This document shows, piece by piece, positions 1 to 64,000 of a stretch of DNA of 64,000 nucleotides. Source of the DNA: Lewinella sp. 4G2 (GTDB taxonomy: Bacteria > Bacteroidota > Bacteroidia > Chitinophagales > Saprospiraceae); contig NZ_LVWJ02000014.1 of the NCBI RefSeq assembly GCF_001625015.1, forward strand, positions 3,658,001-3,722,000. The letters run 5' to 3'. Positions within the stretch are counted from its first letter, which is position 1. Every line of letters begins with the position of its first letter. Made by a program: the position numbers and the translations under genes. A model generated the notes under the pieces. It was not told the DNA's origin, searched no databases, and was given only the letters and a program-made list of their open reading frames with translations.

Positions 1-1
1 T

Positions 2-490
2 CCCGAAGAAGCGCAAGTGATCGTTAGCCGTGTGAGTGCCCTGCCCGGGTTTGGTAACGTAGAACGGGACCTCACCCAGCGCCTGAACCAGGCAGCAGAA
101 TTAGCGGCCTCCAAAGCCAGCCCCATTTTTGTGGACGCAATCACGGGCCTGACGATAAAGGATGCGATGAACTTACTGATGGGCGAGCAGGACGCCGCTA
201 CCCGATACTTAGAATCGAACACTTCGAGTGCCCTCACCACTGCTTTTCAACCAGTCATCAAAAGCTCACTGGACGAAGTGAATGCGACCGATTTATGGCG
301 CTCCATCGTCACGGCGTACAATAAGATTCCTTTCGTCAAAAAAACCGACCCGGAATTAGACGCTTACGTGACGAATCGCGCGCTCGAAGGAATGTTTGGC
401 CTGATCGAAGTAAAGGAAACGGAGTTGCGTGATAACCCAGCCCTGCGAAATACGGAACTGTTGAAGCAGGTGTTCGCCCGACAGGATTAG
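2..490 (+). CDS. DUF4197 family protein, 5' end cut by window edge
   Basis: The reading frame is open from base 2, so the true start is upstream of the window; 162 C-terminal residues are visible. The sequence matches the DUF4197 family: the segments PPEAQ at the edge, APIFVDAI, the run DAATRYLE and the sequence YNKIPFVKK are typical of it. Function of the family is unknown; members usually have a signal peptide and are probably periplasmic, but that end is not visible here. A GTG at 17 could be mistaken for a start but lies inside the conserved domain. The gene is followed by a 158-bp gap and then the Oar-like receptor. Confidence 0.85.
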   Translation, partial: PEEAQVIVSRVSALPGFGNVERDLTQRLNQAAELAASKASPIFVDAITGLTIKDAMNLLMGEQDAATRYLESNTSSALTTAFQPVIKSSLDEVNATDLWRSIVTAYNKIPFVKKTDPELDAYVTNRALEGMFGLIEVKETELRDNPALRNTELLKQVFARQD

Positions 491-648
491 GGCCATTTCT
501 CACCTTATAAGCCTACCTCAGGCGTTGGATAAACAGACTTAATTTACAGTTAACATTGGCTAGGAATTTGATGTGGACCTTTGCACCACCAAAGCGCCCT
601 ACGGGACGTGTGTATTAAGGTCTTTTTCATAATCAAATTTCTGCTAGT

Positions 649-3600
649 ATGAGGAATTTTACTTCATTTTTCGGCACGTTGTTGCTGGTGCTTGCCTTCT
701 CCGTGGCGGCGACCGCACAGGGTGTTACGACCGCTTCCATTTTCGGTAAGATTACCGATCAGGATTCCGGTGAGCCACTGATCGGAGCTACGATCCAGGC
801 AATCCACACGCCTTCTGGCTCTACTTACGGTAACGTAACGGACCTTGACGGCTTCTTCCGTATCCCCGGCATGCGCGTTGGTGGTCCTTACCAGATCTCC
901 GTCACTTACGTTGGCTACGCGCCGATTGTTGAGGACAACGTGACCCTACAACTCGGCCAGGCCTACCAATTCAACAAGAAGATGGGCGGCGATGCCGTCG
1001 AATTGGAAGGTGTTGAAGTGATTTCCAGCCGTTCGGACGTATTCAATGGCCAGAAGACCGGCCAGGAAACGACCGTAACCGAGGAGGCTATCGCTGCCCT
1101 TCCTGCCGTTAGCCGTTCAATTGGTGACTTTACGCGCCTTACGCCTCAGTCCACTACCCGTGAGGGTAACGACGGTCTTGAGCTCAGCTTTGGTGGTATT
1201 AACAACCGCTACAATGCAATCTTCATCGACGGTGCGGTAAGTAACGACGTGTTCGGCCTCGCCGGCTCCGGTACTAACGGTGGCCAGACGGGTGTATCTC
1301 CGATCTCCGTAGACGCCATTGAGTCCTTCCAGGTGAACCTTGCTCCATTCGACGTTCGTCAGGGTGGCTTCGCTGGTGCCAGTATCAACGCCATTACACG
1401 TTCCGGTTCCAACAACTTCGAAGCTTCCGTTTACGGTTTCTACCGTGACCAGAACCTCGTACGTGGTAACCTTGACGGCGCTGAATTCAGTGACTTCACG
1501 GCCTACACCACCGGTTTCCGCGTAGGTGGCCCACTGATTGAGAACAAGCTGTTCTTCTTCGCTAACTACGAGCGCCAGGACGAGACTACGCCCCAGCCAT
1601 TTGATTCTGACGATTACGAAGGTGCCAGCAGCATTGCGGACATCAACGCTCTCGGAGACTTCCTCCGCAATGAGTACGGTTACGAGCCCGGTACTTTCAC
1701 CGACAACGAGTCCTTCCTTCAGAGTGACAAAGTGAACTTGAAGTTTGACTACAACGTCAACCCAAGCAACAAGGTCTCCCTTAGCCTCGCTTACGTGGGT
1801 GCGGACAACCTGGAAGGTGTTCAGTCTAACGCTCGTGGTATCAACTTCCTCGGCAGTTCAGAGCGCTTCAAGGCTTCTACCTACCGTGGTACGCTGGAGA
1901 TTAACTCCATGATCGGTAACAACAAGAGTAACAACCTCGTCATCGGCGCTACTTTCCAGCGTGATGATCGTGACCCGAATGGTGATCCCTTCCCCTTCGT
2001 CCGGATTCAGGATGGTAGCGGCCTAATCCAGTTTGGTTCCGAGCGTTTCTCTACGGCTAACCTGTTGAACCAGGACATTATCACGATCACGGACAACTTC
2101 GAGATCTTCGCTGGTAAGCACACCTTCACGATCGGTGGTAACGTCGAGCTGTACAGCACGGAGAACCTGTTCATTCCTTCCAACTTCGGTTTGTACGACT
2201 ACAACAGCCTCGAGCAGTTCACGAGTGGTGCCCCCGCTACGGAATTCGAGCGCATCTACTCCCTGCGTGACAACGTAACGGGTGACGGTAGCGCCGCCGC
2301 AGCCATCTTCAACGCTGGCCAGGCGGGTGTTTACTTTCAGGACCGCATCCAATTCTCCGACCGCTTTAACTTCACGGCCGGTCTGCGCGTCGACCTTCCT
2401 TGGTACGGTGACACGCCTACGAACGACGAATTCAACGACGAGGTACTTCCCATCCTCAGCGATGTTTACGACCTCCGTGGCGCTCGCTCCGGTGACTTCA
2501 TCGACCCGCAGTTGCTCTTCAGCCCACGGGTTGGCTTCAACTGGGACATCGAAGGCAACAAGCGCACACAGATGCGTGGTGGCCTCGGTATCTTTACCAG
2601 CCGCGCTCCCCTCGTATGGGTAGGTGGTGCCTACAACAACAACGGTATCAACACCGGTTTCATCGGCCTGCAGGCTACGGACCGTGACGGTAACCCACAG
2701 GACATCATCAACTTCAACCCTGACTTCGCGACGCAAGCTCCCGGTGATATTGATCTTAACAACGTACCTACAGGTGGTAACGTAGACCTCTTCGCCGAGG
2801 ACTTCAAACTGCCCCAGTTCCTCAAGGCTAGTATCGCTGTTGACCGCAAGCTCCCCGGTGGATTCATCGGTACACTGGACGTGCTCTACAATAAGGTACT
2901 GCAGAACGTCGCTTACCAGAACGTGAACATCAACCCAGCTACTGACAACCTCGAAGGCGCAGACAATCGCTTGTTCTACGGTGAAGGTGGCAGTGATCTT
3001 GTTGGTCTGTCTGAAGCAGGCCTGCGCCAATACGGCCGCGTGGTCCTAGGTTACAACACTAACAAAGGACATAGCTACAACCTTACCGCCAGCCTGCAGC
3101 GTCCCTTCAAGAACGGTCTCTTCGTTCAGGCCAGCTACTCCTTTGGTGACTCTTACAGTGTATTTGACGGTACGAGCAGCCAGAACAGCTCGCAGTGGCG
3201 TGGTCTCCACAACGTCAACGGCCGTAACGTAGATCAGCGCGTTATGCGTTCTGACTTCGCTGCCGGTAGCCGTTTCCTCGGTGTAGTCAGCAAGAGCTGG
3301 AGCTACGGTGCTTCCAACAATTGGGCGACTACCCTGACGCTCACCAGCGAAACCTTCCAGGCTTCTCCTTACTCTCTCCTCGTTGGTAACCCTGCCTTCA
3401 CCGGCCGTACTGACAGCCGGGAGCGTAACCTTGCCTTCCTTCCTGCCAATGCTAGCGACCTCGTCTTCGTAGAGAACCGTGGAGTACCCGCAGGTGTACA
3501 GGAAGCTCAGTTCCAACGTTTCCTCGATGCTACCAACGACGGTGAGCGCCCCGCCGCTGGCCGCTACACGGAGCGCAACGAGAACTTCGGCCCTTGGAAT

Positions 3601-3912
3601 ACGATCGTAGACATCAAAGTTGCTCAGGACATTCCACTTGCCGGCCGCAACCGCCTGCAGATCACGTTTGAAGCGCTCAACCTCACTAACCTCATCAACG
3701 AGGACTGGGGCCGCCGCTACTTCATCCCCAGCAACTTCGAAGTACTTCAGTTCCAGGGCTTCCAGGACGGTACGCTCATCCCCACCTACAGCTTCGACAT
3801 CAACCAGATCGACGAGCAGGGTAACATCGACTTTGAGAACTTCTTCGACGATCGGGGTCTGTTCTCCAGCCGTTTCCAGGGTCAGGTTGGTATTCGTTAC
3901 ATCTTCGAATAA
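649..3912 (+). CDS. Oar-like TonB-dependent receptor (outer membrane)
   Basis: 1087 residues. A signal peptide (residues 1-23, ending TAQ) is followed by a carboxypeptidase-regulatory-like beta-sandwich (about 27-115; SGEPLIGATI and DLDGFFRI), a TonB plug domain (about 125-255; GINNRYNAIFIDGA) and a long beta-barrel ending in the aromatic-rich GIRYIFE. This order is that of the Oar subfamily of TonB-dependent transporters. Substrate is unknown; Oar proteins elsewhere have been linked to export of proteins as well as uptake. Codon use is strongly biased (GGT, CGT, AAC, TAC), consistent with high expression. It appears monocistronic, with a strong terminator 38 bp after the stop codon. Confidence 0.9.
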   Translation: MRNFTSFFGTLLLVLAFSVAATAQGVTTASIFGKITDQDSGEPLIGATIQAIHTPSGSTYGNVTDLDGFFRIPGMRVGGPYQISVTYVGYAPIVEDNVTLQLGQAYQFNKKMGGDAVELEGVEVISSRSDVFNGQKTGQETTVTEEAIAALPAVSRSIGDFTRLTPQSTTREGNDGLELSFGGINNRYNAIFIDGAVSNDVFGLAGSGTNGGQTGVSPISVDAIESFQVNLAPFDVRQGGFAGASINAITRSGSNNFEASVYGFYRDQNLVRGNLDGAEFSDFTAYTTGFRVGGPLIENKLFFFANYERQDETTPQPFDSDDYEGASSIADINALGDFLRNEYGYEPGTFTDNESFLQSDKVNLKFDYNVNPSNKVSLSLAYVGADNLEGVQSNARGINFLGSSERFKASTYRGTLEINSMIGNNKSNNLVIGATFQRDDRDPNGDPFPFVRIQDGSGLIQFGSERFSTANLLNQDIITITDNFEIFAGKHTFTIGGNVELYSTENLFIPSNFGLYDYNSLEQFTSGAPATEFERIYSLRDNVTGDGSAAAAIFNAGQAGVYFQDRIQFSDRFNFTAGLRVDLPWYGDTPTNDEFNDEVLPILSDVYDLRGARSGDFIDPQLLFSPRVGFNWDIEGNKRTQMRGGLGIFTSRAPLVWVGGAYNNNGINTGFIGLQATDRDGNPQDIINFNPDFATQAPGDIDLNNVPTGGNVDLFAEDFKLPQFLKASIAVDRKLPGGFIGTLDVLYNKVLQNVAYQNVNINPATDNLEGADNRLFYGEGGSDLVGLSEAGLRQYGRVVLGYNTNKGHSYNLTASLQRPFKNGLFVQASYSFGDSYSVFDGTSSQNSSQWRGLHNVNGRNVDQRVMRSDFAAGSRFLGVVSKSWSYGASNNWATTLTLTSETFQASPYSLLVGNPAFTGRTDSRERNLAFLPANASDLVFVENRGVPAGVQEAQFQRFLDATNDGERPAAGRYTERNENFGPWNTIVDIKVAQDIPLAGRNRLQITFEALNLTNLINEDWGRRYFIPSNFEVLQFQGFQDGTLIPTYSFDINQIDEQGNIDFENFFDDRGLFSSRFQGQVGIRYIFE

Positions 3913-3950
3913 GCCGGACGTGAGTTAAAGCTCACTAGCTGACCAACAGG

Positions 3951-3984
3951 AAGCCCCCGCTGAATCTTTTCAGCGGGGGCTTTT
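3951..3984 (+). terminator. Rho-independent terminator of the Oar-like receptor
   Basis: A near-perfect GC-rich hairpin with arms AAGCCCCCGCTGA and TCAGCGGGGGCTT is followed by TTTTCTG. It lies 38 bp after the receptor stop. Because the flanks are A-rich on one side and T-rich on the other, it could also stop transcription of the convergent minus-strand gene at 4030-6183. Confidence 0.9.
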
Positions 3985-4029
3985 CTGTTGGCAATAGTTG
4001 CCTTCGAAGCAAAGAGAATTTGGAAATAT

Positions 4030-6183
4030 CTACTCGACTACTACCCTACTCTGGCCGAGTTCGTTGCTCTGTCCATCAACTAGGCGCAATAGATAGGTAC
4101 CGCTGTGTAAGGAATTTACGTCGAGTGTAACCGGGCCATCCAGTTGAACACGGGTGGAAGTGATCAATGTTCCATCTAGGCTATAGACGAACAACGTCCC
4201 GTAAGTTGTCGCAACGTCTGGCGGTGTAATGGTAATGGAAGTCGACGCAGGGTTGGGCGATACGGTTAGCCCGCGGCCAATGCTGGCGGGTCCGTAGCCA
4301 TTATCCGGTACGGAGGGGCCCACCGGTCCGGTACCTGTCCCCGGACCAACTACAGTGGTAGGTGGCACGTAGTTATCTAGGTAGGACATATCGTAGGTCG
4401 GCGATTGGTAGGCGCGGCCACGGGAGCCGAGGGTGGCATCGTAGTCGTCATTGCAGAAACTAGTTATGTAGCTGGCCGGCGCGGGTGCCGGAATATCCGT
4501 GCAGTTCGCGTTGATATCGGCCACGTCCGCCCCCAGATAGGGATTGTCTGGAATGCTGGCGAAAGAGCCGTCGGCTTCGCGAAGGTCTACGTTGTAGGAA
4601 AGACTGAGCACGATCTCCTGTCCTTCTTCTCCGTCGGTCCGTTCCAGGGCGACTAGCAGAATTAGCCTGACATCATCGCATTCTAGTCCGCTCTCATCCG
4701 ATTCACATTCTTGATAATGGGAGTTATATATATCGGTTTGGGTCCGGGCAATCTCCACCGTGTAATCTTCCAGGCATTCCAGGTTCAGCAGCGGAGTGAA
4801 TAGCTCGTTGGGGGTATCCCCACCGGGGAAAAGACCAAACTGCGGGCTCAAAACTTCGTCCCGCCCCTGAGTCACCCAGTCCGGATACATCTGTTCGCAC
4901 CCGAATCGGAGTGCTGCCTGGATAGAGAGCGGTCTGTCTTCCAGACCTGCTGCTGAGTTAATGGTGTAGACGATGGACGAGGCATCAAATCGGTAGCGGG
5001 TAAGCAACTCATTAGCGTAAGTACAATTCTGGTAGTTACCGCTCTCGGTAAACTGCGTTTTGAATTCAACGACGGGTGTTTCTAGTAGCCCAAAGACTCC
5101 AAGAGGATTATTATAGGTCGGTACTAATGAGCCGAGACCTGAATTACTAGCGGGTGATTCAGCGCCAGGTGTAAGTATACCCACCTCACTGTCGGGCAGC
5201 GTAAAGGTGTTGGTGCCAGTAGCATCAAAGCTGTACTCAGATTCAAACCCAAGCAGTGTGGGGGAAGTCTTTTTGCCGTTGACGAAAAAATCCAGGGTTT
5301 TAAGTACCCCACCTACTACTGGGAGCCATTTGAAATCCGACAGAAGGTTGATCTTTTCCGTGACGGAGCCATAATCTTTATAGCGTTTCAAGCCACCGAA
5401 GATACCTTCGGAGATCCTTGCGGCTACGTCAATTTCCGTAGAGTTAGGGCCACCGGAAGAGCTGTAGACCGCCTGCGATGTGCCGGTACCTTCGATAATC
5501 AAATTGATTTCGGTAATCGCCTGCAAAGTCGGTTGAAAAGAGACTAAACTGAGGCTCTCGCAGACACAGGGATCGTAAGCGGCGGGGAAGTCGAGTACGC
5601 ACCATACCCCTCCAGTTTGGAGGATGTTGAACTGCTCAAAGCCATCAGTCGTCGTTGGGATGAACTCGTTGAGCGGTTCGATGATATCCGACGCATACCG
5701 TAAGACGTGGGCGCCGTCATCAAACTGGCCCTGCCCGGTCGTGTAGTTCACATCGATGGACGACAGGTTGAAAGTTTGGTTTCGATTCTCGACGAAAAAC
5801 AGCGCGCGGACCATGCCGGTGTACCGGTTATACAGACCGAAGGATGCCGTATTGACGGGGTTAGCAACGGTGCCGAAGTTTCGGTAGAGAAGTTCCCAAC
5901 CGTTTTCGGGCAGGTAATCCGGGACCCCATTGGACAACGAAATGTACCCTACGTTGGGTGGGATGTTATTGTTGACGATGGTGAACGGAGAGGCTGTGTT
6001 CCGAGCGCCTCCTATCAATTGGAAGTCGTACCGCGCCTGCTGCCAGTCCCAGACGGAAACCGTAGAGCCCAGGGCCGTTTTGTTCGGGCAGTGTTGTGCG
6101 ACTAGAGTGAAAGTGCTGAGCAGCAATAAGAGAGTAGTACCGCAAACTGCAAGGAGTTTGCGCGTCGTATCTAAACGAAGCAT
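4030..6183 (-). CDS. Secreted protein with T9SS type A sorting domain
   Basis: 717 residues. Signal peptide at residues 1-29 (hydrophobic LLLLLSTFTLVAQ). The central 590 residues do not match a family I recognise; they carry several cysteine pairs, suggesting disulfides outside the cytoplasm. A Gly/Pro/Thr-rich linker (VVGPGTGTGPVGPSVP) precedes a C-terminal type A sorting domain of about 75 residues (VSPNPASTSITI, then SGTYLLRL, ending SRVVVE), which directs export by the type IX system and attachment to or release from the cell surface. Convergent with the Oar-like receptor and stands alone. No catalytic motif is seen, so no enzymatic function is proposed. Confidence 0.8.
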   Translation of the reverse strand: MLRLDTTRKLLAVCGTTLLLLLSTFTLVAQHCPNKTALGSTVSVWDWQQARYDFQLIGGARNTASPFTIVNNNIPPNVGYISLSNGVPDYLPENGWELLYRNFGTVANPVNTASFGLYNRYTGMVRALFFVENRNQTFNLSSIDVNYTTGQGQFDDGAHVLRYASDIIEPLNEFIPTTTDGFEQFNILQTGGVWCVLDFPAAYDPCVCESLSLVSFQPTLQAITEINLIIEGTGTSQAVYSSSGGPNSTEIDVAARISEGIFGGLKRYKDYGSVTEKINLLSDFKWLPVVGGVLKTLDFFVNGKKTSPTLLGFESEYSFDATGTNTFTLPDSEVGILTPGAESPASNSGLGSLVPTYNNPLGVFGLLETPVVEFKTQFTESGNYQNCTYANELLTRYRFDASSIVYTINSAAGLEDRPLSIQAALRFGCEQMYPDWVTQGRDEVLSPQFGLFPGGDTPNELFTPLLNLECLEDYTVEIARTQTDIYNSHYQECESDESGLECDDVRLILLVALERTDGEEGQEIVLSLSYNVDLREADGSFASIPDNPYLGADVADINANCTDIPAPAPASYITSFCNDDYDATLGSRGRAYQSPTYDMSYLDNYVPPTTVVGPGTGTGPVGPSVPDNGYGPASIGRGLTVSPNPASTSITITPPDVATTYGTLFVYSLDGTLITSTRVQLDGPVTLDVNSLHSGTYLLRLVDGQSNELGQSRVVVE

Positions 6184-6355
6184 GTTGAAGTGTTATGGGT
6201 GAATGAAGGTGCTTAGGCGTCGACTACTAGCAACAACCGAATAGATACACACGTAAATAGTTTAGAATTTTATTCTTCAAATTGACTAACCTCAGAATTT
6301 AACATATGTAAATAATGCAAATAAGAAATAACAATAATGCGTAATAAAAAATCCT

Positions 6356-6739
6356 TCACTCCGACTGGCAAGTCCCACAAGTCCCGGACACCATCATGTT
6401 GTAATTATCCGCCCGGTAGTTATTGGGTAAGTGATACACGACGGGCTCGTCCAAACATTCCACCTTATCACAGATCACACAACGAAAATGTAGGTGACCG
6501 TGTGCCTGACGATCATGGCTGCAACCGGATTCACAACCTGCGAAATATTGGCGGCCATCATCGGCTACGATGCGGTGGACCAGTCCATCGTCCAGAAAGC
6601 GATTTAGGATGCGGTATAGGGTTACCCGATCCAAAGGAGCAGCTAAGCGCTCGCTGATTCCCTCGTGGCTCAGCGCCTCATTATTCTGTTGCAATATTTC
6701 CAGGACGGCTTGCTGAGCTGCGGTTTTACGGCGGGCCAT
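6356..6739 (-). CDS. Fur-family metal-responsive repressor
   Basis: 127 residues from MARRK. An N-terminal winged helix (about 1-75; DRVTLYRILNRFLDDGLVHR is the recognition region) is followed by a metal-binding dimerisation domain with the His-rich HGHLHFRC and two CxxC pairs (CVIC and CGTC near the C-terminus), the usual structural zinc site. Which metal it senses (Fe, Zn or Mn) cannot be read from sequence alone. An ATG 45 bp further upstream is in frame, but a TACATTTG -7 box sits between the two starts (6764-6771), so the downstream ATG is chosen. It is divergent from the lipoprotein gene at 6921, with an operator-like palindrome between them. Confidence 0.88.
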   Translation of the reverse strand: MARRKTAAQQAVLEILQQNNEALSHEGISERLAAPLDRVTLYRILNRFLDDGLVHRIVADDGRQYFAGCESGCSHDRQAHGHLHFRCVICDKVECLDEPVVYHLPNNYRADNYNMMVSGTCGTCQSE

Positions 6740-6763
6740 AGTTACTTTTTGAGTGTTAGGCAA

Positions 6764-6771
6764 ATGTAACG
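6764..6771 (-). promoter_or_regulatory. -7 promoter box of the Fur-family gene
   Basis: On the minus strand the sequence reads TACATTTG, matching the Bacteroidota -7 consensus TAnnTTTG. It lies 25 bp upstream of the start at 6739 and downstream of the alternative ATG at 6784, which it rules out. No clear TTG is seen at the usual -33 spacing. Confidence 0.55.
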
Positions 6772-6852
6772 CATGTATTGACACGCAGTTGCGCCAAGGT
6801 GCTGGCTCAAGATTCAGTGGCTTATCTCTCTTAAAGTTCTAAAGAATAATTT

Positions 6853-6871
6853 AACGCAACATTGTTGCATT
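6853..6871. promoter_or_regulatory. 19-bp palindrome, likely Fur-family operator
   Basis: AACGCAACATTGTTGCATT is an inverted repeat of two 9-bp arms around a central T with a single mismatched pair. Fur-family proteins bind 19-bp palindromes of this architecture. It overlaps the -33 TTG of the lipoprotein promoter (6865-6867), an ideal position for repression, and lies 114 bp upstream of the divergent Fur-family gene. That the neighbouring regulator binds here is inference. Confidence 0.6.
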
Positions 6872-6894
6872 AAAAGAAAAGCAACCTATCTTTG
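6865..6894 (+). promoter_or_regulatory. Promoter of the small lipoprotein gene
   Basis: TTG (6865-6867), 19-bp spacer, TATCTTTG (6887-6894): a full match to the Bacteroidota -33/-7 promoter. The start codon follows 26 bp later. The -33 element is inside the palindrome at 6853-6871. Confidence 0.75.
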
Positions 6895-6920
6895 AGCCAA
6901 CGAAAAACCAAACTCGCTAC

Positions 6921-7493
6921 ATGAAACTGCTTAACAAATTCACCCTCCTTTCCCTCGGCCTGTTCGCCTGTCTCTCCTTCACTGGCTGTGAGGATGACGA
7001 CCCCGAAATTGAGAACGAAGAGGAGCTGATCACAGATGTGATTCTGACCCTAACCCCAACCTCCGGTACGGCGCCTGCGGTCGTCCTCAGCTTCCAGGAC
7101 CGCGACGGTGACGGCGGCCTAGACCCCGTTCGTAACCAGGTCAACGACTTCCAGGAAAATACTACCTACAGTGGCACCCTCCAATTGACCGCCGTGGAGG
7201 CTGACGGAGGTGTAGAAGACATCGCCGCTGAAGTACTTGAAGAAGACGACGAGCACCAGGTGTTCTACGTCGTCACCAATGGCTTGAACCTTACACCGGC
7301 TTACGCTGACATGGACGATGCCGGCGAACCCCTCGGTCTACTGACCACCTTCCAGACTGGCGCCTCCTCCAGCGGCGAACTTACGGTCACCCTTATCCAC
7401 GAACCCAATAAAGGCGCTGACAATACCATCAGCAACCCAGCGGCAGTTGGTGGCAGCACCGACGTAGAAGTAACCTTTGATATAGCCTATTAA
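6921..7493 (+). CDS. Small acidic lipoprotein, metal-regulated type
   Basis: 190 residues. The N-terminus is a lipoprotein signal with lipobox SFTGC (Cys23), followed by a very acidic stretch (EDDDPEIENEEE). The rest is a compact beta-rich domain (LTLTPTSGTAPAVVLSF, DRDGDGG, EEDDEHQVFY, VTLIHEPNKG) that resembles a family common in Bacteroidota and often encoded near TonB-dependent receptors under Fur/Zur-type control. The conserved DRDGDGG and EDDEHQ segments could bind metal, but no function is established. Divergent from the Fur-family repressor and preceded by its likely operator. Probably anchored to the outer membrane. A terminator follows directly. Confidence 0.75.
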   Translation: MKLLNKFTLLSLGLFACLSFTGCEDDDPEIENEEELITDVILTLTPTSGTAPAVVLSFQDRDGDGGLDPVRNQVNDFQENTTYSGTLQLTAVEADGGVEDIAAEVLEEDDEHQVFYVVTNGLNLTPAYADMDDAGEPLGLLTTFQTGASSSGELTVTLIHEPNKGADNTISNPAAVGGSTDVEVTFDIAY

Positions 7494-7508
7494 CCCTTTT
7501 CCCTGAGT

Positions 7509-7549
7509 GAGGGCGCCCGGCTCAGACACGGCCCGCGCCCTCCTTTTTT
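7509..7549 (+). terminator. Rho-independent terminator of the lipoprotein gene
   Basis: Arms GAGGGCGC and GCGCCCTC (7509-7542) followed by CTTTTTT. It sits between the convergent lipoprotein and kinase genes; the T-run is on the plus strand only. Confidence 0.8.
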
Positions 7550-7555
7550 AACTTT

Positions 7556-8206
7556 TCAGGACGCGATCTCGATGGTCGTCACCCCCTCGGTGGCAGCGTT
7601 GGAGATCGCGTCTTTCATTTTTTGGTAGACGGCTTGATTGCCCATAAAATCAGCCGAACCAAGCTTTAGGATCAGCACTGGCGTATCCTTTTGGGTCCCA
7701 AAGTAGCTGGTGTAAGCCTGCTGTACCGAGGCCAAATAGTCGTTTTGAATGTCCTGCTCGTAACTACGGCCCCGTTTGGCTATTTGCTGTTGGAGGACAT
7801 TTACCGGCCGGTGTAGATAAACGATCAAATCCGGATCCGGGAAGCCAGCATCCATCGTTTTGAAGATGCGGGTGAAGAGCCGGAACTCCTCCTCATTCAA
7901 GGTATTGCGGGCAAAAAGCAGCGTCTTCACGAAAATGTAGTCGGCAATGGTGCCATTCGAGAAAAGATCCGCCCGAGCCAATTCCGCCGAAAGCTGCTTG
8001 TGCCGCTCCGCCATAAAGAATAGCTCTACCGGAAAGCCGTACCGCTCCTGATCTTCGTAAAAGGGTGGCAGAAATGGGTTATCCGCAAAACTTTCCAGGA
8101 TCAGCCTCCGGTTCTCCTCCTTAGCCAGGCGCGTAGCGAAGGTGGTCTTGCCAGCGCCGATGTTGCCTTCAACGGCAATAAAATTGGGGAGGGTCTTGGT
8201 GCTCAT
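7556..8206 (-). CDS. Deoxynucleoside kinase
   Basis: 216 residues from MSTKT. A P-loop, VEGNIGAGKTTFA, at about 10-22 is followed by the ESF/DNPFL substrate region, the helix ELFFMAERHKQL, the DYIF segment and the LID-type arginines (YLHRPVNVLQQQIAKRGRSYEQ). This is the dNK/dCK/dGK fold, which phosphorylates deoxynucleosides in the salvage pathway. Exact nucleoside preference is not readable. An in-frame ATG 12 bp upstream (8218) is possible. In many Bacteroidota this gene is next to folK in the same direction; here the two are divergent with 29 bp between starts. Confidence 0.88.
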   Translation of the reverse strand: MSTKTLPNFIAVEGNIGAGKTTFATRLAKEENRRLILESFADNPFLPPFYEDQERYGFPVELFFMAERHKQLSAELARADLFSNGTIADYIFVKTLLFARNTLNEEEFRLFTRIFKTMDAGFPDPDLIVYLHRPVNVLQQQIAKRGRSYEQDIQNDYLASVQQAYTSYFGTQKDTPVLILKLGSADFMGNQAVYQKMKDAISNAATEGVTTIEIAS

Positions 8207-8235
8207 TAGTGGCCGCAATGATATACATTTATTCC

Positions 8236-8694
8236 ATGAAGATCAGGCAAGTCACCCTCGCACTCGGCACAAATTTGGGCGACCGGCCAGAATTACTGGC
8301 ACGAGCCAGGAAAGCCATCACTGAAACCATTGGACCCATCACCGCAGCTACCGAGGAGATCAATACGGCCGCCTGGGGGAATACCGATCAGCCAGATTTT
8401 CTCAATCAGGTGATTACGGTTCAGCCCACTGTATTTAGCGCTCACACAGGGTCGCTGCCATTAGCGGACCAACTTCACCAATTACTCGCTACAACTCAGA
8501 CAATTGAGCTAGACCTTGGTCGCGACCGGAAAGAACACTGGGGCCCGAGAACCTGCGATATCGACATCATCTTTGTGGACCGCATCCGCTTCGAAAGTGA
8601 CCGGCTCAGTCTCCCCCACCCTTGGTGGCGTGAACGGGAATTCGTCGGTGGCCTGATCGCGACGGAACTACCTTGGGTGCGGCCTTTCGGATAG
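8236..8694 (+). CDS. folK: HPPK, folate biosynthesis (FolK)
   Basis: 152 residues from MKIRQ. 2-amino-4-hydroxy-6-hydroxymethyldihydropteridine pyrophosphokinase transfers pyrophosphate from ATP to the pterin alcohol, just before dihydropteroate synthase. The N-terminus ALGTNLGDR and the signature HWGPRTCDIDII are diagnostic, the latter carrying the metal-binding aspartates. The C-terminus ends soon after LPHPWWREREFV and is slightly short for the family. An in-frame start exists 27 bp upstream (8209) but would overlap the divergent kinase gene; residues before MKIRQ are not family-like. Confidence 0.9.
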   Translation: MKIRQVTLALGTNLGDRPELLARARKAITETIGPITAATEEINTAAWGNTDQPDFLNQVITVQPTVFSAHTGSLPLADQLHQLLATTQTIELDLGRDRKEHWGPRTCDIDIIFVDRIRFESDRLSLPHPWWREREFVGGLIATELPWVRPFG

Positions 8695-8752
8695 CGACGG
8701 CTCCATCGAGTTGCCTACCCAATCGTTACCTTAGCGCAAAGCCTCGCCGCCC

Positions 8753-10678
8753 TTGTCTCCTACCGAAGTCCTGCAGAAATACTGGGGTTATCCCTCCTTC
8801 CGCCCCGGCCAGGCGGAGATCATCGAGGCCGTGATGCAGGGGCAGGACACCTTGGCTTTGTTGCCGACGGGTGGGGGCAAATCCCTTTGTTTTCAGGTTC
8901 CCGCTCTCGCCCTTCCCGGCGTTACGATTGTCATCAGCCCGCTCATTGCGCTGATGAAGGACCAGGTACGGCAACTGCGTAAAAGGGGAATCATCGCCGA
9001 AGCCATCTACAGTGGCCTGCGCCACCGCGACATCGACCGCATCTTCGACAACGCCGTTTACGGCAACACCAAGCTACTCTACATGAGCCCCGAGCGCCTC
9101 CGCACGGAGATGGCCCGGGCGCGCCTGGAAAAGATGAACGTCTCCCTCCTGGCCGTCGACGAGGCCCATTGCATCAGCCAGTGGGGTTACGATTTTCGCC
9201 CACCTTACCTCCAGATCGCTGAGGTCCGGGAACTCATCAACAAGAACGTTCACGGGGCGCTGACGCAGGTGCCATGTATAGCCGTAACGGCCACGGCAAC
9301 ACCGGAAGTCATCCTCGACATTCAGGACCATCTTGAATTTAGAAGGGATGCCTTCGTTTACCAGCAAAGTTTCGGAAGGGATAACCTGGCCTACGTTGTG
9401 CGGCGGCCCGGCAACAAGAACGAACAGATCAAAAAAGTGCTGGACGGCGTCCCCGGTAGCAGCATCGTCTACGTCCGCTCGCGGGGCCTCACCAAGCAGA
9501 TCGCTATCTACCTGCAAAGATGTGGGATCAGCGCCGCCGCCTACCACGCCGGATTAGACCCCAAAGAAAAAGACGCCCGCCAGGAAGCCTGGATCAACAA
9601 CCAACTCCGGGTCATCGTCGCTACGAATGCCTTCGGAATGGGTATCGACAAGCCGGACGTTACCAGCGTCATTCACTACGGTCCGCCGGATTCCCCGGAA
9701 GCTTACTTCCAGGAGGCCGGGCGCGGCGGCCGTGACGGAAACCTGGCCTACGCCATCATGCTCTACGATAGTGGCGACGGGAATCGACTACGCCGGCAGT
9801 GGCAGGATAGCTTTCCGCCCCTTTCAGAAATCCGCCGGATGTACCGCGCTCTGGGCAGCTACCTCCAATTGGCCACCGGTGCCGGCGACGGGGAAGCCTA
9901 CGACTTTGACATCGTCCAGTTTTGTAATCGCTTTGGCTTTGAGGTCCGGCCAGCTCTTTCCGCACTCAAAGCACTGGAAAGGGCCGGTTACCTGCTCCTG
10001 ACCGACGCCGTGCACCAGGCCGCGAAGATTCAATTCCTGGTATCTAAAGAGCAATTGTACGACTACCAGATCAAGAACCGCCGTACCGAAAGGTTGATCA
10101 AAACGATCTTGCGAACCACACACGGTGCCTTCCTCCAAGCCGTTAGTATTGACGAAGGGGCGCTGGCAAACTTCCTCAAACTATCGGTAACGGATCTCCA
10201 ACGCATCCTGAATATCATGGCCACCGAAGAAGTGATTGAATACTTCCCACAAAAGGACGCCCCGCAAGTGATCTTCCTGCGGGACCGCATCAATCCGGAT
10301 CACCTCACCATTGACCAAAAGGCCTACAAATTCCTGAAGGAACGGCACGAAGTCCGCATGGAAACCATGATCGCTTACTGTGAGAAAGACCTGATGTGCC
10401 GCTCCGTCCTATTATTACACTACTTCGGCGAAGCGGAGGCAGCTCCCTGCGGAAAGTGCGATATCTGCTTGGCGCAAAAGACGTCCGCCAAATCCGTCAC
10501 CCCGAAACGACTGTACGCAACCCTCCAGAACAAGATTGAAGGGGGTAATTCCATCTCGGTGGAAGAAGCCACGCGGGCTTACGGAAATATCCACCGGGAG
10601 ACCACCGAAGAAGCCCTCGCGGCGCTGGTAGAGGAAGGCCTCATCATCCGCGAAGGCGGCCAACTACGCAAGCCTTGA
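8753..10678 (+). CDS. recQ: ATP-dependent DNA helicase RecQ
   Basis: 641 residues. Motif 0 (YPSFRPGQ), Walker A (LLPTGGGKS, about 37-45), DEAH box with aromatic-rich loop (VDEAHCISQWGYDFRP, about 135), GRGGRDG motif VI, then the RecQ zinc site (CGKCDIC) and winged helix. No C-terminal HRDC domain. It unwinds DNA 3' to 5' in recombination and fork repair. The only usable start is TTG at 8753: an in-frame stop lies 19 bp upstream and no ATG lies between. The loop before motif Ia/II strand VPCIAVTATAT is longer than usual (NKNVHGALTQ) and contains a copy of the 17-bp repeat. The stop overlaps the next start (TTGA). Confidence 0.95.
   Translation: MSPTEVLQKYWGYPSFRPGQAEIIEAVMQGQDTLALLPTGGGKSLCFQVPALALPGVTIVISPLIALMKDQVRQLRKRGIIAEAIYSGLRHRDIDRIFDNAVYGNTKLLYMSPERLRTEMARARLEKMNVSLLAVDEAHCISQWGYDFRPPYLQIAEVRELINKNVHGALTQVPCIAVTATATPEVILDIQDHLEFRRDAFVYQQSFGRDNLAYVVRRPGNKNEQIKKVLDGVPGSSIVYVRSRGLTKQIAIYLQRCGISAAAYHAGLDPKEKDARQEAWINNQLRVIVATNAFGMGIDKPDVTSVIHYGPPDSPEAYFQEAGRGGRDGNLAYAIMLYDSGDGNRLRRQWQDSFPPLSEIRRMYRALGSYLQLATGAGDGEAYDFDIVQFCNRFGFEVRPALSALKALERAGYLLLTDAVHQAAKIQFLVSKEQLYDYQIKNRRTERLIKTILRTTHGAFLQAVSIDEGALANFLKLSVTDLQRILNIMATEEVIEYFPQKDAPQVIFLRDRINPDHLTIDQKAYKFLKERHEVRMETMIAYCEKDLMCRSVLLLHYFGEAEAAPCGKCDICLAQKTSAKSVTPKRLYATLQNKIEGGNSISVEEATRAYGNIHRETTEEALAALVEEGLIIREGGQLRKP
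9256..9272 (-). repeat. 17-bp dispersed repeat, copy 1 (in recQ)
   Basis: Complement reads GCACCTGCGTCAGCGCC, matching the consensus GCACCYGCGNCAGCGCC. Read on the recQ strand it encodes ALTQV (residues 169-173) in an extended loop of the helicase core. Confidence 0.75.
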
Positions 10679-11790
10679 ACATCGTCTGCACGGTAACCAA
10701 TGACCTGAGTCACGACCAACGGATGGATCGGATCTGTACCAGCCTCGTCAACGCCGGGCACCAGGTTGTCCTCGTTGGGCGCTTACGGAAGAACAGCCGG
10801 CCGCTACCCGAACGTCCTTACCGGCAGCACCGCATCACCTGTCGGTTTGATGCGGGCAAAGCGTTTTATTTGGAGTACAACTACAAACTGGTCCGCGAAC
10901 TGCGCCACTGGAAGTACGACGTCGTTTGCTCGGTGGACGTGGACACCCTCGCCGCAGGCGCCGCCCTCACCCGCGGATCCCAGCAATTGGTATTCGACGC
11001 TCACGAGTGGTTCCACATGACGCCGGAGGTCGTCAATCGCTCTTTAATTCGTGGCTTCTGGAAAGGGTTGGCGCGCCAGCTGATGCCCTTCACTGATCTC
11101 CGCTATACGGTGGCCCCTCAACTAGCTAAGCAACTCGCGCAGGAGTACGGATACCCCTTCGGCACCGTGCGCAACCTACCTCAGTTAGCACCCGCGGCAG
11201 CGCCTTATATACCGTTAGAAGATCAGCCAAAGATCATTTTGTACCAGGGGATGCTCAACCCCGGGCGTGGTCTGGAAACGGCTATCATAGCAATGGATTT
11301 GCTGGAAGATTGCGTGCTTTGGATCGCCGGGTCAGGACCGGAAGAAGATCAACTCCAGGCCCTCGCCGTCACCTTGAAGCATCCCGACCGAGTCAAGTTT
11401 CTGGGCTTCATTCCGCCTGACGAATTACCAGAGTTAACGCGTCGTGCTTGGTTGGGTATCAACTTATTAGCTAATTCGAGCCCGAGTTATTATTACAGCC
11501 TGGCGAACAAAGCGCTTGACTACGTGCAGGCAGGACTACCTTCCGTACAAATGGATTTTCCAGAATACCGGGCGCTGGCGGATCAATACGGTTGCTACCT
11601 CTTGCTAGAGGACTTGGTAGCACCAGATTTGGCGAAGCTTATCCAGGCGGTAGCAGATGATGAAGCAGCATACAATGAGCTACAGCGAGCCTGTACCGAA
11701 GCCGCCCCCGAACTCTGCTGGGCAAGCGAAGAGCAGGAGTTGCTCCGGCTTTGGAGCCAATTGTCACCAATCAAGAATGACCTAACTTGA
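10675..11790 (+). CDS. Glycosyltransferase, GT4-like
   Basis: 371 residues, two Rossmann-like domains in the GT-B arrangement. N-terminal half: HDQRMDRICTSLVNAGHQV and DAHEWF; C-terminal half: IILYQGMLNPGRGLETAI, WIAGSGPEEDQL, RVKFLGFIPPDELP and a PSYYYSLANKALDYVQAGLP segment equivalent to the nucleotide-sugar site. Likely makes a cell-surface glycan; donor and acceptor are unknown. It starts at TTG 10675, overlapping the recQ stop by 4 bases, so the two are probably translated together although their roles differ. The domain linker carries APAAAP (172-177), encoded by a copy of the 17-bp repeat. Confidence 0.82.
   Translation: MNIVCTVTNDLSHDQRMDRICTSLVNAGHQVVLVGRLRKNSRPLPERPYRQHRITCRFDAGKAFYLEYNYKLVRELRHWKYDVVCSVDVDTLAAGAALTRGSQQLVFDAHEWFHMTPEVVNRSLIRGFWKGLARQLMPFTDLRYTVAPQLAKQLAQEYGYPFGTVRNLPQLAPAAAPYIPLEDQPKIILYQGMLNPGRGLETAIIAMDLLEDCVLWIAGSGPEEDQLQALAVTLKHPDRVKFLGFIPPDELPELTRRAWLGINLLANSSPSYYYSLANKALDYVQAGLPSVQMDFPEYRALADQYGCYLLLEDLVAPDLAKLIQAVADDEAAYNELQRACTEAAPELCWASEEQELLRLWSQLSPIKNDLT
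11188..11204 (+). repeat. 17-bp dispersed repeat, copy 2 (in glycosyltransferase)
   Basis: GCACCCGCGGCAGCGCC, exact match to the consensus. In frame it encodes APAAAP in the linker between the two GT-B domains. Confidence 0.8.
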
Positions 11791-11797
11791 TGGCTGC

Positions 11798-12409
11798 ATG
11801 GATCCCGCAAACACAACCACCTTTTTTGAGTCGGATCTGGAATTCACCTTCCCATCCGATTGGACGGTGCGGAAGTTTGACGACACCACCGCCTACCAAA
11901 GTCTGTCCGGCCACGGCTTGAAGGGCGTTGATTTCATTGCCATCAGCCCCGACGATCGCTTGTGGTTAATCGAGGTGAAAAACTTCCGTCCACGCAGGAA
12001 GGGGAGCCGAGAGTACCGAGCCGAGCGCCGGGCCCCTACCCTCCTTGCCAGTGATCTCCACCGCAAGTTTGTCGATAGCGTTCGCCTGATCAATATCGTC
12101 CAGCAGTACCTGCACCGGTCCCGTTGGCGGTCGCTGCAGATCTGGTACCGAACGCGTGTCCGGCCCGACAGAAATTCTAACTATTGGTTTTGGCAACGCA
12201 CTTACGAACTATGCGGCGGCGGGACGCGCCACGTTGGAGACTTGGAGTACGTAGTGTGGATGGAGACGCCGGAAGCCAACAACGATTACGACGTCACCCT
12301 CTACCAATTACTGAGCGAACGCATGCCCGTTGGTGCCTCCATTACCGTGGCGGAAAGCGACCATCCGCAAGGTTTACCCATCCGGGCAAAGGCCGTTGCG
12401 GTGGAGTAA
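11798..12409 (+). CDS. Uncharacterised protein with PD-(D/E)XK-like motif
   Basis: 203 residues, not a family I can name. It contains GVDFIAI (Asp45), then LWLIEVKNF (Glu59, Lys61): the D-x13-E-x-K spacing of the PD-(D/E)XK nuclease core, on predicted consecutive beta strands. It is basic in the middle (RPRRKGSREYRAERR) and lacks a signal peptide or membrane segment, so it is probably cytoplasmic. It begins 7 bp after the glycosyltransferase stop and ends 28 bp before the Lrp-type gene, so it may be in the recQ operon. A DNA-processing role is inference from motif and neighbour only. Confidence 0.65.
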   Translation: MDPANTTTFFESDLEFTFPSDWTVRKFDDTTAYQSLSGHGLKGVDFIAISPDDRLWLIEVKNFRPRRKGSREYRAERRAPTLLASDLHRKFVDSVRLINIVQQYLHRSRWRSLQIWYRTRVRPDRNSNYWFWQRTYELCGGGTRHVGDLEYVVWMETPEANNDYDVTLYQLLSERMPVGASITVAESDHPQGLPIRAKAVAVE

Positions 12410-12437
12410 CTTACCTTGCGAAATAAGCCGCCAAACC

Positions 12438-12932
12438 ATGCCCGCAAACTACGAACTGGACGATCTGGACCGCCAAATCCTGGCCCTGCTGATGGAAAAC
12501 AGCCGCCGCCCCTACACGGAACTGGGCGCCAAACTATTCGTCAGTGGTGGTACCATCCACGTGCGGATGAACAAGCTCATCGCCGCCGGCATCGTCACCG
12601 GACAAACCCTAACCGTAGACCCCACCAAATTGGGTTACGACGTAACGGCCTTCCTCGGTGTCTACCTGAAAAGCAGCAGTGAGTACGCGCCGGCGACGGC
12701 CTTCCTGAAGGATATTCAGGAGATCGTCAGCGCCCATTACCTGACGGGTGTCTACAGTATCTTCCTCAAGATCGTTTGCCGGGATACGGAGCACCTGCGG
12801 AACGTACTGGCTAGGATTCAGGCCTACCCGGGGATCCAGCGTACGGAGACTTTTATTTCGTTGGAAGAGAGCATTAATCGGCCGGTGCAGGTGATTCCGA
12901 TGGAGGAGCTTAAGGAATTGGAGGAGCGGTGA
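12438..12932 (+). CDS. Lrp/AsnC-family transcriptional regulator
   Basis: 164 residues from MPANYELDDLDRQIL. An N-terminal helix-turn-helix (about 8-60; RRPYTELGAKLFVSGGTIHVRMNKLIAAGIV) is followed by the alpha/beta RAM effector domain (GYDVTAFLGVYL, VSAHYLTGVYSIFLKI, YPGIQRTETFISL). Such proteins assemble as octamers and respond to amino acids. The frame stays open 108 bp further upstream, into the preceding gene, but family N-termini begin at this ATG. A TACCTTGC box at about 12414 is a possible -7 element. Confidence 0.9.
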   Translation: MPANYELDDLDRQILALLMENSRRPYTELGAKLFVSGGTIHVRMNKLIAAGIVTGQTLTVDPTKLGYDVTAFLGVYLKSSSEYAPATAFLKDIQEIVSAHYLTGVYSIFLKIVCRDTEHLRNVLARIQAYPGIQRTETFISLEESINRPVQVIPMEELKELEER

Positions 12933-12976
12933 TTTAAGTCCTGATGGTCTTGCGCCAATCTGCCCTCAGCTTGCCT

Positions 12977-15685
12977 TTAACGAGTCACCGAAATTGTCTT
13001 ACTACTACCATCGGTGAACTGCATCTGAACTTGGTACACGCCGGAAGGGAGGCCCATAATGTTGAGGGGTACCTCCGTTTGACCCGATTGAACGGCACCC
13101 TCGTAGAGGGACCGAAGTTTACGGCCCAGGACGTCCGTCAACGCTACGTTGAGCTTAGTTGCCTGGCTGATCGTAAACCGCAGACGAGAATCCGGCGAGA
13201 CGGGATTGGGATAGACGCTTACTGCTTCCAATACTTCCGACGCTTGCGTCCCCGTAGTTGGTTCGAGGACGACGATGTCCTGTTCCCCTTCACTAATGAC
13301 CACGTAATCAAAGCCGTCAACGTCTCCCTCTCCAGTCGCGTAAGCTTTGAGGTAGATCACTTCCCGGTCAGTATCAATGAAGAATGCTGTCCGATCGGCA
13401 GCCTGGACCGCCGTGCGAGAGGCTAAACGTGGAATGGAACTGTCTAGGTGGTCGACCATCGTGATGGCGGGTTGGAGGTAGGGGACATTGAGGTAGATGT
13501 GATTACTTACCCGCAGGCCAGTCGGTGCAAAACCCATTCGGTATTCGGCGGGCGGCGCGTCCTGGTTTTCCCAGGCCAGGGTGGTTTCCTCCCCGGCTCT
13601 CATTCTGCTGTAGCGTTCGGAGAGGCCACCATCGTAAATGATGGACCCGTCGGCCTGGGTAAGGGGCATATTGAACCGGTAGCGGTTGATCTTCGGCACC
13701 TTGATATCAACGTACTTATCCGCCGGGCAGAGGTAGGCATTCAGGTCATCGGCCAGCATACAATCCTCCCGGACCATGGGGCTGATGGTGTGCGTCATCA
13801 GCGTCGGCTGGCCGAGGCCGGACAATTGACCGTACTCATCGTAAAGCATGGTGGGGCCTATCCTGCGCGCCCCCGCTCCGTTGTTGGTGAAGTGAGCGGC
13901 GAGGGAATTTTCAAAGATGACGTCGCGCACGTAATTCGGCCGGTGCTCCAGTTGATAGTTGATGGTGAAGGCCGCCGCCTCACTGGGTCGGTCCGTCCCT
14001 TCCGTAATGTTGATGAACTTAACCCGGTCAAAACGGGGTCGTTTCCGGCCGCCCTGGGTGACCGTATACAGGCCCGCCCGTTCGTGGCCGTAGCGCAGCA
14101 CGCGGTTTTCCCCGCCGATCGTATCGCGGGTCTTGCCGATGACGAGACAGTCCTCAATCCGCGCTTCCCCCGTCAGGAAGGCGGAGGTATTATCGGCCAG
14201 GATCATGTCGTGAAAAATGATGTTGGTCTCTTCATTCCATACCCCGGTCATATCACACTTGTACGCCAGGAAGTCGCTAAAGTCGAGCTCAACGTCTTCG
14301 TTACCGATATCAAAATTATCTACGAAAAGGCCAAAACCATGCCCGGTGAAGCCATACATCGCGACGTTGGAACCCGCGTTGTTATTCCGGCCGGGTACGC
14401 CGATGGCGTGGGCGACGTTGTCCTGAAAGACTACCGCCTGCGGCAGGTGATCGAAATGATTAAAATCCCGTGAGCGCCCCGTGCGGTCGTAGAAGAACCC
14501 AATACCATCTTCCACGCCGGCGGCTACGTTGCCGATCAGTGGGTTGTGGTAGTTCCGCATCCAGAATGCGGAAGCCCGGTGCTCACTCTGGGTACTCGCC
14601 GTTTCGGAATGGCGGCCGTGCGGAAAGGCCATCGTTCCATCTTCCGTGCGGTGGGTACGGATGGCGATGTTACCCCTGAAGAGGTTACCAATCTCGTTGC
14701 CATCTTCGGCGGGGATGAAGGCGTGGTTCTTCACGTTGTAAGTCACGTTTTCTTCCACCAGGACGTTGTCCGTGCCGTGTACAACGAAGCCCCGTTGGAG
14801 GGCATCCCGCACCGTACTTCGGCGGATGTAGTCGCCCGTCCGGTCTCCAGCCAGGTGCCAGTGCCACGAGTAGCGAGCAGCTCGGCCGGGCTGCCCCATC
14901 CGGAGAACCTGGAGGCCCTCCACGTTGACGGGGCCGGACTCTGGCATGATCATAATGTGCGCTCCGTAACCATCTTCTACGGCGGACTCCGGACCCTGAA
15001 TAGTTACGTTGCGAGTAAGTAGGGCTACTTCCGCGCGTTCGTCGACCACCTTGCCGTCGTAGGTCTGTAATTCCCCCCAATGGTTGTACTCGAGGGCAGG
15101 CGTAAAGTTGATGGTGTGGCCCTTGATGTCCGTAATCGTCAGTACTTCCGCTTCGTCGAGGAGGTAGCCACTCGGAGTTAGGACGATCTCGTCGCCGACC
15201 TCCCAATTCATTGCGGCGGTGGTCACCAGTGAGGTAGCTCCGACGAAGGCGTGGCCGTCAATCTGCGTCCAGGTAGTCTTGGCCGCCGAGCTGCCGTGGA
15301 TCTGCAGCCCGCCGCCATTCATGGTACCGAATACGCGAGCGCCCATGCCCATCACGTCCTCGTCCGGTCCATTTACGGTGATGACTGCATTGCCTGTGTA
15401 CGGTTCATCTTCGGTACCGATTTCAAGGTGGCCTTCGATGAGCACGTAGCCCGCGGTGAGATTGAGGTCCCGCTGCGCAAAGCTTAGCGTTCCGGCTATC
15501 ATCAACCCCTTGAGCGAAGGCGGAGATACATCCATTACAACGTGCCTACCAGCAGGTATGGTAACGAGTTCACCGGCGGCGGGTAGCTGACCATCGGGCC
15601 AAGTCGCGGGGTCCGACCAGGCTTGCTGAGCGGTGGCGGACAAGGAGAATAGAAGTAGGAATGCTAGTGCAATTGAATTCCTCAT
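12977..15685 (-). CDS. Secreted G8-domain beta-helix protein (CEMIP-like), T9SS cargo
   Basis: 902 residues. Signal peptide 1-19 (ending ATAQ). A G8 domain follows (about 20-125: WSDPATWPDGQLP, TIPAGRHVVMDVSPP, IAGTLSF, YVLIEGHLEIGT), then a long right-handed beta-helix region with the patterns WEVGDEIVLTPSGYL and TPALEYNHWGE typical of the CEMIP/TMEM2 and PKHD1L1 group, some of which depolymerise hyaluronan. The last 80 residues are a type A sorting domain (VYPNPVSPDSRLRF ... LPSGVYQVQM ... ISVTR). A role in binding or cutting an extracellular polysaccharide is likely but unproven. It is the second gene after a related secreted protein, 46 bp downstream. Confidence 0.82.
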   Translation of the reverse strand: MRNSIALAFLLLFSLSATAQQAWSDPATWPDGQLPAAGELVTIPAGRHVVMDVSPPSLKGLMIAGTLSFAQRDLNLTAGYVLIEGHLEIGTEDEPYTGNAVITVNGPDEDVMGMGARVFGTMNGGGLQIHGSSAAKTTWTQIDGHAFVGATSLVTTAAMNWEVGDEIVLTPSGYLLDEAEVLTITDIKGHTINFTPALEYNHWGELQTYDGKVVDERAEVALLTRNVTIQGPESAVEDGYGAHIMIMPESGPVNVEGLQVLRMGQPGRAARYSWHWHLAGDRTGDYIRRSTVRDALQRGFVVHGTDNVLVEENVTYNVKNHAFIPAEDGNEIGNLFRGNIAIRTHRTEDGTMAFPHGRHSETASTQSEHRASAFWMRNYHNPLIGNVAAGVEDGIGFFYDRTGRSRDFNHFDHLPQAVVFQDNVAHAIGVPGRNNNAGSNVAMYGFTGHGFGLFVDNFDIGNEDVELDFSDFLAYKCDMTGVWNEETNIIFHDMILADNTSAFLTGEARIEDCLVIGKTRDTIGGENRVLRYGHERAGLYTVTQGGRKRPRFDRVKFINITEGTDRPSEAAAFTINYQLEHRPNYVRDVIFENSLAAHFTNNGAGARRIGPTMLYDEYGQLSGLGQPTLMTHTISPMVREDCMLADDLNAYLCPADKYVDIKVPKINRYRFNMPLTQADGSIIYDGGLSERYSRMRAGEETTLAWENQDAPPAEYRMGFAPTGLRVSNHIYLNVPYLQPAITMVDHLDSSIPRLASRTAVQAADRTAFFIDTDREVIYLKAYATGEGDVDGFDYVVISEGEQDIVVLEPTTGTQASEVLEAVSVYPNPVSPDSRLRFTISQATKLNVALTDVLGRKLRSLYEGAVQSGQTEVPLNIMGLPSGVYQVQMQFTDGSSKTISVTR

Positions 15686-15731
15686 GTTGATTTGGTGTGA
15701 GTTGTGTATTTAAAAAGAAGTCGTTTAAAAG

Positions 15732-17885
15732 CTAGCGGGAGTTACCAGCAGCAATCGGCTCAGGATAGGCCACTGGCCCCTTGAAGTAGTCGTTGCCAAC
15801 CTTCAGAAAGTACCAACCGGGCTGATGCTTACCCCTGGCAATTGGGTAGCTGCGCGTCGTCCAGCCGCTGTCGTCCGTAGCTCCGCGCCAGACTTGGTAG
15901 TCGGTGCCAAACATGTCGGTCAGCCGTAACTCTGCGTCCGTCCCTGGGGGCAATTGGTAGCGGAAAACCATGGCTTCGGCATCCGCGTCAAATCGGACGT
16001 CCACCACGGTTGGTTCTTCGTCGACGACCAATTCAGTGCGCGTGCGTTCATTATAGATGACGACTGTTTCTTCGCCGCCCCGCGCCTGAATGGCCAGGTG
16101 TAGCGTACCCGCTCCCGAATCGAAATAGTAGGCGGAGGAACTACTTGCGTACACTTTTTCTTTGGATGTCAAATACGGCAGCCGGTCACCGAGTGCACGG
16201 AACACCATAGGCCGGTCGTGTGGGCAAGGGATGGATAAATAGGCCGGCTGTTCCGAAGTACTATTCCAATTCAAACTGAGGTCGTACTGGTCTCCGGCAA
16301 AAGCTTCGGTCAGCTCATAAACTACTCCGGCAGCCAGGGCGGTGGTCGCTTCCTGGTGGTCGGCAACTAACGGCCATTGTCCGTAAGCGTTGCTCAATTC
16401 CATCCCGGCCAGGGGAATATTGTGCTCGTGGACCGGGTCCGAAAGCCCGTGACCGGTCGCCACCGTGAGTTCTCCAACGGACTGTTCCGGGCAAACCATC
16501 CAGTCGCCGTAGTCCGTACAAGCTTCACTATTCGCCACGTGTGGGCGCGGCCGCAGGTGCAAGGCGGAAGAAGGGGGAGAAACGTGATGGTGGGCGTGGT
16601 GGCCCTGGTCAACCTTCGCTAACTCGGCCGGTGGATGGCTACCGCAGTGCATAGCTTTGGACGCATTCGTTGCTTGATCTTCTCCAGCAATTTTCTTGCT
16701 TGAAACTTGACCGCTCGCTTTCATCGGTGGAGATCCGGATGCTGGCAGCAGGTACTCGGCTCCATTGGGGAAAAATAAGCCCTCCTCACCTGGTACGAGA
16801 ATTTGGATGGCCTGGTCCACCCCGTGCAACTGAAGCCGATCAACGAAATTGCCGGAGGCCAACGGGGAAGCTACCTGCAGACCAACGGGGTAGCCGTGCA
16901 CCATTACGTCGGTCAGGTGGGGCCGCGGACCGATCACTCGAATACCTGCCTCATTACCCATTTTAATCTGGGTATCCTGGAGATAAGCATCACCAAGCAA
17001 GAGTCCCATTTTATTACCATTCAATTCCCAGCCGGTAGCCACGATTCTGTTGCCTTCTATTGATGCACCAATTTGGCAACCTTCCACCTGGTTGTTCTCC
17101 AAGGTGACGTTCTTGCGGAACTGCATTGCGGGAATCTTGATGCCCATTCCTTCACCCTTCCCCACTATGGTATTCTTGGCGAGAACAAAGCTCGTGGTGC
17201 GATTGTCCCAAACGAAATCGCGGTAAGCTGGGTGGATGGCATACTCAATCCCCACGCCCTCCGCTAGCAATTTTATTTCGTTGTTTCGAATGGTGTGCAG
17301 CGGGCTTCCACTACGGATGCCGATCCCAACTCCCGCCACTTCAATGAAATTTCCTACGAGGAGATACCCGCTCCCCAGCCCCGCCGGGCTCAGTTGGATG
17401 GCGACCCCATTCGTTACGGCGAAGCGGCAATTAATAATGCTTCCCCCTACCCCACCGGCGAGTTCGATTCGATCACCTACGCCCGCGAAGCTTACTTGCG
17501 AAATCTTCACCGCACCTGCGTCAGCGCCCACGGAAACGGTAGCTGCGCACGTCAAATTTTTGTTACCATGGAGAGTAAGCTTCCCGCCTTGATATACAAT
17601 TATCGTTGCCGCTGAGTTGGCCAACTCCAGCGGTGAGGCAGGGCTTGTGACTAGCTCGCCGCCCCGCACTACAAGGTGATTGAATTGGAAGGTTGACGAC
17701 TCCTCCGGCGCCAACTCGAGCCGCCCGAATACGAATACGGTGTCGTACTGCACCGAAAAATCCGTAATCACCGTCCGTTGCCCAAGCGGTACCATCAGAT
17801 TACCTGCTGATTGAGCCTTAGCCGACGAGGCATGCAGGCAGAAATAGGATAAAAGCAGTAGGTATTGGAGTAGTCGTAAGCGCAT
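15732..17885 (-). CDS. Secreted G8/beta-helix-like protein with His-rich segment
   Basis: 717 residues. Signal peptide 1-24 (ending AKAQ). The N-terminal part has the alternating strand pattern of a degenerate G8 domain (VPLGQRTVITDF, VFVFGRLEL, LVVRGGELV), followed by parallel beta-helix rungs (NNEIKL, NNQVEG, GNRIVATG). A His-rich segment (GHHAHHHV, then LHLRPRPH) lies near residues 425-450, and a C-terminal domain looks like a diverged type A sorting domain (LTDMFGTDYQVW, PGWYFLKV) but ends in an unusual tail. It is upstream of the CEMIP-like gene in the same unit and has its own promoter. Exact activity is unknown. It contains one 17-bp repeat read in the opposite sense (GADAGA, residues 120-125). 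Confidence 0.7.
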   Translation of the reverse strand: MRLRLLQYLLLLSYFCLHASSAKAQSAGNLMVPLGQRTVITDFSVQYDTVFVFGRLELAPEESSTFQFNHLVVRGGELVTSPASPLELANSAATIIVYQGGKLTLHGNKNLTCAATVSVGADAGAVKISQVSFAGVGDRIELAGGVGGSIINCRFAVTNGVAIQLSPAGLGSGYLLVGNFIEVAGVGIGIRSGSPLHTIRNNEIKLLAEGVGIEYAIHPAYRDFVWDNRTTSFVLAKNTIVGKGEGMGIKIPAMQFRKNVTLENNQVEGCQIGASIEGNRIVATGWELNGNKMGLLLGDAYLQDTQIKMGNEAGIRVIGPRPHLTDVMVHGYPVGLQVASPLASGNFVDRLQLHGVDQAIQILVPGEEGLFFPNGAEYLLPASGSPPMKASGQVSSKKIAGEDQATNASKAMHCGSHPPAELAKVDQGHHAHHHVSPPSSALHLRPRPHVANSEACTDYGDWMVCPEQSVGELTVATGHGLSDPVHEHNIPLAGMELSNAYGQWPLVADHQEATTALAAGVVYELTEAFAGDQYDLSLNWNSTSEQPAYLSIPCPHDRPMVFRALGDRLPYLTSKEKVYASSSSAYYFDSGAGTLHLAIQARGGEETVVIYNERTRTELVVDEEPTVVDVRFDADAEAMVFRYQLPPGTDAELRLTDMFGTDYQVWRGATDDSGWTTRSYPIARGKHQPGWYFLKVGNDYFKGPVAYPEPIAAGNSR
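17512..17528 (+). repeat. 17-bp dispersed repeat, copy 3 (antisense in the G8-like gene)
   Basis: GCACCTGCGTCAGCGCC, exact match to the consensus. The host gene is on the other strand, so the copy is translated as GADAGA rather than APASAP. Confidence 0.75.
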
Positions 17886-17929
17886 AAGTCTCGAAGTTGG
17901 AGGCTTACAACTGGGGGCGTTCGGTGGGC

Positions 17930-17957
17930 AAATATATACTTGCGGTCCAATACCGCA
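17930..17957 (-). promoter_or_regulatory. Promoter and palindromic site of the G8 gene pair
   Basis: On the minus strand TATATTTG (17937 to 17930) is a perfect -7 box, about 45 bp before the start codon. Immediately upstream lies TGCGGT-ccaat-ACCGCA (17941-17957), a 6-bp inverted repeat with a 5-bp gap, where a regulator would contact the promoter. Its binding protein is unknown. Confidence 0.55.
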
Positions 17958-18017
17958 CGATTTCAGCCGTGATTTTACAGAGACTGCCCGTTCGGGCCAA
18001 GCGTAGAAAAACGAGAA

Positions 18018-18047
18018 AAGGGGAAGCAGCCCCAGCCACTTCCCCTT
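18018..18047 (-). terminator. Rho-independent terminator of the YceI gene
   Basis: On the minus strand, arms AAGGGGAAG and CTTCCCCTT are followed by TTTTCTCGTTTTT. It lies 20 bp after the YceI stop codon. Confidence 0.8.
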
Positions 18048-18066
18048 CCCAATTGCTCAGTTCGAG

Positions 18067-18639
18067 CTACTGCTTGGTGACGAGCGTAACGTTGAGGTCA
18101 AACTCATCGTAAATGGTCTTATCGCCCAGGTTATCGAAGAAGGAGCCGGAGCCGTAGCGCACGTCGAAGTCGGTGCGATCCAACTTGATGTCGGCGGTGG
18201 CGACGTAAGCGCCGTTGCTTTCGGTGACGTTCGTGTTGAAGCGGATTTCCTTGGTCGTTTCCTTGATCGTGATGTCGCCCGTCACCCGGTATTCGCCGGG
18301 GGTGCCGCGGGATACGACGTTGGTGATGGTCAACTTGGCCGTGGGGTAGTTGGCTACACCGAAGAAATCGTCCGACTTCAGGTGGCCCTCCAGTTTGGTA
18401 GCGCCTTGCCCAGTGATGTCCGTGGCCTTAAGGCTACTCATATCAATTGCGAATGAGCCCCCCGTGAGTTGCCCGTCGGTGAATTCGAGGTCGCCCTGCT
18501 GGATGGCGATGGTGCCCTCGTGGCTGCCGGTGACCTTGTAGCCTTTCCAGGTAACCTGGCTGCCTGCGGTGTCCACGGGTACTGTCACTACGGTGGCAGT
18601 AAAAAGAAGTGTAGTGAAGAGAAGAAGTGACTTGAACAT
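18067..18639 (-). CDS. YceI-family periplasmic lipid-binding-like protein
   Basis: 190 residues. Signal peptide of about 20 residues, then a lipocalin-like barrel with family hallmarks: VDTAGSQVTWKGYKVTGSHEGTI at the start, LEGHLKSDDFFGVANYPTAKL in the middle and ATADIKLDRTDFDVRYGSGSFFDNLGDKTIYDEF near the end. YceI proteins bind isoprenoid chains such as polyprenyl or quinone-like molecules in the periplasm. It is monocistronic between its own terminator and a 240-bp upstream gap shared with the divergent TPR gene. Confidence 0.9.
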   Translation of the reverse strand: MFKSLLLFTTLLFTATVVTVPVDTAGSQVTWKGYKVTGSHEGTIAIQQGDLEFTDGQLTGGSFAIDMSSLKATDITGQGATKLEGHLKSDDFFGVANYPTAKLTITNVVSRGTPGEYRVTGDITIKETTKEIRFNTNVTESNGAYVATADIKLDRTDFDVRYGSGSFFDNLGDKTIYDEFDLNVTLVTKQ

Positions 18640-18827
18640 GATTAGTTATTGTGGGTGAGTAATAGAAGCTGCGCTTCAAATTCAATGTATCTACATCTAT
18701 TGTATCAATATGGTTTTATCGTTCTTGAAAAAAATTGAAATTTCTTCGCGCTCGATTCGGGGAGGGTGTACTAATCTGGGTAGGTAACAGCGTTTAGCCA
18801 AATGTCGCCGCAAAGCCATTCAACCGG

Positions 18828-18835
18828 TATATTTG
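18828..18835 (+). promoter_or_regulatory. -7 promoter box of the TPR gene
   Basis: TATATTTG, perfect -7 consensus, 45 bp before the chosen ATG at 18881. It overlaps the in-frame TTG at 18833, which therefore cannot be the start. No TTG at ideal -33 spacing. Confidence 0.6.
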
Positions 18836-18880
18836 CGAAAGTTTCCTTCCTTATATCCAGCGTTACTGAGACCAAACCAC

Positions 18881-21800
18881 ATGAATTACCGACTCCCGAA
18901 GGTCACCCGGGCCCTGCTTGCAGGCCTCATTGGTACCTTGTTATTTGCCAACGCCCCCCTTTCTGGCCAGGCCACTACCGTATATACGGAAGCCTGGCGC
19001 ACCTTTAAAAAAGCCGAAGCCGACCAGAGTGAAGATCTGCTCGCCAAAGCGCAGCGGGAGTACGAAGAGGTCATCGAGATGCTGCTACCGATCCAAACGC
19101 CGGAAGCAGAACTGCTTCGTACTAAGGCGGAATTGAACCGTGCGAAGATTGCCGTCCGTCTTGGTAAGGTTGAGGGAGAGAAACTCATTCTGGATTTTGT
19201 CCGGCGCTACCAGCCAGATCCCATCGCTAACGAAGCGCTGCTGGAGATTGCCAATTACTACTTCAACGAAGGTGACCTGAAGAAGGCTACGGATTACTAT
19301 AAGCGCGTCCCGGCGGATCTACTCAGCGTCGAGCAGCGGGCGGAGCTTAATTTCCGGCTGGGCTACACCAACTTCGTCCAGAAAAAATTTGGTGAAGCGA
19401 AGCGCTACTTCCAGTTCAGTAAATCCGACCCCGGTGAGTTCTACTATCCGACGAATTACTACCTCGGGATGATCTACTTCTTCGAGGGCAATTACGACCA
19501 GGCCATCAGCCAGTTCAGCATTGCGGAGAAGGACCGGAAGTACAAAGCCTACATACCTTATTACCTCACCCAGATCTACTTCGCCCAGAAGCGCTACGAC
19601 GAGCTGATCGAGTACGCCGCACCTAAAGTGGGTTCGCGGGCGGTTCGGAATACCAAGGAGATGTCGCAGCTACTCGGCCAGGCCTACTTTGAGAAGGGTG
19701 ATTATACCCGCGCCCGCCCGCTGCTGGAGGCCTACGCCCGTGGCAACCGCCGGATGCAGGAGGAAGAGTTGTACCAACTTGGCTTCACGCAGTACAAACT
19801 CCAGGCATACCAGAATGCTCAGGAATCCTTTAAGGACTTGGCGGGGCAGAACAGCCTTCCCGGCCAGAGCGCCAACTATTACCTCGGTGATATCTACCTG
19901 CGCCAGGGTAACGGCCCGGCTGCTCGCAATGCCTTTGGCGCCGCGAGCCGGATGAACTTTGACCCCAACATCAAGGAGGAGGCGCTCTTCAATTACGCCA
20001 AATTAAGCTACGAACTCGGTTTTTCTCAGGACGCCATGGCCGCCATCAAGAGTTTGCCTACGACCAGCAAGTACTACGTGCAGGGTCAGGAATTGATGGG
20101 GAAGATCTTCAGCTCATCGCAGGACTTCGCCGGCGCCTTGGAGGTACTCGAAAAGATCCCCAACCGCACGCCGCAGTTACAGGAGGCTTACCAAAGGGCG
20201 GCGTTTGGCCAGGGGATGGTTTTGCTCCGCAAGGGCGATGTCGCAGGTGCCAAGGTTTTGTTGGACCGTAGCCTGGAGCAACCGATCGACAGCAAGCTGA
20301 GGGCCCAGGCCACCTACTGGAAGGCCGACATCGAACACATGGCGGGTAACTACCCCCAAAGCATTGCGTTGACGAATCAGTTTTTGGCCCTCGCCACGGG
20401 CATGCAGAACCTACCGGACCAGGCCAGCGTCCACACGGGCAACTATCTGCAGGGGTACAATTACCTCAAGCAAAATAACTACCGGGCTTCCGTGGATTAC
20501 TTCGTGAAGACGGTGCAGGGCATCGAACGCAACATCAACTACATCTCCGACCGCGACGTGCGGGAGCGGGTACTCGGCGACGCCGTCCTCCGGGCGGGTG
20601 ACGGCTACTTCAGCCAGAATAACTACAACCAGGCCGGCGTGTACTACGACGACGCCATTACGCGAAAAACTAATGGCTTCGTCTACGCCATCTTCCAGAA
20701 GGGCATGATCGAAGGCTTGACTGGGCAACCGGCGCGGAAGATCCTCGCCATGGAGGAATTGGTACAGCGCTACCCCACCAACGCTTACGCCGATGATGCC
20801 CTTTACCAGGCAGCGATTACTTACGTGGAGTTGAACCAACCGCAGCAGGCTCTGCCTCCCCTCCGCCGTATTGTAAGTGACTTCCGGGGTAAGTCTTTAC
20901 TCGTCAACCAGAGTTTACTTCAGCTCGGACTAATCTCCTTCAACCTGGGGAATACCGAGGCGGCCATCAACTACTACAAGCAGGTATTCACCAGCAACCC
21001 GACCCCGGAAGAGTCGGAGGTGGCAAAAAAGGCGCTGGAAGAGATCTACGTCAAGAAGATGGGCCGCTCCGATCTGTACTTTGACTTCCTCAGCACCATC
21101 CCCGGCCAGGAATTGGACGCCGACGGAAGGGAGAGTATCGTCTACGAAGCGGCGGTGAGCCAGTACGAGAATGGCAACTACGAGCGGGCCATTCCAGCTT
21201 TGACGGATTATTTGCGCCAGTATCCCCGTAGCACGAATGCCCTTTCGGCTACCTACTTCCGAGGGGATTCCTACCTGAACCAACGTTTGTACGCCGAAGC
21301 CCTTGGTGATTACGAAGCGGTAATTGCCGCCGGCCCGAGCGCTTACTACGTCAGTTCCCTCAAAAAAGGCAGCCTAATTGCCTACAATAGCCTACGCGAC
21401 TTCACGAAGAGCTACCGCCTCTTCACCCAGCTGGAGCAGGCGGCCGAAGACCAGGAGGTCAAAGTCGACGCTCAGATTGGAGCGTTGCGTGCGGCTTACC
21501 GATTGAATGACATCCAGGCTACGGAGACGTACGCCCGCAAGGTTTCCCAGAATCCCATTGCTCCCTCGGAACAAAGGACGACGGCTAACTTCTACCTGGG
21601 TAAGATCGCCTACGATCGGCAGGACTTCAATGCGGCGCGCCAGGCGTTTGCGACCGTCATCGAAAACTCTGATGATGAGCAAACTGCCGAAGCACGTTAC
21701 CTCGTCGCCAATAGCTACTATCTCGGAGGAGATCTGGACAAGGCCGAAGAACTGGCCAGCAATGCGAATACGGAAAGTAGTGGTCACCAATACTGGGTGG

Positions 21801-22033
21801 CCAAGTCCTTCATTCTTTGGAGCGACGTCCTCCGCAAGAAAAATGACCCCGGTACGGCCGTTGCCGTGTTGGAAGCCTTGCTCAATACGTACAGCGCGGA
21901 CCCCGATCTCGTTGCCGAAGCCCGTACTAAGCTGGCAGCAGCTAAGGCGGAACAGCAGGGCAGCAGCCGGATCAACGATCCTTCCAAGACGACCCGTCCT
22001 GGCTACCTGGAGATGGATGACAGTAATAATTAG
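18881..22033 (+). CDS. Large exported TPR-repeat protein
   Basis: 1050 residues from MNYRLPKV. Signal peptide of about 32 residues (LLAGLIGTLLFANAPLSGQ), then continuous tetratricopeptide repeats to about residue 1020 (for example AKRYFQFSKSDPGEFYYPTNYYLGMIYFFEGNYDQAI). The solenoid probably acts as a scaffold in the periplasm. In Bacteroidota a long TPR protein of this kind is often followed by a plug-less beta-barrel, as here (124 bp downstream). The pair may handle envelope or protein export, but this is inference. An upstream TTG in the same frame is excluded by the promoter. Confidence 0.85.
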   Translation: MNYRLPKVTRALLAGLIGTLLFANAPLSGQATTVYTEAWRTFKKAEADQSEDLLAKAQREYEEVIEMLLPIQTPEAELLRTKAELNRAKIAVRLGKVEGEKLILDFVRRYQPDPIANEALLEIANYYFNEGDLKKATDYYKRVPADLLSVEQRAELNFRLGYTNFVQKKFGEAKRYFQFSKSDPGEFYYPTNYYLGMIYFFEGNYDQAISQFSIAEKDRKYKAYIPYYLTQIYFAQKRYDELIEYAAPKVGSRAVRNTKEMSQLLGQAYFEKGDYTRARPLLEAYARGNRRMQEEELYQLGFTQYKLQAYQNAQESFKDLAGQNSLPGQSANYYLGDIYLRQGNGPAARNAFGAASRMNFDPNIKEEALFNYAKLSYELGFSQDAMAAIKSLPTTSKYYVQGQELMGKIFSSSQDFAGALEVLEKIPNRTPQLQEAYQRAAFGQGMVLLRKGDVAGAKVLLDRSLEQPIDSKLRAQATYWKADIEHMAGNYPQSIALTNQFLALATGMQNLPDQASVHTGNYLQGYNYLKQNNYRASVDYFVKTVQGIERNINYISDRDVRERVLGDAVLRAGDGYFSQNNYNQAGVYYDDAITRKTNGFVYAIFQKGMIEGLTGQPARKILAMEELVQRYPTNAYADDALYQAAITYVELNQPQQALPPLRRIVSDFRGKSLLVNQSLLQLGLISFNLGNTEAAINYYKQVFTSNPTPEESEVAKKALEEIYVKKMGRSDLYFDFLSTIPGQELDADGRESIVYEAAVSQYENGNYERAIPALTDYLRQYPRSTNALSATYFRGDSYLNQRLYAEALGDYEAVIAAGPSAYYVSSLKKGSLIAYNSLRDFTKSYRLFTQLEQAAEDQEVKVDAQIGALRAAYRLNDIQATETYARKVSQNPIAPSEQRTTANFYLGKIAYDRQDFNAARQAFATVIENSDDEQTAEARYLVANSYYLGGDLDKAEELASNANTESSGHQYWVAKSFILWSDVLRKKNDPGTAVAVLEALLNTYSADPDLVAEARTKLAAAKAEQQGSSRINDPSKTTRPGYLEMDDSNN

Positions 22034-22073
22034 TCCACTGAGCTTTTGGGAAGTCCTCCCTCCCAATTGCTTT

Positions 22074-22090
22074 GCACCTGCGGCAGCGCC
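22074..22090 (+). repeat. 17-bp dispersed repeat, copy 4 (intergenic)
   Basis: GCACCTGCGGCAGCGCC, exact match to the consensus, in the 124-bp gap between the TPR and barrel genes. It is non-coding here, which argues against a purely protein-level explanation for the repeat. Confidence 0.8.
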
Positions 22091-22157
22091 CTTATTTACC
22101 TTCCTCTTTTTGACCACTTAGCCCTCCGTTTGAGGTGCTCGCATTAATAAAGATCCC

Positions 22158-23795
22158 ATGCTACGTCTTACCCTTATCGTTTGTTTGTTGTCCGTAGTAA
22201 GCTCGGTTGCCTACGCGCAACCTGGTATTGAGAACAGTGACGTGACCGTCGTTTCCACCTTTTCTGCTCGGTTGACCGATGCGGAGAAAGTCCGCGTTTC
22301 CCCTACCCCACCGCCGGCGGATACGGCCCGCGCTCGTCAGCAGTATTTGATCAGTGACCTTCCACTTTCGATGGAGTACCCGGCGCCGATCATCCGGCCA
22401 CGCGGAATTTCAAAGGAGAAAGCGCCACCGGCAAAGAATGGGTACATCAATCTTGGAGCCGGTTTTCCAAATGCACTGTACGGTGACCTGAGTTACGACC
22501 TAACCGGCGTGGACAATGCGGACCTAGGCATTTTCGCCAAACACTACAGCCTGAACAATAATGGAAACGTGGAGAATCAGCGGTCGAGCGACTCAGAATT
22601 TGGCGTCAATGGTAGCTACCTGTTCGACCAAGGATTTGCCATCAAAGGTGGCCTGGGTTACGAGACGCTGAGCCGGTACTACTATGGCTACAACTTTGCA
22701 CCCCGCCCCGATTCAATTGAAGCGCCTTCGTTTGATGAGGATGACGTGCGTCAGCGCTTAAACACTTTCTCCGTTAACGCGGAGATCTTCAATGGCACGC
22801 GGACGGCCGCCGATATTGATTACTCCGCTGGCGTAAGTATGTACATCATGGATGCGGACCCAGCAGTCCGGGAGAATAACCTGGACATCAACATCGGCGG
22901 CACGAAGTGGATCAGTGATGAGAAACCGCTGGACCTCAAGTTCCGGGCGGATTTTACTAGCTTCCGGGATACCTCGAAACAGAACCTGACCAACCTGTAC
23001 CTGATGCCTAGCTACACGACCCCAATTGCGGGCAAGGCCAGGTTGAAGGTCGGGGTGAACCTCACTTCGCAGGAAGATGACTTCGACGTGTTCCCCAACT
23101 TTAGCGTCAACGCTCCCATAGTCGAAGGATTAATTTCCGGCTTCCTGGGGTGGGATGGTGGTTTGCAGAATAACACCCTGAAAACGCTTTCCGAATACAA
23201 CCCGTGGATCGATACCCGACTGCGCGTTCGTACCTCCGAATTCTGGCGAATTTTTGGTGGTGTGGACGGTACCTTCTCTGGCATCAGCTACCGATTTGAA
23301 GCTGACTATAAGAACGTGGATAACCTCGCCACTTACTTATTGGACCGTGGCCAGGACATCCCAAAATTCGACGTGCTTTACGATGATGCGGAGATCTTCA
23401 CCCTTCAGGCTTCCGGCACGATGGAACCAACCGAGGACCTACGCATTAACGGCAGCGTTGCCCAACGTTTTTACAGCATGGAGAACCTGGAAGCCAACTG
23501 GCACCTGCCGGGTTTCACGCTGAACCTGGGTGCCGCCCACCAGTTTCTGGAGGATAAGCTTACCGTTGGGGCCGACTTCTACGTCGAAAATGGGCTACCC
23601 TTTCAAACCGAGGAGGGCGATGTTGACAATCTCAACCCACTACTGGATTTCAGCCTCAACGCTGATTTCTCAATCAACGAGACTTTTGGTTTGTGGGCGC
23701 GGGTTAATAACCTGCTAAATAACAAGCGGGAGCGTTTCGTGCAATACCCTACGATTGGGACCAACCTGCTCGTCGGCGCTTCCGCGAAGTTCTAG
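22158..23795 (+). CDS. Plug-less TonB-receptor-like outer membrane beta-barrel
   Basis: 545 residues. Signal peptide of about 21 residues (VVSSVAYAQ), a proline-rich region (PTPPPAD), then alternating amphipathic strands with aromatic ends to a C-terminal GTNLLVGASAKF, as in outer membrane barrels. Typical late-barrel TonB receptor features are visible (FGLWARVNNLLNNKRERFVQYP), but there is no plug domain or TonB box. Follows the exported TPR protein and is probably cotranscribed with it. It may be a porin or a docking barrel; substrate unknown. Confidence 0.75.
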   Translation: MLRLTLIVCLLSVVSSVAYAQPGIENSDVTVVSTFSARLTDAEKVRVSPTPPPADTARARQQYLISDLPLSMEYPAPIIRPRGISKEKAPPAKNGYINLGAGFPNALYGDLSYDLTGVDNADLGIFAKHYSLNNNGNVENQRSSDSEFGVNGSYLFDQGFAIKGGLGYETLSRYYYGYNFAPRPDSIEAPSFDEDDVRQRLNTFSVNAEIFNGTRTAADIDYSAGVSMYIMDADPAVRENNLDINIGGTKWISDEKPLDLKFRADFTSFRDTSKQNLTNLYLMPSYTTPIAGKARLKVGVNLTSQEDDFDVFPNFSVNAPIVEGLISGFLGWDGGLQNNTLKTLSEYNPWIDTRLRVRTSEFWRIFGGVDGTFSGISYRFEADYKNVDNLATYLLDRGQDIPKFDVLYDDAEIFTLQASGTMEPTEDLRINGSVAQRFYSMENLEANWHLPGFTLNLGAAHQFLEDKLTVGADFYVENGLPFQTEEGDVDNLNPLLDFSLNADFSINETFGLWARVNNLLNNKRERFVQYPTIGTNLLVGASAKF

Positions 23796-23887
23796 TACGG
23801 AATTTTCTGCTCCGCGGTGAAGTAGACGACCTAATGGCAAACCTAAGTTGGTGAATGAGGTTACGGCAAGTAACCAAACAGTTAGGT

Positions 23888-24364
23888 ATGCCCTCCTTTA
23901 CGCTTAGTAGCTCGGACCTTGGTGGCTCCGTTGACCAGCCCTTCGTCTACGACGGATTTGGCGCTGGTGGTAACAATGAATCGCCCGCGCTCGCGTGGAC
24001 GAACCCGCCCGCCGGCACCAAATCATTTCTCGTTACCTGCCACGACACCGATGCTCCGGGACCTGGTGGATGGTGGCACTGGGTTGTTTTCAACCTTCCA
24101 GCTTCAACCTCGGAATTGAAAAGAAATGCGAACCACACGGGTTTGCCGAATGGTGCAAAGACGGTCGTCAACTCCTACGGTGACCGCGACTACGGCGGCC
24201 CCTGCCCGCCTCCGGGGGACGCTGCTCACCCCTACGTATTTACCGTGTACGCCCTAAGCGACGAACTGGACCTCACCGGTTCGGAAATGCCCGCCATGGT
24301 GTTGTTCATGGCGGATAGCCTGATTCTGGGGAAATCCTCCATTGTGAGTTACTACGCGAGGTAA
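23888..24364 (+). CDS. YbhB/YbcL family PEBP-like protein
   Basis: 158 residues from MPSFTLSS. The phosphatidylethanolamine-binding fold is clear: ESPALAWTNPPAGTKSFLVTCHDTDAP, the pocket motif WWHWVVFNLP, then YGGPCPPPGDAAHPYVFTVYAL. No signal peptide is visible, so it is likely cytoplasmic. The bacterial members have no settled function. An upstream in-frame ATG at 23855 adds 11 residues unlike the family and is not preferred. Confidence 0.9.
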   Translation: MPSFTLSSSDLGGSVDQPFVYDGFGAGGNNESPALAWTNPPAGTKSFLVTCHDTDAPGPGGWWHWVVFNLPASTSELKRNANHTGLPNGAKTVVNSYGDRDYGGPCPPPGDAAHPYVFTVYALSDELDLTGSEMPAMVLFMADSLILGKSSIVSYYAR

Positions 24365-24403
24365 GTAACTTTCAGAATTAACCTACAGGATATAGTCCGA
24401 TTT

Positions 24404-24411
24404 TACCTTTG
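24404..24411 (+). promoter_or_regulatory. -7 promoter box of the nuclease gene
   Basis: TACCTTTG followed by CGCC, the same extended word seen before the tRNA gene at 35772. It lies 62 bp before the nuclease start codon. No -33 TTG at ideal spacing. Confidence 0.55.
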
Positions 24412-24473
24412 CGCCTTCGTAGCAACCAAGGCTAGCCCTACGCGCTGCATCCCCTAACCAACCAACCCATACT

Positions 24474-27400
24474 ATGCGTTCACTTTACCTACTTCTCGCA
24501 TTTTTTGCGAGTACTTCCCTCTTTGCACAGGAGGTGATCATCACCGGCATTCTCGATGGCGGACTATCTGGCGGTATCCCTCGCGCGGTGGAAATTTATG
24601 TCAACGGCACCGTCGATCTAGATGGATACCGTTTGGAACGTTATTCGAACAGCTCCACTTCCGTTGAAGACTTTACCGCCCTTACGGGTACCTATACGGA
24701 TGAGTTTGTGTACATCATCAATTCCAGCCATTTCGCTGAGTTTGACCAAGCCTTTGGCAATAGTGGAGACTTTGCCAACCGGATCTCCGGCACCAATATT
24801 TTTGGAAACGGTAACGATGCTTTCACCATCACTCAGGGCAGTGGTATCATCGACCAAACTGGCGGAGAGATTGGTGAGAGCGACAATCTATACCGTGATA
24901 GCTACCTGTACCGCGTCAATAGTACCGGCCCCGACGGTGGTTGGGTAGCGGATAACTGGGCACTAGGTGGTAATGACCTGCTAGATGGCGTTGCAATTGG
25001 AGACTATGCTGGCATCGTCCCTTTCGGCTCCTACACCACCACGCCTCCGGGGCCTTCAATCAGCGTGATGGCCGGGGATAACGTCGCGGAACCGGCTACT
25101 GACGGTAGTTTCATTGTCACCCTCAGCGAAAGCGTTGCCGGCGATGTAACGGTTACCTACGCACTAGCAGGATCCGCTACGGCGGGTAGTGACTATACGG
25201 ATACTGGTATGGGCTCCGTGCTCATTGCTGGTGGCACTACTTCAGCCACAATCGTCATGTCAGCTCTGGATGACAGCGATCCGGAGTTCACGGAGACCAT
25301 TGAGATTACCCTGACCTCTACGGATGACGACTTTTTCACCGTGGGTGGAAGCGCCACCATTGAAGTATTGGACGACGAACCCGTTTCCGCCATTGCCATC
25401 AGTGCGATTCAAGGGTCTGGAATGGCTAGTGCTGTCACTGGTCAAGAGGTTACCGTCCAGGCTGTGGTCGTTGGTGACTTCCAGGGCGGCACCGGTGTGG
25501 GTCTCGGCGGATTCTTTGTCATGGAAGAGGACGCGGACCAAGACGGTGATCTCGCCACGTCAGAAGGTATCTGGATCTTCTACAGTGGAACTACCGACGT
25601 AAATGAAGGCGACCTGGTTACCGTCACCGGGCAGGTAGAAGAAGATCGTGGTCTCACGCAGATCAATGCTAATATTACGAATGGTGAAGTCACCATTGAT
25701 GCTACCGCCCAGGCACTGCCCACCCCGGCTTCGCTCGACTTACCACTTGCTGATGAAGCGGCGTTTGAAGCTTTTGAAGGGATGCTAGTCACTTTAGTGG
25801 ACGACGCTTACGTAACGAATAACTTCAGCCTCGGCCAATTTGGTGAATTTGAAATTTCTGTGGACGAGCGACTAATTCAGTTCACGGAATGTAATGAGCC
25901 TGATCCAAGCGCACTTGGCCCTTACAACGACGCTCAGGACTTGCGCCGACTGATCGTTGACGACGGGCGGACTGGCACCTACACCTTCCCCATCATTTTA
26001 CCTGACGGTACGGAGCTGACGCCTACTAATACCCTTCGGGCTGGAGACCGCTTTACGGGGCTCACGGGCGTGATGGACGAACGCTTCACGGGCTACCGCC
26101 TGCAACCTACCGATCCAGGCACGATTGTTGAGAACGAACGCCCCACCTCGGCACCTGACGTGGGCGGAAACCTCACCGTTGTTGGGATGAACGTCCTTAA
26201 TTACTTTACTACGCTGGGGCAACGCGGTGCGGATAACGCCCAGGAATTTGACCGGCAGGAAGCAAAAATTGTCGCCGCCATCTGTGAATTGGATGCTGAC
26301 ATTATCGGGCTAGTGGAGATTGAAAACAATGGGTTTGGCCCGAATGGTGCTACCCAAACACTGATTGACGCCATCAACGCATCGTGTAGCAAACAGTACA
26401 CTGCCGTTATTTCTCCCAACACGGGCGGTGACGAGATAAAAGTGGTACTCATCTATGATGCCTCCGTGGTGGAGGAGTCCGGCACGGCAGCCTCCCTGTC
26501 ACAACCCGCGGCTGTATTTCAACGTAACCGCGTTCCTGTTGCTCAAACCTTCCGCATTATTGAGGTGGGTAACGATGGGTTTGGTGGGGAGATCACCGTC
26601 ACGGCAAACCACTTCAAGAGTAAAGGTGGTTCTTGTGGTGCGGGTGATGACGACGATGGTGGCGCGGGCAGTTGCGATGGCTCCCGCCAGGCAGCCGCAG
26701 CCGCACTGCGTGATTGGTTAGCGACCAACCCTACTGGCTCCACGACGAGTAACATCCTGGTCATTGGTGACCTCAACGCCTACAGCGAAGAAGTTCCCAT
26801 CACCTCATTTGCGGACGCTGGATACGTGAACCTGGTCCCCGCACTGGCTCCTGCCGGAAGCTTCCCGTGCAGCGGTCTACCCTCCTACGTCTTCCGGGGC
26901 GAATGGGGCAGCCTGGACCACGCGATTGCCTCCGCAGACCTGGCTAGCATGGTCACCGGTGCCGTGCCGTGGGAAGTAAATGCCAGTGAGCCTACCGCTC
27001 TGGATTACGACACGGAGGACAATAACCCCGCTCTGTATGCAGATGACTTTTACCGTTTTAGCGACCACAACCCAATTGTGGTCGGCATTCAGCTATTGGG
27101 TACCCTACCTGCGCAATTGGGCAGCTTTACTGGAGAAGAGCGCAACGGCGACGTTGACCTCACCTGGACGACCCTCTCAGAAATGAACACCGCACGTTTT
27201 GAAATTGAGCGGAGAAGTGCAGATGGTTCATTCTTAAAAATTGGCGAGGTTGCCGCAGCCGGAACGAGCTCAGCGGAAATCACCTACAATTTCACTGATC
27301 CTGATCCTTTAGTTGGTACGAATGCCTACCGTTTACAGACGGTGGATCAGGACGATCAGCGTAGCTTCAGCAACGTGATCACCGTCGAGGTAGAGGACCC

Positions 27401-27629
27401 CAACTCAATTGAGGTTTACCAAACGGAAGCCGGTATTTACCGCTTGGCTGATGCCCCGGTGGGCACTACCTGGCTAATTACTGACGCCGGTGGAGCGGTC
27501 GTACGCACCGGGCGTACATCCTACCAGCGGACGGACGTAGATGGCCGTGGGCTACCACCCGGCGCCTACTTCATGGCGTTGACGCTTCCCGATGGAAAAG
27601 GGAAAGTCTTCAAGCTCATTTTCAATTAA
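24474..27629 (+). CDS. Secreted ExeM/NucH-family nuclease, T9SS cargo
   Basis: 1051 residues. Signal peptide (ending SLFAQ); lamin-tail-like domain (about 20-180; PRAVEIYVNGTVDLDGYRLERYS); Calx-beta domain (about 196-300; SDYTDTGMGSVLIAGG, DDSDPEFTETIEITL); an OB-like module (GGFFVMEEDADQDGD) as in ExeM-type extracellular nucleases; and an endonuclease/exonuclease/phosphatase domain (GMNVLNYF, DIIGLVEIEN, TANHFKSKGG, VIGDLNAYS, SLDHAI, SDHNPIVV) with the expected catalytic Asp, Asn and His residues. It ends with a fibronectin-like segment (LPAQLGSFTGEERNGDVDLTW) and a type A sorting domain. It probably degrades extracellular DNA for nutrients or biofilm remodelling. Confidence 0.9.
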   Translation: MRSLYLLLAFFASTSLFAQEVIITGILDGGLSGGIPRAVEIYVNGTVDLDGYRLERYSNSSTSVEDFTALTGTYTDEFVYIINSSHFAEFDQAFGNSGDFANRISGTNIFGNGNDAFTITQGSGIIDQTGGEIGESDNLYRDSYLYRVNSTGPDGGWVADNWALGGNDLLDGVAIGDYAGIVPFGSYTTTPPGPSISVMAGDNVAEPATDGSFIVTLSESVAGDVTVTYALAGSATAGSDYTDTGMGSVLIAGGTTSATIVMSALDDSDPEFTETIEITLTSTDDDFFTVGGSATIEVLDDEPVSAIAISAIQGSGMASAVTGQEVTVQAVVVGDFQGGTGVGLGGFFVMEEDADQDGDLATSEGIWIFYSGTTDVNEGDLVTVTGQVEEDRGLTQINANITNGEVTIDATAQALPTPASLDLPLADEAAFEAFEGMLVTLVDDAYVTNNFSLGQFGEFEISVDERLIQFTECNEPDPSALGPYNDAQDLRRLIVDDGRTGTYTFPIILPDGTELTPTNTLRAGDRFTGLTGVMDERFTGYRLQPTDPGTIVENERPTSAPDVGGNLTVVGMNVLNYFTTLGQRGADNAQEFDRQEAKIVAAICELDADIIGLVEIENNGFGPNGATQTLIDAINASCSKQYTAVISPNTGGDEIKVVLIYDASVVEESGTAASLSQPAAVFQRNRVPVAQTFRIIEVGNDGFGGEITVTANHFKSKGGSCGAGDDDDGGAGSCDGSRQAAAAALRDWLATNPTGSTTSNILVIGDLNAYSEEVPITSFADAGYVNLVPALAPAGSFPCSGLPSYVFRGEWGSLDHAIASADLASMVTGAVPWEVNASEPTALDYDTEDNNPALYADDFYRFSDHNPIVVGIQLLGTLPAQLGSFTGEERNGDVDLTWTTLSEMNTARFEIERRSADGSFLKIGEVAAAGTSSAEITYNFTDPDPLVGTNAYRLQTVDQDDQRSFSNVITVEVEDPNSIEVYQTEAGIYRLADAPVGTTWLITDAGGAVVRTGRTSYQRTDVDGRGLPPGAYFMALTLPDGKGKVFKLIFN

Positions 27630-27636
27630 TCGCCAG

Positions 27637-27676
27637 AGGGCCATTTATCTTTATGAGATAAGTGGCCCTTCGATTT
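27637..27676 (+). terminator. Rho-independent terminator of the nuclease gene
   Basis: A 14-bp stem (arms AGGGCCATTTATCT and AGATAAGTGGCCCT, one G-U pair) with a 5-base loop, 27637-27669, then TCGATTT. The T-run is weak but the stem is strong. Confidence 0.75.
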
Positions 27677-27681
27677 AACAC

Positions 27682-28404
27682 TTGTGCGTGAACGCTGATA
27701 CGCCCCCTCTTTTCCGGATTCTACTGTTAGCCGCTACTCCCTTCGAAGTTGAGGCCACCGTGTTGTGGTTGCGGCAACGGGCGCTTGAAGAAGTTGCCAA
27801 TCTGCTGAAGTTTGGTAGCGTAGAGATAGAAGTACTATTTACGGGAGTGGGGCCCGCCGCAACTGCCTATGTACTGGGCAATCGTTTTGCTTCGGCTCCA
27901 CGGCCCAACATGGTCCTGCAGGCGGGTGTAGCTGGCGCCTACCACCGCGATGTACCGTTGGGGACGGTGGTCCAAGTCACATCAGAATGTTTTGCGGACT
28001 TGGGGGCGGGAAGTGCTGATGGTGCCTTCTTAAGTCTGGGTGATATTGGTCTACATCCGGGCCAGCCATTTGATCTGGGTGAAATGCTTCGCCTGCCGCC
28101 TCTTGCTACGGCAACACCCTTCCCTGCCGTGACTGGTGCGACTGTTTCACAGACCACGGGAACGCTGCGGCGCAGGGAAGAATTATTGAAGCGCTGGCCC
28201 GACGCCGAAGTGGAAACCATGGAGGGTGCACCTTTTTTTAGAGCTTGTTTGGATCATGGAATCCCACCCGTTCAAATTCGAGCAATCAGTAACTACGTAG
28301 AAACGAGGGACAAAGAGACCTGGCAAATGAAAGAGGCGATTGACGCACTCAATATTGCTCTGCAATCTCTACTCGCCGGATTCTTACAACAGCCAGTCGA
28401 CTGA
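27682..28404 (+). CDS. mqnB: Futalosine hydrolase (MqnB), menaquinone pathway
   Basis: About 240 residues. The fold is that of nucleoside phosphorylase/hydrolases: ILLLAATPFEVEAT at the start, VEVLFTGVGPAATAY-like strand (FTGVGPAATAY), QAGVAGAY, the substrate segment VETMEGAPFFRAC, and RAISNYVETRD. The VETMEGA and SNYVE motifs are characteristic of futalosine hydrolase, which releases hypoxanthine from futalosine in the alternative menaquinone pathway. No ATG is available; TTG 27682 or GTG 27688 are the candidates and the choice is uncertain. It stands alone after the nuclease terminator. Confidence 0.88.
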   Translation: MCVNADTPPLFRILLLAATPFEVEATVLWLRQRALEEVANLLKFGSVEIEVLFTGVGPAATAYVLGNRFASAPRPNMVLQAGVAGAYHRDVPLGTVVQVTSECFADLGAGSADGAFLSLGDIGLHPGQPFDLGEMLRLPPLATATPFPAVTGATVSQTTGTLRRREELLKRWPDAEVETMEGAPFFRACLDHGIPPVQIRAISNYVETRDKETWQMKEAIDALNIALQSLLAGFLQQPVD

Positions 28405-28721
28405 CTTGCTATTGCTTGAACGTCTGCACGCTACCCTTTAACAGTGTCAAGCTAAGTGGGGCTTCTGCTTTGGTGGCAGAAGTTGTATTTTTGCGCCCCG
28501 TTAGGTCAGTGGGTGTTGTCTTACGTATTGACTCCACCTCTTGGCCCAAGCGTAGTATTGATACCAATCAAAGTTTCGTTTTATAGTGCAGCGGTGGCCG
28601 CTTGATTCCTACGTTAGTTAGCAATTAACGCAGGGGCGGCTTCGTTAAAATGCGAGCCTGGTGAAAGCCATTTAGACCAGGGCAGCGCACTCACGAACCA
28701 GCTTGTTAGAACCCCCTGTGT
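28405..28721 (+). other. 317-bp gene-free region upstream of PorP/SprF gene
   Basis: No open reading frame stands out. It holds a small hairpin (CTTCTGC / GCAGAAG, 28462-28482) followed by TTGTATTTTT, which may terminate mqnB, and a TATTTTTGCG box (28486-28493) matching the -7 promoter consensus. If that promoter is used, the porP/sprF message has a leader of about 225 bases. A further hairpin (CCTGGT / ACCAGG, about 28656-28680) lies near the end. No known riboswitch is recognised. Confidence 0.45.
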
Positions 28722-29672
28722 ATGAAGTATTTTCGACTAGTCTGCCTTGTCTGTGCCCTGGCCGGTTCCGGAAGTCTTTTCTCCCAGCAGCTCTCCCTTT
28801 TTACTCAGTACCGGGAAAATGCGACCATCATCAATCCAGCGGCGTTAGAGGCGGACTTCTTGACCTACGGTTACGATATGACCTTTGGCGCCAACTACCG
28901 CAAACAGTGGGCTGGCATTCAGAACTCTCCCACTACGCAAATCATTCGGGGCAGCTTCGTCAACCCCAGCAGGGCCACCGTCAATATTACGGCTGGTGGC
29001 TACCTGCTAAATGATCAGACCGGCCCTACGGGCTACACCGGCGCTTACGGACGTATTGGCACGGTCATCAGTCAGGACCCCGAGTACTACGGAATTAGTG
29101 TAGGCCTATCCGCTGGCTACGTTGGTTACCGCGTGAAGGCTAGTGAATTGGTGGTCCGCGACGCGGATGATTTCCTCATCGGCGCCGATCGCAGCCAGGG
29201 CCACCCCGACATCGGTCTTGGTGTTTATGGCTACAGTTACGTGAACGACTACAACCTCCTCTACGCCGGCCTGTCCATCCCTCAGGTATTTGGTTTTGAC
29301 GTGACGTTTCAGGACGAGAATGGCGACTTCAGCGTCCAGCGTTTGCGCCATTACTACGCCATGGCGGGGTGGTATTGGTTCACCTCCGACGAGAGTTTTC
29401 TGGAGGTCAGCAGTTGGGTGAAGTACGTAGAAGGTGCCCCCCTTAACGCAGACCTAAGCCTACGGTACCAACTGCCCTCTGCACCCTACTTAGGGGCCGG
29501 CATCAGCACCGCCGGTAACTTCCACTTCGAGGCGGGTATTAACGTTGGGCAGAGCTACAACGCCCTCACCAATTTCCGGCTTGGGTATGGCTATGACTAC
29601 TCCTTCTCTTCCTTTGGCCCTTCCGTTGGTGGGACGCACGAAATTCAACTAGCCGTTGCGTTAACCCGCTAG
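28722..29672 (+). CDS. PorP/SprF-family type IX secretion membrane protein
   Basis: 316 residues. Signal peptide (ending SLFSQ) followed by the family start QLSLFTQYRENATIINPAA and an outer membrane barrel with GANYRKQWAGIQNSPTTQ, GGYLLNDQTGPTGYTGAYGRI and C-terminal YDYSFSSFGPSVGGTHEIQLAVAL. PorP/SprF proteins work with the T9SS and serve surface delivery of cargo with type B sorting domains. In keeping with this, the next gene (56 bp downstream) is such a cargo; in Flavobacterium sprF likewise neighbours sprB. The order here (porP/sprF first) is the reverse of the sprB-sprF order. Confidence 0.92.
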   Translation: MKYFRLVCLVCALAGSGSLFSQQLSLFTQYRENATIINPAALEADFLTYGYDMTFGANYRKQWAGIQNSPTTQIIRGSFVNPSRATVNITAGGYLLNDQTGPTGYTGAYGRIGTVISQDPEYYGISVGLSAGYVGYRVKASELVVRDADDFLIGADRSQGHPDIGLGVYGYSYVNDYNLLYAGLSIPQVFGFDVTFQDENGDFSVQRLRHYYAMAGWYWFTSDESFLEVSSWVKYVEGAPLNADLSLRYQLPSAPYLGAGISTAGNFHFEAGINVGQSYNALTNFRLGYGYDYSFSSFGPSVGGTHEIQLAVALTR

Positions 29673-29727
29673 GCTGATTGAAACCGTCACTCCCCCGCTC
29701 TAATAATTGATTTTAAGCATCCATCGT

Positions 29728-32700
29728 ATGCGCGCTATCTACTTCGTATTATTTCTCATCACTTCCCTGCAGGCATTTGGACAGAGCGACCCCTCGGTTA
29801 CTTTTCAGGTGCCCGACGTGCAGGCGACCAGTGGTTCAACGGTTTGCCTTCCCATCACGGCCATCGATTTTTCCGGAGGGATAGAATTCAGTTTCGCCCT
29901 TCGCCACGAGCTGGATGGTGGGTTGACCTTCAACAGGGTACAAAACCTCAATCCAGATATCGGGGGTTTTGACATGGATGATTTTAACTTGACGGACTTC
30001 CTATTCGAAGGTGTCATTACAGTTTCCTGGCGCAGTTACGGTGATGATGTAGAGTGTGTCGATGCTCCTTTCGTGGTTACACTACCAGATGATGCCGTGC
30101 TATTCGAAGCCTGCTACGATGCAGTGGGTGACTTCGGATCCAACCACCCCGTAGAAATTTACGACAAACCCGACTCCGTCCCATTCGATGGTATGGACGA
30201 TACAGTTCCAGTCGCTTTCAACAAGCGCCGCACCTGTAACTCCGGGCTTTTCGCAATCCCTGATCGCAAAAACGGTTCAGTTACTATTGGCGTTGCCCCA
30301 CTCATCTTTGAGATCAATGGTCAGACCGGTAATTTTCAACCTGGGGATATCTTTTGTTTGGACATCGACGTGGTGTCTGGATTCGAGGACCTTACCAGCT
30401 ATCAATTTGGTTTCCGCTGGGACGAGACCGTACTCCTTCCGCGGGATGTGACCATCGTAGCCGACCTGCCCCAAATTACCGTAGGTACCCACCGTTTTGA
30501 TACGGACGCTACCTTTTTCGGAGTTTGGTCTCAGTTCACCCCTACCCCATCTCCCGAGTCCCTTGCACCGGGAAGTACCCTCCTCACGGTTTGTTATGAT
30601 GTAGTGGGTGAGTGTACGGATCGGTCCGACATCGTCATGGAGGTACTCCCGCGCCCCACCGGTAGCCAAACTACGAATGAGGCGAATGGGGCAACGGAAG
30701 CCCAGAACGGTATCCCCATTATCGATACCCGTACGGACTTCGCCATCGATGCCTGTAACCCAAATGGGTTCGACGTCGTTATTGCCTGCCCCACGGAAAA
30801 CCCTTCTTTCGGCGATACGGAAGTGTGTATTGAAGTACAGGCGGGTACTGACTTTATCGACATGGATAAGATGGATTACGCCATCTCCTGGAACCCAAAC
30901 CTATTACGCTTTACCGGCGTCGGTGATCGGAATAGCTCATTGGTGATTAACCCTGCGGATGATTTTATCACCGACCAGACCGACATGGGCACCTTCTTTT
31001 TTGACTGGGATTCTCGTTTCCCCGCTGGTAATTCGCTGGATTCAGGAGAAATGGTCTTTACCCTGTGCTTCGATGCCATCGGTTTTGGTGGCACTAGCCC
31101 AATGACCGTCTCTGACTTCCGTAATGACATCGTTTCGGTAACTAACGGAGTCTTTAACGGAGTTGACCCCCGCAATTGTGCCATCACCATCGAGCGACCG
31201 GGTGGCGTTGCCGTCCGCTTTCCTGACGTTGGTCTACGCAGCTCTGAGGATCGGTGCTTCCCCATTGAGGTAGATGGCTTCGTCGGGGTGACCGACTTCA
31301 CGTTGAACGTTGAAACCTTGCCGGCGCTCTTCGATTATGCTGATTGGATGACCAGCATCCCGGGCATCATCGCAGCTGAATTCTCACCGGGTATTGTTCA
31401 ACTTACCTACAGCGGTGACGCACTGAATCTCGACGACGGAACAACCATCGGCGAAATTTGCTATCGGGCCAGGACGACTGCGGAGCCGGGAACGTGTGAT
31501 TCTATCTCGCTGACCCGAACCGTGCTTCCGAGTGCCGTCGTCACGGAAGAAAGCGCTCCGCAATCCGTAGACATCACTGATTTTGCCGGAGAAACCTGCG
31601 TGCTTTTCCCAAATGGCTTTGGACTGAACGTTGCCGATGCAGAAGCCTTTTTGGACTCTACGCTCTGCGTACCCGTTTCCGTCTACCAGTTTGCTGACAT
31701 TGAGACGGCGGAAATCGTATTTCGATTTGACCCCGCCCGTGTACGCTTCGACGAACTGGATCTATCCGAAACCACCTGGCCAGGTTTGAACGCCGCAAAC
31801 TTTGATCTATCGCGCGTTGACATCGGCATCATCACGCTAAGTTTTGCAGCAAGCGGGCCGGGGGTAACTACGGACGGAGGCACCGAAGAAACGCAAGTGT
31901 TTGCCTTTTGCTTCGAAACGCTCAACCGGGATGGCTGCTTCGAACTTACCGCGGAACCCAATGCTACCCCGCCCACGCGGACGAGTGAGGGCCCCGGAAG
32001 CATCGTCATCAACACCGGCGAAGTGTGCATCCAAGACCGAATAATCATTACGAATGTGACCGCCATTCCCTCTACTTGTGGAAATGGCATGGACGGTCAA
32101 ATCCTTTACGAAACGGCTCCACGTCCCGACAACGAACCCATCTTCATCCGCACCACTAACCCCGTCCGCATCGGTCGCAACGGCGTAGTCGGTGGGCTGC
32201 CCCCAGGCATGCAGGTGTTTACACTTTATACCCCGGGCAGTGACGTTCAAACGGTCGACTCCATCTTCATTCCCTTTGACGAGTCTTCTGCCGCGGTCGC
32301 TAATGCCGGACCAGACCGGTTCTTTAGCTGTAATGGTACCCAGGCCACTCAACTGTTGAGTACGAATAATGAGGGAGACACGTACCGCCTATTGTTCCTC
32401 AACGAGGATGAAACGCGCTTCATTGAAAATGGAGAGGTTCGAGCCGACGGGTCCATTACTCTTGTCGTCACTGAAATTGGCCAGTACATTCTTGAGGTAA
32501 CCAATGAGTTCGGTTGTACCGCTCAGGATACCGTAGCCGTTGGCCCTGGCCCCGCCCCCGTGGCCGACGCCGGTCCGGATGTCCAAATCGACTGCGCCAA
32601 CGACATGATCACGGTTACGGGTGGTAATTCAAGCGTCGGCCCGAACGTCACTTACCTGTGGGAACACGTAACCAATCAGGGTAACGTGATCGATACTACC

Positions 32701-35637
32701 TCCCGTAGAGTTGGGTTTACTACCGACCAACCCGGTAGGTACCGACTTACCGTCACCTTTGCTGACTTGCAGTGTACTAGTCGTGACAGCTTCAACATTT
32801 TTGATGAGGTAGCCATACCGGTTTCAACGCTGGTGGACGAAGTGCAGCTGGACTGTGATGGTACTGCGGCGGAACTCTCCGTCGGAGAATTCAACCCGGA
32901 TTACCTCTATTCCTGGACGGAGCTCGAGGAGGGTTTCCCCGTCAGTTCCAACAATACCTATTTCGCCGACCGTCTGGGCGGTTACGTCGTAGAGATTCGC
33001 GATACGACGAACTCGTGTTCGCGTTTGGACACGGTATTCGTCGTCCCATCCGCTGGCATCCCCAGCATTATTCCTCCGGAATTTCTGACGGCGGGGTGTG
33101 GCGATACACCCATTCTGATTGAGCCGCTTTACCAGAATGTTGATAATAGCACGGTTTACGAATGGTCCACCATGGACGGTTCAATTTTCCCCGGCGACGT
33201 GAATGTGGCTAACCCTCGGGTACTGTCCCCCGGGTCTTACCGGGTCGTGGTGGCCAACACCTCTTGTACGGATACAGCCTTTGTCCTGGTAGGTGAAGCA
33301 CTGGTCCCTGAAAACGTCCAGGCTGGTCCCGACGTGGCCGTAGGGTGTACGACGCCAGTCGATCTCAAAGGCTCCGCAATTGGTTTCGGCGGTGGCGTCC
33401 TCGTATTTAACTGGACGCGCAACGGTGTTGACGTACCGGGAGGTGATACGGAGCAAATCTCTGTTCTGCAACCCGGAGAGTACGTATTTACTGCTACCTA
33501 TGACGATACGGGGTGTGAAGCTTCCGACACCGTTCAGGTACTAGAACCTAACGGCTTCCCCGAATACGAATTAGCCGACACCGTCGGCGGCCTGGGCTGC
33601 GCTCCTTCCTCGGTTGATCTTGAAGTCATGGTGGATGACGAAGAGTCCTATACCTACGTCTGGGCGGATCCGAACGGACAAGATATTAGTGCAGTCCGTA
33701 CGGCAACGGCTACTCAGGCTGGGTTCTACACCGTTACCATCACGGATCCGGAAACTGGCTGTGAAGCTACTGATCAGGTTTTTGTCGATGACGATGGAGC
33801 TGTTCGCCCCGCCATCGCACTGACCCAAAACGGCACAGTAATTTCCTGTGACCGGTCAACGATCGTGCTCGACGCCAGTGAGACGGCCAACAACGGCAAT
33901 TTTACGTACGCATGGGAGGCTATTGTTGATGGCACTGATGTTTCCGACGTTACCGGTCCGATCCTGGAGGTCACCGTTGCCGGTACCTACCGATTAACGG
34001 TCACCAACGAGGCGACGGGGTGTTCCGCTACGCAGGACGCCCTGATAACCGCCGATCGCGACTTACCCTCCGTCACCACCAACGAGAGTACGGCGCTTGA
34101 TTGCGAACGTCGATCCACTGAGGTATCTATTAATATCCTGGACCAGCCCAACGATTACATCATCCGCTGGACGGACGCTTTCGGGACCAATTTGCCCCAG
34201 GATACCACGGCTATTGAGGTCGACCGCGGTGGCACTTACAACGCAACCGTTACCAATTTGGAAACCAGCTGCGTTAGCATCGTCAGTATCCGGGTAGCTG
34301 ACTTTCAGGATAGTCTAGCGACGATCGTCATCGCCGAACCGGACAGCTTTGATTGCAACAATCCAGTCATCACGCTCGATGCCTCCGGCACGGTGTTGGC
34401 TCAGGATGGGAGTGAGCAATTTACGTGGGCGAGTCTGGACGGTAACACCATCGAACCTGCTACCGGGTCATTGATCGTAACCGTCACCGGGCCCGGTGAT
34501 TATGTATTTACCGTCGAAGACAACGCTGGATGTTCCGTAGCGGATACTATTACTGTTGCGGCTGCGGCCAACACGCCCTTTGCGGATGCTGGCACAGACT
34601 TCGAGATCAGTTGTGGAGATATGCCCCAACTGGATGGCAGCGCTTCTTCTCCCCCACCCGGTGGCTCCGTGATTTATGAATGGACGGCAGTAGCTGGAGG
34701 TGAAATAATCAGCGGAGCCGACGGAGCGATGCCCTTCGTTTCTGGGATTGGTGCCTACGTGTTGGTGGTCACCAATACCGTTAATAATTGCGCCGATAGT
34801 TCAATCGTAATCGTCAGCATTAACGAAATGGAGCGGGCCGTACTTCCCGACGACTTTACGATTTGTGGTGACACCGCAACCGTGGTCGCCAATCTTCCCC
34901 CTGGAACGACGGGAGTTTGGACGTCCTTCGAAGATGCTGGGGCTGTTTTCAGTACGGAAGGTAATACGGCCAGTGTTACGGCCATCGGCGACGGCATCTC
35001 ACTAGTATGGACTTTGTCGCAGGATGGCTGCCCTAACTACAGCTCGGACACCATCCGGATCGATCCGGAACTAACGCCGGAGCCGGCAGATGATGAACTA
35101 TTCCTGAGTGGACTGAATACAACCGGAACGATCAACTTACTCGACAACGACCTCATTTCCAGCATGGTCACGGTCGAATTACTGACGGATCCTGGATTCG
35201 GAGAGGTCACCTCCTTTGAAAATGGCGAACTGAGCTTCCGGGCGCCCGTCGGTCTTACCGAAACCACTACGATTGATTACGAAGTTTGCAGTACCGTTTG
35301 TCCTGAACTTTGCGCCACCGCGACCCTGACCATCAACAGCGATGCAGCCGGTGAGGACCCTCAGGTCTACAACGCCATCACGCCTAATGGTGACGGCAAG
35401 AATGACGTTTTCGTCTTCGAATTACTCGAGCGTGGCGCCAGCGATTTCCCCACCCGCGAGTTCATTGTCTTCAACCGCTGGGGCGATATCGTTTTTGAAG
35501 CAGAGCCGTACAACAATGACTGGGGCGGCACTGGCTCATCCGGAGACCCGCTGCCGGAGGGCACTTATTACTACATTCTCCGTCTCGACATTGGGGAGGG
35601 CGATATTATTCGGGGAGACGTTACTATTATTCGGTAA
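29728..35637 (+). CDS. Giant SprB-like adhesin with T9SS type B sorting domain
   Basis: 1969 residues from MRAIYFVLF. Signal peptide (ending AFGQ). Five N-terminal modules of about 120-140 residues (roughly nt 29796-31980) look like cohesin-type beta-sandwiches, each with one Cys near its start (TVCLPI, IFCLDI, EVCIEV, DRCFPI, TLCVPV) and one near its end (EACYDAVG, TVCYDVVG, TLCFDAIG, EICYRA, AFCFET). About nine PKD/Ig-like repeats follow (AGPDVQIDC, AGPDVAVGC and similar). The C-terminus is a gliding-motility-type sorting domain: ITPNGDGKNDVF, FNRWGDIVFE, PLPEGTYYYIL. It is cotranscribed with the PorP/SprF gene and probably displayed on the cell surface for adhesion or gliding. An in-frame ATG 21 bp upstream is less likely. 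Confidence 0.88.
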   Translation: MRAIYFVLFLITSLQAFGQSDPSVTFQVPDVQATSGSTVCLPITAIDFSGGIEFSFALRHELDGGLTFNRVQNLNPDIGGFDMDDFNLTDFLFEGVITVSWRSYGDDVECVDAPFVVTLPDDAVLFEACYDAVGDFGSNHPVEIYDKPDSVPFDGMDDTVPVAFNKRRTCNSGLFAIPDRKNGSVTIGVAPLIFEINGQTGNFQPGDIFCLDIDVVSGFEDLTSYQFGFRWDETVLLPRDVTIVADLPQITVGTHRFDTDATFFGVWSQFTPTPSPESLAPGSTLLTVCYDVVGECTDRSDIVMEVLPRPTGSQTTNEANGATEAQNGIPIIDTRTDFAIDACNPNGFDVVIACPTENPSFGDTEVCIEVQAGTDFIDMDKMDYAISWNPNLLRFTGVGDRNSSLVINPADDFITDQTDMGTFFFDWDSRFPAGNSLDSGEMVFTLCFDAIGFGGTSPMTVSDFRNDIVSVTNGVFNGVDPRNCAITIERPGGVAVRFPDVGLRSSEDRCFPIEVDGFVGVTDFTLNVETLPALFDYADWMTSIPGIIAAEFSPGIVQLTYSGDALNLDDGTTIGEICYRARTTAEPGTCDSISLTRTVLPSAVVTEESAPQSVDITDFAGETCVLFPNGFGLNVADAEAFLDSTLCVPVSVYQFADIETAEIVFRFDPARVRFDELDLSETTWPGLNAANFDLSRVDIGIITLSFAASGPGVTTDGGTEETQVFAFCFETLNRDGCFELTAEPNATPPTRTSEGPGSIVINTGEVCIQDRIIITNVTAIPSTCGNGMDGQILYETAPRPDNEPIFIRTTNPVRIGRNGVVGGLPPGMQVFTLYTPGSDVQTVDSIFIPFDESSAAVANAGPDRFFSCNGTQATQLLSTNNEGDTYRLLFLNEDETRFIENGEVRADGSITLVVTEIGQYILEVTNEFGCTAQDTVAVGPGPAPVADAGPDVQIDCANDMITVTGGNSSVGPNVTYLWEHVTNQGNVIDTTSRRVGFTTDQPGRYRLTVTFADLQCTSRDSFNIFDEVAIPVSTLVDEVQLDCDGTAAELSVGEFNPDYLYSWTELEEGFPVSSNNTYFADRLGGYVVEIRDTTNSCSRLDTVFVVPSAGIPSIIPPEFLTAGCGDTPILIEPLYQNVDNSTVYEWSTMDGSIFPGDVNVANPRVLSPGSYRVVVANTSCTDTAFVLVGEALVPENVQAGPDVAVGCTTPVDLKGSAIGFGGGVLVFNWTRNGVDVPGGDTEQISVLQPGEYVFTATYDDTGCEASDTVQVLEPNGFPEYELADTVGGLGCAPSSVDLEVMVDDEESYTYVWADPNGQDISAVRTATATQAGFYTVTITDPETGCEATDQVFVDDDGAVRPAIALTQNGTVISCDRSTIVLDASETANNGNFTYAWEAIVDGTDVSDVTGPILEVTVAGTYRLTVTNEATGCSATQDALITADRDLPSVTTNESTALDCERRSTEVSINILDQPNDYIIRWTDAFGTNLPQDTTAIEVDRGGTYNATVTNLETSCVSIVSIRVADFQDSLATIVIAEPDSFDCNNPVITLDASGTVLAQDGSEQFTWASLDGNTIEPATGSLIVTVTGPGDYVFTVEDNAGCSVADTITVAAAANTPFADAGTDFEISCGDMPQLDGSASSPPPGGSVIYEWTAVAGGEIISGADGAMPFVSGIGAYVLVVTNTVNNCADSSIVIVSINEMERAVLPDDFTICGDTATVVANLPPGTTGVWTSFEDAGAVFSTEGNTASVTAIGDGISLVWTLSQDGCPNYSSDTIRIDPELTPEPADDELFLSGLNTTGTINLLDNDLISSMVTVELLTDPGFGEVTSFENGELSFRAPVGLTETTTIDYEVCSTVCPELCATATLTINSDAAGEDPQVYNAITPNGDGKNDVFVFELLERGASDFPTREFIVFNRWGDIVFEAEPYNNDWGGTGSSGDPLPEGTYYYILRLDIGEGDIIRGDVTIIR

Positions 35638-35644
35638 GTCCCTA

Positions 35645-35717
35645 TGCGCTGCCGCAGGTGCGGAGTTTTTGGGTAGATCCAGGATTTACCCAATTACTAA
35701 GTACCTGCGTCAGCGCC
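35645..35717. repeat. Inverted pair of the 17-bp repeat (copies 5 and 6)
   Basis: Copy 5 (35645-35661, minus orientation) and copy 6 (35701-35717, plus orientation) each match the consensus at 16 of 17 positions and form facing arms. Between them is a second hairpin at 35671-35691 (arms GGGTAGATCC and GGATTTACCC). The structure starts 7 bp after the adhesin stop codon and could fold as a terminator-like element, although no clean T-run follows. Confidence 0.7.
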
Positions 35718-35771
35718 CCTCTGGAAAACTTTTAATTGAAGGAGAGACGTAGGTAAAGTGGCGGAAAACTT

Positions 35772-35779
35772 TACCTTTG
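35772..35779 (+). promoter_or_regulatory. -7 promoter box of tRNA-Leu
   Basis: TACCTTTG followed by CGCC, perfect -7 consensus, ending 10 bp before the tRNA 5' end. No -33 TTG at ideal spacing. Confidence 0.65.
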
Positions 35780-35789
35780 CGCCGTACCC

Positions 35790-35875
35790 GCCCGGATGGC
35801 GGAATTGGTAGACGCGCCAGACTTAAAATCTGGTTTCCAGTACTGGAAGTACGGGTTCGACCCCCGTTCCGGGTA
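35790..35875 (+). tRNA. tRNA-Leu (anticodon UAA)
   Basis: 86 nt including the discriminator base. Acceptor arms GCCCGGA / TCCGGGT (G1-U72 wobble), D region GGCGGAATTGGTAGACGCG, anticodon stem CCAGA / TCTGG with loop CTTAAAA giving anticodon TAA at 35824-35826, a long class II variable arm (TTTCCAGTACTGGAAGT) and T arm ACGGGTTCGACCCCCGT. CCA is not encoded. Reads UUA and UUG. Confidence 0.95.
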
Positions 35876-35897
35876 CGATTCCTTCAGGGTAGCACGC

Positions 35898-35922
35898 GGC
35901 TCCGTCACTCAGTGGCGGGGCC
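35898..35922 (+). terminator. Hairpin after tRNA-Leu, probable terminator
   Basis: A 12-bp stem (GGCTCCGTCACT / AGTGGCGGGGCC, two G-U pairs) followed by GTTGTTGCTTT. It also lies just past the end of the convergent small membrane gene. The T-run is interrupted, so efficiency is uncertain. Confidence 0.6.
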
Positions 35923-35931
35923 GTTGTTGCT

Positions 35932-36153
35932 TTACAGCTCGGTGAAATGAGCAAAGATGTTGAGCGCCATGATGGCGGCCAAGGCCAGGCCCAATAGCCG
36001 CATCCAGGTACTGTTTTCGTCGCGAAAGGCCCGGGCGCGCTGGCCGACTTCGGAATCGCTCAATTTCACGATGCCCCGGGCGAAGAGGTAGAGGTAAAGG
36101 CCTGAGGCAAACAGGACAACCTCGATGATCAGGCCAACTAAGGAAGCACTCAT
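35932..36153 (-). CDS. Small membrane protein, two predicted helices
   Basis: 73 residues. Two hydrophobic segments (about 5-27 LVGLIIEVVLFASGLYLYLFA and about 51-70 LLGLALAAIMALNIFAHF) flank a polar loop (KLSDSEVGQRARAFRDENS). No family recognised. It is divergent from the acyl-CoA carboxylase gene, with 67 bp between starts, and convergent with tRNA-Leu. Confidence 0.65.
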   Translation of the reverse strand: MSASLVGLIIEVVLFASGLYLYLFARGIVKLSDSEVGQRARAFRDENSTWMRLLGLALAAIMALNIFAHFTEL

Positions 36154-36220
36154 AAGTAGTCAGTTTCTTAGCGCTAATGTCGTACTTTTCGGCTACTGCC
36201 TAACCTCAGCCCAACCGATC

Positions 36221-37855
36221 ATGACCAAACAAGAAAAAGCCGCCGCCGAACATGCTGACCACATGTTGTTGATGGTGAGCCGCCTCAACCACCGGCTCGA
36301 TAAAATCCACCTCGGAGGTGGCAAACGCCGCATCGCAAAACAACACGAGCGCGGCAAAATGACCGCCCGCGAACGCGTCGCCGCCCTCATAGACGAGGGA
36401 ACGGACTTCCTGGAGTTCGGCGCCTTCGCCGGCTACGAAATGTACGAAGAGCACGGTGGCTGCCCCGCTGCCGGTGTAATTACCGGCTACGGCCGCGTAC
36501 ACGGGCGGCTGTGTGTAATCGTTGCCAATGACGCGACCGTTAAGGCTGGCGCATGGTTTCCCATTACTGGCAAAAAGAACCTCCGCGCGCAAGAAATTGC
36601 CATGGAGAATCGCGTCCCCATTATCTACCTGGTAGACAGTGCCGGCGTGTACCTCCCCCTGCAAGACGAGATCTTCCCGGATAAGGATCATTTTGGGCGC
36701 ATCTTCAGAAACAATGCTCAGATGAGCGCGATGGGCGTGCCCCAGATTGCCGCCGTGATGGGCAGTTGTGTGGCCGGTGGCGCCTACCTCCCGATCATGT
36801 CCGACGAAAGCCTGATCGTGGAAGGAACCGGCAGTATTTTCTTGGCCGGGCCCTACCTCGTGCGTGCCGCCATCGGTGAAAAAGCGGATAAGGAAGACCT
36901 TGGGGGCGCCGACATGCACGCTTCCGTAAGCGGGGTGATTGACTACAAATGCGTCGATGATACCGACTGCCTGTTGAAGATTCGGGACCTCGTTGGCAGA
37001 ATGCCCAACTCACCCGTCACCCCCTTCAATCGCATCGCACCCGCGGCAGCGCCCGGTGGTGAAGACGGCATCCTCGGGGTACTTCCCGAAGACCGTGCCA
37101 AACCCTACAGCGGCCGCGAACTCATCGCTCAGCTGGTTGACGGCGGCGAGTTTACTGAGTTCAAAGAAGAGTACGGGCAGACGCTGCTCTGTGGCTACGC
37201 GCGAATTGATGGGTGGAGTGTTGGTATTGTCTCCAACAACCGCGAGGTCGTGAAGAGTGGTAAGGGCGAGATGCAATTTGGCGGCGTGATTTACTCTGAC
37301 TCCGCCGACAAGGCCGCGCGCTTCATCATGATCTGCAACCAGAAGAAGATTCCGCTGGTGTTTTTGCACGACGTCTCCGGATTCATGGTAGGCAGCCGTT
37401 CCGAACAGGGCGGCATCATCAAGGACGGCGCAAAGATGGTCAACGCCATGGCCAACAGCGTCGTGCCTAAGTTCAGCATCGTGTGTGGCAACAGCTACGG
37501 TGCCGGCAATTACGCGATGTGTGGGCGTGCCTACGACCCCAGGTTGATGCTATCGTGGCCCACCGCCCGCCTGGCCGTGATGGGTGGTGCCCAGGCAGCC
37601 AAAGTATTGCTACAAATACAGATCAGCAGCCAGAAGGCAAAGGGAGAAGTCGTCTCAAAAATGGACGAGGAGGCCCTACTAAAAAAGATCACGGACCGCT
37701 ACGACAAACAAACCAGCCCTTACTACGCTGCCGCCCGCTTATGGGTGGACGAGATCATTGACCCCAGAACCACGAGAGACTGGATCTCGGCGGGGATCGA
37801 AGCGGCCGGCTACGCACCGGTGAGTGAGTTTAAGATGGGGGTGTTGCAGACTTAG
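36221..37855 (+). CDS. Acyl-CoA carboxylase beta subunit (MCC-like carboxyltransferase)
   Basis: 544 residues from MTKQEKAAA. Two crotonase-fold halves: DSAGVYLPLQDEIFPDKDHFGRIFRN, GSCVAGGAYLPIMSDES and GTGSIFLAGPYLVRAAIGE in the first, and VFLHDVSGFMVGSRSEQGGIIKDGAKMV, GNSYGAGNYAMCG and GGAQAAKVLL in the second. The FPDKDHFGRIF and GGAYLP segments point to the methylcrotonyl/geranyl-CoA carboxylase branch (leucine or isoprenoid breakdown) rather than acetyl-CoA carboxylase. The biotin-carrying alpha subunit is not in the window. The linker between halves holds APAAAP (273-278), encoded by the 17-bp repeat. The frame is open 96 bp further upstream, but the family start is here. Confidence 0.9.
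   Translation: MTKQEKAAAEHADHMLLMVSRLNHRLDKIHLGGGKRRIAKQHERGKMTARERVAALIDEGTDFLEFGAFAGYEMYEEHGGCPAAGVITGYGRVHGRLCVIVANDATVKAGAWFPITGKKNLRAQEIAMENRVPIIYLVDSAGVYLPLQDEIFPDKDHFGRIFRNNAQMSAMGVPQIAAVMGSCVAGGAYLPIMSDESLIVEGTGSIFLAGPYLVRAAIGEKADKEDLGGADMHASVSGVIDYKCVDDTDCLLKIRDLVGRMPNSPVTPFNRIAPAAAPGGEDGILGVLPEDRAKPYSGRELIAQLVDGGEFTEFKEEYGQTLLCGYARIDGWSVGIVSNNREVVKSGKGEMQFGGVIYSDSADKAARFIMICNQKKIPLVFLHDVSGFMVGSRSEQGGIIKDGAKMVNAMANSVVPKFSIVCGNSYGAGNYAMCGRAYDPRLMLSWPTARLAVMGGAQAAKVLLQIQISSQKAKGEVVSKMDEEALLKKITDRYDKQTSPYYAAARLWVDEIIDPRTTRDWISAGIEAAGYAPVSEFKMGVLQT
37037..37053 (+). repeat. 17-bp dispersed repeat, copy 7 (in acyl-CoA carboxylase beta)
   Basis: GCACCCGCGGCAGCGCC, exact match. In frame it encodes APAAAP in the variable linker between the two halves of the carboxyltransferase. 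Confidence 0.8.
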
Positions 37856-38157
37856 GAGAAGAGATTCCGGAAGAAGGAAAAATAGAGTAGAGTGGTAAAC
37901 CAACCGAGTAGTAGCACCATGAGACTATAAGCTATCAGCCACGCCCAGAGCCTTATGGACGATGAGGGCTGATTGGTAGGGGCATTTAGCAAATGCTGGT
38001 CGATGGTTTGTTCACCAGACTTTCTTCCATAGTAATCCCTGAGTTGTAGACATGTATATCTCCATACGTAGGTCGCCGCAAAGAAGAACGGCGTCAGGAT
38101 AATTGCAATGATGAGTCTAAACCAATACACTGCTACAAGGTAATTGCATTTACTCAA
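37852..38157 (-). CDS. Small membrane protein of unknown function
   Basis: 101 residues with two long hydrophobic segments (about 12-32 FRLIIAIILTPFFFAATYVW and about 69-96 LWAWLIAYSLMVLLLGWFTTLLYF). Between them is a polar loop with GRKSGEQTIDQHLL. Convergent with the carboxylase gene, overlapping its stop by 4 bp. AT-richer than the neighbouring genes, so possibly acquired or weakly constrained. No family recognised. Confidence 0.55.
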   Translation of the reverse strand: MSKCNYLVAVYWFRLIIAIILTPFFFAATYVWRYTCLQLRDYYGRKSGEQTIDQHLLNAPTNQPSSSIRLWAWLIAYSLMVLLLGWFTTLLYFSFFRNLFS

Positions 38158-38230
38158 AGGTCTCTAGTTCAGTTTTGTAACAATTCCATCAACAAACCAC
38201 TCACCCTACCCGGTGACCAAACTCGAACCC

Positions 38231-38238
38231 TACCTTCG
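38231..38238 (+). promoter_or_regulatory. Probable -7 box immediately before hemE
   Basis: TACCTTCG, one mismatch to TAnnTTTG, only 5 bp before the GTG start codon. If used, the hemE message has little or no leader. Confidence 0.4.
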
Positions 38239-38243
38239 CCCCC

Positions 38244-39281
38244 GTGAAAAAATCTAGCTACGACAACGACCTCTTCCTTCGTGCCGCCCGCGGTGAAAAA
38301 ACCGAACGCCCGCCCGTTTGGCTGATGCGCCAGGCCGGGAGAATTCTCCCGCAATACCGTGCCCTACGCGCCAGCCTGAGCGGGTTCATCGAACTGGTGA
38401 CCTCCCCCGACCTCGCCGCGGAGGTGACCGTGCAGCCCGTTGACGAATTGGGCGTCGATGCCGCCATCATCTTCAGTGATATCCTGGTGATTCCGGAAGC
38501 GCTGGGCTTACCCTACAATATGGTAGAGAAGGTAGGACCGCGGTTCCCCGAGGTCATCAAGTCGAAAGCGGACTTCGCTAAGCTGCGGCCCGCGGAGGCT
38601 GCCCCCGATCACTTAGGCTATGTTTACGATGCGCTGGACGCCACGAAAATGCTGCTGAACAACCGCGTCCCCCTAATTGGTTTTGCCGGCGCCCCGTGGA
38701 CGATCTTCGCCTACATGGTAGAAGGAGGTGGGTCGAAAACCTTCAGTAAAGCCCGCGCTATGTTGTACCGGGAGCCGGAGCTTAGCCATTTGCTAATGGA
38801 AAAGATCGCCCGCGCTACTGCTGCTTACCTGAAAGGGAAGATCAAGCACGGCGCGGACCTCATCCAACTATTCGATAGCTGGGCCGGCGTGTTGCCACCG
38901 GCGCACTACGAAGAATTTAGCCTCCGCTACTTGCGCTTGATTATCGACGAACTGGGTGGAGTAGTACCCGTAACCGTATTCGCTAAGGATGCGCGCCACG
39001 CCATTCCGGGGATTGGCCAACTGAACTGCGACGTGATTCAACTAGACTGGATTGCCGACCCCGCCGTAGCCCGCCAACAAGCGCCGGGCAAAGTACTTCA
39101 GGGTAACCTGGACCCAGTTCAACTCTACGCGCCCCTAGCGGAAGTGGAAACGGCCACGCTCGCCATGCTCGAACGCTTCGGGCCTCACCACATCGCCAAT
39201 CTTGGCCACGGAGTTTACCCGGATACGCCTCTAGACGGCGTAAAAACCTTCGTTAATACCGTCAAGAGTTTCCGGTACTGA
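38244..39281 (+). CDS. hemE: Uroporphyrinogen decarboxylase (HemE)
   Basis: 345 residues. Decarboxylates the four acetate arms of uroporphyrinogen III to give coproporphyrinogen III in haem synthesis. Diagnostic N-terminal segment [18 protein letters not shown] (about 22-39, with catalytic arginines), the Asp-containing [42 protein letters not shown] and a C-terminal [20 protein letters not shown] are all present; length is standard. The start is GTG 38244, the first codon giving the family N-terminus, right after a TACCTTCG box. The 3' end overlaps a convergent acetyltransferase gene by 20 bp. Confidence 0.95.
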
Positions 39282-39753
39282 TTGGGCTCGGCGTAAGCTC
39301 AAGCTCCCAACGCTGTAGACCGTAGTTGTTGGTGGGGAGCACCTGGACGAATTCGTGTGCCTGCAGCACACGGACTGAAGCCGTGTTTTCAGCGCTCACG
39401 TGGGCAAACACCCTTATTGACTGCTTGAGCTCTTCAGACATGCTGCGCAAAGCAAGCCCCACCCCTTTGGTAGCGAGCCCATTTCGCCGCCACGTTGGTT
39501 GAATACCATAGGCTACCTCGTATTCCAGCTTACGGACTCGAGTCATCAAGATGGTTCCTACTAACGCACCCGTCGCTGGCAATTGAACAAGGAATAACCG
39601 GTCTACTTCCGCCGGAAAACCCGTGCGCTTCCAGCGCGTCAGAAGGTCTTCATTTTGCCAGACCGGAAACGCAAAATCCTCCCCTAAAAGGGCTTCACGA
39701 CGGGCGTAACGAACAGTGTTTGCACGGCCAAGCAAAACAATTTGTGGACGCAT
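39262..39753 (-). CDS. GNAT-family N-acetyltransferase (RimJ/RimL-like)
   Basis: 163 residues. The GNAT core is visible: [16 protein letters not shown], an acceptor strand ([41 protein letters not shown], which includes the acetyl-CoA pyrophosphate loop) and [24 protein letters not shown], the RimJ/RimL-type C-terminal pattern. Acceptor unknown. Overlaps the hemE 3' end by 20 bp. The 280 bp upstream (39754-40033) contains no convincing gene. Confidence 0.82.
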
Positions 39754-40033
39754 GAAAATTTATTTTCGATTCCTGTGAACATCCCCGCACAAAAGTGATT
39801 ACCCAGGCAGCAGGAATGCAGACAACCACGCTTTGTTTAGGGCTAATAAACCCATACGGTTGCGATCAGGCTCGGTGCTTGTCGTTGTTTTCACTTCTGC
39901 TTGGACACCAGCAAGTTGTCTTGCGAGTGCGTGTTGTTACGTATTCAAGGCACGGTGATTGTTCGCCAAATTATTCAATAGCCTACCTGGATACGTTAGT
40001 GCGTTGTTTAGGCAGGCTTTAGGTCAGCTTTAA

Positions 40034-40372
40034 ATGAAACCAAGAGATACCCGGTGGGACGAGGTAGATGACACCTCGGAATCTCCGTACCTACCCAAAA
40101 TTGAAGCCGAAAACTTCGTGAGTGATCAGGCCATGTCCGAATACGTCAACCGACTGTACCGGGAAGGCGTATCTAGTCAGATTCTCGAAATGTGTGAGGA
40201 GCGGCGTGATATCAATAAGATCGTTTTTAAGGTACCCGGGATACGCCAGGTAGGTAAGCAGCTTGTCGTACCGATTGTAGCAGAGCGGATGGTATTAGTC
40301 AAACGGACAGTACTGCTTGAAGAGATCGTCCTCACTCCGCTAATGGCGGACGATGAAGATGACGATTGTTAA
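40034..40372 (+). CDS. Hypothetical protein with half DUF2382-like motif
   Basis: 112 residues, strongly acidic at the C-terminus (MADDEDDDC). The segment GKQLVVPIVAERMVLVKRTVLLEEIVLTPL resembles the conserved half of DUF2382 (YsnF/AvaK stress proteins), but the rest is not recognised and the usual second copy is missing. No signal peptide. It stands between the acetyltransferase and convergent PPK2 genes. Function is unknown; a stress role is speculation. Confidence 0.6.
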   Translation: MKPRDTRWDEVDDTSESPYLPKIEAENFVSDQAMSEYVNRLYREGVSSQILEMCEERRDINKIVFKVPGIRQVGKQLVVPIVAERMVLVKRTVLLEEIVLTPLMADDEDDDC

Positions 40373-40389
40373 ATGCCCAACTAGGTGTG

Positions 40390-41148
40390 CTACTCCCACT
40401 TCCTTTCCGTATCCAACTCCGGCCATTGCATGTCTAGCCCCTCCAGGGCTTCTACGATGATGTCCGTCATCAGGTAGTCCCGGTACCAGCGCGAGTCAAC
40501 GGGGATAATGTGCCAGGGTATCTCGCTACGGTTCAACACGTCGTTGTACGCTGCGCGGTATTTATCCCAGTGTTCTCGTTCTTCCCAGTCACCGTCGTTG
40601 TGCTTGTAGTACTTCTCCGGTTCCTGCAGCCGTTCCGTCAATTCTTCTACCTGCTGTTCCTTGCTGAGGTGGAGGTAAAATTTTAGAATCAGGGTGTTAT
40701 TATCGTAAGCGAGCAGCTTCTCAAAGGCATTGATGGAGGCGATGCGCTTATCCACTTTTTCCTCGTCGATCCAACCGTGTACACGCTGGATCAGTACGTC
40801 TTCGTAGTGGCTGCGGTTGAAGATCACCATCTCCCCTTTTGCAGGCGCCTGCTTGTGGATGCGCCAGAGAAAGTCGTGGGCAAACTCTTCGTCGGTCGGT
40901 TTCTTCCAGCCTACCGCCCGCAAACCAAATGGTGCACAGGCACCAAATACATTTCGCATTGCGCCATCCTTGCCACTCGCGTCCATCCCCTGAAGAATGA
41001 TGAGCACGCTGTGCTTCCCTTCGGCCACCAATTTCTGGTGCAACTCCGCAATCCGCTCGGCCCGCTTGCTGGATTGCTTCCGGGCGGATTTCTTATCGAG
41101 GTCTTCCGGTGGCCGGGTAGAGATTGTATTGAGATCAATGGTAGCCAT
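40390..41148 (-). CDS. ppk2: Polyphosphate kinase 2 family protein
   Basis: 252 residues. Walker A GMDASGKDG (54-62), lid region (FNRSHYEDVLIQRVHGW) and the Walker B-type DNNTLILKFYLHLS strand are those of PPK2, which moves phosphate between polyphosphate and nucleotides. The short single-domain form and the RNVFGACAPFGLRAVGWKKPTDEE stretch fit the soluble nucleotide-phosphorylating class; direction of the reaction is not readable. The 5' leader contains a 17-bp repeat 29 bp upstream of the start. Confidence 0.92.
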   Translation of the reverse strand: MATIDLNTISTRPPEDLDKKSARKQSSKRAERIAELHQKLVAEGKHSVLIILQGMDASGKDGAMRNVFGACAPFGLRAVGWKKPTDEEFAHDFLWRIHKQAPAKGEMVIFNRSHYEDVLIQRVHGWIDEEKVDKRIASINAFEKLLAYDNNTLILKFYLHLSKEQQVEELTERLQEPEKYYKHNDGDWEEREHWDKYRAAYNDVLNRSEIPWHIIPVDSRWYRDYLMTDIIVEALEGLDMQWPELDTERKWE

Positions 41149-41176
41149 GAGTATTAATTTATGGAGTGATCAGGAG

Positions 41177-41193
41177 GGCGCTGTCGCGGGTGC
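41177..41193 (-). repeat. 17-bp dispersed repeat, copy 8 (upstream of ppk2)
   Basis: Complement reads GCACCCGCGACAGCGCC, consensus match with A at the variable position. Non-coding; sits 29 bp before the ppk2 start, in the sense orientation of that gene. Confidence 0.75.
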
Positions 41194-41282
41194 GATGTTG
41201 GATAGGCAAACAATTAGGACCTACTTACTTAGCTAACTATTGAGCGGATAACAAAGTCCACCGGTTCAGTAACTCGGGACGC

Positions 41283-43235
41283 TTACCAAAAGTAACCGAC
41301 CAAAATGAAGGTGATGATCAGCAGAAGTACCGCCTGGTACCGGTAATTCTTGTACCAGGGCAAATCCTTCAACTCTTCCGTTTCCTCCGCGATCAAATCG
41401 GACGTCCACGTATAATTGGCAATCTTCTCCGGAGCCGGAGGTGCCGTCATGAGGCTGACGCCGTAGTTAACGATCATGCACGACAGGAAGAGGTAGAACG
41501 TACGGTGCAAGAAGTGCATCTCCATGAAGAAGGAGTCACTCCCAGAGAATTGTAGGTACAGGTAGATCAGCGTAAGCACCGCCCCGAATATTAAGCTCGC
41601 GAAGGCACCCTGGCCGTTGACCCGGCGTGAGAACAATCCTAAAATGAAGGCCGCCGCAATCGGCGGAGCGATGAAACTTAGGATGATCTGCAGGTACTCA
41701 AACAATGAGTCAAACTTCTCAATCTGAGGGGCCCAAAGGCAGGCGAGTACCACCAGCACTAAAGTGGAGATCTGACCGGTCCGCACCAACTGCTTGCTAG
41801 TCAGGTCTGGCTTGATCTTCTGGGCAAAGTCCATCGTGATCAACGTCGAGGCGGAGTTGAAGGTGGCGCTCACGGAAGACATCATAGCCGCCAGGAGACC
41901 TGCCAGAACTAGTCCTAGGATACCCGTAGGTAGCATCTGGAACATCAGCATGGGGTAGGTCGCGTTGGGGCAATCGATCAGGTTTTCACAGAGCTTTCCG
42001 TTGGGAAATTTGTATCCCATTTCCGCGAAGTTGAACCCGTCCGGCAACAAACTTTGCTGCTGGAGATAGACAATCGCCGCGGTGCCCGGCAGGACCATGA
42101 TAAAGAGCACCGGTAGTTTCAGCAGGCCAGCGAAGAGGGCACCCCAGCGCCCGTGGTTGATGTCCTTAGCTCCCAAAACCCGCTGTACCATGAACTGATT
42201 ATTGGCCCAGAAGTAAAAACCAAGAATAGGTGCGCCCAGCAGCAGACCGGTCCACGGCATGAAGCCATCTCCCCCGCTACCGAGGAAGAACTCCCGCCAG
42301 GTATCACCCGTAGGCCGGACGAGGCTAAGTACCTCATCCGCCGAGGAAGGCTGGTACACTGCATCCGAGTAGATTCGCTCCGTGATGGGCACGGAACTCA
42401 GGTTGAATTGCTTTGGATCAAAGGCATCCAGTGGGTATACGCCGTAGGAGACACCATTGATTATCTCTTGGCGGATACCCGTCGCATCAAACTCCGGGGA
42501 GATGATACTGCCCAGCGAACTACCCGGGCCGGAAAGCACCTCCGCAACGCCGTTAGGATTCGGTAAGGTACCGGCCGCCCCCATCTGATTCAGGCCAGCG
42601 ATCATCTCATCCCAGCCCCCAATACTTTGGAAGGTAAAGTAGGTGATCATACAGCTACCAATGACCAGCAGAATAGCCTGAATGACCTCCGTTTGAATGA
42701 CCGAGTTCAGACCACCGGGAACGGTATAGGCTGCCGCCGCAAGGGCCAGAATACCGACGACAGCAACGGTGGACAAGTCCGGGAACAACAATTTCAGGAT
42801 AACCGTCCCCACGAACAGACCCGCCGCCGTGTCAATCAGTACGTTACCGACAATGGTAATAAAACTGAAGTAGTAGCGGGACCGCACGTCATAGCGCCGC
42901 TCCAGGAATTCCGGCATGGTATACACCTGCGACTTCAGATAGAACGGCAAAAAGAAGATGGCAAAGAAGACCAGGACGACCGAAGCCAACCACTCGTAGT
43001 TAAAAACTTGTGTATTCGTTTTGTAAGCATCCCCCGCCAATCCGACCAGCGTTGAACTTGAGATATTGGCCGCAAACAAGGAGATACCAACGATGGGCCA
43101 GGTCATGTTCCGGCCGGCCAGGAAGTACTCCTCCGATGAGGCTGCTTTTGCACTGTATAATCCGTAACCAATAATGAAGATGGCGTAGACGGCCATAACG
43201 ATGTAATCCCAGTGGGATAACGCAAATGCATCCAT
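41283..43235 (-). CDS. Sodium/solute symporter (SSS family, SGLT-like)
   Basis: 650 residues with about 14 hydrophobic segments. Family hallmarks: SSEEYFLAGRNMTWPIVGISLFAANISSSTLVGLAGDAYK near the N-terminus, GGLNSVIQTEVIQAILL, and AAMMSSVSATFNSASTLITMDF in the middle. The closest group is the glucose/galactose-type (SGLT) branch; substrate is probably a sugar, but this is inferred. It carries an extended loop with acidic and Gly/Pro residues around 225-300. It is preceded by a 248-bp gap and ends 135 bp upstream of ppk2. Confidence 0.9.
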   Translation of the reverse strand: MDAFALSHWDYIVMAVYAIFIIGYGLYSAKAASSEEYFLAGRNMTWPIVGISLFAANISSSTLVGLAGDAYKTNTQVFNYEWLASVVLVFFAIFFLPFYLKSQVYTMPEFLERRYDVRSRYYFSFITIVGNVLIDTAAGLFVGTVILKLLFPDLSTVAVVGILALAAAAYTVPGGLNSVIQTEVIQAILLVIGSCMITYFTFQSIGGWDEMIAGLNQMGAAGTLPNPNGVAEVLSGPGSSLGSIISPEFDATGIRQEIINGVSYGVYPLDAFDPKQFNLSSVPITERIYSDAVYQPSSADEVLSLVRPTGDTWREFFLGSGGDGFMPWTGLLLGAPILGFYFWANNQFMVQRVLGAKDINHGRWGALFAGLLKLPVLFIMVLPGTAAIVYLQQQSLLPDGFNFAEMGYKFPNGKLCENLIDCPNATYPMLMFQMLPTGILGLVLAGLLAAMMSSVSATFNSASTLITMDFAQKIKPDLTSKQLVRTGQISTLVLVVLACLWAPQIEKFDSLFEYLQIILSFIAPPIAAAFILGLFSRRVNGQGAFASLIFGAVLTLIYLYLQFSGSDSFFMEMHFLHRTFYLFLSCMIVNYGVSLMTAPPAPEKIANYTWTSDLIAEETEELKDLPWYKNYRYQAVLLLIITFILVGYFW

Positions 43236-43396
43236 TTCAATAAAACGTTTATGCTGATCGAATAACTGCCGTAAGTATACGACGCTTTCGGGTGTACCTA
43301 CACCATTCTCCGGTACTTAATCCGATCAGTTTGGGCGACAAATACGCTTCGCTTTTGGCAAACACTTAGGCCACGCACATTTCCCCGGCCACCGTG

Positions 43397-43427
43397 TTGT
43401 GCGTAGAGTAAATCAACCCCATCTTTG
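43397..43427 (+). promoter_or_regulatory. Promoter of the UPF0158 gene
   Basis: TTG (43397-43399), 20-bp spacer, CATCTTTG (43420-43427, one mismatch to TAnnTTTG), 57 bp before the start codon. Confidence 0.55.
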
Positions 43428-43483
43428 CGGCCCGACCCACAACACCCGGTTGCTTACACGAAAAGCAACCTCCAAGCAAGATT

Positions 43484-43903
43484 ATGATCCAGCTGAACGA
43501 CCTAGACCTCAACGAAGCCGCCACCGCCATTCGCCGCGGGATGGATGTTTACGTCCACCGCGAACACGGAAGAATGTTGGTAGCCGATGATCCGGAACGG
43601 AACGTTCGCGCCGACCCGGAAGTCTTCGAAGCCATCATGCAGGACGTCAATTCTGACCCCGACGCCTACGTACACATCGAAAGAATGGAAGCGGCTAAAG
43701 CACTCGAGATCATGTCGCGCTTTACGGACCGCGTCCGGAGTCAGGAATTGTGGCAAGCACTAACCTACGCCCTGAAGCGCCCCCGCCCCTTCCAAACCTT
43801 CAAGGCTGAGCTGAGCAAGTTCCCCAAGAACTACGACAAATGGCGCGAGTTCCGCCAGGTCGAGTACCGGAAGTACGTCACCAGTAAGCTAGCGACGGAC
43901 TAA
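43484..43903 (+). CDS. UPF0158 family protein
   Basis: 139 residues. Matches the UPF0158 family: an N-terminal segment with DPEVFEAIMQDVNSDPDAYVHIERME, the helix EIMSRFTDRV and a C-terminal RPRPFQTFKAELSKFPKNYDKWREFR. Function unknown; cytoplasmic, no signal peptide. The next gene starts 7 bp after the stop and the two are probably cotranscribed. Confidence 0.85.
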   Translation: MIQLNDLDLNEAATAIRRGMDVYVHREHGRMLVADDPERNVRADPEVFEAIMQDVNSDPDAYVHIERMEAAKALEIMSRFTDRVRSQELWQALTYALKRPRPFQTFKAELSKFPKNYDKWREFRQVEYRKYVTSKLATD

Positions 43904-43909
43904 GGCGCC

Positions 43910-44806
43910 GTGGCCCACCTACAAACAAAGCTCATCCGCAGGGGCAAACTGGACGATGGCCGTTGGAATGCCGCTATCGAAAACGACGTTAGCCGACTAC
44001 CCTACGGATACACCTGGTGGCTGGATGCCGTCATGGGCGAAAACTGGGAGGCGCTCGTTTACGGCGACTACCGAGCCGTTCTTCCTCTACCCTACTCCCG
44101 AAGTCTGCTTGGCCTCAAGCAAATTTCCCGCCCCGCCTTCACGCAGCAGATCGGCCCCTGGGGAGAGCTGACCGAAGCATCCGTAGGTTCATTACTCAAC
44201 GCCATCCCCAAAAAGGTGCTGAAGCTGGACGTAGGCCTCAGCGAAGCGGTAAAAGCTGCTCACGTCCCCTCCCACTTTGCGGTAAAGGAGCGCACCAACC
44301 AAATCGTCGACATGGATAAGGATTACACGGATATCCACGCGCATTACGGGCGCACCCTGCGAAAAATCCTACGCAGGTACGAGGGAAGTACCATTCAGCG
44401 AATCGGCAAGGAAAAAATCATTGACGTCTACCAAAAACATTTGGCGGAGAAGGCCGGGCTCAACGATCAGCACTTCGTGATCATGCACCGGCTGATGACG
44501 GCCTACGAAAGAGAAGCGGGGCCGCGCTTTTTTGGTCTGCACGCTCCCGACGATGGCCTGCAGGCCCTGGGCTTTTTCCCGGACCACCGCGGGCGGGTCA
44601 TTAATTTGTTCGCCGCCTCTACCGAAGCCGGTTACGATCACGATGGCATGGCCAGGCTGCTGGATGGTATCATTCGCCGCGAGGTAGGCCCAGATAAACT
44701 ACTGGACTTCGAAGGGTCGGACATCGAAGGCATCGCCAAATTCTTTAATCGTTTCCGGCCCCACCGCAGCCCTTACTTACAAGTTTCGCGGCAGCTACTT
44801 CCGTAG
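43910..44806 (+). CDS. GNAT/FemAB-like acyltransferase-fold protein, unassigned
   Basis: 298 residues from a GTG start. The middle (YTDIHAHYGRTLRKILRR ... LAEKAGLNDQHFVIMHRLMTAYER) and the end (RVINLFAASTEAGYDHDGMARLLDGIIRREVGPDKLLDFEGSDIEGIAKFFNRFR) resemble BioF2/FemAB-type tandem GNAT proteins found widely in Bacteroidota and not characterised. No signal or membrane segment. It is 7 bp after the UPF0158 gene and overlaps the convergent glycosylase gene by 12 bp. Confidence 0.65.
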   Translation: MAHLQTKLIRRGKLDDGRWNAAIENDVSRLPYGYTWWLDAVMGENWEALVYGDYRAVLPLPYSRSLLGLKQISRPAFTQQIGPWGELTEASVGSLLNAIPKKVLKLDVGLSEAVKAAHVPSHFAVKERTNQIVDMDKDYTDIHAHYGRTLRKILRRYEGSTIQRIGKEKIIDVYQKHLAEKAGLNDQHFVIMHRLMTAYEREAGPRFFGLHAPDDGLQALGFFPDHRGRVINLFAASTEAGYDHDGMARLLDGIIRREVGPDKLLDFEGSDIEGIAKFFNRFRPHRSPYLQVSRQLLP

Positions 44807-45589
44807 TTTTTGCCGCCCCTCTACGAAGTAGGTCGTCCGTCCGGCTACTTTGATGATCTTCACTTCTCCTCCGGTTTCGGGGTCTAGTTGCCCTTCCTTG
44901 CGCCAAGTGTGCCAGAACCAATTCTCCGGATAATCGTGGTAATAGGGAGCGTTTTCCGTGGCGTACCGCATGACGTCAAGAATCTGTTGGTAAATGGCCA
45001 ATTTGTTCTTTTTGGTGAGCTTATCCACCTTTTGGCCCGGGTGGAGCTTGCAGCGATAGCAAATCTCATCCACGTACAAATTTCCCAGCCCGGCGACTAC
45101 GGATTGGTTGAGCAAGAAGCCCTTAAGCGTGGTTTTCCGGCCGGAGATTTGATCCAGGAAATACTGTTCCTCCAGATCAAGGGCATCGGGGCCAAGTTTT
45201 ACTTCGCGGATATATTCATCCCTGTCCTTCAAAAACAGGATACGGGCAAACTTGCGCGGGTCATCAAAACCAAGAATATTTCCGTCCGTAAAGTGGAAGG
45301 CAAAGCGTTCGAAGCGGCCACGGTCCGCCTCCTCCTGATAAAGGTTGAGGTCACCCGTCATCCCAAAATGTAGGAGGATGGCTTCCCCGCTGGTGAGGTT
45401 AGCAAAAAGGTACTTCCCTCTACGCAGGCTGTCCTTAATCGTCTTCCCGGCGCAAGCGTCCGCGAAGGCTTGCCCGGGCATGTTCCGGATGATCTTATCG
45501 TCGTGTACCACCACTTCGCGGATCGTTTGGCCGGTAGCTGCCGCATCAAAATATTGCTTGAAATTGTGGACCTCGGGTAATTCTGGCAT
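44795..45589 (-). CDS. Fpg/Nei-family DNA glycosylase lacking the zinc cysteines
   Basis: 264 residues. The start MPELPEV carries the catalytic N-terminal Pro and Glu; Lys59 in RRGKYLF, the LLHFGMTGDL strand, and the helix-two-turn-helix region GNLYVDEICYRCKLHP fit the family, which removes oxidised bases and nicks the abasic site. The C-terminal zinc finger region is changed: in QLDPETGGEVKIIKVAGRTTYFVEGRQ none of the four expected cysteines is present, although its Arg (GRTTYF) is kept. This resembles the zincless finger of NEIL1-type proteins. Overlaps the upstream convergent gene by 12 bp. Confidence 0.85.
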   Translation of the reverse strand: MPELPEVHNFKQYFDAAATGQTIREVVVHDDKIIRNMPGQAFADACAGKTIKDSLRRGKYLFANLTSGEAILLHFGMTGDLNLYQEEADRGRFERFAFHFTDGNILGFDDPRKFARILFLKDRDEYIREVKLGPDALDLEEQYFLDQISGRKTTLKGFLLNQSVVAGLGNLYVDEICYRCKLHPGQKVDKLTKKNKLAIYQQILDVMRYATENAPYYHDYPENWFWHTWRKEGQLDPETGGEVKIIKVAGRTTYFVEGRQKLRK

Positions 45590-45643
45590 ACTGAGCAGTT
45601 TGGGTTGCCTCTGCCCAACGCAAGGTCAGCGTTTTGGTTATTC

Positions 45644-46756
45644 CTATTGCTCCACTTCCGGAGACAAATTGAAGTTGTGCATGTCGTCTCCCACCAGCTT
45701 CGCGCGTTGGGCGGGTTCGTTCCCACCAAGCGTTACGCGAACGCTGCGGTTACGTTTTGCCCGCCAGTAGGCCAAGCGTACGGATGCGCCGGGTTCATAC
45801 CTACTCAGCACCTCTTGCATTTGCTGCGCACTTTGTACGGAGATCCCGTCGATTGAAAGTAGGATATCGCCAACTTCTAGTCCGCTGCGCATCGCCGCTT
45901 CTCCGGCAATGAGGCGCTTCAGGATTACCCCTTTTGCCCGCTGCATGCCGGCCGTTCTGGCCTGGGCGTCATTCACGGTTTGTACGTATACTCCCAGGGT
46001 GGCGCGGCGCACCTCACCGTAATTCTTTAGATCAGACAGAACGCGTTTAGCCAGGTTACCGGGGATGGCAAAATTAAAGCCTTCGTGGCGGCCGCTCTCG
46101 CTTAAGATAGCGGTGTTGATACCAATTAGCTCGCCACGGTCATTGACCAGTGCTCCCCCACTACTCCCCGGGTTCACGGCGGCGTCCGTTTGCAGAAAGC
46201 TTTCAATCCTCGCCTCCCCACGCAAAGCATCAATACTGCGGCCCCTGGCGGATAGAATGCCCGCCGTTACGGTGGAACGTAGACCAAACGGGTTTCCGAT
46301 GGCCAGCAGCCAATCACCAATCTGTAGGCTATCACTATCACCAAAAACGGCACTGGCCAGCAGTTCATCCGCCTCCACCTTCAATAAGGCAAGGTCAGTA
46401 TCTAAATCGCTACCGATCACCTCGGCCCATAACTCCCGGCGGTCGTAAAGGGTCACTCGAATTCGCTCGCTCCCATCAATCACGTGATGGTTTGTGGCAA
46501 TGTATCCTGCCTCGTCGACAATGACACCGGAGCCCTTAGTTGAGCCATGACTCGCTACACCTATTCCTCTGATGGACACCACCGTAGGCAAGATGGCTTG
46601 CACGCTTTTAGTGAGTGAAGGCCTTTCAATTTGATTGCTCACGTAACTTAATTCGGGCGCTGCCGCAGGTGCGAGGTAAGTTTGGAACAAGAATGCGCCA
46701 GACATTCCGGCTAGTAAGGACCCAAGAAATAGAAGGAGAACCAGGCGTAATTTCAT
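45644..46756 (-). CDS. Membrane-anchored HtrA/DegS-like serine protease
   Basis: 370 residues from MKLRLV. An N-terminal transmembrane anchor (about 4-27) is followed by a short linker, a trypsin-like domain (about 45-225) with His91 in TNHHV, Asp121 in TDLALL and Ser199 in PGSSGGAL, and one PDZ domain (about 260-345; AMRSGLEVGDILLSIDG). Such proteins perform envelope quality control. The frame is open to 46849 but the extra 31 residues are not family-like. The linker holds APAAAP at 29-34, encoded by the 17-bp repeat. Divergent from the small membrane gene at 46856. Confidence 0.92.
   Translation of the reverse strand: MKLRLVLLLFLGSLLAGMSGAFLFQTYLAPAAAPELSYVSNQIERPSLTKSVQAILPTVVSIRGIGVASHGSTKGSGVIVDEAGYIATNHHVIDGSERIRVTLYDRRELWAEVIGSDLDTDLALLKVEADELLASAVFGDSDSLQIGDWLLAIGNPFGLRSTVTAGILSARGRSIDALRGEARIESFLQTDAAVNPGSSGGALVNDRGELIGINTAILSESGRHEGFNFAIPGNLAKRVLSDLKNYGEVRRATLGVYVQTVNDAQARTAGMQRAKGVILKRLIAGEAAMRSGLEVGDILLSIDGISVQSAQQMQEVLSRYEPGASVRLAYWRAKRNRSVRVTLGGNEPAQRAKLVGDDMHNFNLSPEVEQ
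46656..46672 (-). repeat. 17-bp dispersed repeat, copy 9 (in the HtrA-like gene)
   Basis: Complement reads GCACCTGCGGCAGCGCC, exact consensus match, in the sense of the gene. In frame it encodes APAAAP between the membrane anchor and protease domain. Confidence 0.8.
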
Positions 46757-46829
46757 GTGGTGGACAAACGAAACGGATTCCCATGATGTTGCCGCGGAGA
46801 ACGACAAACCAGACCTCCCTCTTCCACCG

Positions 46830-46837
46830 TACTTTTG
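46830..46837 (+). promoter_or_regulatory. -7 promoter box of the dapF operon
   Basis: TACTTTTG, perfect -7 consensus, 18 bp before the ATG at 46856. It overlaps the alternative in-frame TTG start (46835) and rules it out. Confidence 0.55.
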
Positions 46838-46855
46838 CAAGCAGAACAACTCTTC

Positions 46856-47107
46856 ATGGCCACTACCCCACCCGATGCAGACAACAAGGATCCCTACGAC
46901 GGGGAGTACATCGGCAATATTTTCGGCTGGAAGATATCAATGATCGGTTTAGCAGTGATCCTTTTCTTCACCGCCCTGGCCGCCTATCGTCATTACAGCC
47001 TTGACGTTCCCATCGGCTTTGATGACCCACTGGAAAGCGAAGAGGAGAAATCGAAGTACGCACCCGCGCCCAACCGATCGGACACTACCCAAATTAACAA
47101 CAACTGA
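46856..47107 (+). CDS. Small single-span membrane protein upstream of dapF
   Basis: 83 residues from MATTPPDAD. A charged N-terminus, one transmembrane helix (about 28-48; WKISMIGLAVILFFTALAAY), and an acidic, polar tail (DDPLESEEEKSKYAPAP). Unrecognised. Its stop and the dapF start share one base (TGATG), so translational coupling is likely. Confidence 0.7.
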   Translation: MATTPPDADNKDPYDGEYIGNIFGWKISMIGLAVILFFTALAAYRHYSLDVPIGFDDPLESEEEKSKYAPAPNRSDTTQINNN

Positions 47108-47925
47108 TGGCTAGCTTTACTTTCTACAAGTACCACGGTGCGGGTAACGACTTCATCCTTTTCGACGACCGATCTGGCAATATCCATCCGCAGTTTGACC
47201 AGCCTGCCATCGCCAGCCTCTGCCACCGCCGTTTCGGAATTGGGGCCGACGGAATGATCTTCCTCCGCACGCATACCGAGCATGATTTTGAGATGATCTA
47301 CTACAATGCTGACGGAGCCCCCAGCTCAATGTGCGGTAACGGTGGCCGGTGCATCGTCCGCTTCGCAGCTGACCTTGGCTTGGTAAAAAACGACTGCTCG
47401 TTTATGGCCGTGGATGGTGTACATCATGCCAGCCTTCTCGATAATGGGTGGGTGAGCTTAGGTATGCTCCCGGTCGCTACTGTCAGCCAGGATGGTGAGG
47501 CGCGGATTCTCGACACGGGTTCTCCCCACTACGTCACCTTCAGCGAAGATCCATCCTCCGTCGATGTGGTCGTCAAAGGGCGCTCCATTCGCAACAGCGC
47601 TACTTATTGTGAAGAAGGTATCAATGTCAATTTCCTGGCGCGTACCGGCCCTGACCAATTGACCATCGCTACCTACGAACGCGGAGTGGAAGACGAAACG
47701 CTAGCCTGCGGAACTGGTGTCACTGCCGCTGCCATAGTGGCTGCGACTGATGATGAAGTTACGGTTGGGCAAGCCTTCCGCTACTCCGTCCGTGCGAAAG
47801 GGGGAGAACTTGCCGTCAGGGGGCAACGCTCCAACGAAGGCTTTACCGACTTGTGGCTGGAAGGGCCCGCCGTGCAGGTGTTTAGGGGCACTATAGAACC
47901 TACGAAAGTGGAGGTTCCTAAGTAG
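47107..47925 (+). CDS. dapF: Diaminopimelate epimerase (DapF)
   Basis: 272 residues. Converts LL- to meso-diaminopimelate for lysine and peptidoglycan. YKYHGAGNDFILFD at the start, the catalytic cysteines Cys76 in SSMCGNGGRC and Cys201 in LACGTGVTAAA, and GEGINVNF-type segment (CEEGINVNFLAR) are all present; length is normal. It starts inside the preceding stop codon and is probably cotranscribed with it. Confidence 0.95.
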   Translation: MASFTFYKYHGAGNDFILFDDRSGNIHPQFDQPAIASLCHRRFGIGADGMIFLRTHTEHDFEMIYYNADGAPSSMCGNGGRCIVRFAADLGLVKNDCSFMAVDGVHHASLLDNGWVSLGMLPVATVSQDGEARILDTGSPHYVTFSEDPSSVDVVVKGRSIRNSATYCEEGINVNFLARTGPDQLTIATYERGVEDETLACGTGVTAAAIVAATDDEVTVGQAFRYSVRAKGGELAVRGQRSNEGFTDLWLEGPAVQVFRGTIEPTKVEVPK

Positions 47926-47927
47926 CA

Positions 47928-48596
47928 TTACCCCTGGAAGGTCAGGGTCCAGGCCGTATAGTTGAAGATGGCTTCTTCACGTAGTACCATCTCAGAGTCG
48001 ATGATCCATCCTCGTTGTCGCAGCGCAGTCCGGTAAGCCTCCGGTCCGTGCTGTTGGGGGTGTAAAGCATCACCGGGCAACGCCTTGAATATCGGGAGTA
48101 ACCAAGCGTGACGGTGGACGTCGCTACTCAGAATCATCCGTGTTCCGGGATGGGCGTAGGCCGTTAGTTGGTCCAGCGCCGTTGACCAATCCGCCACGTG
48201 ATTGATAGCATTAAAGCAATAGATCGCATCGAACTTTAGGTCTTCTGGTAAGCGCTGTTCCAGGGGCTGCTGGTAAAAGGAAACTTCTGGGTAATTGCCC
48301 TGGTCGAAGATATCCAGCGTGCCTGCATAAGTATCCAGTAAGGGATCCAGTGCCACCACTTGCTCTACTGAGCGTAGATGAATGAAGATGCCGGCGGGGC
48401 CACAACCAGCGTCCAGCACCTGACGACCTTTGACCGTTTCCCAGTTGAGGTCATCCAATAGACTTTGCCAGTAGCGACGTTTATCGGCGAGGTAGGCTTC
48501 GGGAGACTTATTCTTCAGGTACCGTTGCCACCACTTACCCTCCAGGTACTGGGCCAGTTTCCACCTTGCTTTGCCGTAGCGTTCACTTAAAGTCAT
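47928..48596 (-). CDS. SAM-dependent methyltransferase, class I
   Basis: 222 residues from MTLSERYGKARWKLAQYLEGKWWQRYL. The SAM-binding core is visible: VLDAGCGPAGIFIHL (motif I), VVALDPLLDTY, FDAIYCFNAINHVADW (motif post II/IV), and a C-terminal half with ALRQRGWIIDSEMVLREE. Substrate unknown. The frame is open to 48713, but a TACCTTGC box and the absence of similarity before MTLSERY favour the downstream ATG. Convergent with dapF, ends 3 bp apart. Confidence 0.8.
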   Translation of the reverse strand: MTLSERYGKARWKLAQYLEGKWWQRYLKNKSPEAYLADKRRYWQSLLDDLNWETVKGRQVLDAGCGPAGIFIHLRSVEQVVALDPLLDTYAGTLDIFDQGNYPEVSFYQQPLEQRLPEDLKFDAIYCFNAINHVADWSTALDQLTAYAHPGTRMILSSDVHRHAWLLPIFKALPGDALHPQQHGPEAYRTALRQRGWIIDSEMVLREEAIFNYTAWTLTFQG

Positions 48597-48724
48597 CCGC
48601 CGCAAGGTAGGAACGACAACTAGCTTAGGATAGGCATCATCCCCATTATTTAGCAATCGTGTCAACTCCCTCTTCCCCATTCTAACCCGGCAGTGACCTA
48701 CCTTGCGGGACAAACCATTTATGT

Positions 48725-49744
48725 ATGAATTTCGAGGTAGACCAACGGGTGAGGATGAAGCGAACGGAGAACGTCGGTACCGTCACGCTTGTCCTGCCCG
48801 GAAACCTGGTGCAGGTTAAGTTAGATGGTGGGCTCGGTCACATCCCCATCCCCGCTGAAGCACTTGAATTGGTTTCACCGCCTAAGCCCAAGCCCGCCCC
48901 ACCCGTGGTGGTACAACGTACGGTCAGCAAGGCCGTCCTCCACGAGGAAAACGGCGTCCAGCTCGCATTTGACCCACAACTTAACAATGAGGCAGAACCC
49001 GTGGCTTACGAAGTTTACCTGCTCAATAGTACCAGCCATAAGATCATCTTTGAACTGAAGGCCCTCACCGGCAGTAATCAACGTTGGAGCAAATCCAGCA
49101 TTCTGGAGCCCAACAGTAAGAAGCGATTGGAAGCCATCGAGTACCGCTGGCTGAACGAAAAGTTATCTCTTGAGCTCGACGTCAGGACCGTCAACGTTGG
49201 TGGTACCGGGCCCAGGCACTTTGAAAAGGTCCGCGTCAAGCCAAGCCAATTCTTTGGTAAGTACGTGGACGTCCCTGAACTCTACCGTGAGGCCCACCTC
49301 TATCCGGTCTTCAGCCGTTTAGACTCAACGAACACCGCACCCGCGGCAGCGCCCCCTAATACCGGAAGCCTCAAGGAACTTACCCGAAAACACCTGGCGA
49401 GCAAACCTAAACCGCAACCCAAAAAGCAACTCACGCAAACGGATATTCGGGAACGATTGGAGTTTTCCGAAACGTTGGATCTGCACCTCACCGCATTGGT
49501 AGAAGATCCCGCAGCCGTACCCAAACATGAAGTTTTGCAACTTCAGTTAAAAGAATATGATGAGTACCTGGACCGCGCCCTACGGTTGGGTGTCGACAGC
49601 GTATTCATCATTCACGGAGTTGGCAACGGCGTACTGAAACGTGCCATCCATAGCCGTCTTCACCGGACAAAATTCATCCGGGAATTCAAGAATGAATTCC
49701 ACCCCAAGTATGGATTCGGGGCTACTGAGATCATTTTTGACTAA
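48725..49744 (+). CDS. DUF2027/Smr-domain protein (MutS2-like C-terminus)
   Basis: 339 residues. The N-terminal region (1-200) fits DUF2027: DQRVRMKRTENVGTVTLVLPGNLVQVKLDGG, then a beta-rich segment. The C-terminal Smr domain (about 250-339) has LDLHLTAL, IIHGVGNGVLKRAIHSRL, and FGATEIIFD. Smr domains are DNA- or RNA-nicking modules, here in a cytosolic protein. The linker holds APAAAP (205-210), encoded by the 17-bp repeat, next to a proline/lysine-rich stretch. A TACCTTGC box (48699) is 19 bp upstream of the start. Confidence 0.85.
   Translation: MNFEVDQRVRMKRTENVGTVTLVLPGNLVQVKLDGGLGHIPIPAEALELVSPPKPKPAPPVVVQRTVSKAVLHEENGVQLAFDPQLNNEAEPVAYEVYLLNSTSHKIIFELKALTGSNQRWSKSSILEPNSKKRLEAIEYRWLNEKLSLELDVRTVNVGGTGPRHFEKVRVKPSQFFGKYVDVPELYREAHLYPVFSRLDSTNTAPAAAPPNTGSLKELTRKHLASKPKPQPKKQLTQTDIRERLEFSETLDLHLTALVEDPAAVPKHEVLQLQLKEYDEYLDRALRLGVDSVFIIHGVGNGVLKRAIHSRLHRTKFIREFKNEFHPKYGFGATEIIFD
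49337..49353 (+). repeat. 17-bp dispersed repeat, copy 10 (in Smr gene)
   Basis: GCACCCGCGGCAGCGCC, exact match to the consensus. In frame it encodes APAAAP in the linker between the DUF2027 and Smr domains. Confidence 0.8.
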
Positions 49745-49834
49745 GATCGCCGCTGCCTATTCTGAATGAAACCTGCCGTTCTTGTGCTAAACCCACCGCA
49801 ATGGGCGTTATTGCATCCAGAATTTGATACCACT

Positions 49835-50620
49835 ATGAAAAATACCTATTTTTTACTGTTTTTGCTCGCCATCGGCCTGAGCAGTTGCAACCAGGGCAAA
49901 GTAAAAGAACTCGAAGTGAAGCTGAACTCCAGCGAAGAGCAACGAGAAATGTTGACCACGCAACTGGAAAGCGTACAGCGGACTAACGGTGACTTGCTGG
50001 CCCGTATGGAAGACCTCTCCGTCATCAGTAAAGAAGGAGCCACGAGCATCCGGGAAAGCCTGCAGAGCATCAGCGGGCAAACCAGCTACATCACCGAACT
50101 GAACCGGTCAATCGCTCGCAAGGATAGCCTGAACATGGCACTCGTCATGAACCTGAAACGCTCCTTGGACAACATCAATGATGACGACGTCCAGGTAGAA
50201 GTACGGGGTGGAAAAGTGCACGTCAGCATCAGCGACAATCTGTTGTTCGCTTCCGGTTCCGCGCGCGTAAATGCCGCCGCAAACAAGGTCTTGCAAAAGG
50301 TCGGCCTGGTGCTGAACGACCACCGTGACCTCAACATCATCGTAGAGGGGCATACTGACAATGTCCCCGTCCGTGCTAATGGCATCGCCGATAACTGGGA
50401 TTTGAGCGCAAAACGCGCCACGGCCGTGGTGCGTACCCTCGTTAATCAGTACCAGGTAGACCCTGCGCGCCTTTCCGCCGCTGGCCGCGCGGAGTACGAC
50501 CCCCGCGGTGATAACAGCACGCCACAGGGCCGCGCACGTAACCGCCGGACTGAAATCGTCATTACCCCTAGCCTTGACGAATTCTTTGACCTCGCCAAGC
50601 AGCAGGGAATGCAGGGCTAG
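49835..50620 (+). CDS. OmpA-domain lipoprotein with coiled coil
   Basis: 261 residues from MKNTYFLLF. Lipobox LSSC (Cys18), then a coiled-coil region (about 20-105; KVKELEVKLNSSEEQREMLTTQLESVQRT) and a C-terminal OmpA/MotB domain (about 130-255; NIIVEGHTDNVPV, NWDLSAKRATAVVRTL, GRAEYDPRGDNSTPQGRARNRRTEIVI) that binds peptidoglycan. Probably tethers the outer membrane to the wall. In-frame ATGs 23 residues upstream precede no conserved sequence. A hairpin follows the gene. Confidence 0.88.
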   Translation: MKNTYFLLFLLAIGLSSCNQGKVKELEVKLNSSEEQREMLTTQLESVQRTNGDLLARMEDLSVISKEGATSIRESLQSISGQTSYITELNRSIARKDSLNMALVMNLKRSLDNINDDDVQVEVRGGKVHVSISDNLLFASGSARVNAAANKVLQKVGLVLNDHRDLNIIVEGHTDNVPVRANGIADNWDLSAKRATAVVRTLVNQYQVDPARLSAAGRAEYDPRGDNSTPQGRARNRRTEIVITPSLDEFFDLAKQQGMQG

Positions 50621-51022
50621 GCCATTGCTTGTAATCAGTTATTACAATGCGCGTCCGAACAGTAGTTTGGGCGCGCATTGTCATTGGTAGCACCCAATCG
50701 TTTGCGAATTCGGACCGAATTCACGTTATTTGTCGAGCTTTCGAGCGATGGTGCGATTTGCATTAGGCAGTGAGTCAGGGCATTACCGACTTAGCTGTGC
50801 TTCCACTTCGCGGGGAATCCCCCACCCTACGCTCGGATTAGCGCCGCATTAGTTACTGATGGTCACGACGGCTGATCGTTGGCGGCATTTCACTCAAATC
50901 ATTCCGGACTACTACAACATAGGTTACCCTCACTGGGCGCCTGCCAACGGAGCTACGCTATTAAGCGGTTGTTCTTGTCGTCGATCATAACAGTTAGTCC
51001 GCCTTTTCCCCAATTATACTTT
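50621..51022 (+). other. 402-bp gene-free region with terminator-like hairpin
   Basis: A strong hairpin (arms ACAATGCGCGTCC / GGGCGCGCATTGT, 50644-50681) follows the OmpA gene but has no T-run. The remaining 340 bp contain no open frame, tRNA, or repeat I can support. An in-frame extension of the phosphorylase gene begins at 50879 but lacks family similarity. Confidence 0.5.
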
Positions 51023-53575
51023 ATGCTAACTCAAACCAGTCAGGAGATGAAGCTTAAGCGCATCTTCATCAAAAGTCAGCTCCCCGAAAAACTTGCCTTT
51101 CTGCAAACCCTCAGCCACAATATCTGGTGGTCCTGGAATGCAGACGCGCAAGAGTTGTTCCGGTCAATTGACCCCGAACAATTCGTCGCCCTGAACTACA
51201 ACCCGGTCGCACTGCTGGAAAGCGTTGACCCCTCCCGCTTGCTTGAACTCTCCCAGGACAAAGCCTACCTGAAGCAGGTAGCCGCCGTGAAGAAGAGTTT
51301 CGAGAAGTACATGGCCGTCCCCAAGAAGAAAGGGCCAAAACTCGCCTACTTCAGTATGGAGTACGGGCTGCACATCAGTCTGAAGTTGTACAGTGGCGGC
51401 CTCGGCGTACTGGCGGGCGATTACCTCAAGGAGGCGTCCGATAGTAATGTGGAGCTGTTCGGCGTAGGCCTCCTCTACCGCTATGGCTACTTCAACCAGG
51501 GCCTGAGCATGAACGGTGACCAAATTCACCTCTACCCACCCCAAAAGTTCACCCAGCTACCGATCCAGCCCGTACGCGGAGCCGACGGTAATTGGTTAAA
51601 GGTGGCCGTCCCCATTCAGGGGCGGATCGTCCAGGCCAAGATCTGGAAATTACCCATTGGCCGGATCAACCTGTACCTGCTGGACACCGACCACGAGGAC
51701 AACAGCCAGGACGATCGCGCGCTCACCCACATGTTGTACGGTGGCGATAACGAGCACCGGCTAAAGCAGGAAATTCTGCTGGGCATCGGTGGCGTCCGAG
51801 CCATTGAAGCGATGGATCTGCAACCGGAGGTCTACCACCTTAACGAAGGCCACGCTGGTTTCCTAAGCATTGAGCGTCTCAAGAATTTCGTGGACACGGG
51901 CATGGACTTCAAGGAAGCCAAGGAAGCCGTTCGCTCCAGTAGCCTGTACACGACCCACACACCCGTCCCGGCCGGTCACGACCACTTCCCGGAGCACATG
52001 ATGCGGAACTACCTGTACAACTACGCCGGTGACCTTGGAATCAGCTGGGAAGACTTCATCGCGTTAGGCAGAACTAACCCACACGATGCTGGTGAGGACT
52101 TCAATATGTCCAAACTATCCATCGCGCTCTCCCAACGCGTGAATGGCGTTTCCAAACTGCACGGGGAAGTCAGCCAGGAAATGTTTACCCCGCTCTACCC
52201 AGGATACACGGCCGAAGAGGTCCACATCGGTTACGTCACCAACTCAGTCCACTACCCTACCTGGATTGCAAACGATCTCCACAAACTTTACAGCACGGAG
52301 TTTGGCAAGGATTGGGTAGCTGACCAAAGCAACCACGACATCTGGCGGAAGATCCACAAGGTCGACGACAAGAAACTCTTCAGCGTGCAGCAAAACCTGA
52401 AGACGCGTTTGCTCGACTACGTGCGTGAAAAGCTTCAGGTCGATATGCAACGCCGTGGGGAAAGCCCCCGGATGATCTTTGACATCCTCAGTAAGATTGA
52501 TAACGAGGCGCTCGTACTGGGCTTCGCCCGACGCTTTGCCACCTACAAACGGGCCACCCTACTCTTCCAGAATGAAGAGCGCCTGGAGAAGTTGGTCAAC
52601 CGCACCGGCCAACCGGTCATCTTCCTCTTCGCGGGGAAAGCCCACCCCGCCGACCAGGGTGGTCAGGATTTGATCCGTCACATCATTCATATTTCTAAAA
52701 AGCCACAGTTCGCGGGTAAGGTGATCTTCCTGGAGGACTACAACATGGAGATGGCCAAGTTCCTCACTCAGGGTGTCGATATTTGGTTAAATACTCCGAC
52801 GCGCCCACTAGAAGCCTCCGGAACTTCCGGTATGAAGGCCGCCCTCAATGGCCGCCCGAACTTCTCCGTCCTCGACGGTTGGTGGGCCGAAGGGTACCGC
52901 CCGGACGCTGGTTGGGCGCTCCCGCTCGAGCGTACCTACGAAGAGCAACACCTGCAGAATGAGTTGGACGCAGAGGTGATCTACCATACTATGGAAGAGG
53001 ACATCATCCCTACTTATTTCGACCGTGACAAGTCCGGTATCAGTAAGAAATGGATGGGCTACGTCAAGCAAATCATTGCCGAGGTGGCTCCCACCTTCAC
53101 GATGAAGCGCATGATGGACGACTATTATGACCGATTCTACTTCCCCCTCGGGGAAAGTGAGCAAGCTTTCAGCAAGGAGAACTACCAGCCTGCCAAGGAC
53201 CTGGCTTCGTGGAAAGCCAACGTGATCGAAAAATGGGAGGGTATTCGCGTACGTGAAAACAACTCCTTCGATAGTGTCAATCACGCCCTGCCAGTTGGCG
53301 AAACCTTCACGGCTAACCTCCTGGTGGACCTAAACGGCCTCAGTAGTGAAGACGTCACCCTGGAAGCTTGCTTCTACCACCGGGCTGACGACGGTAAGGT
53401 TACCCTCAAGCGCGCCGACTCCTTCAAGGTCGCTCCCGCCCAGGACGGCGCTTATAAGTATACCCTGGACGTCGATCCGCAACTTGCCGGCGTTTACGAG
53501 TATGGTTTCCGCCTCCGCCCCACCCATCCGCTGATGCCACACGCTCAGGACCTGAACCTAGTTTACTGGTTATAA
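51023..53575 (+). CDS. glgP: Alpha-glucan phosphorylase (GlgP)
   Basis: 850 residues from MLTQTSQEM. Releases glucose-1-phosphate from glycogen or maltodextrin. DUF3417-type N-terminal region (LAFLQTLSHNIWWSWNADAQELFRSIDPE), glucan phosphorylase core (YFSMEYGLHISLKLYSGGLGVLAGDYLKEASD, VYHLNEGHAGFL), and the PLP-lysine region (EASGTSGMKAALNGRPNFSVLDGWWAEGY) are present, placing it in the bacterial/archaeal 'short' phosphorylase group. Two ATGs (51023, 51047) are possible. Cytosolic. Ends at a strong terminator. Confidence 0.92.
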   Translation: MLTQTSQEMKLKRIFIKSQLPEKLAFLQTLSHNIWWSWNADAQELFRSIDPEQFVALNYNPVALLESVDPSRLLELSQDKAYLKQVAAVKKSFEKYMAVPKKKGPKLAYFSMEYGLHISLKLYSGGLGVLAGDYLKEASDSNVELFGVGLLYRYGYFNQGLSMNGDQIHLYPPQKFTQLPIQPVRGADGNWLKVAVPIQGRIVQAKIWKLPIGRINLYLLDTDHEDNSQDDRALTHMLYGGDNEHRLKQEILLGIGGVRAIEAMDLQPEVYHLNEGHAGFLSIERLKNFVDTGMDFKEAKEAVRSSSLYTTHTPVPAGHDHFPEHMMRNYLYNYAGDLGISWEDFIALGRTNPHDAGEDFNMSKLSIALSQRVNGVSKLHGEVSQEMFTPLYPGYTAEEVHIGYVTNSVHYPTWIANDLHKLYSTEFGKDWVADQSNHDIWRKIHKVDDKKLFSVQQNLKTRLLDYVREKLQVDMQRRGESPRMIFDILSKIDNEALVLGFARRFATYKRATLLFQNEERLEKLVNRTGQPVIFLFAGKAHPADQGGQDLIRHIIHISKKPQFAGKVIFLEDYNMEMAKFLTQGVDIWLNTPTRPLEASGTSGMKAALNGRPNFSVLDGWWAEGYRPDAGWALPLERTYEEQHLQNELDAEVIYHTMEEDIIPTYFDRDKSGISKKWMGYVKQIIAEVAPTFTMKRMMDDYYDRFYFPLGESEQAFSKENYQPAKDLASWKANVIEKWEGIRVRENNSFDSVNHALPVGETFTANLLVDLNGLSSEDVTLEACFYHRADDGKVTLKRADSFKVAPAQDGAYKYTLDVDPQLAGVYEYGFRLRPTHPLMPHAQDLNLVYWL

Positions 53576-53598
53576 TACAAATTCGAAATAAATGAGGT

Positions 53599-53635
53599 GA
53601 TGGCCCGTAAGCAGTAGCTTGTGGGCCATCGTTTT
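53599..53635 (+). terminator. Rho-independent terminator of glgP
   Basis: Arms GATGGCCCGTAAGC / GCTTGTGGGCCATC (53599-53630) with a 4-base loop, followed by GTTTT. 24 bp after the stop codon. Confidence 0.85.
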
Positions 53636-53674
53636 ACCCGGCGCTCTCTACGAGCGGTAAGCTGGGCCACTTAG

Positions 53675-53682
53675 TATCTTTG
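53675..53682 (+). promoter_or_regulatory. -7 promoter box of miaE-tilS
   Basis: TATCTTTG, perfect -7 consensus, 18 bp before the ATG at 53701. It overlaps an in-frame TTG (53680) and so excludes that as a start. Confidence 0.6.
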
Positions 53683-53700
53683 CCACCAAAGCAACTACCC

Positions 53701-54306
53701 ATGGAAAGCGCGGCCACCGTTCAAATGCTGAACCTCCAACTCCCTACGGATCCCCGTTGGGTGAACCTTGCGGAAATGGACCTCGCCGAGATTCTCACCG
53801 ACCATGCCTATTGCGAGCAAAAGGCAACCACCAGTTGCATTTCTCTGGTACAGGGTTACCCTGATTACCCGGAGCTCGTTGCTGAGGTTGCTCCCGTGGT
53901 CACCGAAGAATGGGGTCACTTCCGGATGGTCCTGCACGAACTGGACAAACGTGGGTTGAAGCTCGGTCGGCAGCGAAAGGACGAGTACGTTAACGGCCTC
54001 ATGAAATTCCTCCAAAAAGGAGGAGGGCGCGAAAAAGCCCTCATGGAGAAGTTGTTGCTCTGCGCACTCATCGAAGCCCGCAGCTGTGAACGCTTTCGCC
54101 TGCTGAGTCTCTACTGTGCAGACGCGGATCTGCGTGCCTTCTACCACAAGTTCATGGTGGCCGAGGCAGGGCACTACGTGCTGTTCATCGAATTGGCCCG
54201 CAAATACTTTGACCGCGCTACCGTCGACCAACGCTGGGCGGAATGGTTGGCCTACGAAAAGGAGTTGCTGGAAACCATGGAAGTCCGCGGAGACCGGATG
54301 CACTAA
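53701..54306 (+). CDS. miaE: tRNA hydroxylase MiaE (ms2io6A modification)
   Basis: 201 residues. Ferritin-like diiron enzyme that hydroxylates 2-methylthio-N6-isopentenyladenosine at tRNA position 37. Iron ligands are spread over four helices: DHAYCEQKA, EEWGHFRMVLHELDKRG, LIEARSCERFRLL and EAGHYVLFIEL, matching MiaE spacing. It starts at ATG 53701; an earlier TTG in frame lies on the promoter box. tilS follows after 6 bp, so two tRNA-modifying genes form an operon. Confidence 0.93.
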   Translation: MESAATVQMLNLQLPTDPRWVNLAEMDLAEILTDHAYCEQKATTSCISLVQGYPDYPELVAEVAPVVTEEWGHFRMVLHELDKRGLKLGRQRKDEYVNGLMKFLQKGGGREKALMEKLLLCALIEARSCERFRLLSLYCADADLRAFYHKFMVAEAGHYVLFIELARKYFDRATVDQRWAEWLAYEKELLETMEVRGDRMH

Positions 54307-54312
54307 GCGCAC

Positions 54313-55677
54313 ATGCCGTCCTTCACCGATCGGGTACTCACCCACATTTCTGAAAATCACCTTTTTACCCGCGCAGATCGCTTACTGCTAGCAGTCAGTG
54401 GCGGCGTCGATAGTATGGTGATGGCGCATCTGCTGCACGCTAACGGTTTCAACATTAGCCTGATCCACGTTAACTACCAACTTCGCGGTAGTGAATCGGA
54501 CGCTGACGAGGAGTTCGTACACAATTGGGCGCTGGCGCAGGATGCCAAGCTATGGACCAAGCGAGTGGATTTAACTCAAGAAAGAAGAAATGGCGAAAGC
54601 ATTCAGATGGTCGCCCGCAGAGTTCGGCGTAGGTATTTTGAGGAAATTCTGGATGAGTATAACTACGATTACCTACTGACCGGACACCAACTGAACGACC
54701 AACTCGAGACACTACTCATCAATCTTATCCGCGGAACGGGAATTCGCGGCTTTGCTTCTCTTAAAGCCAGCAACGGCAAATACCGTAGACCGCTACTTTC
54801 GGAATTAAGCGATGACGTAGTAAGCTATGCGAATGAAACAGGTTTAGTTTGGCGCGAGGATAGTAGCAATTCTTCCGATAAATACTTGCGCAATAAGATT
54901 CGTCATCACCTCTCTCCCCTACTCTTTGAACTGGGTATGACGCGTCAAAGCCTGGTAAATACAAATCGGCATTTACAACTCGCACGCCGGCTATTCGAAG
55001 ACCAGGTTGGGGAACTAAAGCACCAGCTCATCCGCACTGTTGAGAATCACACCTATCTAAAGCTACCGGTCCATCGGTCGATGCAGGAGCAGCTAGATCT
55101 GGTCCAAGAGTTACTCGGTGAATATCCGTTTGTGCGGGAGCAATACCGACAAGTGTTGGCGAATACTTCCTTATCTCTAGAGGAAGGAGGCTGGTTACTC
55201 AGTAAGCAGGGTGAGCTATTGCTGCTTCAGAAAATGCCAACCAATGTTTCGTTAACTAATGCGTCGGAGACTATCACTACGTTGCCCGCGAGGATTAGCT
55301 CTGCAGGAATTGAATACCAACTGCATCTAGTGGACCGGCCAGATAATCTGACCTCGTCTGATGTCCAGTATTTATCGCCCGCAGCCTGTGGATACGATGT
55401 GAATCAACCACGCTGCTCAATCCAGGTCACTCCGAGACATACGGGTGAAAAACTTCAGCCTCTAGGCATGTTCGGGCAGCAGAAGACGGTAAAGAAAGTG
55501 CTTCAAGAATTGGGGATTCCCCCGCAGTTACGCAGCGCATTATCTTTTCTTAGGAACAGTGAAGGTCATATCCTAGCTCTGCCTGGTTTCTTGATCACTC
55601 ATGCGGGCCAGGTTCGATCCACAGATGTGAAGGTCATAAGCATCACCCTCAAAAAAAAGATGCCCGACTCAAATTGA
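54313..55677 (+). CDS. tilS: tRNA(Ile)-lysidine synthase (TilS)
   Basis: 454 residues. Attaches lysine to C34 of tRNA-Ile(CAU). PP-loop SGGVDSMV (about 31-38), the family region LIHVNYQLRGSESDADEEFV, GHQLNDQLETLLINLIRGTGIRGF, the DSSN segment (REDSSNSSDKYLRNKIRHHL) and the C-terminal tRNA-binding domain (GMFGQQKTVKKVLQELGIPPQLR). Codon use is AT-richer than neighbours, but the protein is intact. The 3' 30 bases double as the terminator stem of the opposite gene. Confidence 0.95.
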   Translation: MPSFTDRVLTHISENHLFTRADRLLLAVSGGVDSMVMAHLLHANGFNISLIHVNYQLRGSESDADEEFVHNWALAQDAKLWTKRVDLTQERRNGESIQMVARRVRRRYFEEILDEYNYDYLLTGHQLNDQLETLLINLIRGTGIRGFASLKASNGKYRRPLLSELSDDVVSYANETGLVWREDSSNSSDKYLRNKIRHHLSPLLFELGMTRQSLVNTNRHLQLARRLFEDQVGELKHQLIRTVENHTYLKLPVHRSMQEQLDLVQELLGEYPFVREQYRQVLANTSLSLEEGGWLLSKQGELLLLQKMPTNVSLTNASETITTLPARISSAGIEYQLHLVDRPDNLTSSDVQYLSPAACGYDVNQPRCSIQVTPRHTGEKLQPLGMFGQQKTVKKVLQELGIPPQLRSALSFLRNSEGHILALPGFLITHAGQVRSTDVKVISITLKKKMPDSN

Positions 55678-55687
55678 GTCGGACATC
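55651..55687 (-). terminator. Minus-strand terminator inside the 3' end of tilS
   Basis: On the minus strand: GATGTCCGACTCAA, a 1-base turn, TTGAGTCGGGCATC (one mismatch), then TTTTTTTT. The stem covers 55659-55687, including the tilS stop codon. It terminates the minus-strand gene at 55750-56808. Confidence 0.85.
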
Positions 55688-55749
55688 CTAAAAACCTACT
55701 TCAAGAATGTAAGCGGGTCTGCGCACCTGAGTACGCTTACCACAAATTC

Positions 55750-56808
55750 TTATTCAATCACGACACGTGTGCTTACTGTCTGATCTGCGTTTTGCAACCG
55801 CAGTTGATAGATACCAACTGGGTAGCCCGCAATAGATTCGGTAGAGACGGAACCGGCACTGATTGTCCACTGGACAACCTGGCGGCCCGCAGCATCGTAA
55901 AGCGCGGCGCGAACGGGGGCATCACCCCAGCCCTGGCCAAGCTTAACGTTAAGATTTGAAGAAGTCGGGTTTGGGTAAACTGCCACTTCCGCCTGAATGG
56001 CGCCCTTGTACTGGACAACCACGATGGCGTTAAGGTCATTTACCGTACCGTCAAGATCGGTCTGGATCAAGCGGTAGTAATTCGCTCCCGTAACGGGGCT
56101 TTCATCGATGTACTCATACGTAGCACCGTACTCTGCATCTTCGGCACCAGCCACTTCAGCAACGGTGATGAACTCACCCGCATCATTCGCACGCTGGAGG
56201 GTGAAGAAATCATTATCGAGCTCGGAAGCCGTTGCCCAATTTAAGCGGATGCCATCTTTTACGGCGTCTCCAGTGAAGGAGGTCAACTCGACGGGAAGGA
56301 AAGCCAGTACCTCCATGAAGGTTGGTAAACCTGGCATTACGGGCATTACCTCAGTAAAGTTTCCACTGTTAGTCTCAAATCCATTAACGAAGGTCTCGTT
56401 CCCGGTTTGCGTAGAGGCTTCCCACAAAAATTCGGCAGGCTCACCCGTGTTGTCGTCCAGAACGTAGTGGTACATGCCTTCAGAACCATCAAAGTAGATT
56501 AGGTGGAAGAATTGATTGCCGGCGCCACCGGAAGGTGGATCAATGGTGGGAATAGCTACGATACCCATGCCTGACGCATCAGCACCCCCCTTACCAAGGA
56601 AGGAAAAGGGGTCTGCCACGTCAACGGCAGCGATGGAGTCTTGACCAGACATTTCAGGTTGGTCAACGCCGGATATACCGACTGCGGCAACTAAAGCATC
56701 AACGCTGGCCTCCCAATCATCGTATCCCGGGAAGGCTGACTGACCGCTAACGTTACCAGCAGACAAAAGGCAAACGGCAAATAGTAATGTGTAAAATTTC
56801 AATTTCAT
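55750..56808 (-). CDS. Secreted protein with T9SS type A sorting domain
   Basis: 352 residues from MKLKFYTLL. Signal peptide (ending NVSGQS). The N-terminal 150 residues are not recognised. Then the common LPVELTSFTGDAVKDGIRLNWATASELDNDFFTLQRANDAGEF fibronectin-like module, and a type A sorting domain (VYPNPTSSNLNVKL ... GYPVGIYQLRL ... STRVVIE). It follows the giant secreted protein gene by 66 bp and may be cotranscribed, or be separated by the hairpin at 56830. The frame is open to 56871 but extra residues lack a signal. Confidence 0.82.
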   Translation of the reverse strand: MKLKFYTLLFAVCLLSAGNVSGQSAFPGYDDWEASVDALVAAVGISGVDQPEMSGQDSIAAVDVADPFSFLGKGGADASGMGIVAIPTIDPPSGGAGNQFFHLIYFDGSEGMYHYVLDDNTGEPAEFLWEASTQTGNETFVNGFETNSGNFTEVMPVMPGLPTFMEVLAFLPVELTSFTGDAVKDGIRLNWATASELDNDFFTLQRANDAGEFITVAEVAGAEDAEYGATYEYIDESPVTGANYYRLIQTDLDGTVNDLNAIVVVQYKGAIQAEVAVYPNPTSSNLNVKLGQGWGDAPVRAALYDAAGRQVVQWTISAGSVSTESIAGYPVGIYQLRLQNADQTVSTRVVIE

Positions 56809-56829
56809 GCAAAGTGTGTTTATGCAATT

Positions 56830-56859
56830 GGAGGGGCGGGGATTATTCTCCGCCCCTCC
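56830..56859 (-). terminator. GC-rich hairpin between two T9SS cargo genes
   Basis: Perfect 10-bp arms GGAGGGGCGG / CCGCCCCTCC. It lies 15 bp after the stop of the giant gene but has no T-run, so it may only attenuate transcription or protect the 3' end. Confidence 0.55.
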
Positions 56860-56874
56860 GCTTGCAGTCAAGTG

Positions 56875-59800
56875 TTAGTGCGTCCGGATGATCTGCTCCT
56901 GGAAGAGCGGAAGTCCGTCGACGTTCACGTTAATGAAGTACGTACCGGATGGTAGCGTACGTCCGTCAATCTGGATTGCGTGGTCACCGCTGAGCAACTG
57001 CTGCTCTTTAGTAACTTCTACAATCGTACGGCCGGTAACGTCAGTCAGTGTGATACTAACTGTAGCAGCTTCCTCTAGTGAAATGTTCACTTTGGTGAAG
57101 TCGCGGAACGGATTCGGCGCGATGGTCAGGTCGATTAGGTTATCAGACTCGGTAACCTGCGTGCTGGTAAGGCTGAAGTTTACGTCAGCCAGTACCACGC
57201 TCTGGTCACCCGTCCAGGTAACGTTCATCGGTACGCGCTTATCACCAAGCTCTACGAAGAGTTCTACGCCGTCCTCGAGGGTAACGTTCAACTCATTCTT
57301 GTAGATCGGGGTGGTCATCAAGTAACCACCTTCGATGACATCCATGAAGGCGAAGACGTTTCCGTCAGCGTCAGTCACGAGTGCCTCACGGCCTACCCAG
57401 GACTCATCAAGGTCAGTGCGAGCAGCCACTACCATGTAGGTAGAAGTCGCCAGCGTAGCGTCACGTGAAACGGGCATACCGTTTGGTGACAACCATTCAC
57501 CGGCATTAACTGCATTCGCTACGGATACTTCGTAACCCTTGCCATTCTCGATCGTCGTCAGCGTGTTAAGGCTAGCTGGGAAGAATGGGTTGAAGAGGGT
57601 GAAGTTTCCACCTTCGTAACCCCGAGCAAGCTGAAGGTTACTAGGCAGTAATTCGTCGAAGAAATCCTGAGGCGTAGTGCTGGCCTGTGGGATGTAACCC
57701 ACCAGGTTCACACCGGCAATCAGTGCAGGACGGATAGCGGGGTCGAGTGGCGTACCACAGACCTCGACATTGTCACCACGGCTGGTGAATACAAAGTATC
57801 CACGGCCTGGCTCAAAGCCATTGATCTGGTTCAAACTGCTCGGGAAGAACGGGCTGTAAGTCAATACCTGTCCGTTCAATCCACGCGTCTGAATGAAGCC
57901 AAGATCCTGTGTTGCGATCAGATTCTCGAAGATCGTATCGAAGAGGTTGATCGTAGGATCAACGTCCGTAGAGATCAGGTTGAGACCGTTCGTAAGAGCA
58001 ACAACATCACACTCGGATACCGTAACGATTTGGCAAGTAGTCTCGGAACAGCCTCCAGCTGTAGCTGTGAGACACACTTCGTAGACGCCGTCCATCATGT
58101 ACGTGTAGACAGGATTTGCATCGGTTGAAGTACCGGTGTTATCTCCAAAGTCCCAAGCGTACGTCAATGCGCTAGTTCCTAGGCTAGTATTGGTGAAGGT
58201 TACGGTTTCCTCGTTAACTTCAAATTCAAAGTCGGGATTGACTTCTTCAGTTACTACGTCAAGTGAAGCAGATACCGCACAGTCACCAGAACCGGCAACA
58301 ACGCTGATCGTGCTGGTTACACCCGCAGCTGCTGCCGCAAAGTTCACCGTGATCTCATTGGTACCCTGTCCCTGAACAATCACACCACCCTGGTTAATGG
58401 ACCAGTTGAAAGTGATGCCCGCCTGTGGCGCAACGCTGAAGGTCTCGCTGGTAGAACCTGCACATACGGAAGCTGGCCCCGCAATCGTGACTGGGTTCGG
58501 CGTTTCAAGAACCGTAAGCGTGGTCTGCTGAGGATCGCTCGTACAGCCGTTGGCGTCAACTATGAAGTACTCAACCACTACCTCACCGAAGCCGGTAGCC
58601 GTGAAGTCCGCAATCTGTCCACCGTTAGCGGAACGCTCCGTTACGGAAGCCATGGTAACCGATTGGTCCATGGAAGCAATTGACCAGTTGTAGTCGTACG
58701 GAGCCTGTCCGTTGCTACCACTACCCTGCAGGACTTTGGAATCACCAGAACATACGTCGGTAGATCCACCAACGTCAATCGAAGCAGCTTCAACGCGTGG
58801 GTTAACTACGACGGTTACCGTGAAGCTATTTCCACCGCACGTCTGGCCGGCCTGAGTGGCCGTAGGCGTAATGGTGAATACCGCGCGGTTCGTCACCGTG
58901 AAGGCATTAAAGAACGTAGTGTTGATTACTGCGTCCGTGTACGTCTGCCCGGATACGTAAGTCTGAGTGCCATTGATGTCTCCATCTTCGTTGTTCACGA
59001 GGTTGAAGTTGCCAATGTTCTCAAAAGTAAACTCGAAGCTGGAACCTACGCCATTACCGCTGTCGTCCAGGTATTCCTGGATGTCGAACTCGAACTCTTC
59101 ACCGGAACAGGCGAAGATCGTAGCATCAGGAGCATCTGGCTGGCTACCGACCGTAAGAGTCACCTCAGCAGTGTCGCCGGCACATCCATCAGCCGTCAGT
59201 GGCACGATAGAGTAAACAACCAATTGATCAGATCCGGATACGTTGTTGAACGCATCGTTTGCAATCGCCATTAGATCGCTGGTGTTACCATCAGCAAAGT
59301 TGGTCGAGCGCGGCGTGAGGTCGGCTGGGACATCAACGGTGATGTCGTAGCTAACTGCAGCACCTGCAGTTGCGTCGGTCATAATCATGAGGCCGCTAGC
59401 GTCCTCGCTACATACCGTCGCGTCCATCGTCGTAACGATTGGCTCGGGGTTGATGGTGAAGGTCACCACTACAGCGTCACCGTCGCACGCGCCAACTGGA
59501 ACGATCTCGTAAGTAACCGTACCCGCCGAAGTGGATACGTTGTTGAAGGAATCGTCTTCAATACCGTCGGCCATTACCATGTCACCAGCAGCAGTGTTAC
59601 CTGCGGCGGCAGTGACGTTGGTGGAGCGAACGATGTCAACGATGCGGAACATGTTAGCAGCAGAGCTACCAGCAGCTACCTCAAGGGTCTGGCCAAGCGG
59701 CGCATCACTACATACCGTAGTATCAAGCATTGCGCTCAGGATAGGCTCAGAGGTGATCGTTACCGTTACGGTGAAATTATCACCTGGGCAGTCTACGGTG

Positions 59801-62800
59801 GCGGGAGAAACCGTGTAGGTTACGTCAAGATCACCTCCCGTAGAGTTGGTGAAGACATCAGCGGCAATTGCCATCTCAATGCTACCACTGGAGAAGGTAC
59901 CGGAAGTTGGCGTACCAACAAGACCTGCAGCAGCAGAGCTCGTAATGGTCACGTTATCCAACATCAGTCCGTTGGCATCCATAGTGGGCAAGAGCGTACC
60001 GATCGCGTTGTCTGAACAAGCCACGTCGGTAATGTCAGCGACAGCAGGTGTGCTGATGACGTCAATCATGATCATGGCCGTTTCGCCTTCACACTCTCCT
60101 GGATCAATTGATCCACTGCTATTAGCATCGAAGAATGGGGTGATCAGGATCTGTACCGTGCCGTTCGTCGTGTTATCAACGAGGCGGTAATCATCGGCAG
60201 CATTCATTGCGGCTTGCGCGCCTGAAGCTAGAACTATAGTATTACCAACTCCGCCAGTAACATTCGTACTGATGGTTTGGATGGCGAGCAGGGTGCCACC
60301 AGCTGCAGTGTTCGTGTTAAAGGCGCCAAACATCACATTATCATCCGTGTCACATACCTGAATGGTAGTAGGATTAGCAGCAGCGCTGAATGCGGTGCCG
60401 TTTACCATACCGTCCACGACGGGTACAGGGTTAACCGTGATGTCGTAAGTGATCGGATCACCTGCGCAGGAAACACCATCCTGAGTGAAGATCGGCGTAA
60501 CGGTAACCGTACTGGTAACGGGGATGGAAGCAGTGTTCACAGCAGTAAATGCCGCTACTTCAGTTGCACCCATCGCGTCAGCTAGACCAATCGCGCCGCC
60601 ACTTACGGAGTAATCGTAAGTGATCGTGCCAGTAGTCGAAGTGATGTTGGTTCCCAACGCTTGTGCGGGGACCATATCACCCGCACATACTATCAGGTTA
60701 GAAACGGCTACGGCTACTGGTGTAGGATTGACGTCCACCGTAAAGCGGATCGTATCGGCAAAACACTCTTCAGCGTCGACGGTACCGGAGTTATTCCGGT
60801 CGAAGGAAGACACTACGGTTACGGTAGCAGTACCGTTGGTCGTAGCATCGATCAGTCTCCAGTCATTGATCGTAGCGAGCAGTGCACCAGCATTGGTAAC
60901 GGTAAGGGTTTCACTTACGTTATCCGGAGTTGGGTCACCAGGTACGATCTGAAGGTTACTAGCTTCGATCATCACCTGAAGCAGCGTTGAGTCAGGATCG
61001 GAGTTGCTGTTGGTAATTACGAAGTCAACGTTGTCGTCCTCGTCACACACGACGAAGGTCATGTCGTTGTTGGCGTCAGCATCAACAGCCATACCGTTAA
61101 CGGTACCGTCTACGGTCGGAACGGGATCAACGCGGAAGACCACGGTGATTTCCTGGCTGGAACATTCGTCCATGTCCAGACCTGCATTCATTACGTCCGT
61201 TTCGATGTAGCTCGTGAAGCTGAGGCTTCCGATTGCGATATCGTTGGTCGTGTTGATTAGTGGGCTGGCGAAAGAACCATACAGTGCCTGTGCTGCTGCT
61301 AAAGGCAAGAAGGTAGTGCTGGTGTTCGGAGTGCCATTGAAGATGCCGTCGGGGTCATTCGTCACTACGCGAACGTAGATCGGCGTGGTACCCGTGGTAG
61401 CAAATTCATCTAAGCGGATTTTCTGAGTAGTTCCATTACATACTTCGTAAGTATCCGAAGTGATGGGCTGGAGCGTCGTTCCAATACCACCCTGCAGTTC
61501 ACCATCGATGGTTACGAAGGCACTGATCTGTGGTTGTGGCTCAACCGTGACGACAACGGTAAGTGGCAAACCAATACACTCATCTCCAGTGTTCGGCGTC
61601 TCATCCGGTCCATCGTCAAATGGAGTGATGGTGTAGGTAACCGTCTGTGGGAAACGAGAGAGGTTGGTAATGGCGTTGGGCTCGAGTACGTCGCCGTCTA
61701 CCAGACGAATCTGGTTGGGCGTAAAGTCTACAACACGTACGTCAGAGGCAACAGCAGATACATTGTAGAAAATGGGCTGCGGCGTAGTCGTATCAGAAAG
61801 TACGGTCAGCGGCATGGTACCATTACAGATCGTATCGTTACCGGGGGTAGCGAATACTACCGGCTCACCAAATACGAGTACCGCAACGGTGTCACGCTCT
61901 GGCTCACACGGGCCAGCTTCGAATGGGAAGCCAAGCGTGTTCGTCTGCAGTGGTCCGTCGGGATCGTTCGTTACAAACTCAAAGCGAACGCTGTCGCTAC
62001 GATCAGAAACAGCTGGCGTGTAGAATGCGGTAAACAGTGAGTCACCGTTTACAAACTGCGCGGGTTGGTTGGTCAGGAGACCATCACCATCCACTACGGC
62101 CCAGCTACCTGTAGAAGCACTACCGGCAACAGTACCACTCAGTACAATTTGATTATCGCTGTAGCAGATCTGGTCGTTCACTACGTCCGCATCAGCGCGG
62201 GTGATGGTAGGAGCGAGGTTGATCTGCAGGAATGCGTCAACGAAGTCAGGGTCACAGTTCGGGCTGTCAGGCTGAACGGTGTAACGGAACTGTACGGTAC
62301 GGCTTTCGGGAACAGTCTGCCCTTGGAAAAGGAAGACGACGTCACGTGTATCGATGCTATCCATGTCGTCACCAATCAGGGTAATACCAACATTGTTGGA
62401 AACCAGGCTCCAGGTACCACCGGGGGTAGCATCTTGGAGCAAGATATCCAGACCGAATTCGCCGTAGTCCTCACAGAGGTAAGCAAGTCCCGGCTGGGTA
62501 CCAGCGAATGGTACCGCTTCAAAGTTGATATAAATCAGTGCAAAATCTCCTGGGCAGTTGCCGATGGGATCCACCGTGTAACGAACGACGATCTCGATCT
62601 GCTGAGCAGTCGTCTGTACGTTGCTCACGTCCAGCGTGCTGTTCGTGATGATCTGTGCCTGGCCACTTGGGTCAGAATCAATCGTAAATGTTCCACCCTG
62701 GTCGGCTCCCATCAGGAGAGTAGCCAGATCAATGGGGGAAGTGCTGAGGCAGTAGTCGATGTCATCATCGGTAGCCTCGAAGTCAGCCATTGGCTCACCG

Positions 62801-63999
62801 GCTTCGGGAGCGTCGTCTACGGTTACCGTAGAGGTTTCAACGGTCGTACAACCGTTACCATCGGTCACCGTGTAAGTGATCACGAACGTACCGTTACCGG
62901 CACCTGGATCAAACTCGGTGATCGTGGCGCCAGAAGCATCGGTGAAGACACCGGTACCAGCGGAAGTAGTTCCGGCCAGTGTTACGACACCGTCCGTGCT
63001 ACAGAATTCCGAACCGTCAGCGGGCGCGGTAATAGTCACAACCGGTACGGGGTTAACCGTAATGGTCTGCGTGGCTACGTCATCACAGCCATTGGTAGAA
63101 GTTACCGTTACGCTGTAAGTAGTAGTCGTCGTCGGGGCAACCGTGATGCTTGGCGTGGTTTCGCCAGTGCTCCAGCTGTAGGTGCCGCTACCACTAGCGT
63201 TCAGCGTAACCATGTCACCAGCACACGTGGTGGTGGGGTCAGTGGTAGTAATCGCAGCAGTCGGCGCTTCCAGTACGTTGAAGATCTGGCTGGCGCTGTT
63301 AGCACAGGTGTTACCGTCCGTGAACGTGAAGGTCACGGTGTAAGCACCAGGCATGATACCTGCAGGGTTGAAGGATGCCGTTCCATCGCCGTTGTCCGTG
63401 ATTGCAGATTGCGCTGCCGCGGGTGCAATGGTGAAGGCGGTCGTACCACCCGTCTGGTTGGTCGTGAATGTTATCGCAGCGTCGTCGCTACAAACATCGT
63501 TGATGGGGTCAAGAACGACGGTTGGTAGCGGGAAGACGTTAAGTGTGAAACTCGCTACGGCAAAGCAGTTACCGTTGCTAAGGCGAACGAAGATCTCTTC
63601 GTCGTCAGTAGCGGAGTAAGAGCCGGCATTCGTGATCTCTCCACCAACACCAGCATTGGCGTCGCTAAAGGTTGTGTAGAATGCAACCGAACCGGAAGTC
63701 TGGTCGAGGGCATTGTTCAGGTCGAAGACTGCCGTGCCACTTCCCTGTGTGCCTTCACAGGCATCAAGATCAAATGGTTCGCCGGTAGCGAATTCGGGCG
63801 TTTCGCGTACGTCGAGGATCGTAGTTGCTTCACTAGAACACCCAGCGGCATCCGTGACCGTCAACGTTACGGTAACGGTTGTCCGGGGGAATCCAATTGG
63901 TACAAACACCTCAGTAGCGCTTGGGTCGCTGGCGGGCGTTAGCGTCACACCATCAGTCATATCCGCACCGGTTATGGAGAAGCTGTACGTGTAACCGGG
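56875..63999 (-). CDS. Giant repeat-rich T9SS type A cargo, N-terminus outside window
   Basis: At least 2375 residues; the frame is open to the right edge, so the start and signal peptide are not visible. It consists of many PKD/Ig-like beta-sandwiches (for instance TGTYSWSTGETTPSITVAPTTTTTYSVTVTST-type modules). At least three related modules of about 130-145 residues occur in tandem (about nt 60080-61540; motifs VDGTVNG, VDGMVNG, WRLIDATTNG, YRLVDNTTNG), then modules beginning VCSD/VCSE, a PKD domain (VTFTNTSLGTSALTYAWDFGDNTG), two copies of a FFPSSLN/FFPASLN-type module, and a type A sorting domain (APNPFRDFTKVNISLEEA ... LPSGTYFINV). A surface or matrix protein; ligand unknown. Confidence 0.85.
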   Translation of the reverse strand, partial: PGYTYSFSITGADMTDGVTLTPASDPSATEVFVPIGFPRTTVTVTLTVTDAAGCSSEATTILDVRETPEFATGEPFDLDACEGTQGSGTAVFDLNNALDQTSGSVAFYTTFSDANAGVGGEITNAGSYSATDDEEIFVRLSNGNCFAVASFTLNVFPLPTVVLDPINDVCSDDAAITFTTNQTGGTTAFTIAPAAAQSAITDNGDGTASFNPAGIMPGAYTVTFTFTDGNTCANSASQIFNVLEAPTAAITTTDPTTTCAGDMVTLNASGSGTYSWSTGETTPSITVAPTTTTTYSVTVTSTNGCDDVATQTITVNPVPVVTITAPADGSEFCSTDGVVTLAGTTSAGTGVFTDASGATITEFDPGAGNGTFVITYTVTDGNGCTTVETSTVTVDDAPEAGEPMADFEATDDDIDYCLSTSPIDLATLLMGADQGGTFTIDSDPSGQAQIITNSTLDVSNVQTTAQQIEIVVRYTVDPIGNCPGDFALIYINFEAVPFAGTQPGLAYLCEDYGEFGLDILLQDATPGGTWSLVSNNVGITLIGDDMDSIDTRDVVFLFQGQTVPESRTVQFRYTVQPDSPNCDPDFVDAFLQINLAPTITRADADVVNDQICYSDNQIVLSGTVAGSASTGSWAVVDGDGLLTNQPAQFVNGDSLFTAFYTPAVSDRSDSVRFEFVTNDPDGPLQTNTLGFPFEAGPCEPERDTVAVLVFGEPVVFATPGNDTICNGTMPLTVLSDTTTPQPIFYNVSAVASDVRVVDFTPNQIRLVDGDVLEPNAITNLSRFPQTVTYTITPFDDGPDETPNTGDECIGLPLTVVVTVEPQPQISAFVTIDGELQGGIGTTLQPITSDTYEVCNGTTQKIRLDEFATTGTTPIYVRVVTNDPDGIFNGTPNTSTTFLPLAAAQALYGSFASPLINTTNDIAIGSLSFTSYIETDVMNAGLDMDECSSQEITVVFRVDPVPTVDGTVNGMAVDADANNDMTFVVCDEDDNVDFVITNSNSDPDSTLLQVMIEASNLQIVPGDPTPDNVSETLTVTNAGALLATINDWRLIDATTNGTATVTVVSSFDRNNSGTVDAEECFADTIRFTVDVNPTPVAVAVSNLIVCAGDMVPAQALGTNITSTTGTITYDYSVSGGAIGLADAMGATEVAAFTAVNTASIPVTSTVTVTPIFTQDGVSCAGDPITYDITVNPVPVVDGMVNGTAFSAAANPTTIQVCDTDDNVMFGAFNTNTAAGGTLLAIQTISTNVTGGVGNTIVLASGAQAAMNAADDYRLVDNTTNGTVQILITPFFDANSSGSIDPGECEGETAMIMIDVISTPAVADITDVACSDNAIGTLLPTMDANGLMLDNVTITSSAAAGLVGTPTSGTFSSGSIEMAIAADVFTNSTGGDLDVTYTVSPATVDCPGDNFTVTVTITSEPILSAMLDTTVCSDAPLGQTLEVAAGSSAANMFRIVDIVRSTNVTAAAGNTAAGDMVMADGIEDDSFNNVSTSAGTVTYEIVPVGACDGDAVVVTFTINPEPIVTTMDATVCSEDASGLMIMTDATAGAAVSYDITVDVPADLTPRSTNFADGNTSDLMAIANDAFNNVSGSDQLVVYSIVPLTADGCAGDTAEVTLTVGSQPDAPDATIFACSGEEFEFDIQEYLDDSGNGVGSSFEFTFENIGNFNLVNNEDGDINGTQTYVSGQTYTDAVINTTFFNAFTVTNRAVFTITPTATQAGQTCGGNSFTVTVVVNPRVEAASIDVGGSTDVCSGDSKVLQGSGSNGQAPYDYNWSIASMDQSVTMASVTERSANGGQIADFTATGFGEVVVEYFIVDANGCTSDPQQTTLTVLETPNPVTIAGPASVCAGSTSETFSVAPQAGITFNWSINQGGVIVQGQGTNEITVNFAAAAAGVTSTISVVAGSGDCAVSASLDVVTEEVNPDFEFEVNEETVTFTNTSLGTSALTYAWDFGDNTGTSTDANPVYTYMMDGVYEVCLTATAGGCSETTCQIVTVSECDVVALTNGLNLISTDVDPTINLFDTIFENLIATQDLGFIQTRGLNGQVLTYSPFFPSSLNQINGFEPGRGYFVFTSRGDNVEVCGTPLDPAIRPALIAGVNLVGYIPQASTTPQDFFDELLPSNLQLARGYEGGNFTLFNPFFPASLNTLTTIENGKGYEVSVANAVNAGEWLSPNGMPVSRDATLATSTYMVVAARTDLDESWVGREALVTDADGNVFAFMDVIEGGYLMTTPIYKNELNVTLEDGVELFVELGDKRVPMNVTWTGDQSVVLADVNFSLTSTQVTESDNLIDLTIAPNPFRDFTKVNISLEEAATVSITLTDVTGRTIVEVTKEQQLLSGDHAIQIDGRTLPSGTYFINVNVDGLPLFQEQIIRTH

Positions 64000-64000
64000 C

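Follow-up and report, generated by a model that had tools for sequence, protein, structure and literature searches.

A dispersed 17-bp word in dialects across the genus Neolewinella, a candidate self-DNA label in Bacteroidota

We found that a non-palindromic 17-bp core, GCACCYGCGNCAGCGCC, occurs in 888 exact copies in the 5.21 Mb genome of a marine bacterium of the genus Neolewinella (Saprospiraceae), 443 on the forward and 445 on the reverse strand, or one per 5.9 kb. An abundant two-stranded word of this kind, in dialects, is present in all 21 genomes of the genus that were searched. In our moderately confident reading, the word labels self-DNA in the way that the DUS and USS uptake sequences do. 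A function cannot be read from conservation and abundance alone; a role of the label in DNA uptake is what we infer.

The window, that is, the whole 64-kb stretch of DNA that was analysed, had been reported in the first-pass annotation to hold ten sites, and a window scan recovered all ten at the reported coordinates and strands. Eight are exact, 35645(-) and 35701(+) carry one mismatch each, and six of the ten lie within open reading frames (ORFs) and four outside. The scan also revealed one-mismatch copies beyond these ten, at 16544(-), 20234(-), and 63410(-). With up to three mismatches the window contains 16 matches versus a shuffle mean of 1.98, and none of the 100 shuffles reached 16. 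The exact and one-mismatch core copies are as follows.

9256..9272, minus strand: exact copy, inside the RecQ-type helicase ORF 8753-10678(+)
11188..11204, plus strand: exact copy, inside the glycosyltransferase ORF 10675-11790(+)
16544..16560, minus strand: one mismatch, inside ORF 15732-17885(-)
17512..17528, plus strand: exact copy, inside ORF 15732-17885(-), which has a weak beta-helix match
20234..20250, minus strand: one mismatch, inside the TPR protein ORF 18833-22033(+)
22074..22090, plus strand: exact copy, intergenic, between ORFs 18833-22033(+) and 22158-23795(+)
35645..35661, minus strand: one mismatch, left half of a pair that is inverted and points outward
35701..35717, plus strand: one mismatch, right half of the same inverted pair
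37037..37053, plus strand: exact copy, inside the carboxyl transferase ORF 36125-37855(+)
41177..41193, minus strand: exact copy, intergenic, between the PPK2 ORF 40390-41148(-) and the SSF transporter ORF 41283-43235(-)
46656..46672, minus strand: exact copy, in the trypsin/PDZ protease ORF 45644-46849(-), near the N-terminus, read as APAAAP
49337..49353, plus strand: exact copy, inside the Smr/DUF2027 ORF 48725-49744(+), read as APAAAP
63410..63426, minus strand: one mismatch, inside ORF 56875-63960(-)

The mismatch at 16544(-), a C for an A at core position 12, matches the dialect of N. antarctica. The two halves of the inverted pair, with 39 bp between the cores, are located upstream of a tRNA-Leu (35790-35876). 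Of the two intervals earlier described as free of copies, 1-9 kb and 50-64 kb, the second is not quite empty, owing to the one-mismatch copy 63410(-). Such empty window ends mean little, since the largest gap between sites on contig C11 reaches 24 kb, a size expected under random placement.

Markov models of orders 1, 3, and 5 predict 0.012, 0.020, and 0.032 copies per genome, and a reversed control pattern gave 0/0 matches in the whole genome, so that a chance origin of the word, with 888 copies observed against about 0.03 expected, is ruled out. In a 464 kb sample of the genome, the 14- and 17-mers with the widest dispersal are forms of the word, and the same 464 kb contain 80, 27, 3, 22, 162, and 834 matches with 0, 1, 2, 3, 4, and 5 mismatches, respectively, which is a sharp peak above background. 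A high-ranking 11-mer with the repeat unit ACTCGCA was set aside as the product of local tandem arrays. The motif is longer than first described: the core is preceded on its 5' side by a weaker pyrimidine-rich tract, approximately CCnnTTnCYY, and followed on its 3' side by a C and A-rich DNA, with flanking information that fades gradually. The core as a whole is no palindrome and has short arms only in its middle, CTG-CGN-CAG. Among the 69 sites on C11, the spacing has a CV of 0.92 versus 0.98 for random placement, with 32% of the random sets as low; after the merging of sites within 1 kb, the values are 0.72 and 0.83, with 13% of the random sets as low. Two equal spacings on C11 were considered as a sign of duplicated elements, and this was rejected: the places of one pair share no similarity, and those of the other are partly similar, internally repetitive stretches. 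In addition, a scan of IMG/VR with the core matched at least 120 stretches; among the matches listed (80), 79 stretches had one match and one had two in the same direction, so no word-rich phage was seen there, which says little about the phages of this genus.

The gene context was determined for 433 sites in 12 genus genomes (464 kb of the host genome and 80-200 kb from each of 11 others), with genes called by a simple dicodon caller and each genome scored with its own site model, seeded from words of the same data. We found that 233 of the 433 sites are coding, versus 86-91% of the DNA (2.06 Mb), and 195 sites lie within or next to gaps that total about 221 kb, giving an intergenic density several times the coding density. 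The coding sites occupy all six frames, with 118 of them on the coding strand and 115 on the template, and with all frames and both strands in use a protein motif is rejected, as the first-pass annotation had argued. Its further claim that the word is no strand-polar signal is borne out by the near-equal genome-wide strand counts and by the orientation relative to GC skew, 102 versus 98 among the 200 of the 433 sites that lie in clear-skew stretches.

Across the genus, the word changes in dialects. Of the 20 genus-mates, 17 contain the form GCACCNGCGNCNNCGCC in 140-1407 copies, with 0-18 for the reversed controls, and the remaining three in 5, 29, and 6 copies. Two of those three are sisters in the tree and have CYGCGCTCCGSCGCC in common, with 269 and 218 copies and no more than 41 in any other genome. 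The third, G011, has a word of its own, TTGCTACTTTGAAG, with 256 copies and none in the other 20 genomes. Compared by eye with a genus tree of two proteins built with FastTree, the dialects follow the phylogeny inside the genus; some of the named loci and the numbered genomes come from the same organisms, so the locus and tree comparisons are not independent. No such word was found in samples of about 80 kb from each of five other genera.

It is possible, though unlikely, that a chromosome-organising or nucleoid protein instead binds at the word and needs hundreds of such anchors, which would keep the copies in place; drift in the specificity of this protein would give rise to the dialects. 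A genus-wide distribution with one main word per genome, on both strands and in all contexts, would suit such a protein. The cores are also better conserved between relatives than the flanks: in one 20 kb stretch, where five of eight sites could be aligned with G008 and six of eight with G003, 68/70 and 77/84 fixed core positions are identical (92-97%), versus 74.7% and 76.5% of the flanks. Furthermore, 25 of the 34 close pairs point outward, with eight inward and one in the same direction (33 of 34 inverted), an arrangement that could fit a dimer or a loop. Against this, the orientation shows no GC-skew bias, the placement on C11 is as random, and we know of no chromosome organiser that uses hundreds of non-palindromic 17-bp sites.

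REPs are extragenic and palindromic and move by insertion, and the first-pass annotation had offered a mobile palindromic repeat as its other reading. Like REP/REPIN elements, the word is a dispersed short repeat that sometimes forms inverted pairs, and if it were a short mobile element akin to REP/REPIN or MITEs, the single copies would be decayed halves of such pairs. The outward inverted pairs would agree with this, as would the gaps of at least five residues found at the site in 6 of 47 orthologue comparisons, versus 7 of 235 in random windows. These 47 comparisons are of a site with an orthologue, not independent sites, and in a few of them the orthologue bears a site as well; 38 of the 47 have no gap at the site. 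The carboxyl transferase site (37037) lies in a loop whose length varies by at most two residues among 18 genus orthologues, none of which has a gap of five or more, and the uroporphyrinogen decarboxylase site shows no gap of any kind in five orthologues. In the RecQ ORF, an 8-residue insertion beside 9256(-) sets the host genome apart from 20 genus orthologues, all of which lack it; the copy is nevertheless exact at this place in N. antarctica, so the insertion is not the carrier of the site. Copies therefore arise mostly by substitution, not insertion. Unlike in REP/REPIN, more than half of the sites are genic (the 233 coding ones, in all frames), the core is not a palindrome, and its flanking information fades gradually; the 34 close pairs compare with 30.5 expected from density alone. 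The proposal of a mobile repeat thus does not stand up, and we consider it very improbable. Nor are the copies confined to those first seen, close to the Markov level in number, or kept by protein-level conservation, the three outcomes that had been named as fatal to a dispersed repeat.

We attach just as little probability to a transcriptional element, such as a terminator hairpin, a promoter, or a regulator site. The higher density between genes and the ability of the inverted pairs to form long stems would speak for it; more than half of the sites, on either strand, are inside genes, and the density is similar in convergent (30 sites in 32 kb), tandem (112 in 133 kb), and divergent gaps (53 in 56 kb). 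The inverted pairs are not concentrated between convergent genes, and the orientation to gene starts (117/101) or gene ends (78/94) has no strong bias. A recombination hotspot like Chi or a polar signal like KOPS would share the genome-wide abundance of Chi and has the slimmest chance of all, given the lack of polarity by strand or GC skew and a length of 17 bp, far beyond that of known Chi words. The mobile, transcriptional, and polar readings are accordingly rejected on the context, gap, and strand counts.

For a label that marks self-DNA for uptake, we propose the following course. A surface or periplasmic receptor would bind the GCACCYGCGNCAGCGCC core, aided by the weaker flanks, and DNA of kin would preferentially enter through ComEC and recombine with the aid of DprA. 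Word-matching alleles would be over-represented among the incoming DNA, so that point mutation and recombination would build up copies at any place where a gene allows them, and a receptor preference drifting between species would produce the dialects. The better conservation of the core than of the flanks between relatives, the lack of the word in the samples of five other genera, and the self-DNA preference of Riemerella columbina in the same phylum also speak for this reading. ComEC is present in the host genome, the one genus genome searched for it, and DprA in 20 of 21 genus genomes, absent only from the 55% complete G010; both are weak evidence, since ComEC is also found in 10 and DprA in 11 of 14 control genomes. 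Type IV pilus hallmarks, as represented by the two families searched, were not found in the genus: the prepilin motif PF07963 matched in none of the 21 genomes, and the ATPase family PF00437 gave no full-length match in them. In 11 of the 21, a match to part of a frame about 940-1070 residues long just reaches the PF00437 cut-off, at 24.9-25.5 bits, and the two such frames that were checked (host genome, below the cut-off; G011, at the cut-off) are ClpB. If both hallmark searches are right, the receptor, whose existence we infer, would be something other than a type IV minor pilin.

The likeness to an uptake signal noted in the first-pass annotation is partly upheld and gives the best reading: it extends to abundance, strand balance, coding and non-coding placement, origin mostly by substitution, dialects, and the presence of ComEC and DprA, but the spacing is not detectably more even than random and the pilus hallmarks searched for were not found. 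The known DUS/USS systems use type IV pili, and their spacing is more even than random; here the spacing is not significantly even. The sites also coincide with gap-prone places at a higher rate than random windows do, which counts against an uptake label, as do the mostly outward pairs, unlike the DUS inverted pairs, which differ in orientation and serve as terminators. A search of the open PMC literature, preprints excluded, found no paper on transformation in the genus.

HIP1 of cyanobacteria, a palindromic octamer, is likewise a very abundant dispersed word of unsettled role; in contrast, the Neolewinella word, at 17 bp, is not a palindrome and has flanks and dialects. In the case of the Neisseriaceae DUS, which the minor pilin ComP reads, two reports (PMC3630211, PMC12616744) describe copies that number from hundreds to thousands, both within and between genes, with common inverted pairs and with dialects that follow phylogeny, among them one in which a base is inserted, all of which resembles our observations; N. 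meningitidis has about 1900 DUS in 2.2-2.3 Mb (PMC3630211). Compared with DUS, the Neolewinella word is different, longer, and of lower density, its host belongs to Bacteroidota and not Pseudomonadota, no pilus hallmark of the two families was detected, and its inverted pairs are mostly outward. The Pasteurellaceae USS, as described in PMC12616744, combine a strong core with weaker flanking tracts over about 30 bp in total and also have dialects. Unlike the USS, with two AT-rich tracts downstream, the unrelated word reported here has its weak tract mainly 5' and pyrimidine-rich, in a genus in which no pilus hallmark of the two families was found. Within the phylum, PMC7965970 reports that Riemerella columbina prefers its own DNA, an equal amount of which halves transformation, with R. 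anatipestifer or E. coli DNA having an effect only once a tenfold amount is added. This self-preference is a likeness in the same phylum; R. columbina belongs to Flavobacteriaceae, and only A/T-rich k-mers, and no word, were identified in it (PMC7965970).

To our knowledge, Bacteroidota is a phylum without a known DNA self-label. We see about even chances that the word is a third, independent origin of a self-label, in Bacteroidota, with a receptor other than a type IV minor pilin and with rapid dialect change up to full word replacement, as in G011. If this is true, it would add a third case, in another phylum, and would show that type IV pili are not needed for self-labels to evolve. For a receptor search the word offers a ready bait, and the 21 genomes, with dialects graded from one-base changes to a different word, form a natural series in which to follow the co-change of receptor and site. 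If the role is another, such as chromosome organisation, the word would still be an undescribed genome-wide code.

All ten sites that the first-pass annotation had listed for a 17-bp word in the window, with the core GCACCYGCGNCAGCGCC, were recovered at exactly the same positions and strands. Three further copies outside that list were found in the window scan:

16544, minus strand, core copy with one mismatch
20234, minus strand, core copy with one mismatch
63410, minus strand, core copy with one mismatch

The window covers C14:3658001–3722000 of the 5,213,657-base genome of Lewinella sp. 4G2 (G000). Exact copies in this genome number 443 on the forward and 445 on the reverse strand, and the reversed pattern, used as a control, does not occur. 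This count, which the annotation had proposed comparing with a Markov expectation, far exceeds the 0.012, 0.020 and 0.032 copies per genome expected at orders 1, 3 and 5 from models trained on a 464 kb sample of the same genome. The matches cluster tightly, and intermediates are few; GCACCYGCGNCAGCGCC occurs at 80, 27, 3 and 22 sites with zero, one, two and three mismatches in the 464 kb, and the reversed pattern at 0, 0, 11 and 42. In the copies aligned from this sample, the core is 17–18 bp long and, taken whole, shows no palindrome. It is preceded by a weaker pyrimidine-rich part, roughly CCnnTTnCYY, in which 89% of 106 copies have C at the fourth base upstream of the core. On its 3' side are a C and A-rich DNA, the conservation declining gently in both directions.

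Among named relatives, the window's carboxyl transferase (36125–37855) is closest to that of Neolewinella antarctica, at 87% identity; proteins of other Neolewinella and Lewinella come next. We therefore placed the genome in Neolewinella. Exact GCACCYGCGNCAGCGCC is present in 17 of 20 genus-mates, with at most 136 copies each, and in none of 39 relatives of other genera. The looser GCACCNGCGNCNNCGCC reaches 140–1407 copies in 17 of the 20 (reversed controls, 0–18), and outside the genus 1–8 copies in eight of the 39 (controls, 0–2). It is scarce in the genus-mates G001 (5), G007 (29) and G011 (6). A de novo search showed that G001 and G007 have their own words, related to the common one: CYGCGCTCCGSCGCC has 269 and 218 copies there, respectively, and at most 41 in any other genome of the genus. 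The word of G011, TTGCTACTTTGAAG, has 256 copies and is absent from the other 20. From these counts, each of the 21 genus genomes searched has an abundant two-stranded word; no comparable word was found in the 79–80 kb read from each of five other genera of the family. In a two-protein tree, G001/G007 and G000/N. antarctica are sister pairs and G011 forms a long branch; compared by eye, the dialects follow this tree.

Other repeats were also seen. Short-unit tandem arrays vary in their unit between species, as in the examples below, and one of those in G000 adjoins a copy of the 17-mer:

G000, ACTCGCA unit: locus L019 near 2897 and locus L022 near 15658
G002, GCAGGTT unit: loci L155–L164
G005, GGTTGCAGG-type unit: loci L176 and L178

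The 50 bp at 7476–7525 of locus L192 are a different dispersed repeat, belonging to that species group, with matches at over 25 further places in G003.

The placement was surveyed at 433 sites in 12 genomes, using a separate site model per genome and including G011's own word. Coding sequence holds 233 sites, in all six frames unequally, and makes up 86–91% of the DNA read; tandem gaps hold 112 sites, divergent gaps 53 and convergent gaps 30, at similar densities, and five sites lie at edges. Coding sites are divided between the coding and template strands (118 vs 115), and, where GC skew is clear (200 sites), the two orientations are used about equally (102 vs 98). Spacing on contig C11 shows no distinguishable departure from random, and 34 neighbours at most 300 bp apart were seen against 30.5 expected from density alone. 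These 34 comprise 25 outward, eight inward and one same-way arrangement. The window has such an inverted close pair at 35645–35717, and close copies across the genus are likewise nearly always inverted, mostly outward. Loci L411 and L412, ~9 kb apart on C11, are partly similar (best shared piece 78% identical over 157 bp) and internally repetitive, with equally spaced inverted site pairs.

No gap was present in the orthologue at the site in 38 of 47 comparisons, so substitution is the rule. Some gap was found in 9/47 and a gap of at least five residues in 6/47, compared with 8/235 and 7/235 for random windows; hence, the sites lie at somewhat gap-prone, tolerant places. Among 18 carboxyl transferase orthologues, seven are equal in length, two shorter by one residue and nine by two. 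The uroporphyrinogen decarboxylase site is at the same place in N. antarctica and N. marina, with no gap against four other sequences, the window's among them. The copy in the window's RecQ-type helicase gene (9256–9272) adjoins an eight-residue insertion found in none of the 20 genus orthologues. At the corresponding place N. antarctica lacks this insertion but has an exact copy, GCACCCGCGGCAGCGCC, so site and insertion arose separately; the N. antarctica site arose without a change in length.

In one 20 kb stretch, G014 is 78.3% identical to G008 and 76.6% to G003 over the aligned part. The fixed core positions are 97.1% identical to G008 (68/70; 5/8 sites aligned; flanks 74.7%) and 91.7% to G003 (77/84; 6/8 sites aligned; flanks 76.5%), and in single alignments the cores are complete where the flanks have diverged. 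Since random windows reach 92% identity in 20% (G008) and 17% (G003) of cases, a single site is never conclusive; over the whole site set, the core conservation is telling.

Of the competence genes that the annotation had suggested looking for, ComEC is encoded in G000, the one genus genome searched for it, and DprA in 20 of the 21 genus genomes. Three genomes outside the genus have matches above 400 bits to the pilus/secretion ATPase family PF00437. Within the genus the matches to this family are only partial, at 20.8 bits in G000 and just at the cut-off in 11 of 21 genomes (24.9–25.5 bits, frames of ~940–1070 residues); the two such frames that were checked, from G000 and G011, are ClpB. The prepilin motif PF07963 was found in 0/21 genus genomes, vs 8/14 control genomes. 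A minor pilin, the usual receptor, is thus not evident from the two pilus families searched.

The early comparison with uptake signals agrees with the abundance, strand symmetry and dialects, but not with the search for a pilus. Abundance, strand symmetry and dialects, together with context tolerance, substitution origin and conservation, give the profile of the uptake sequences of Neisseriaceae (DUS) and Pasteurellaceae (USS), and we know of no other class that combines them. The Neolewinella word would work alike, yet we do not file it under DUS or USS, because the pilus feature was not found and uptake is what we infer. A chromosome-organising protein could instead read the word, which we regard as rather improbable. 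Self-labels are described as known only in Neisseriaceae and Pasteurellaceae as of 2025 (PMC12616744), and Riemerella columbina, also of the Bacteroidota, reportedly has a preference for self-DNA for which no word was identified (PMC7965970). On the basis of the DUS/USS profile and this literature, we propose that the word is somewhat more probably than otherwise an uptake-type self-label of Neolewinella, with a putative non-pilin receptor.
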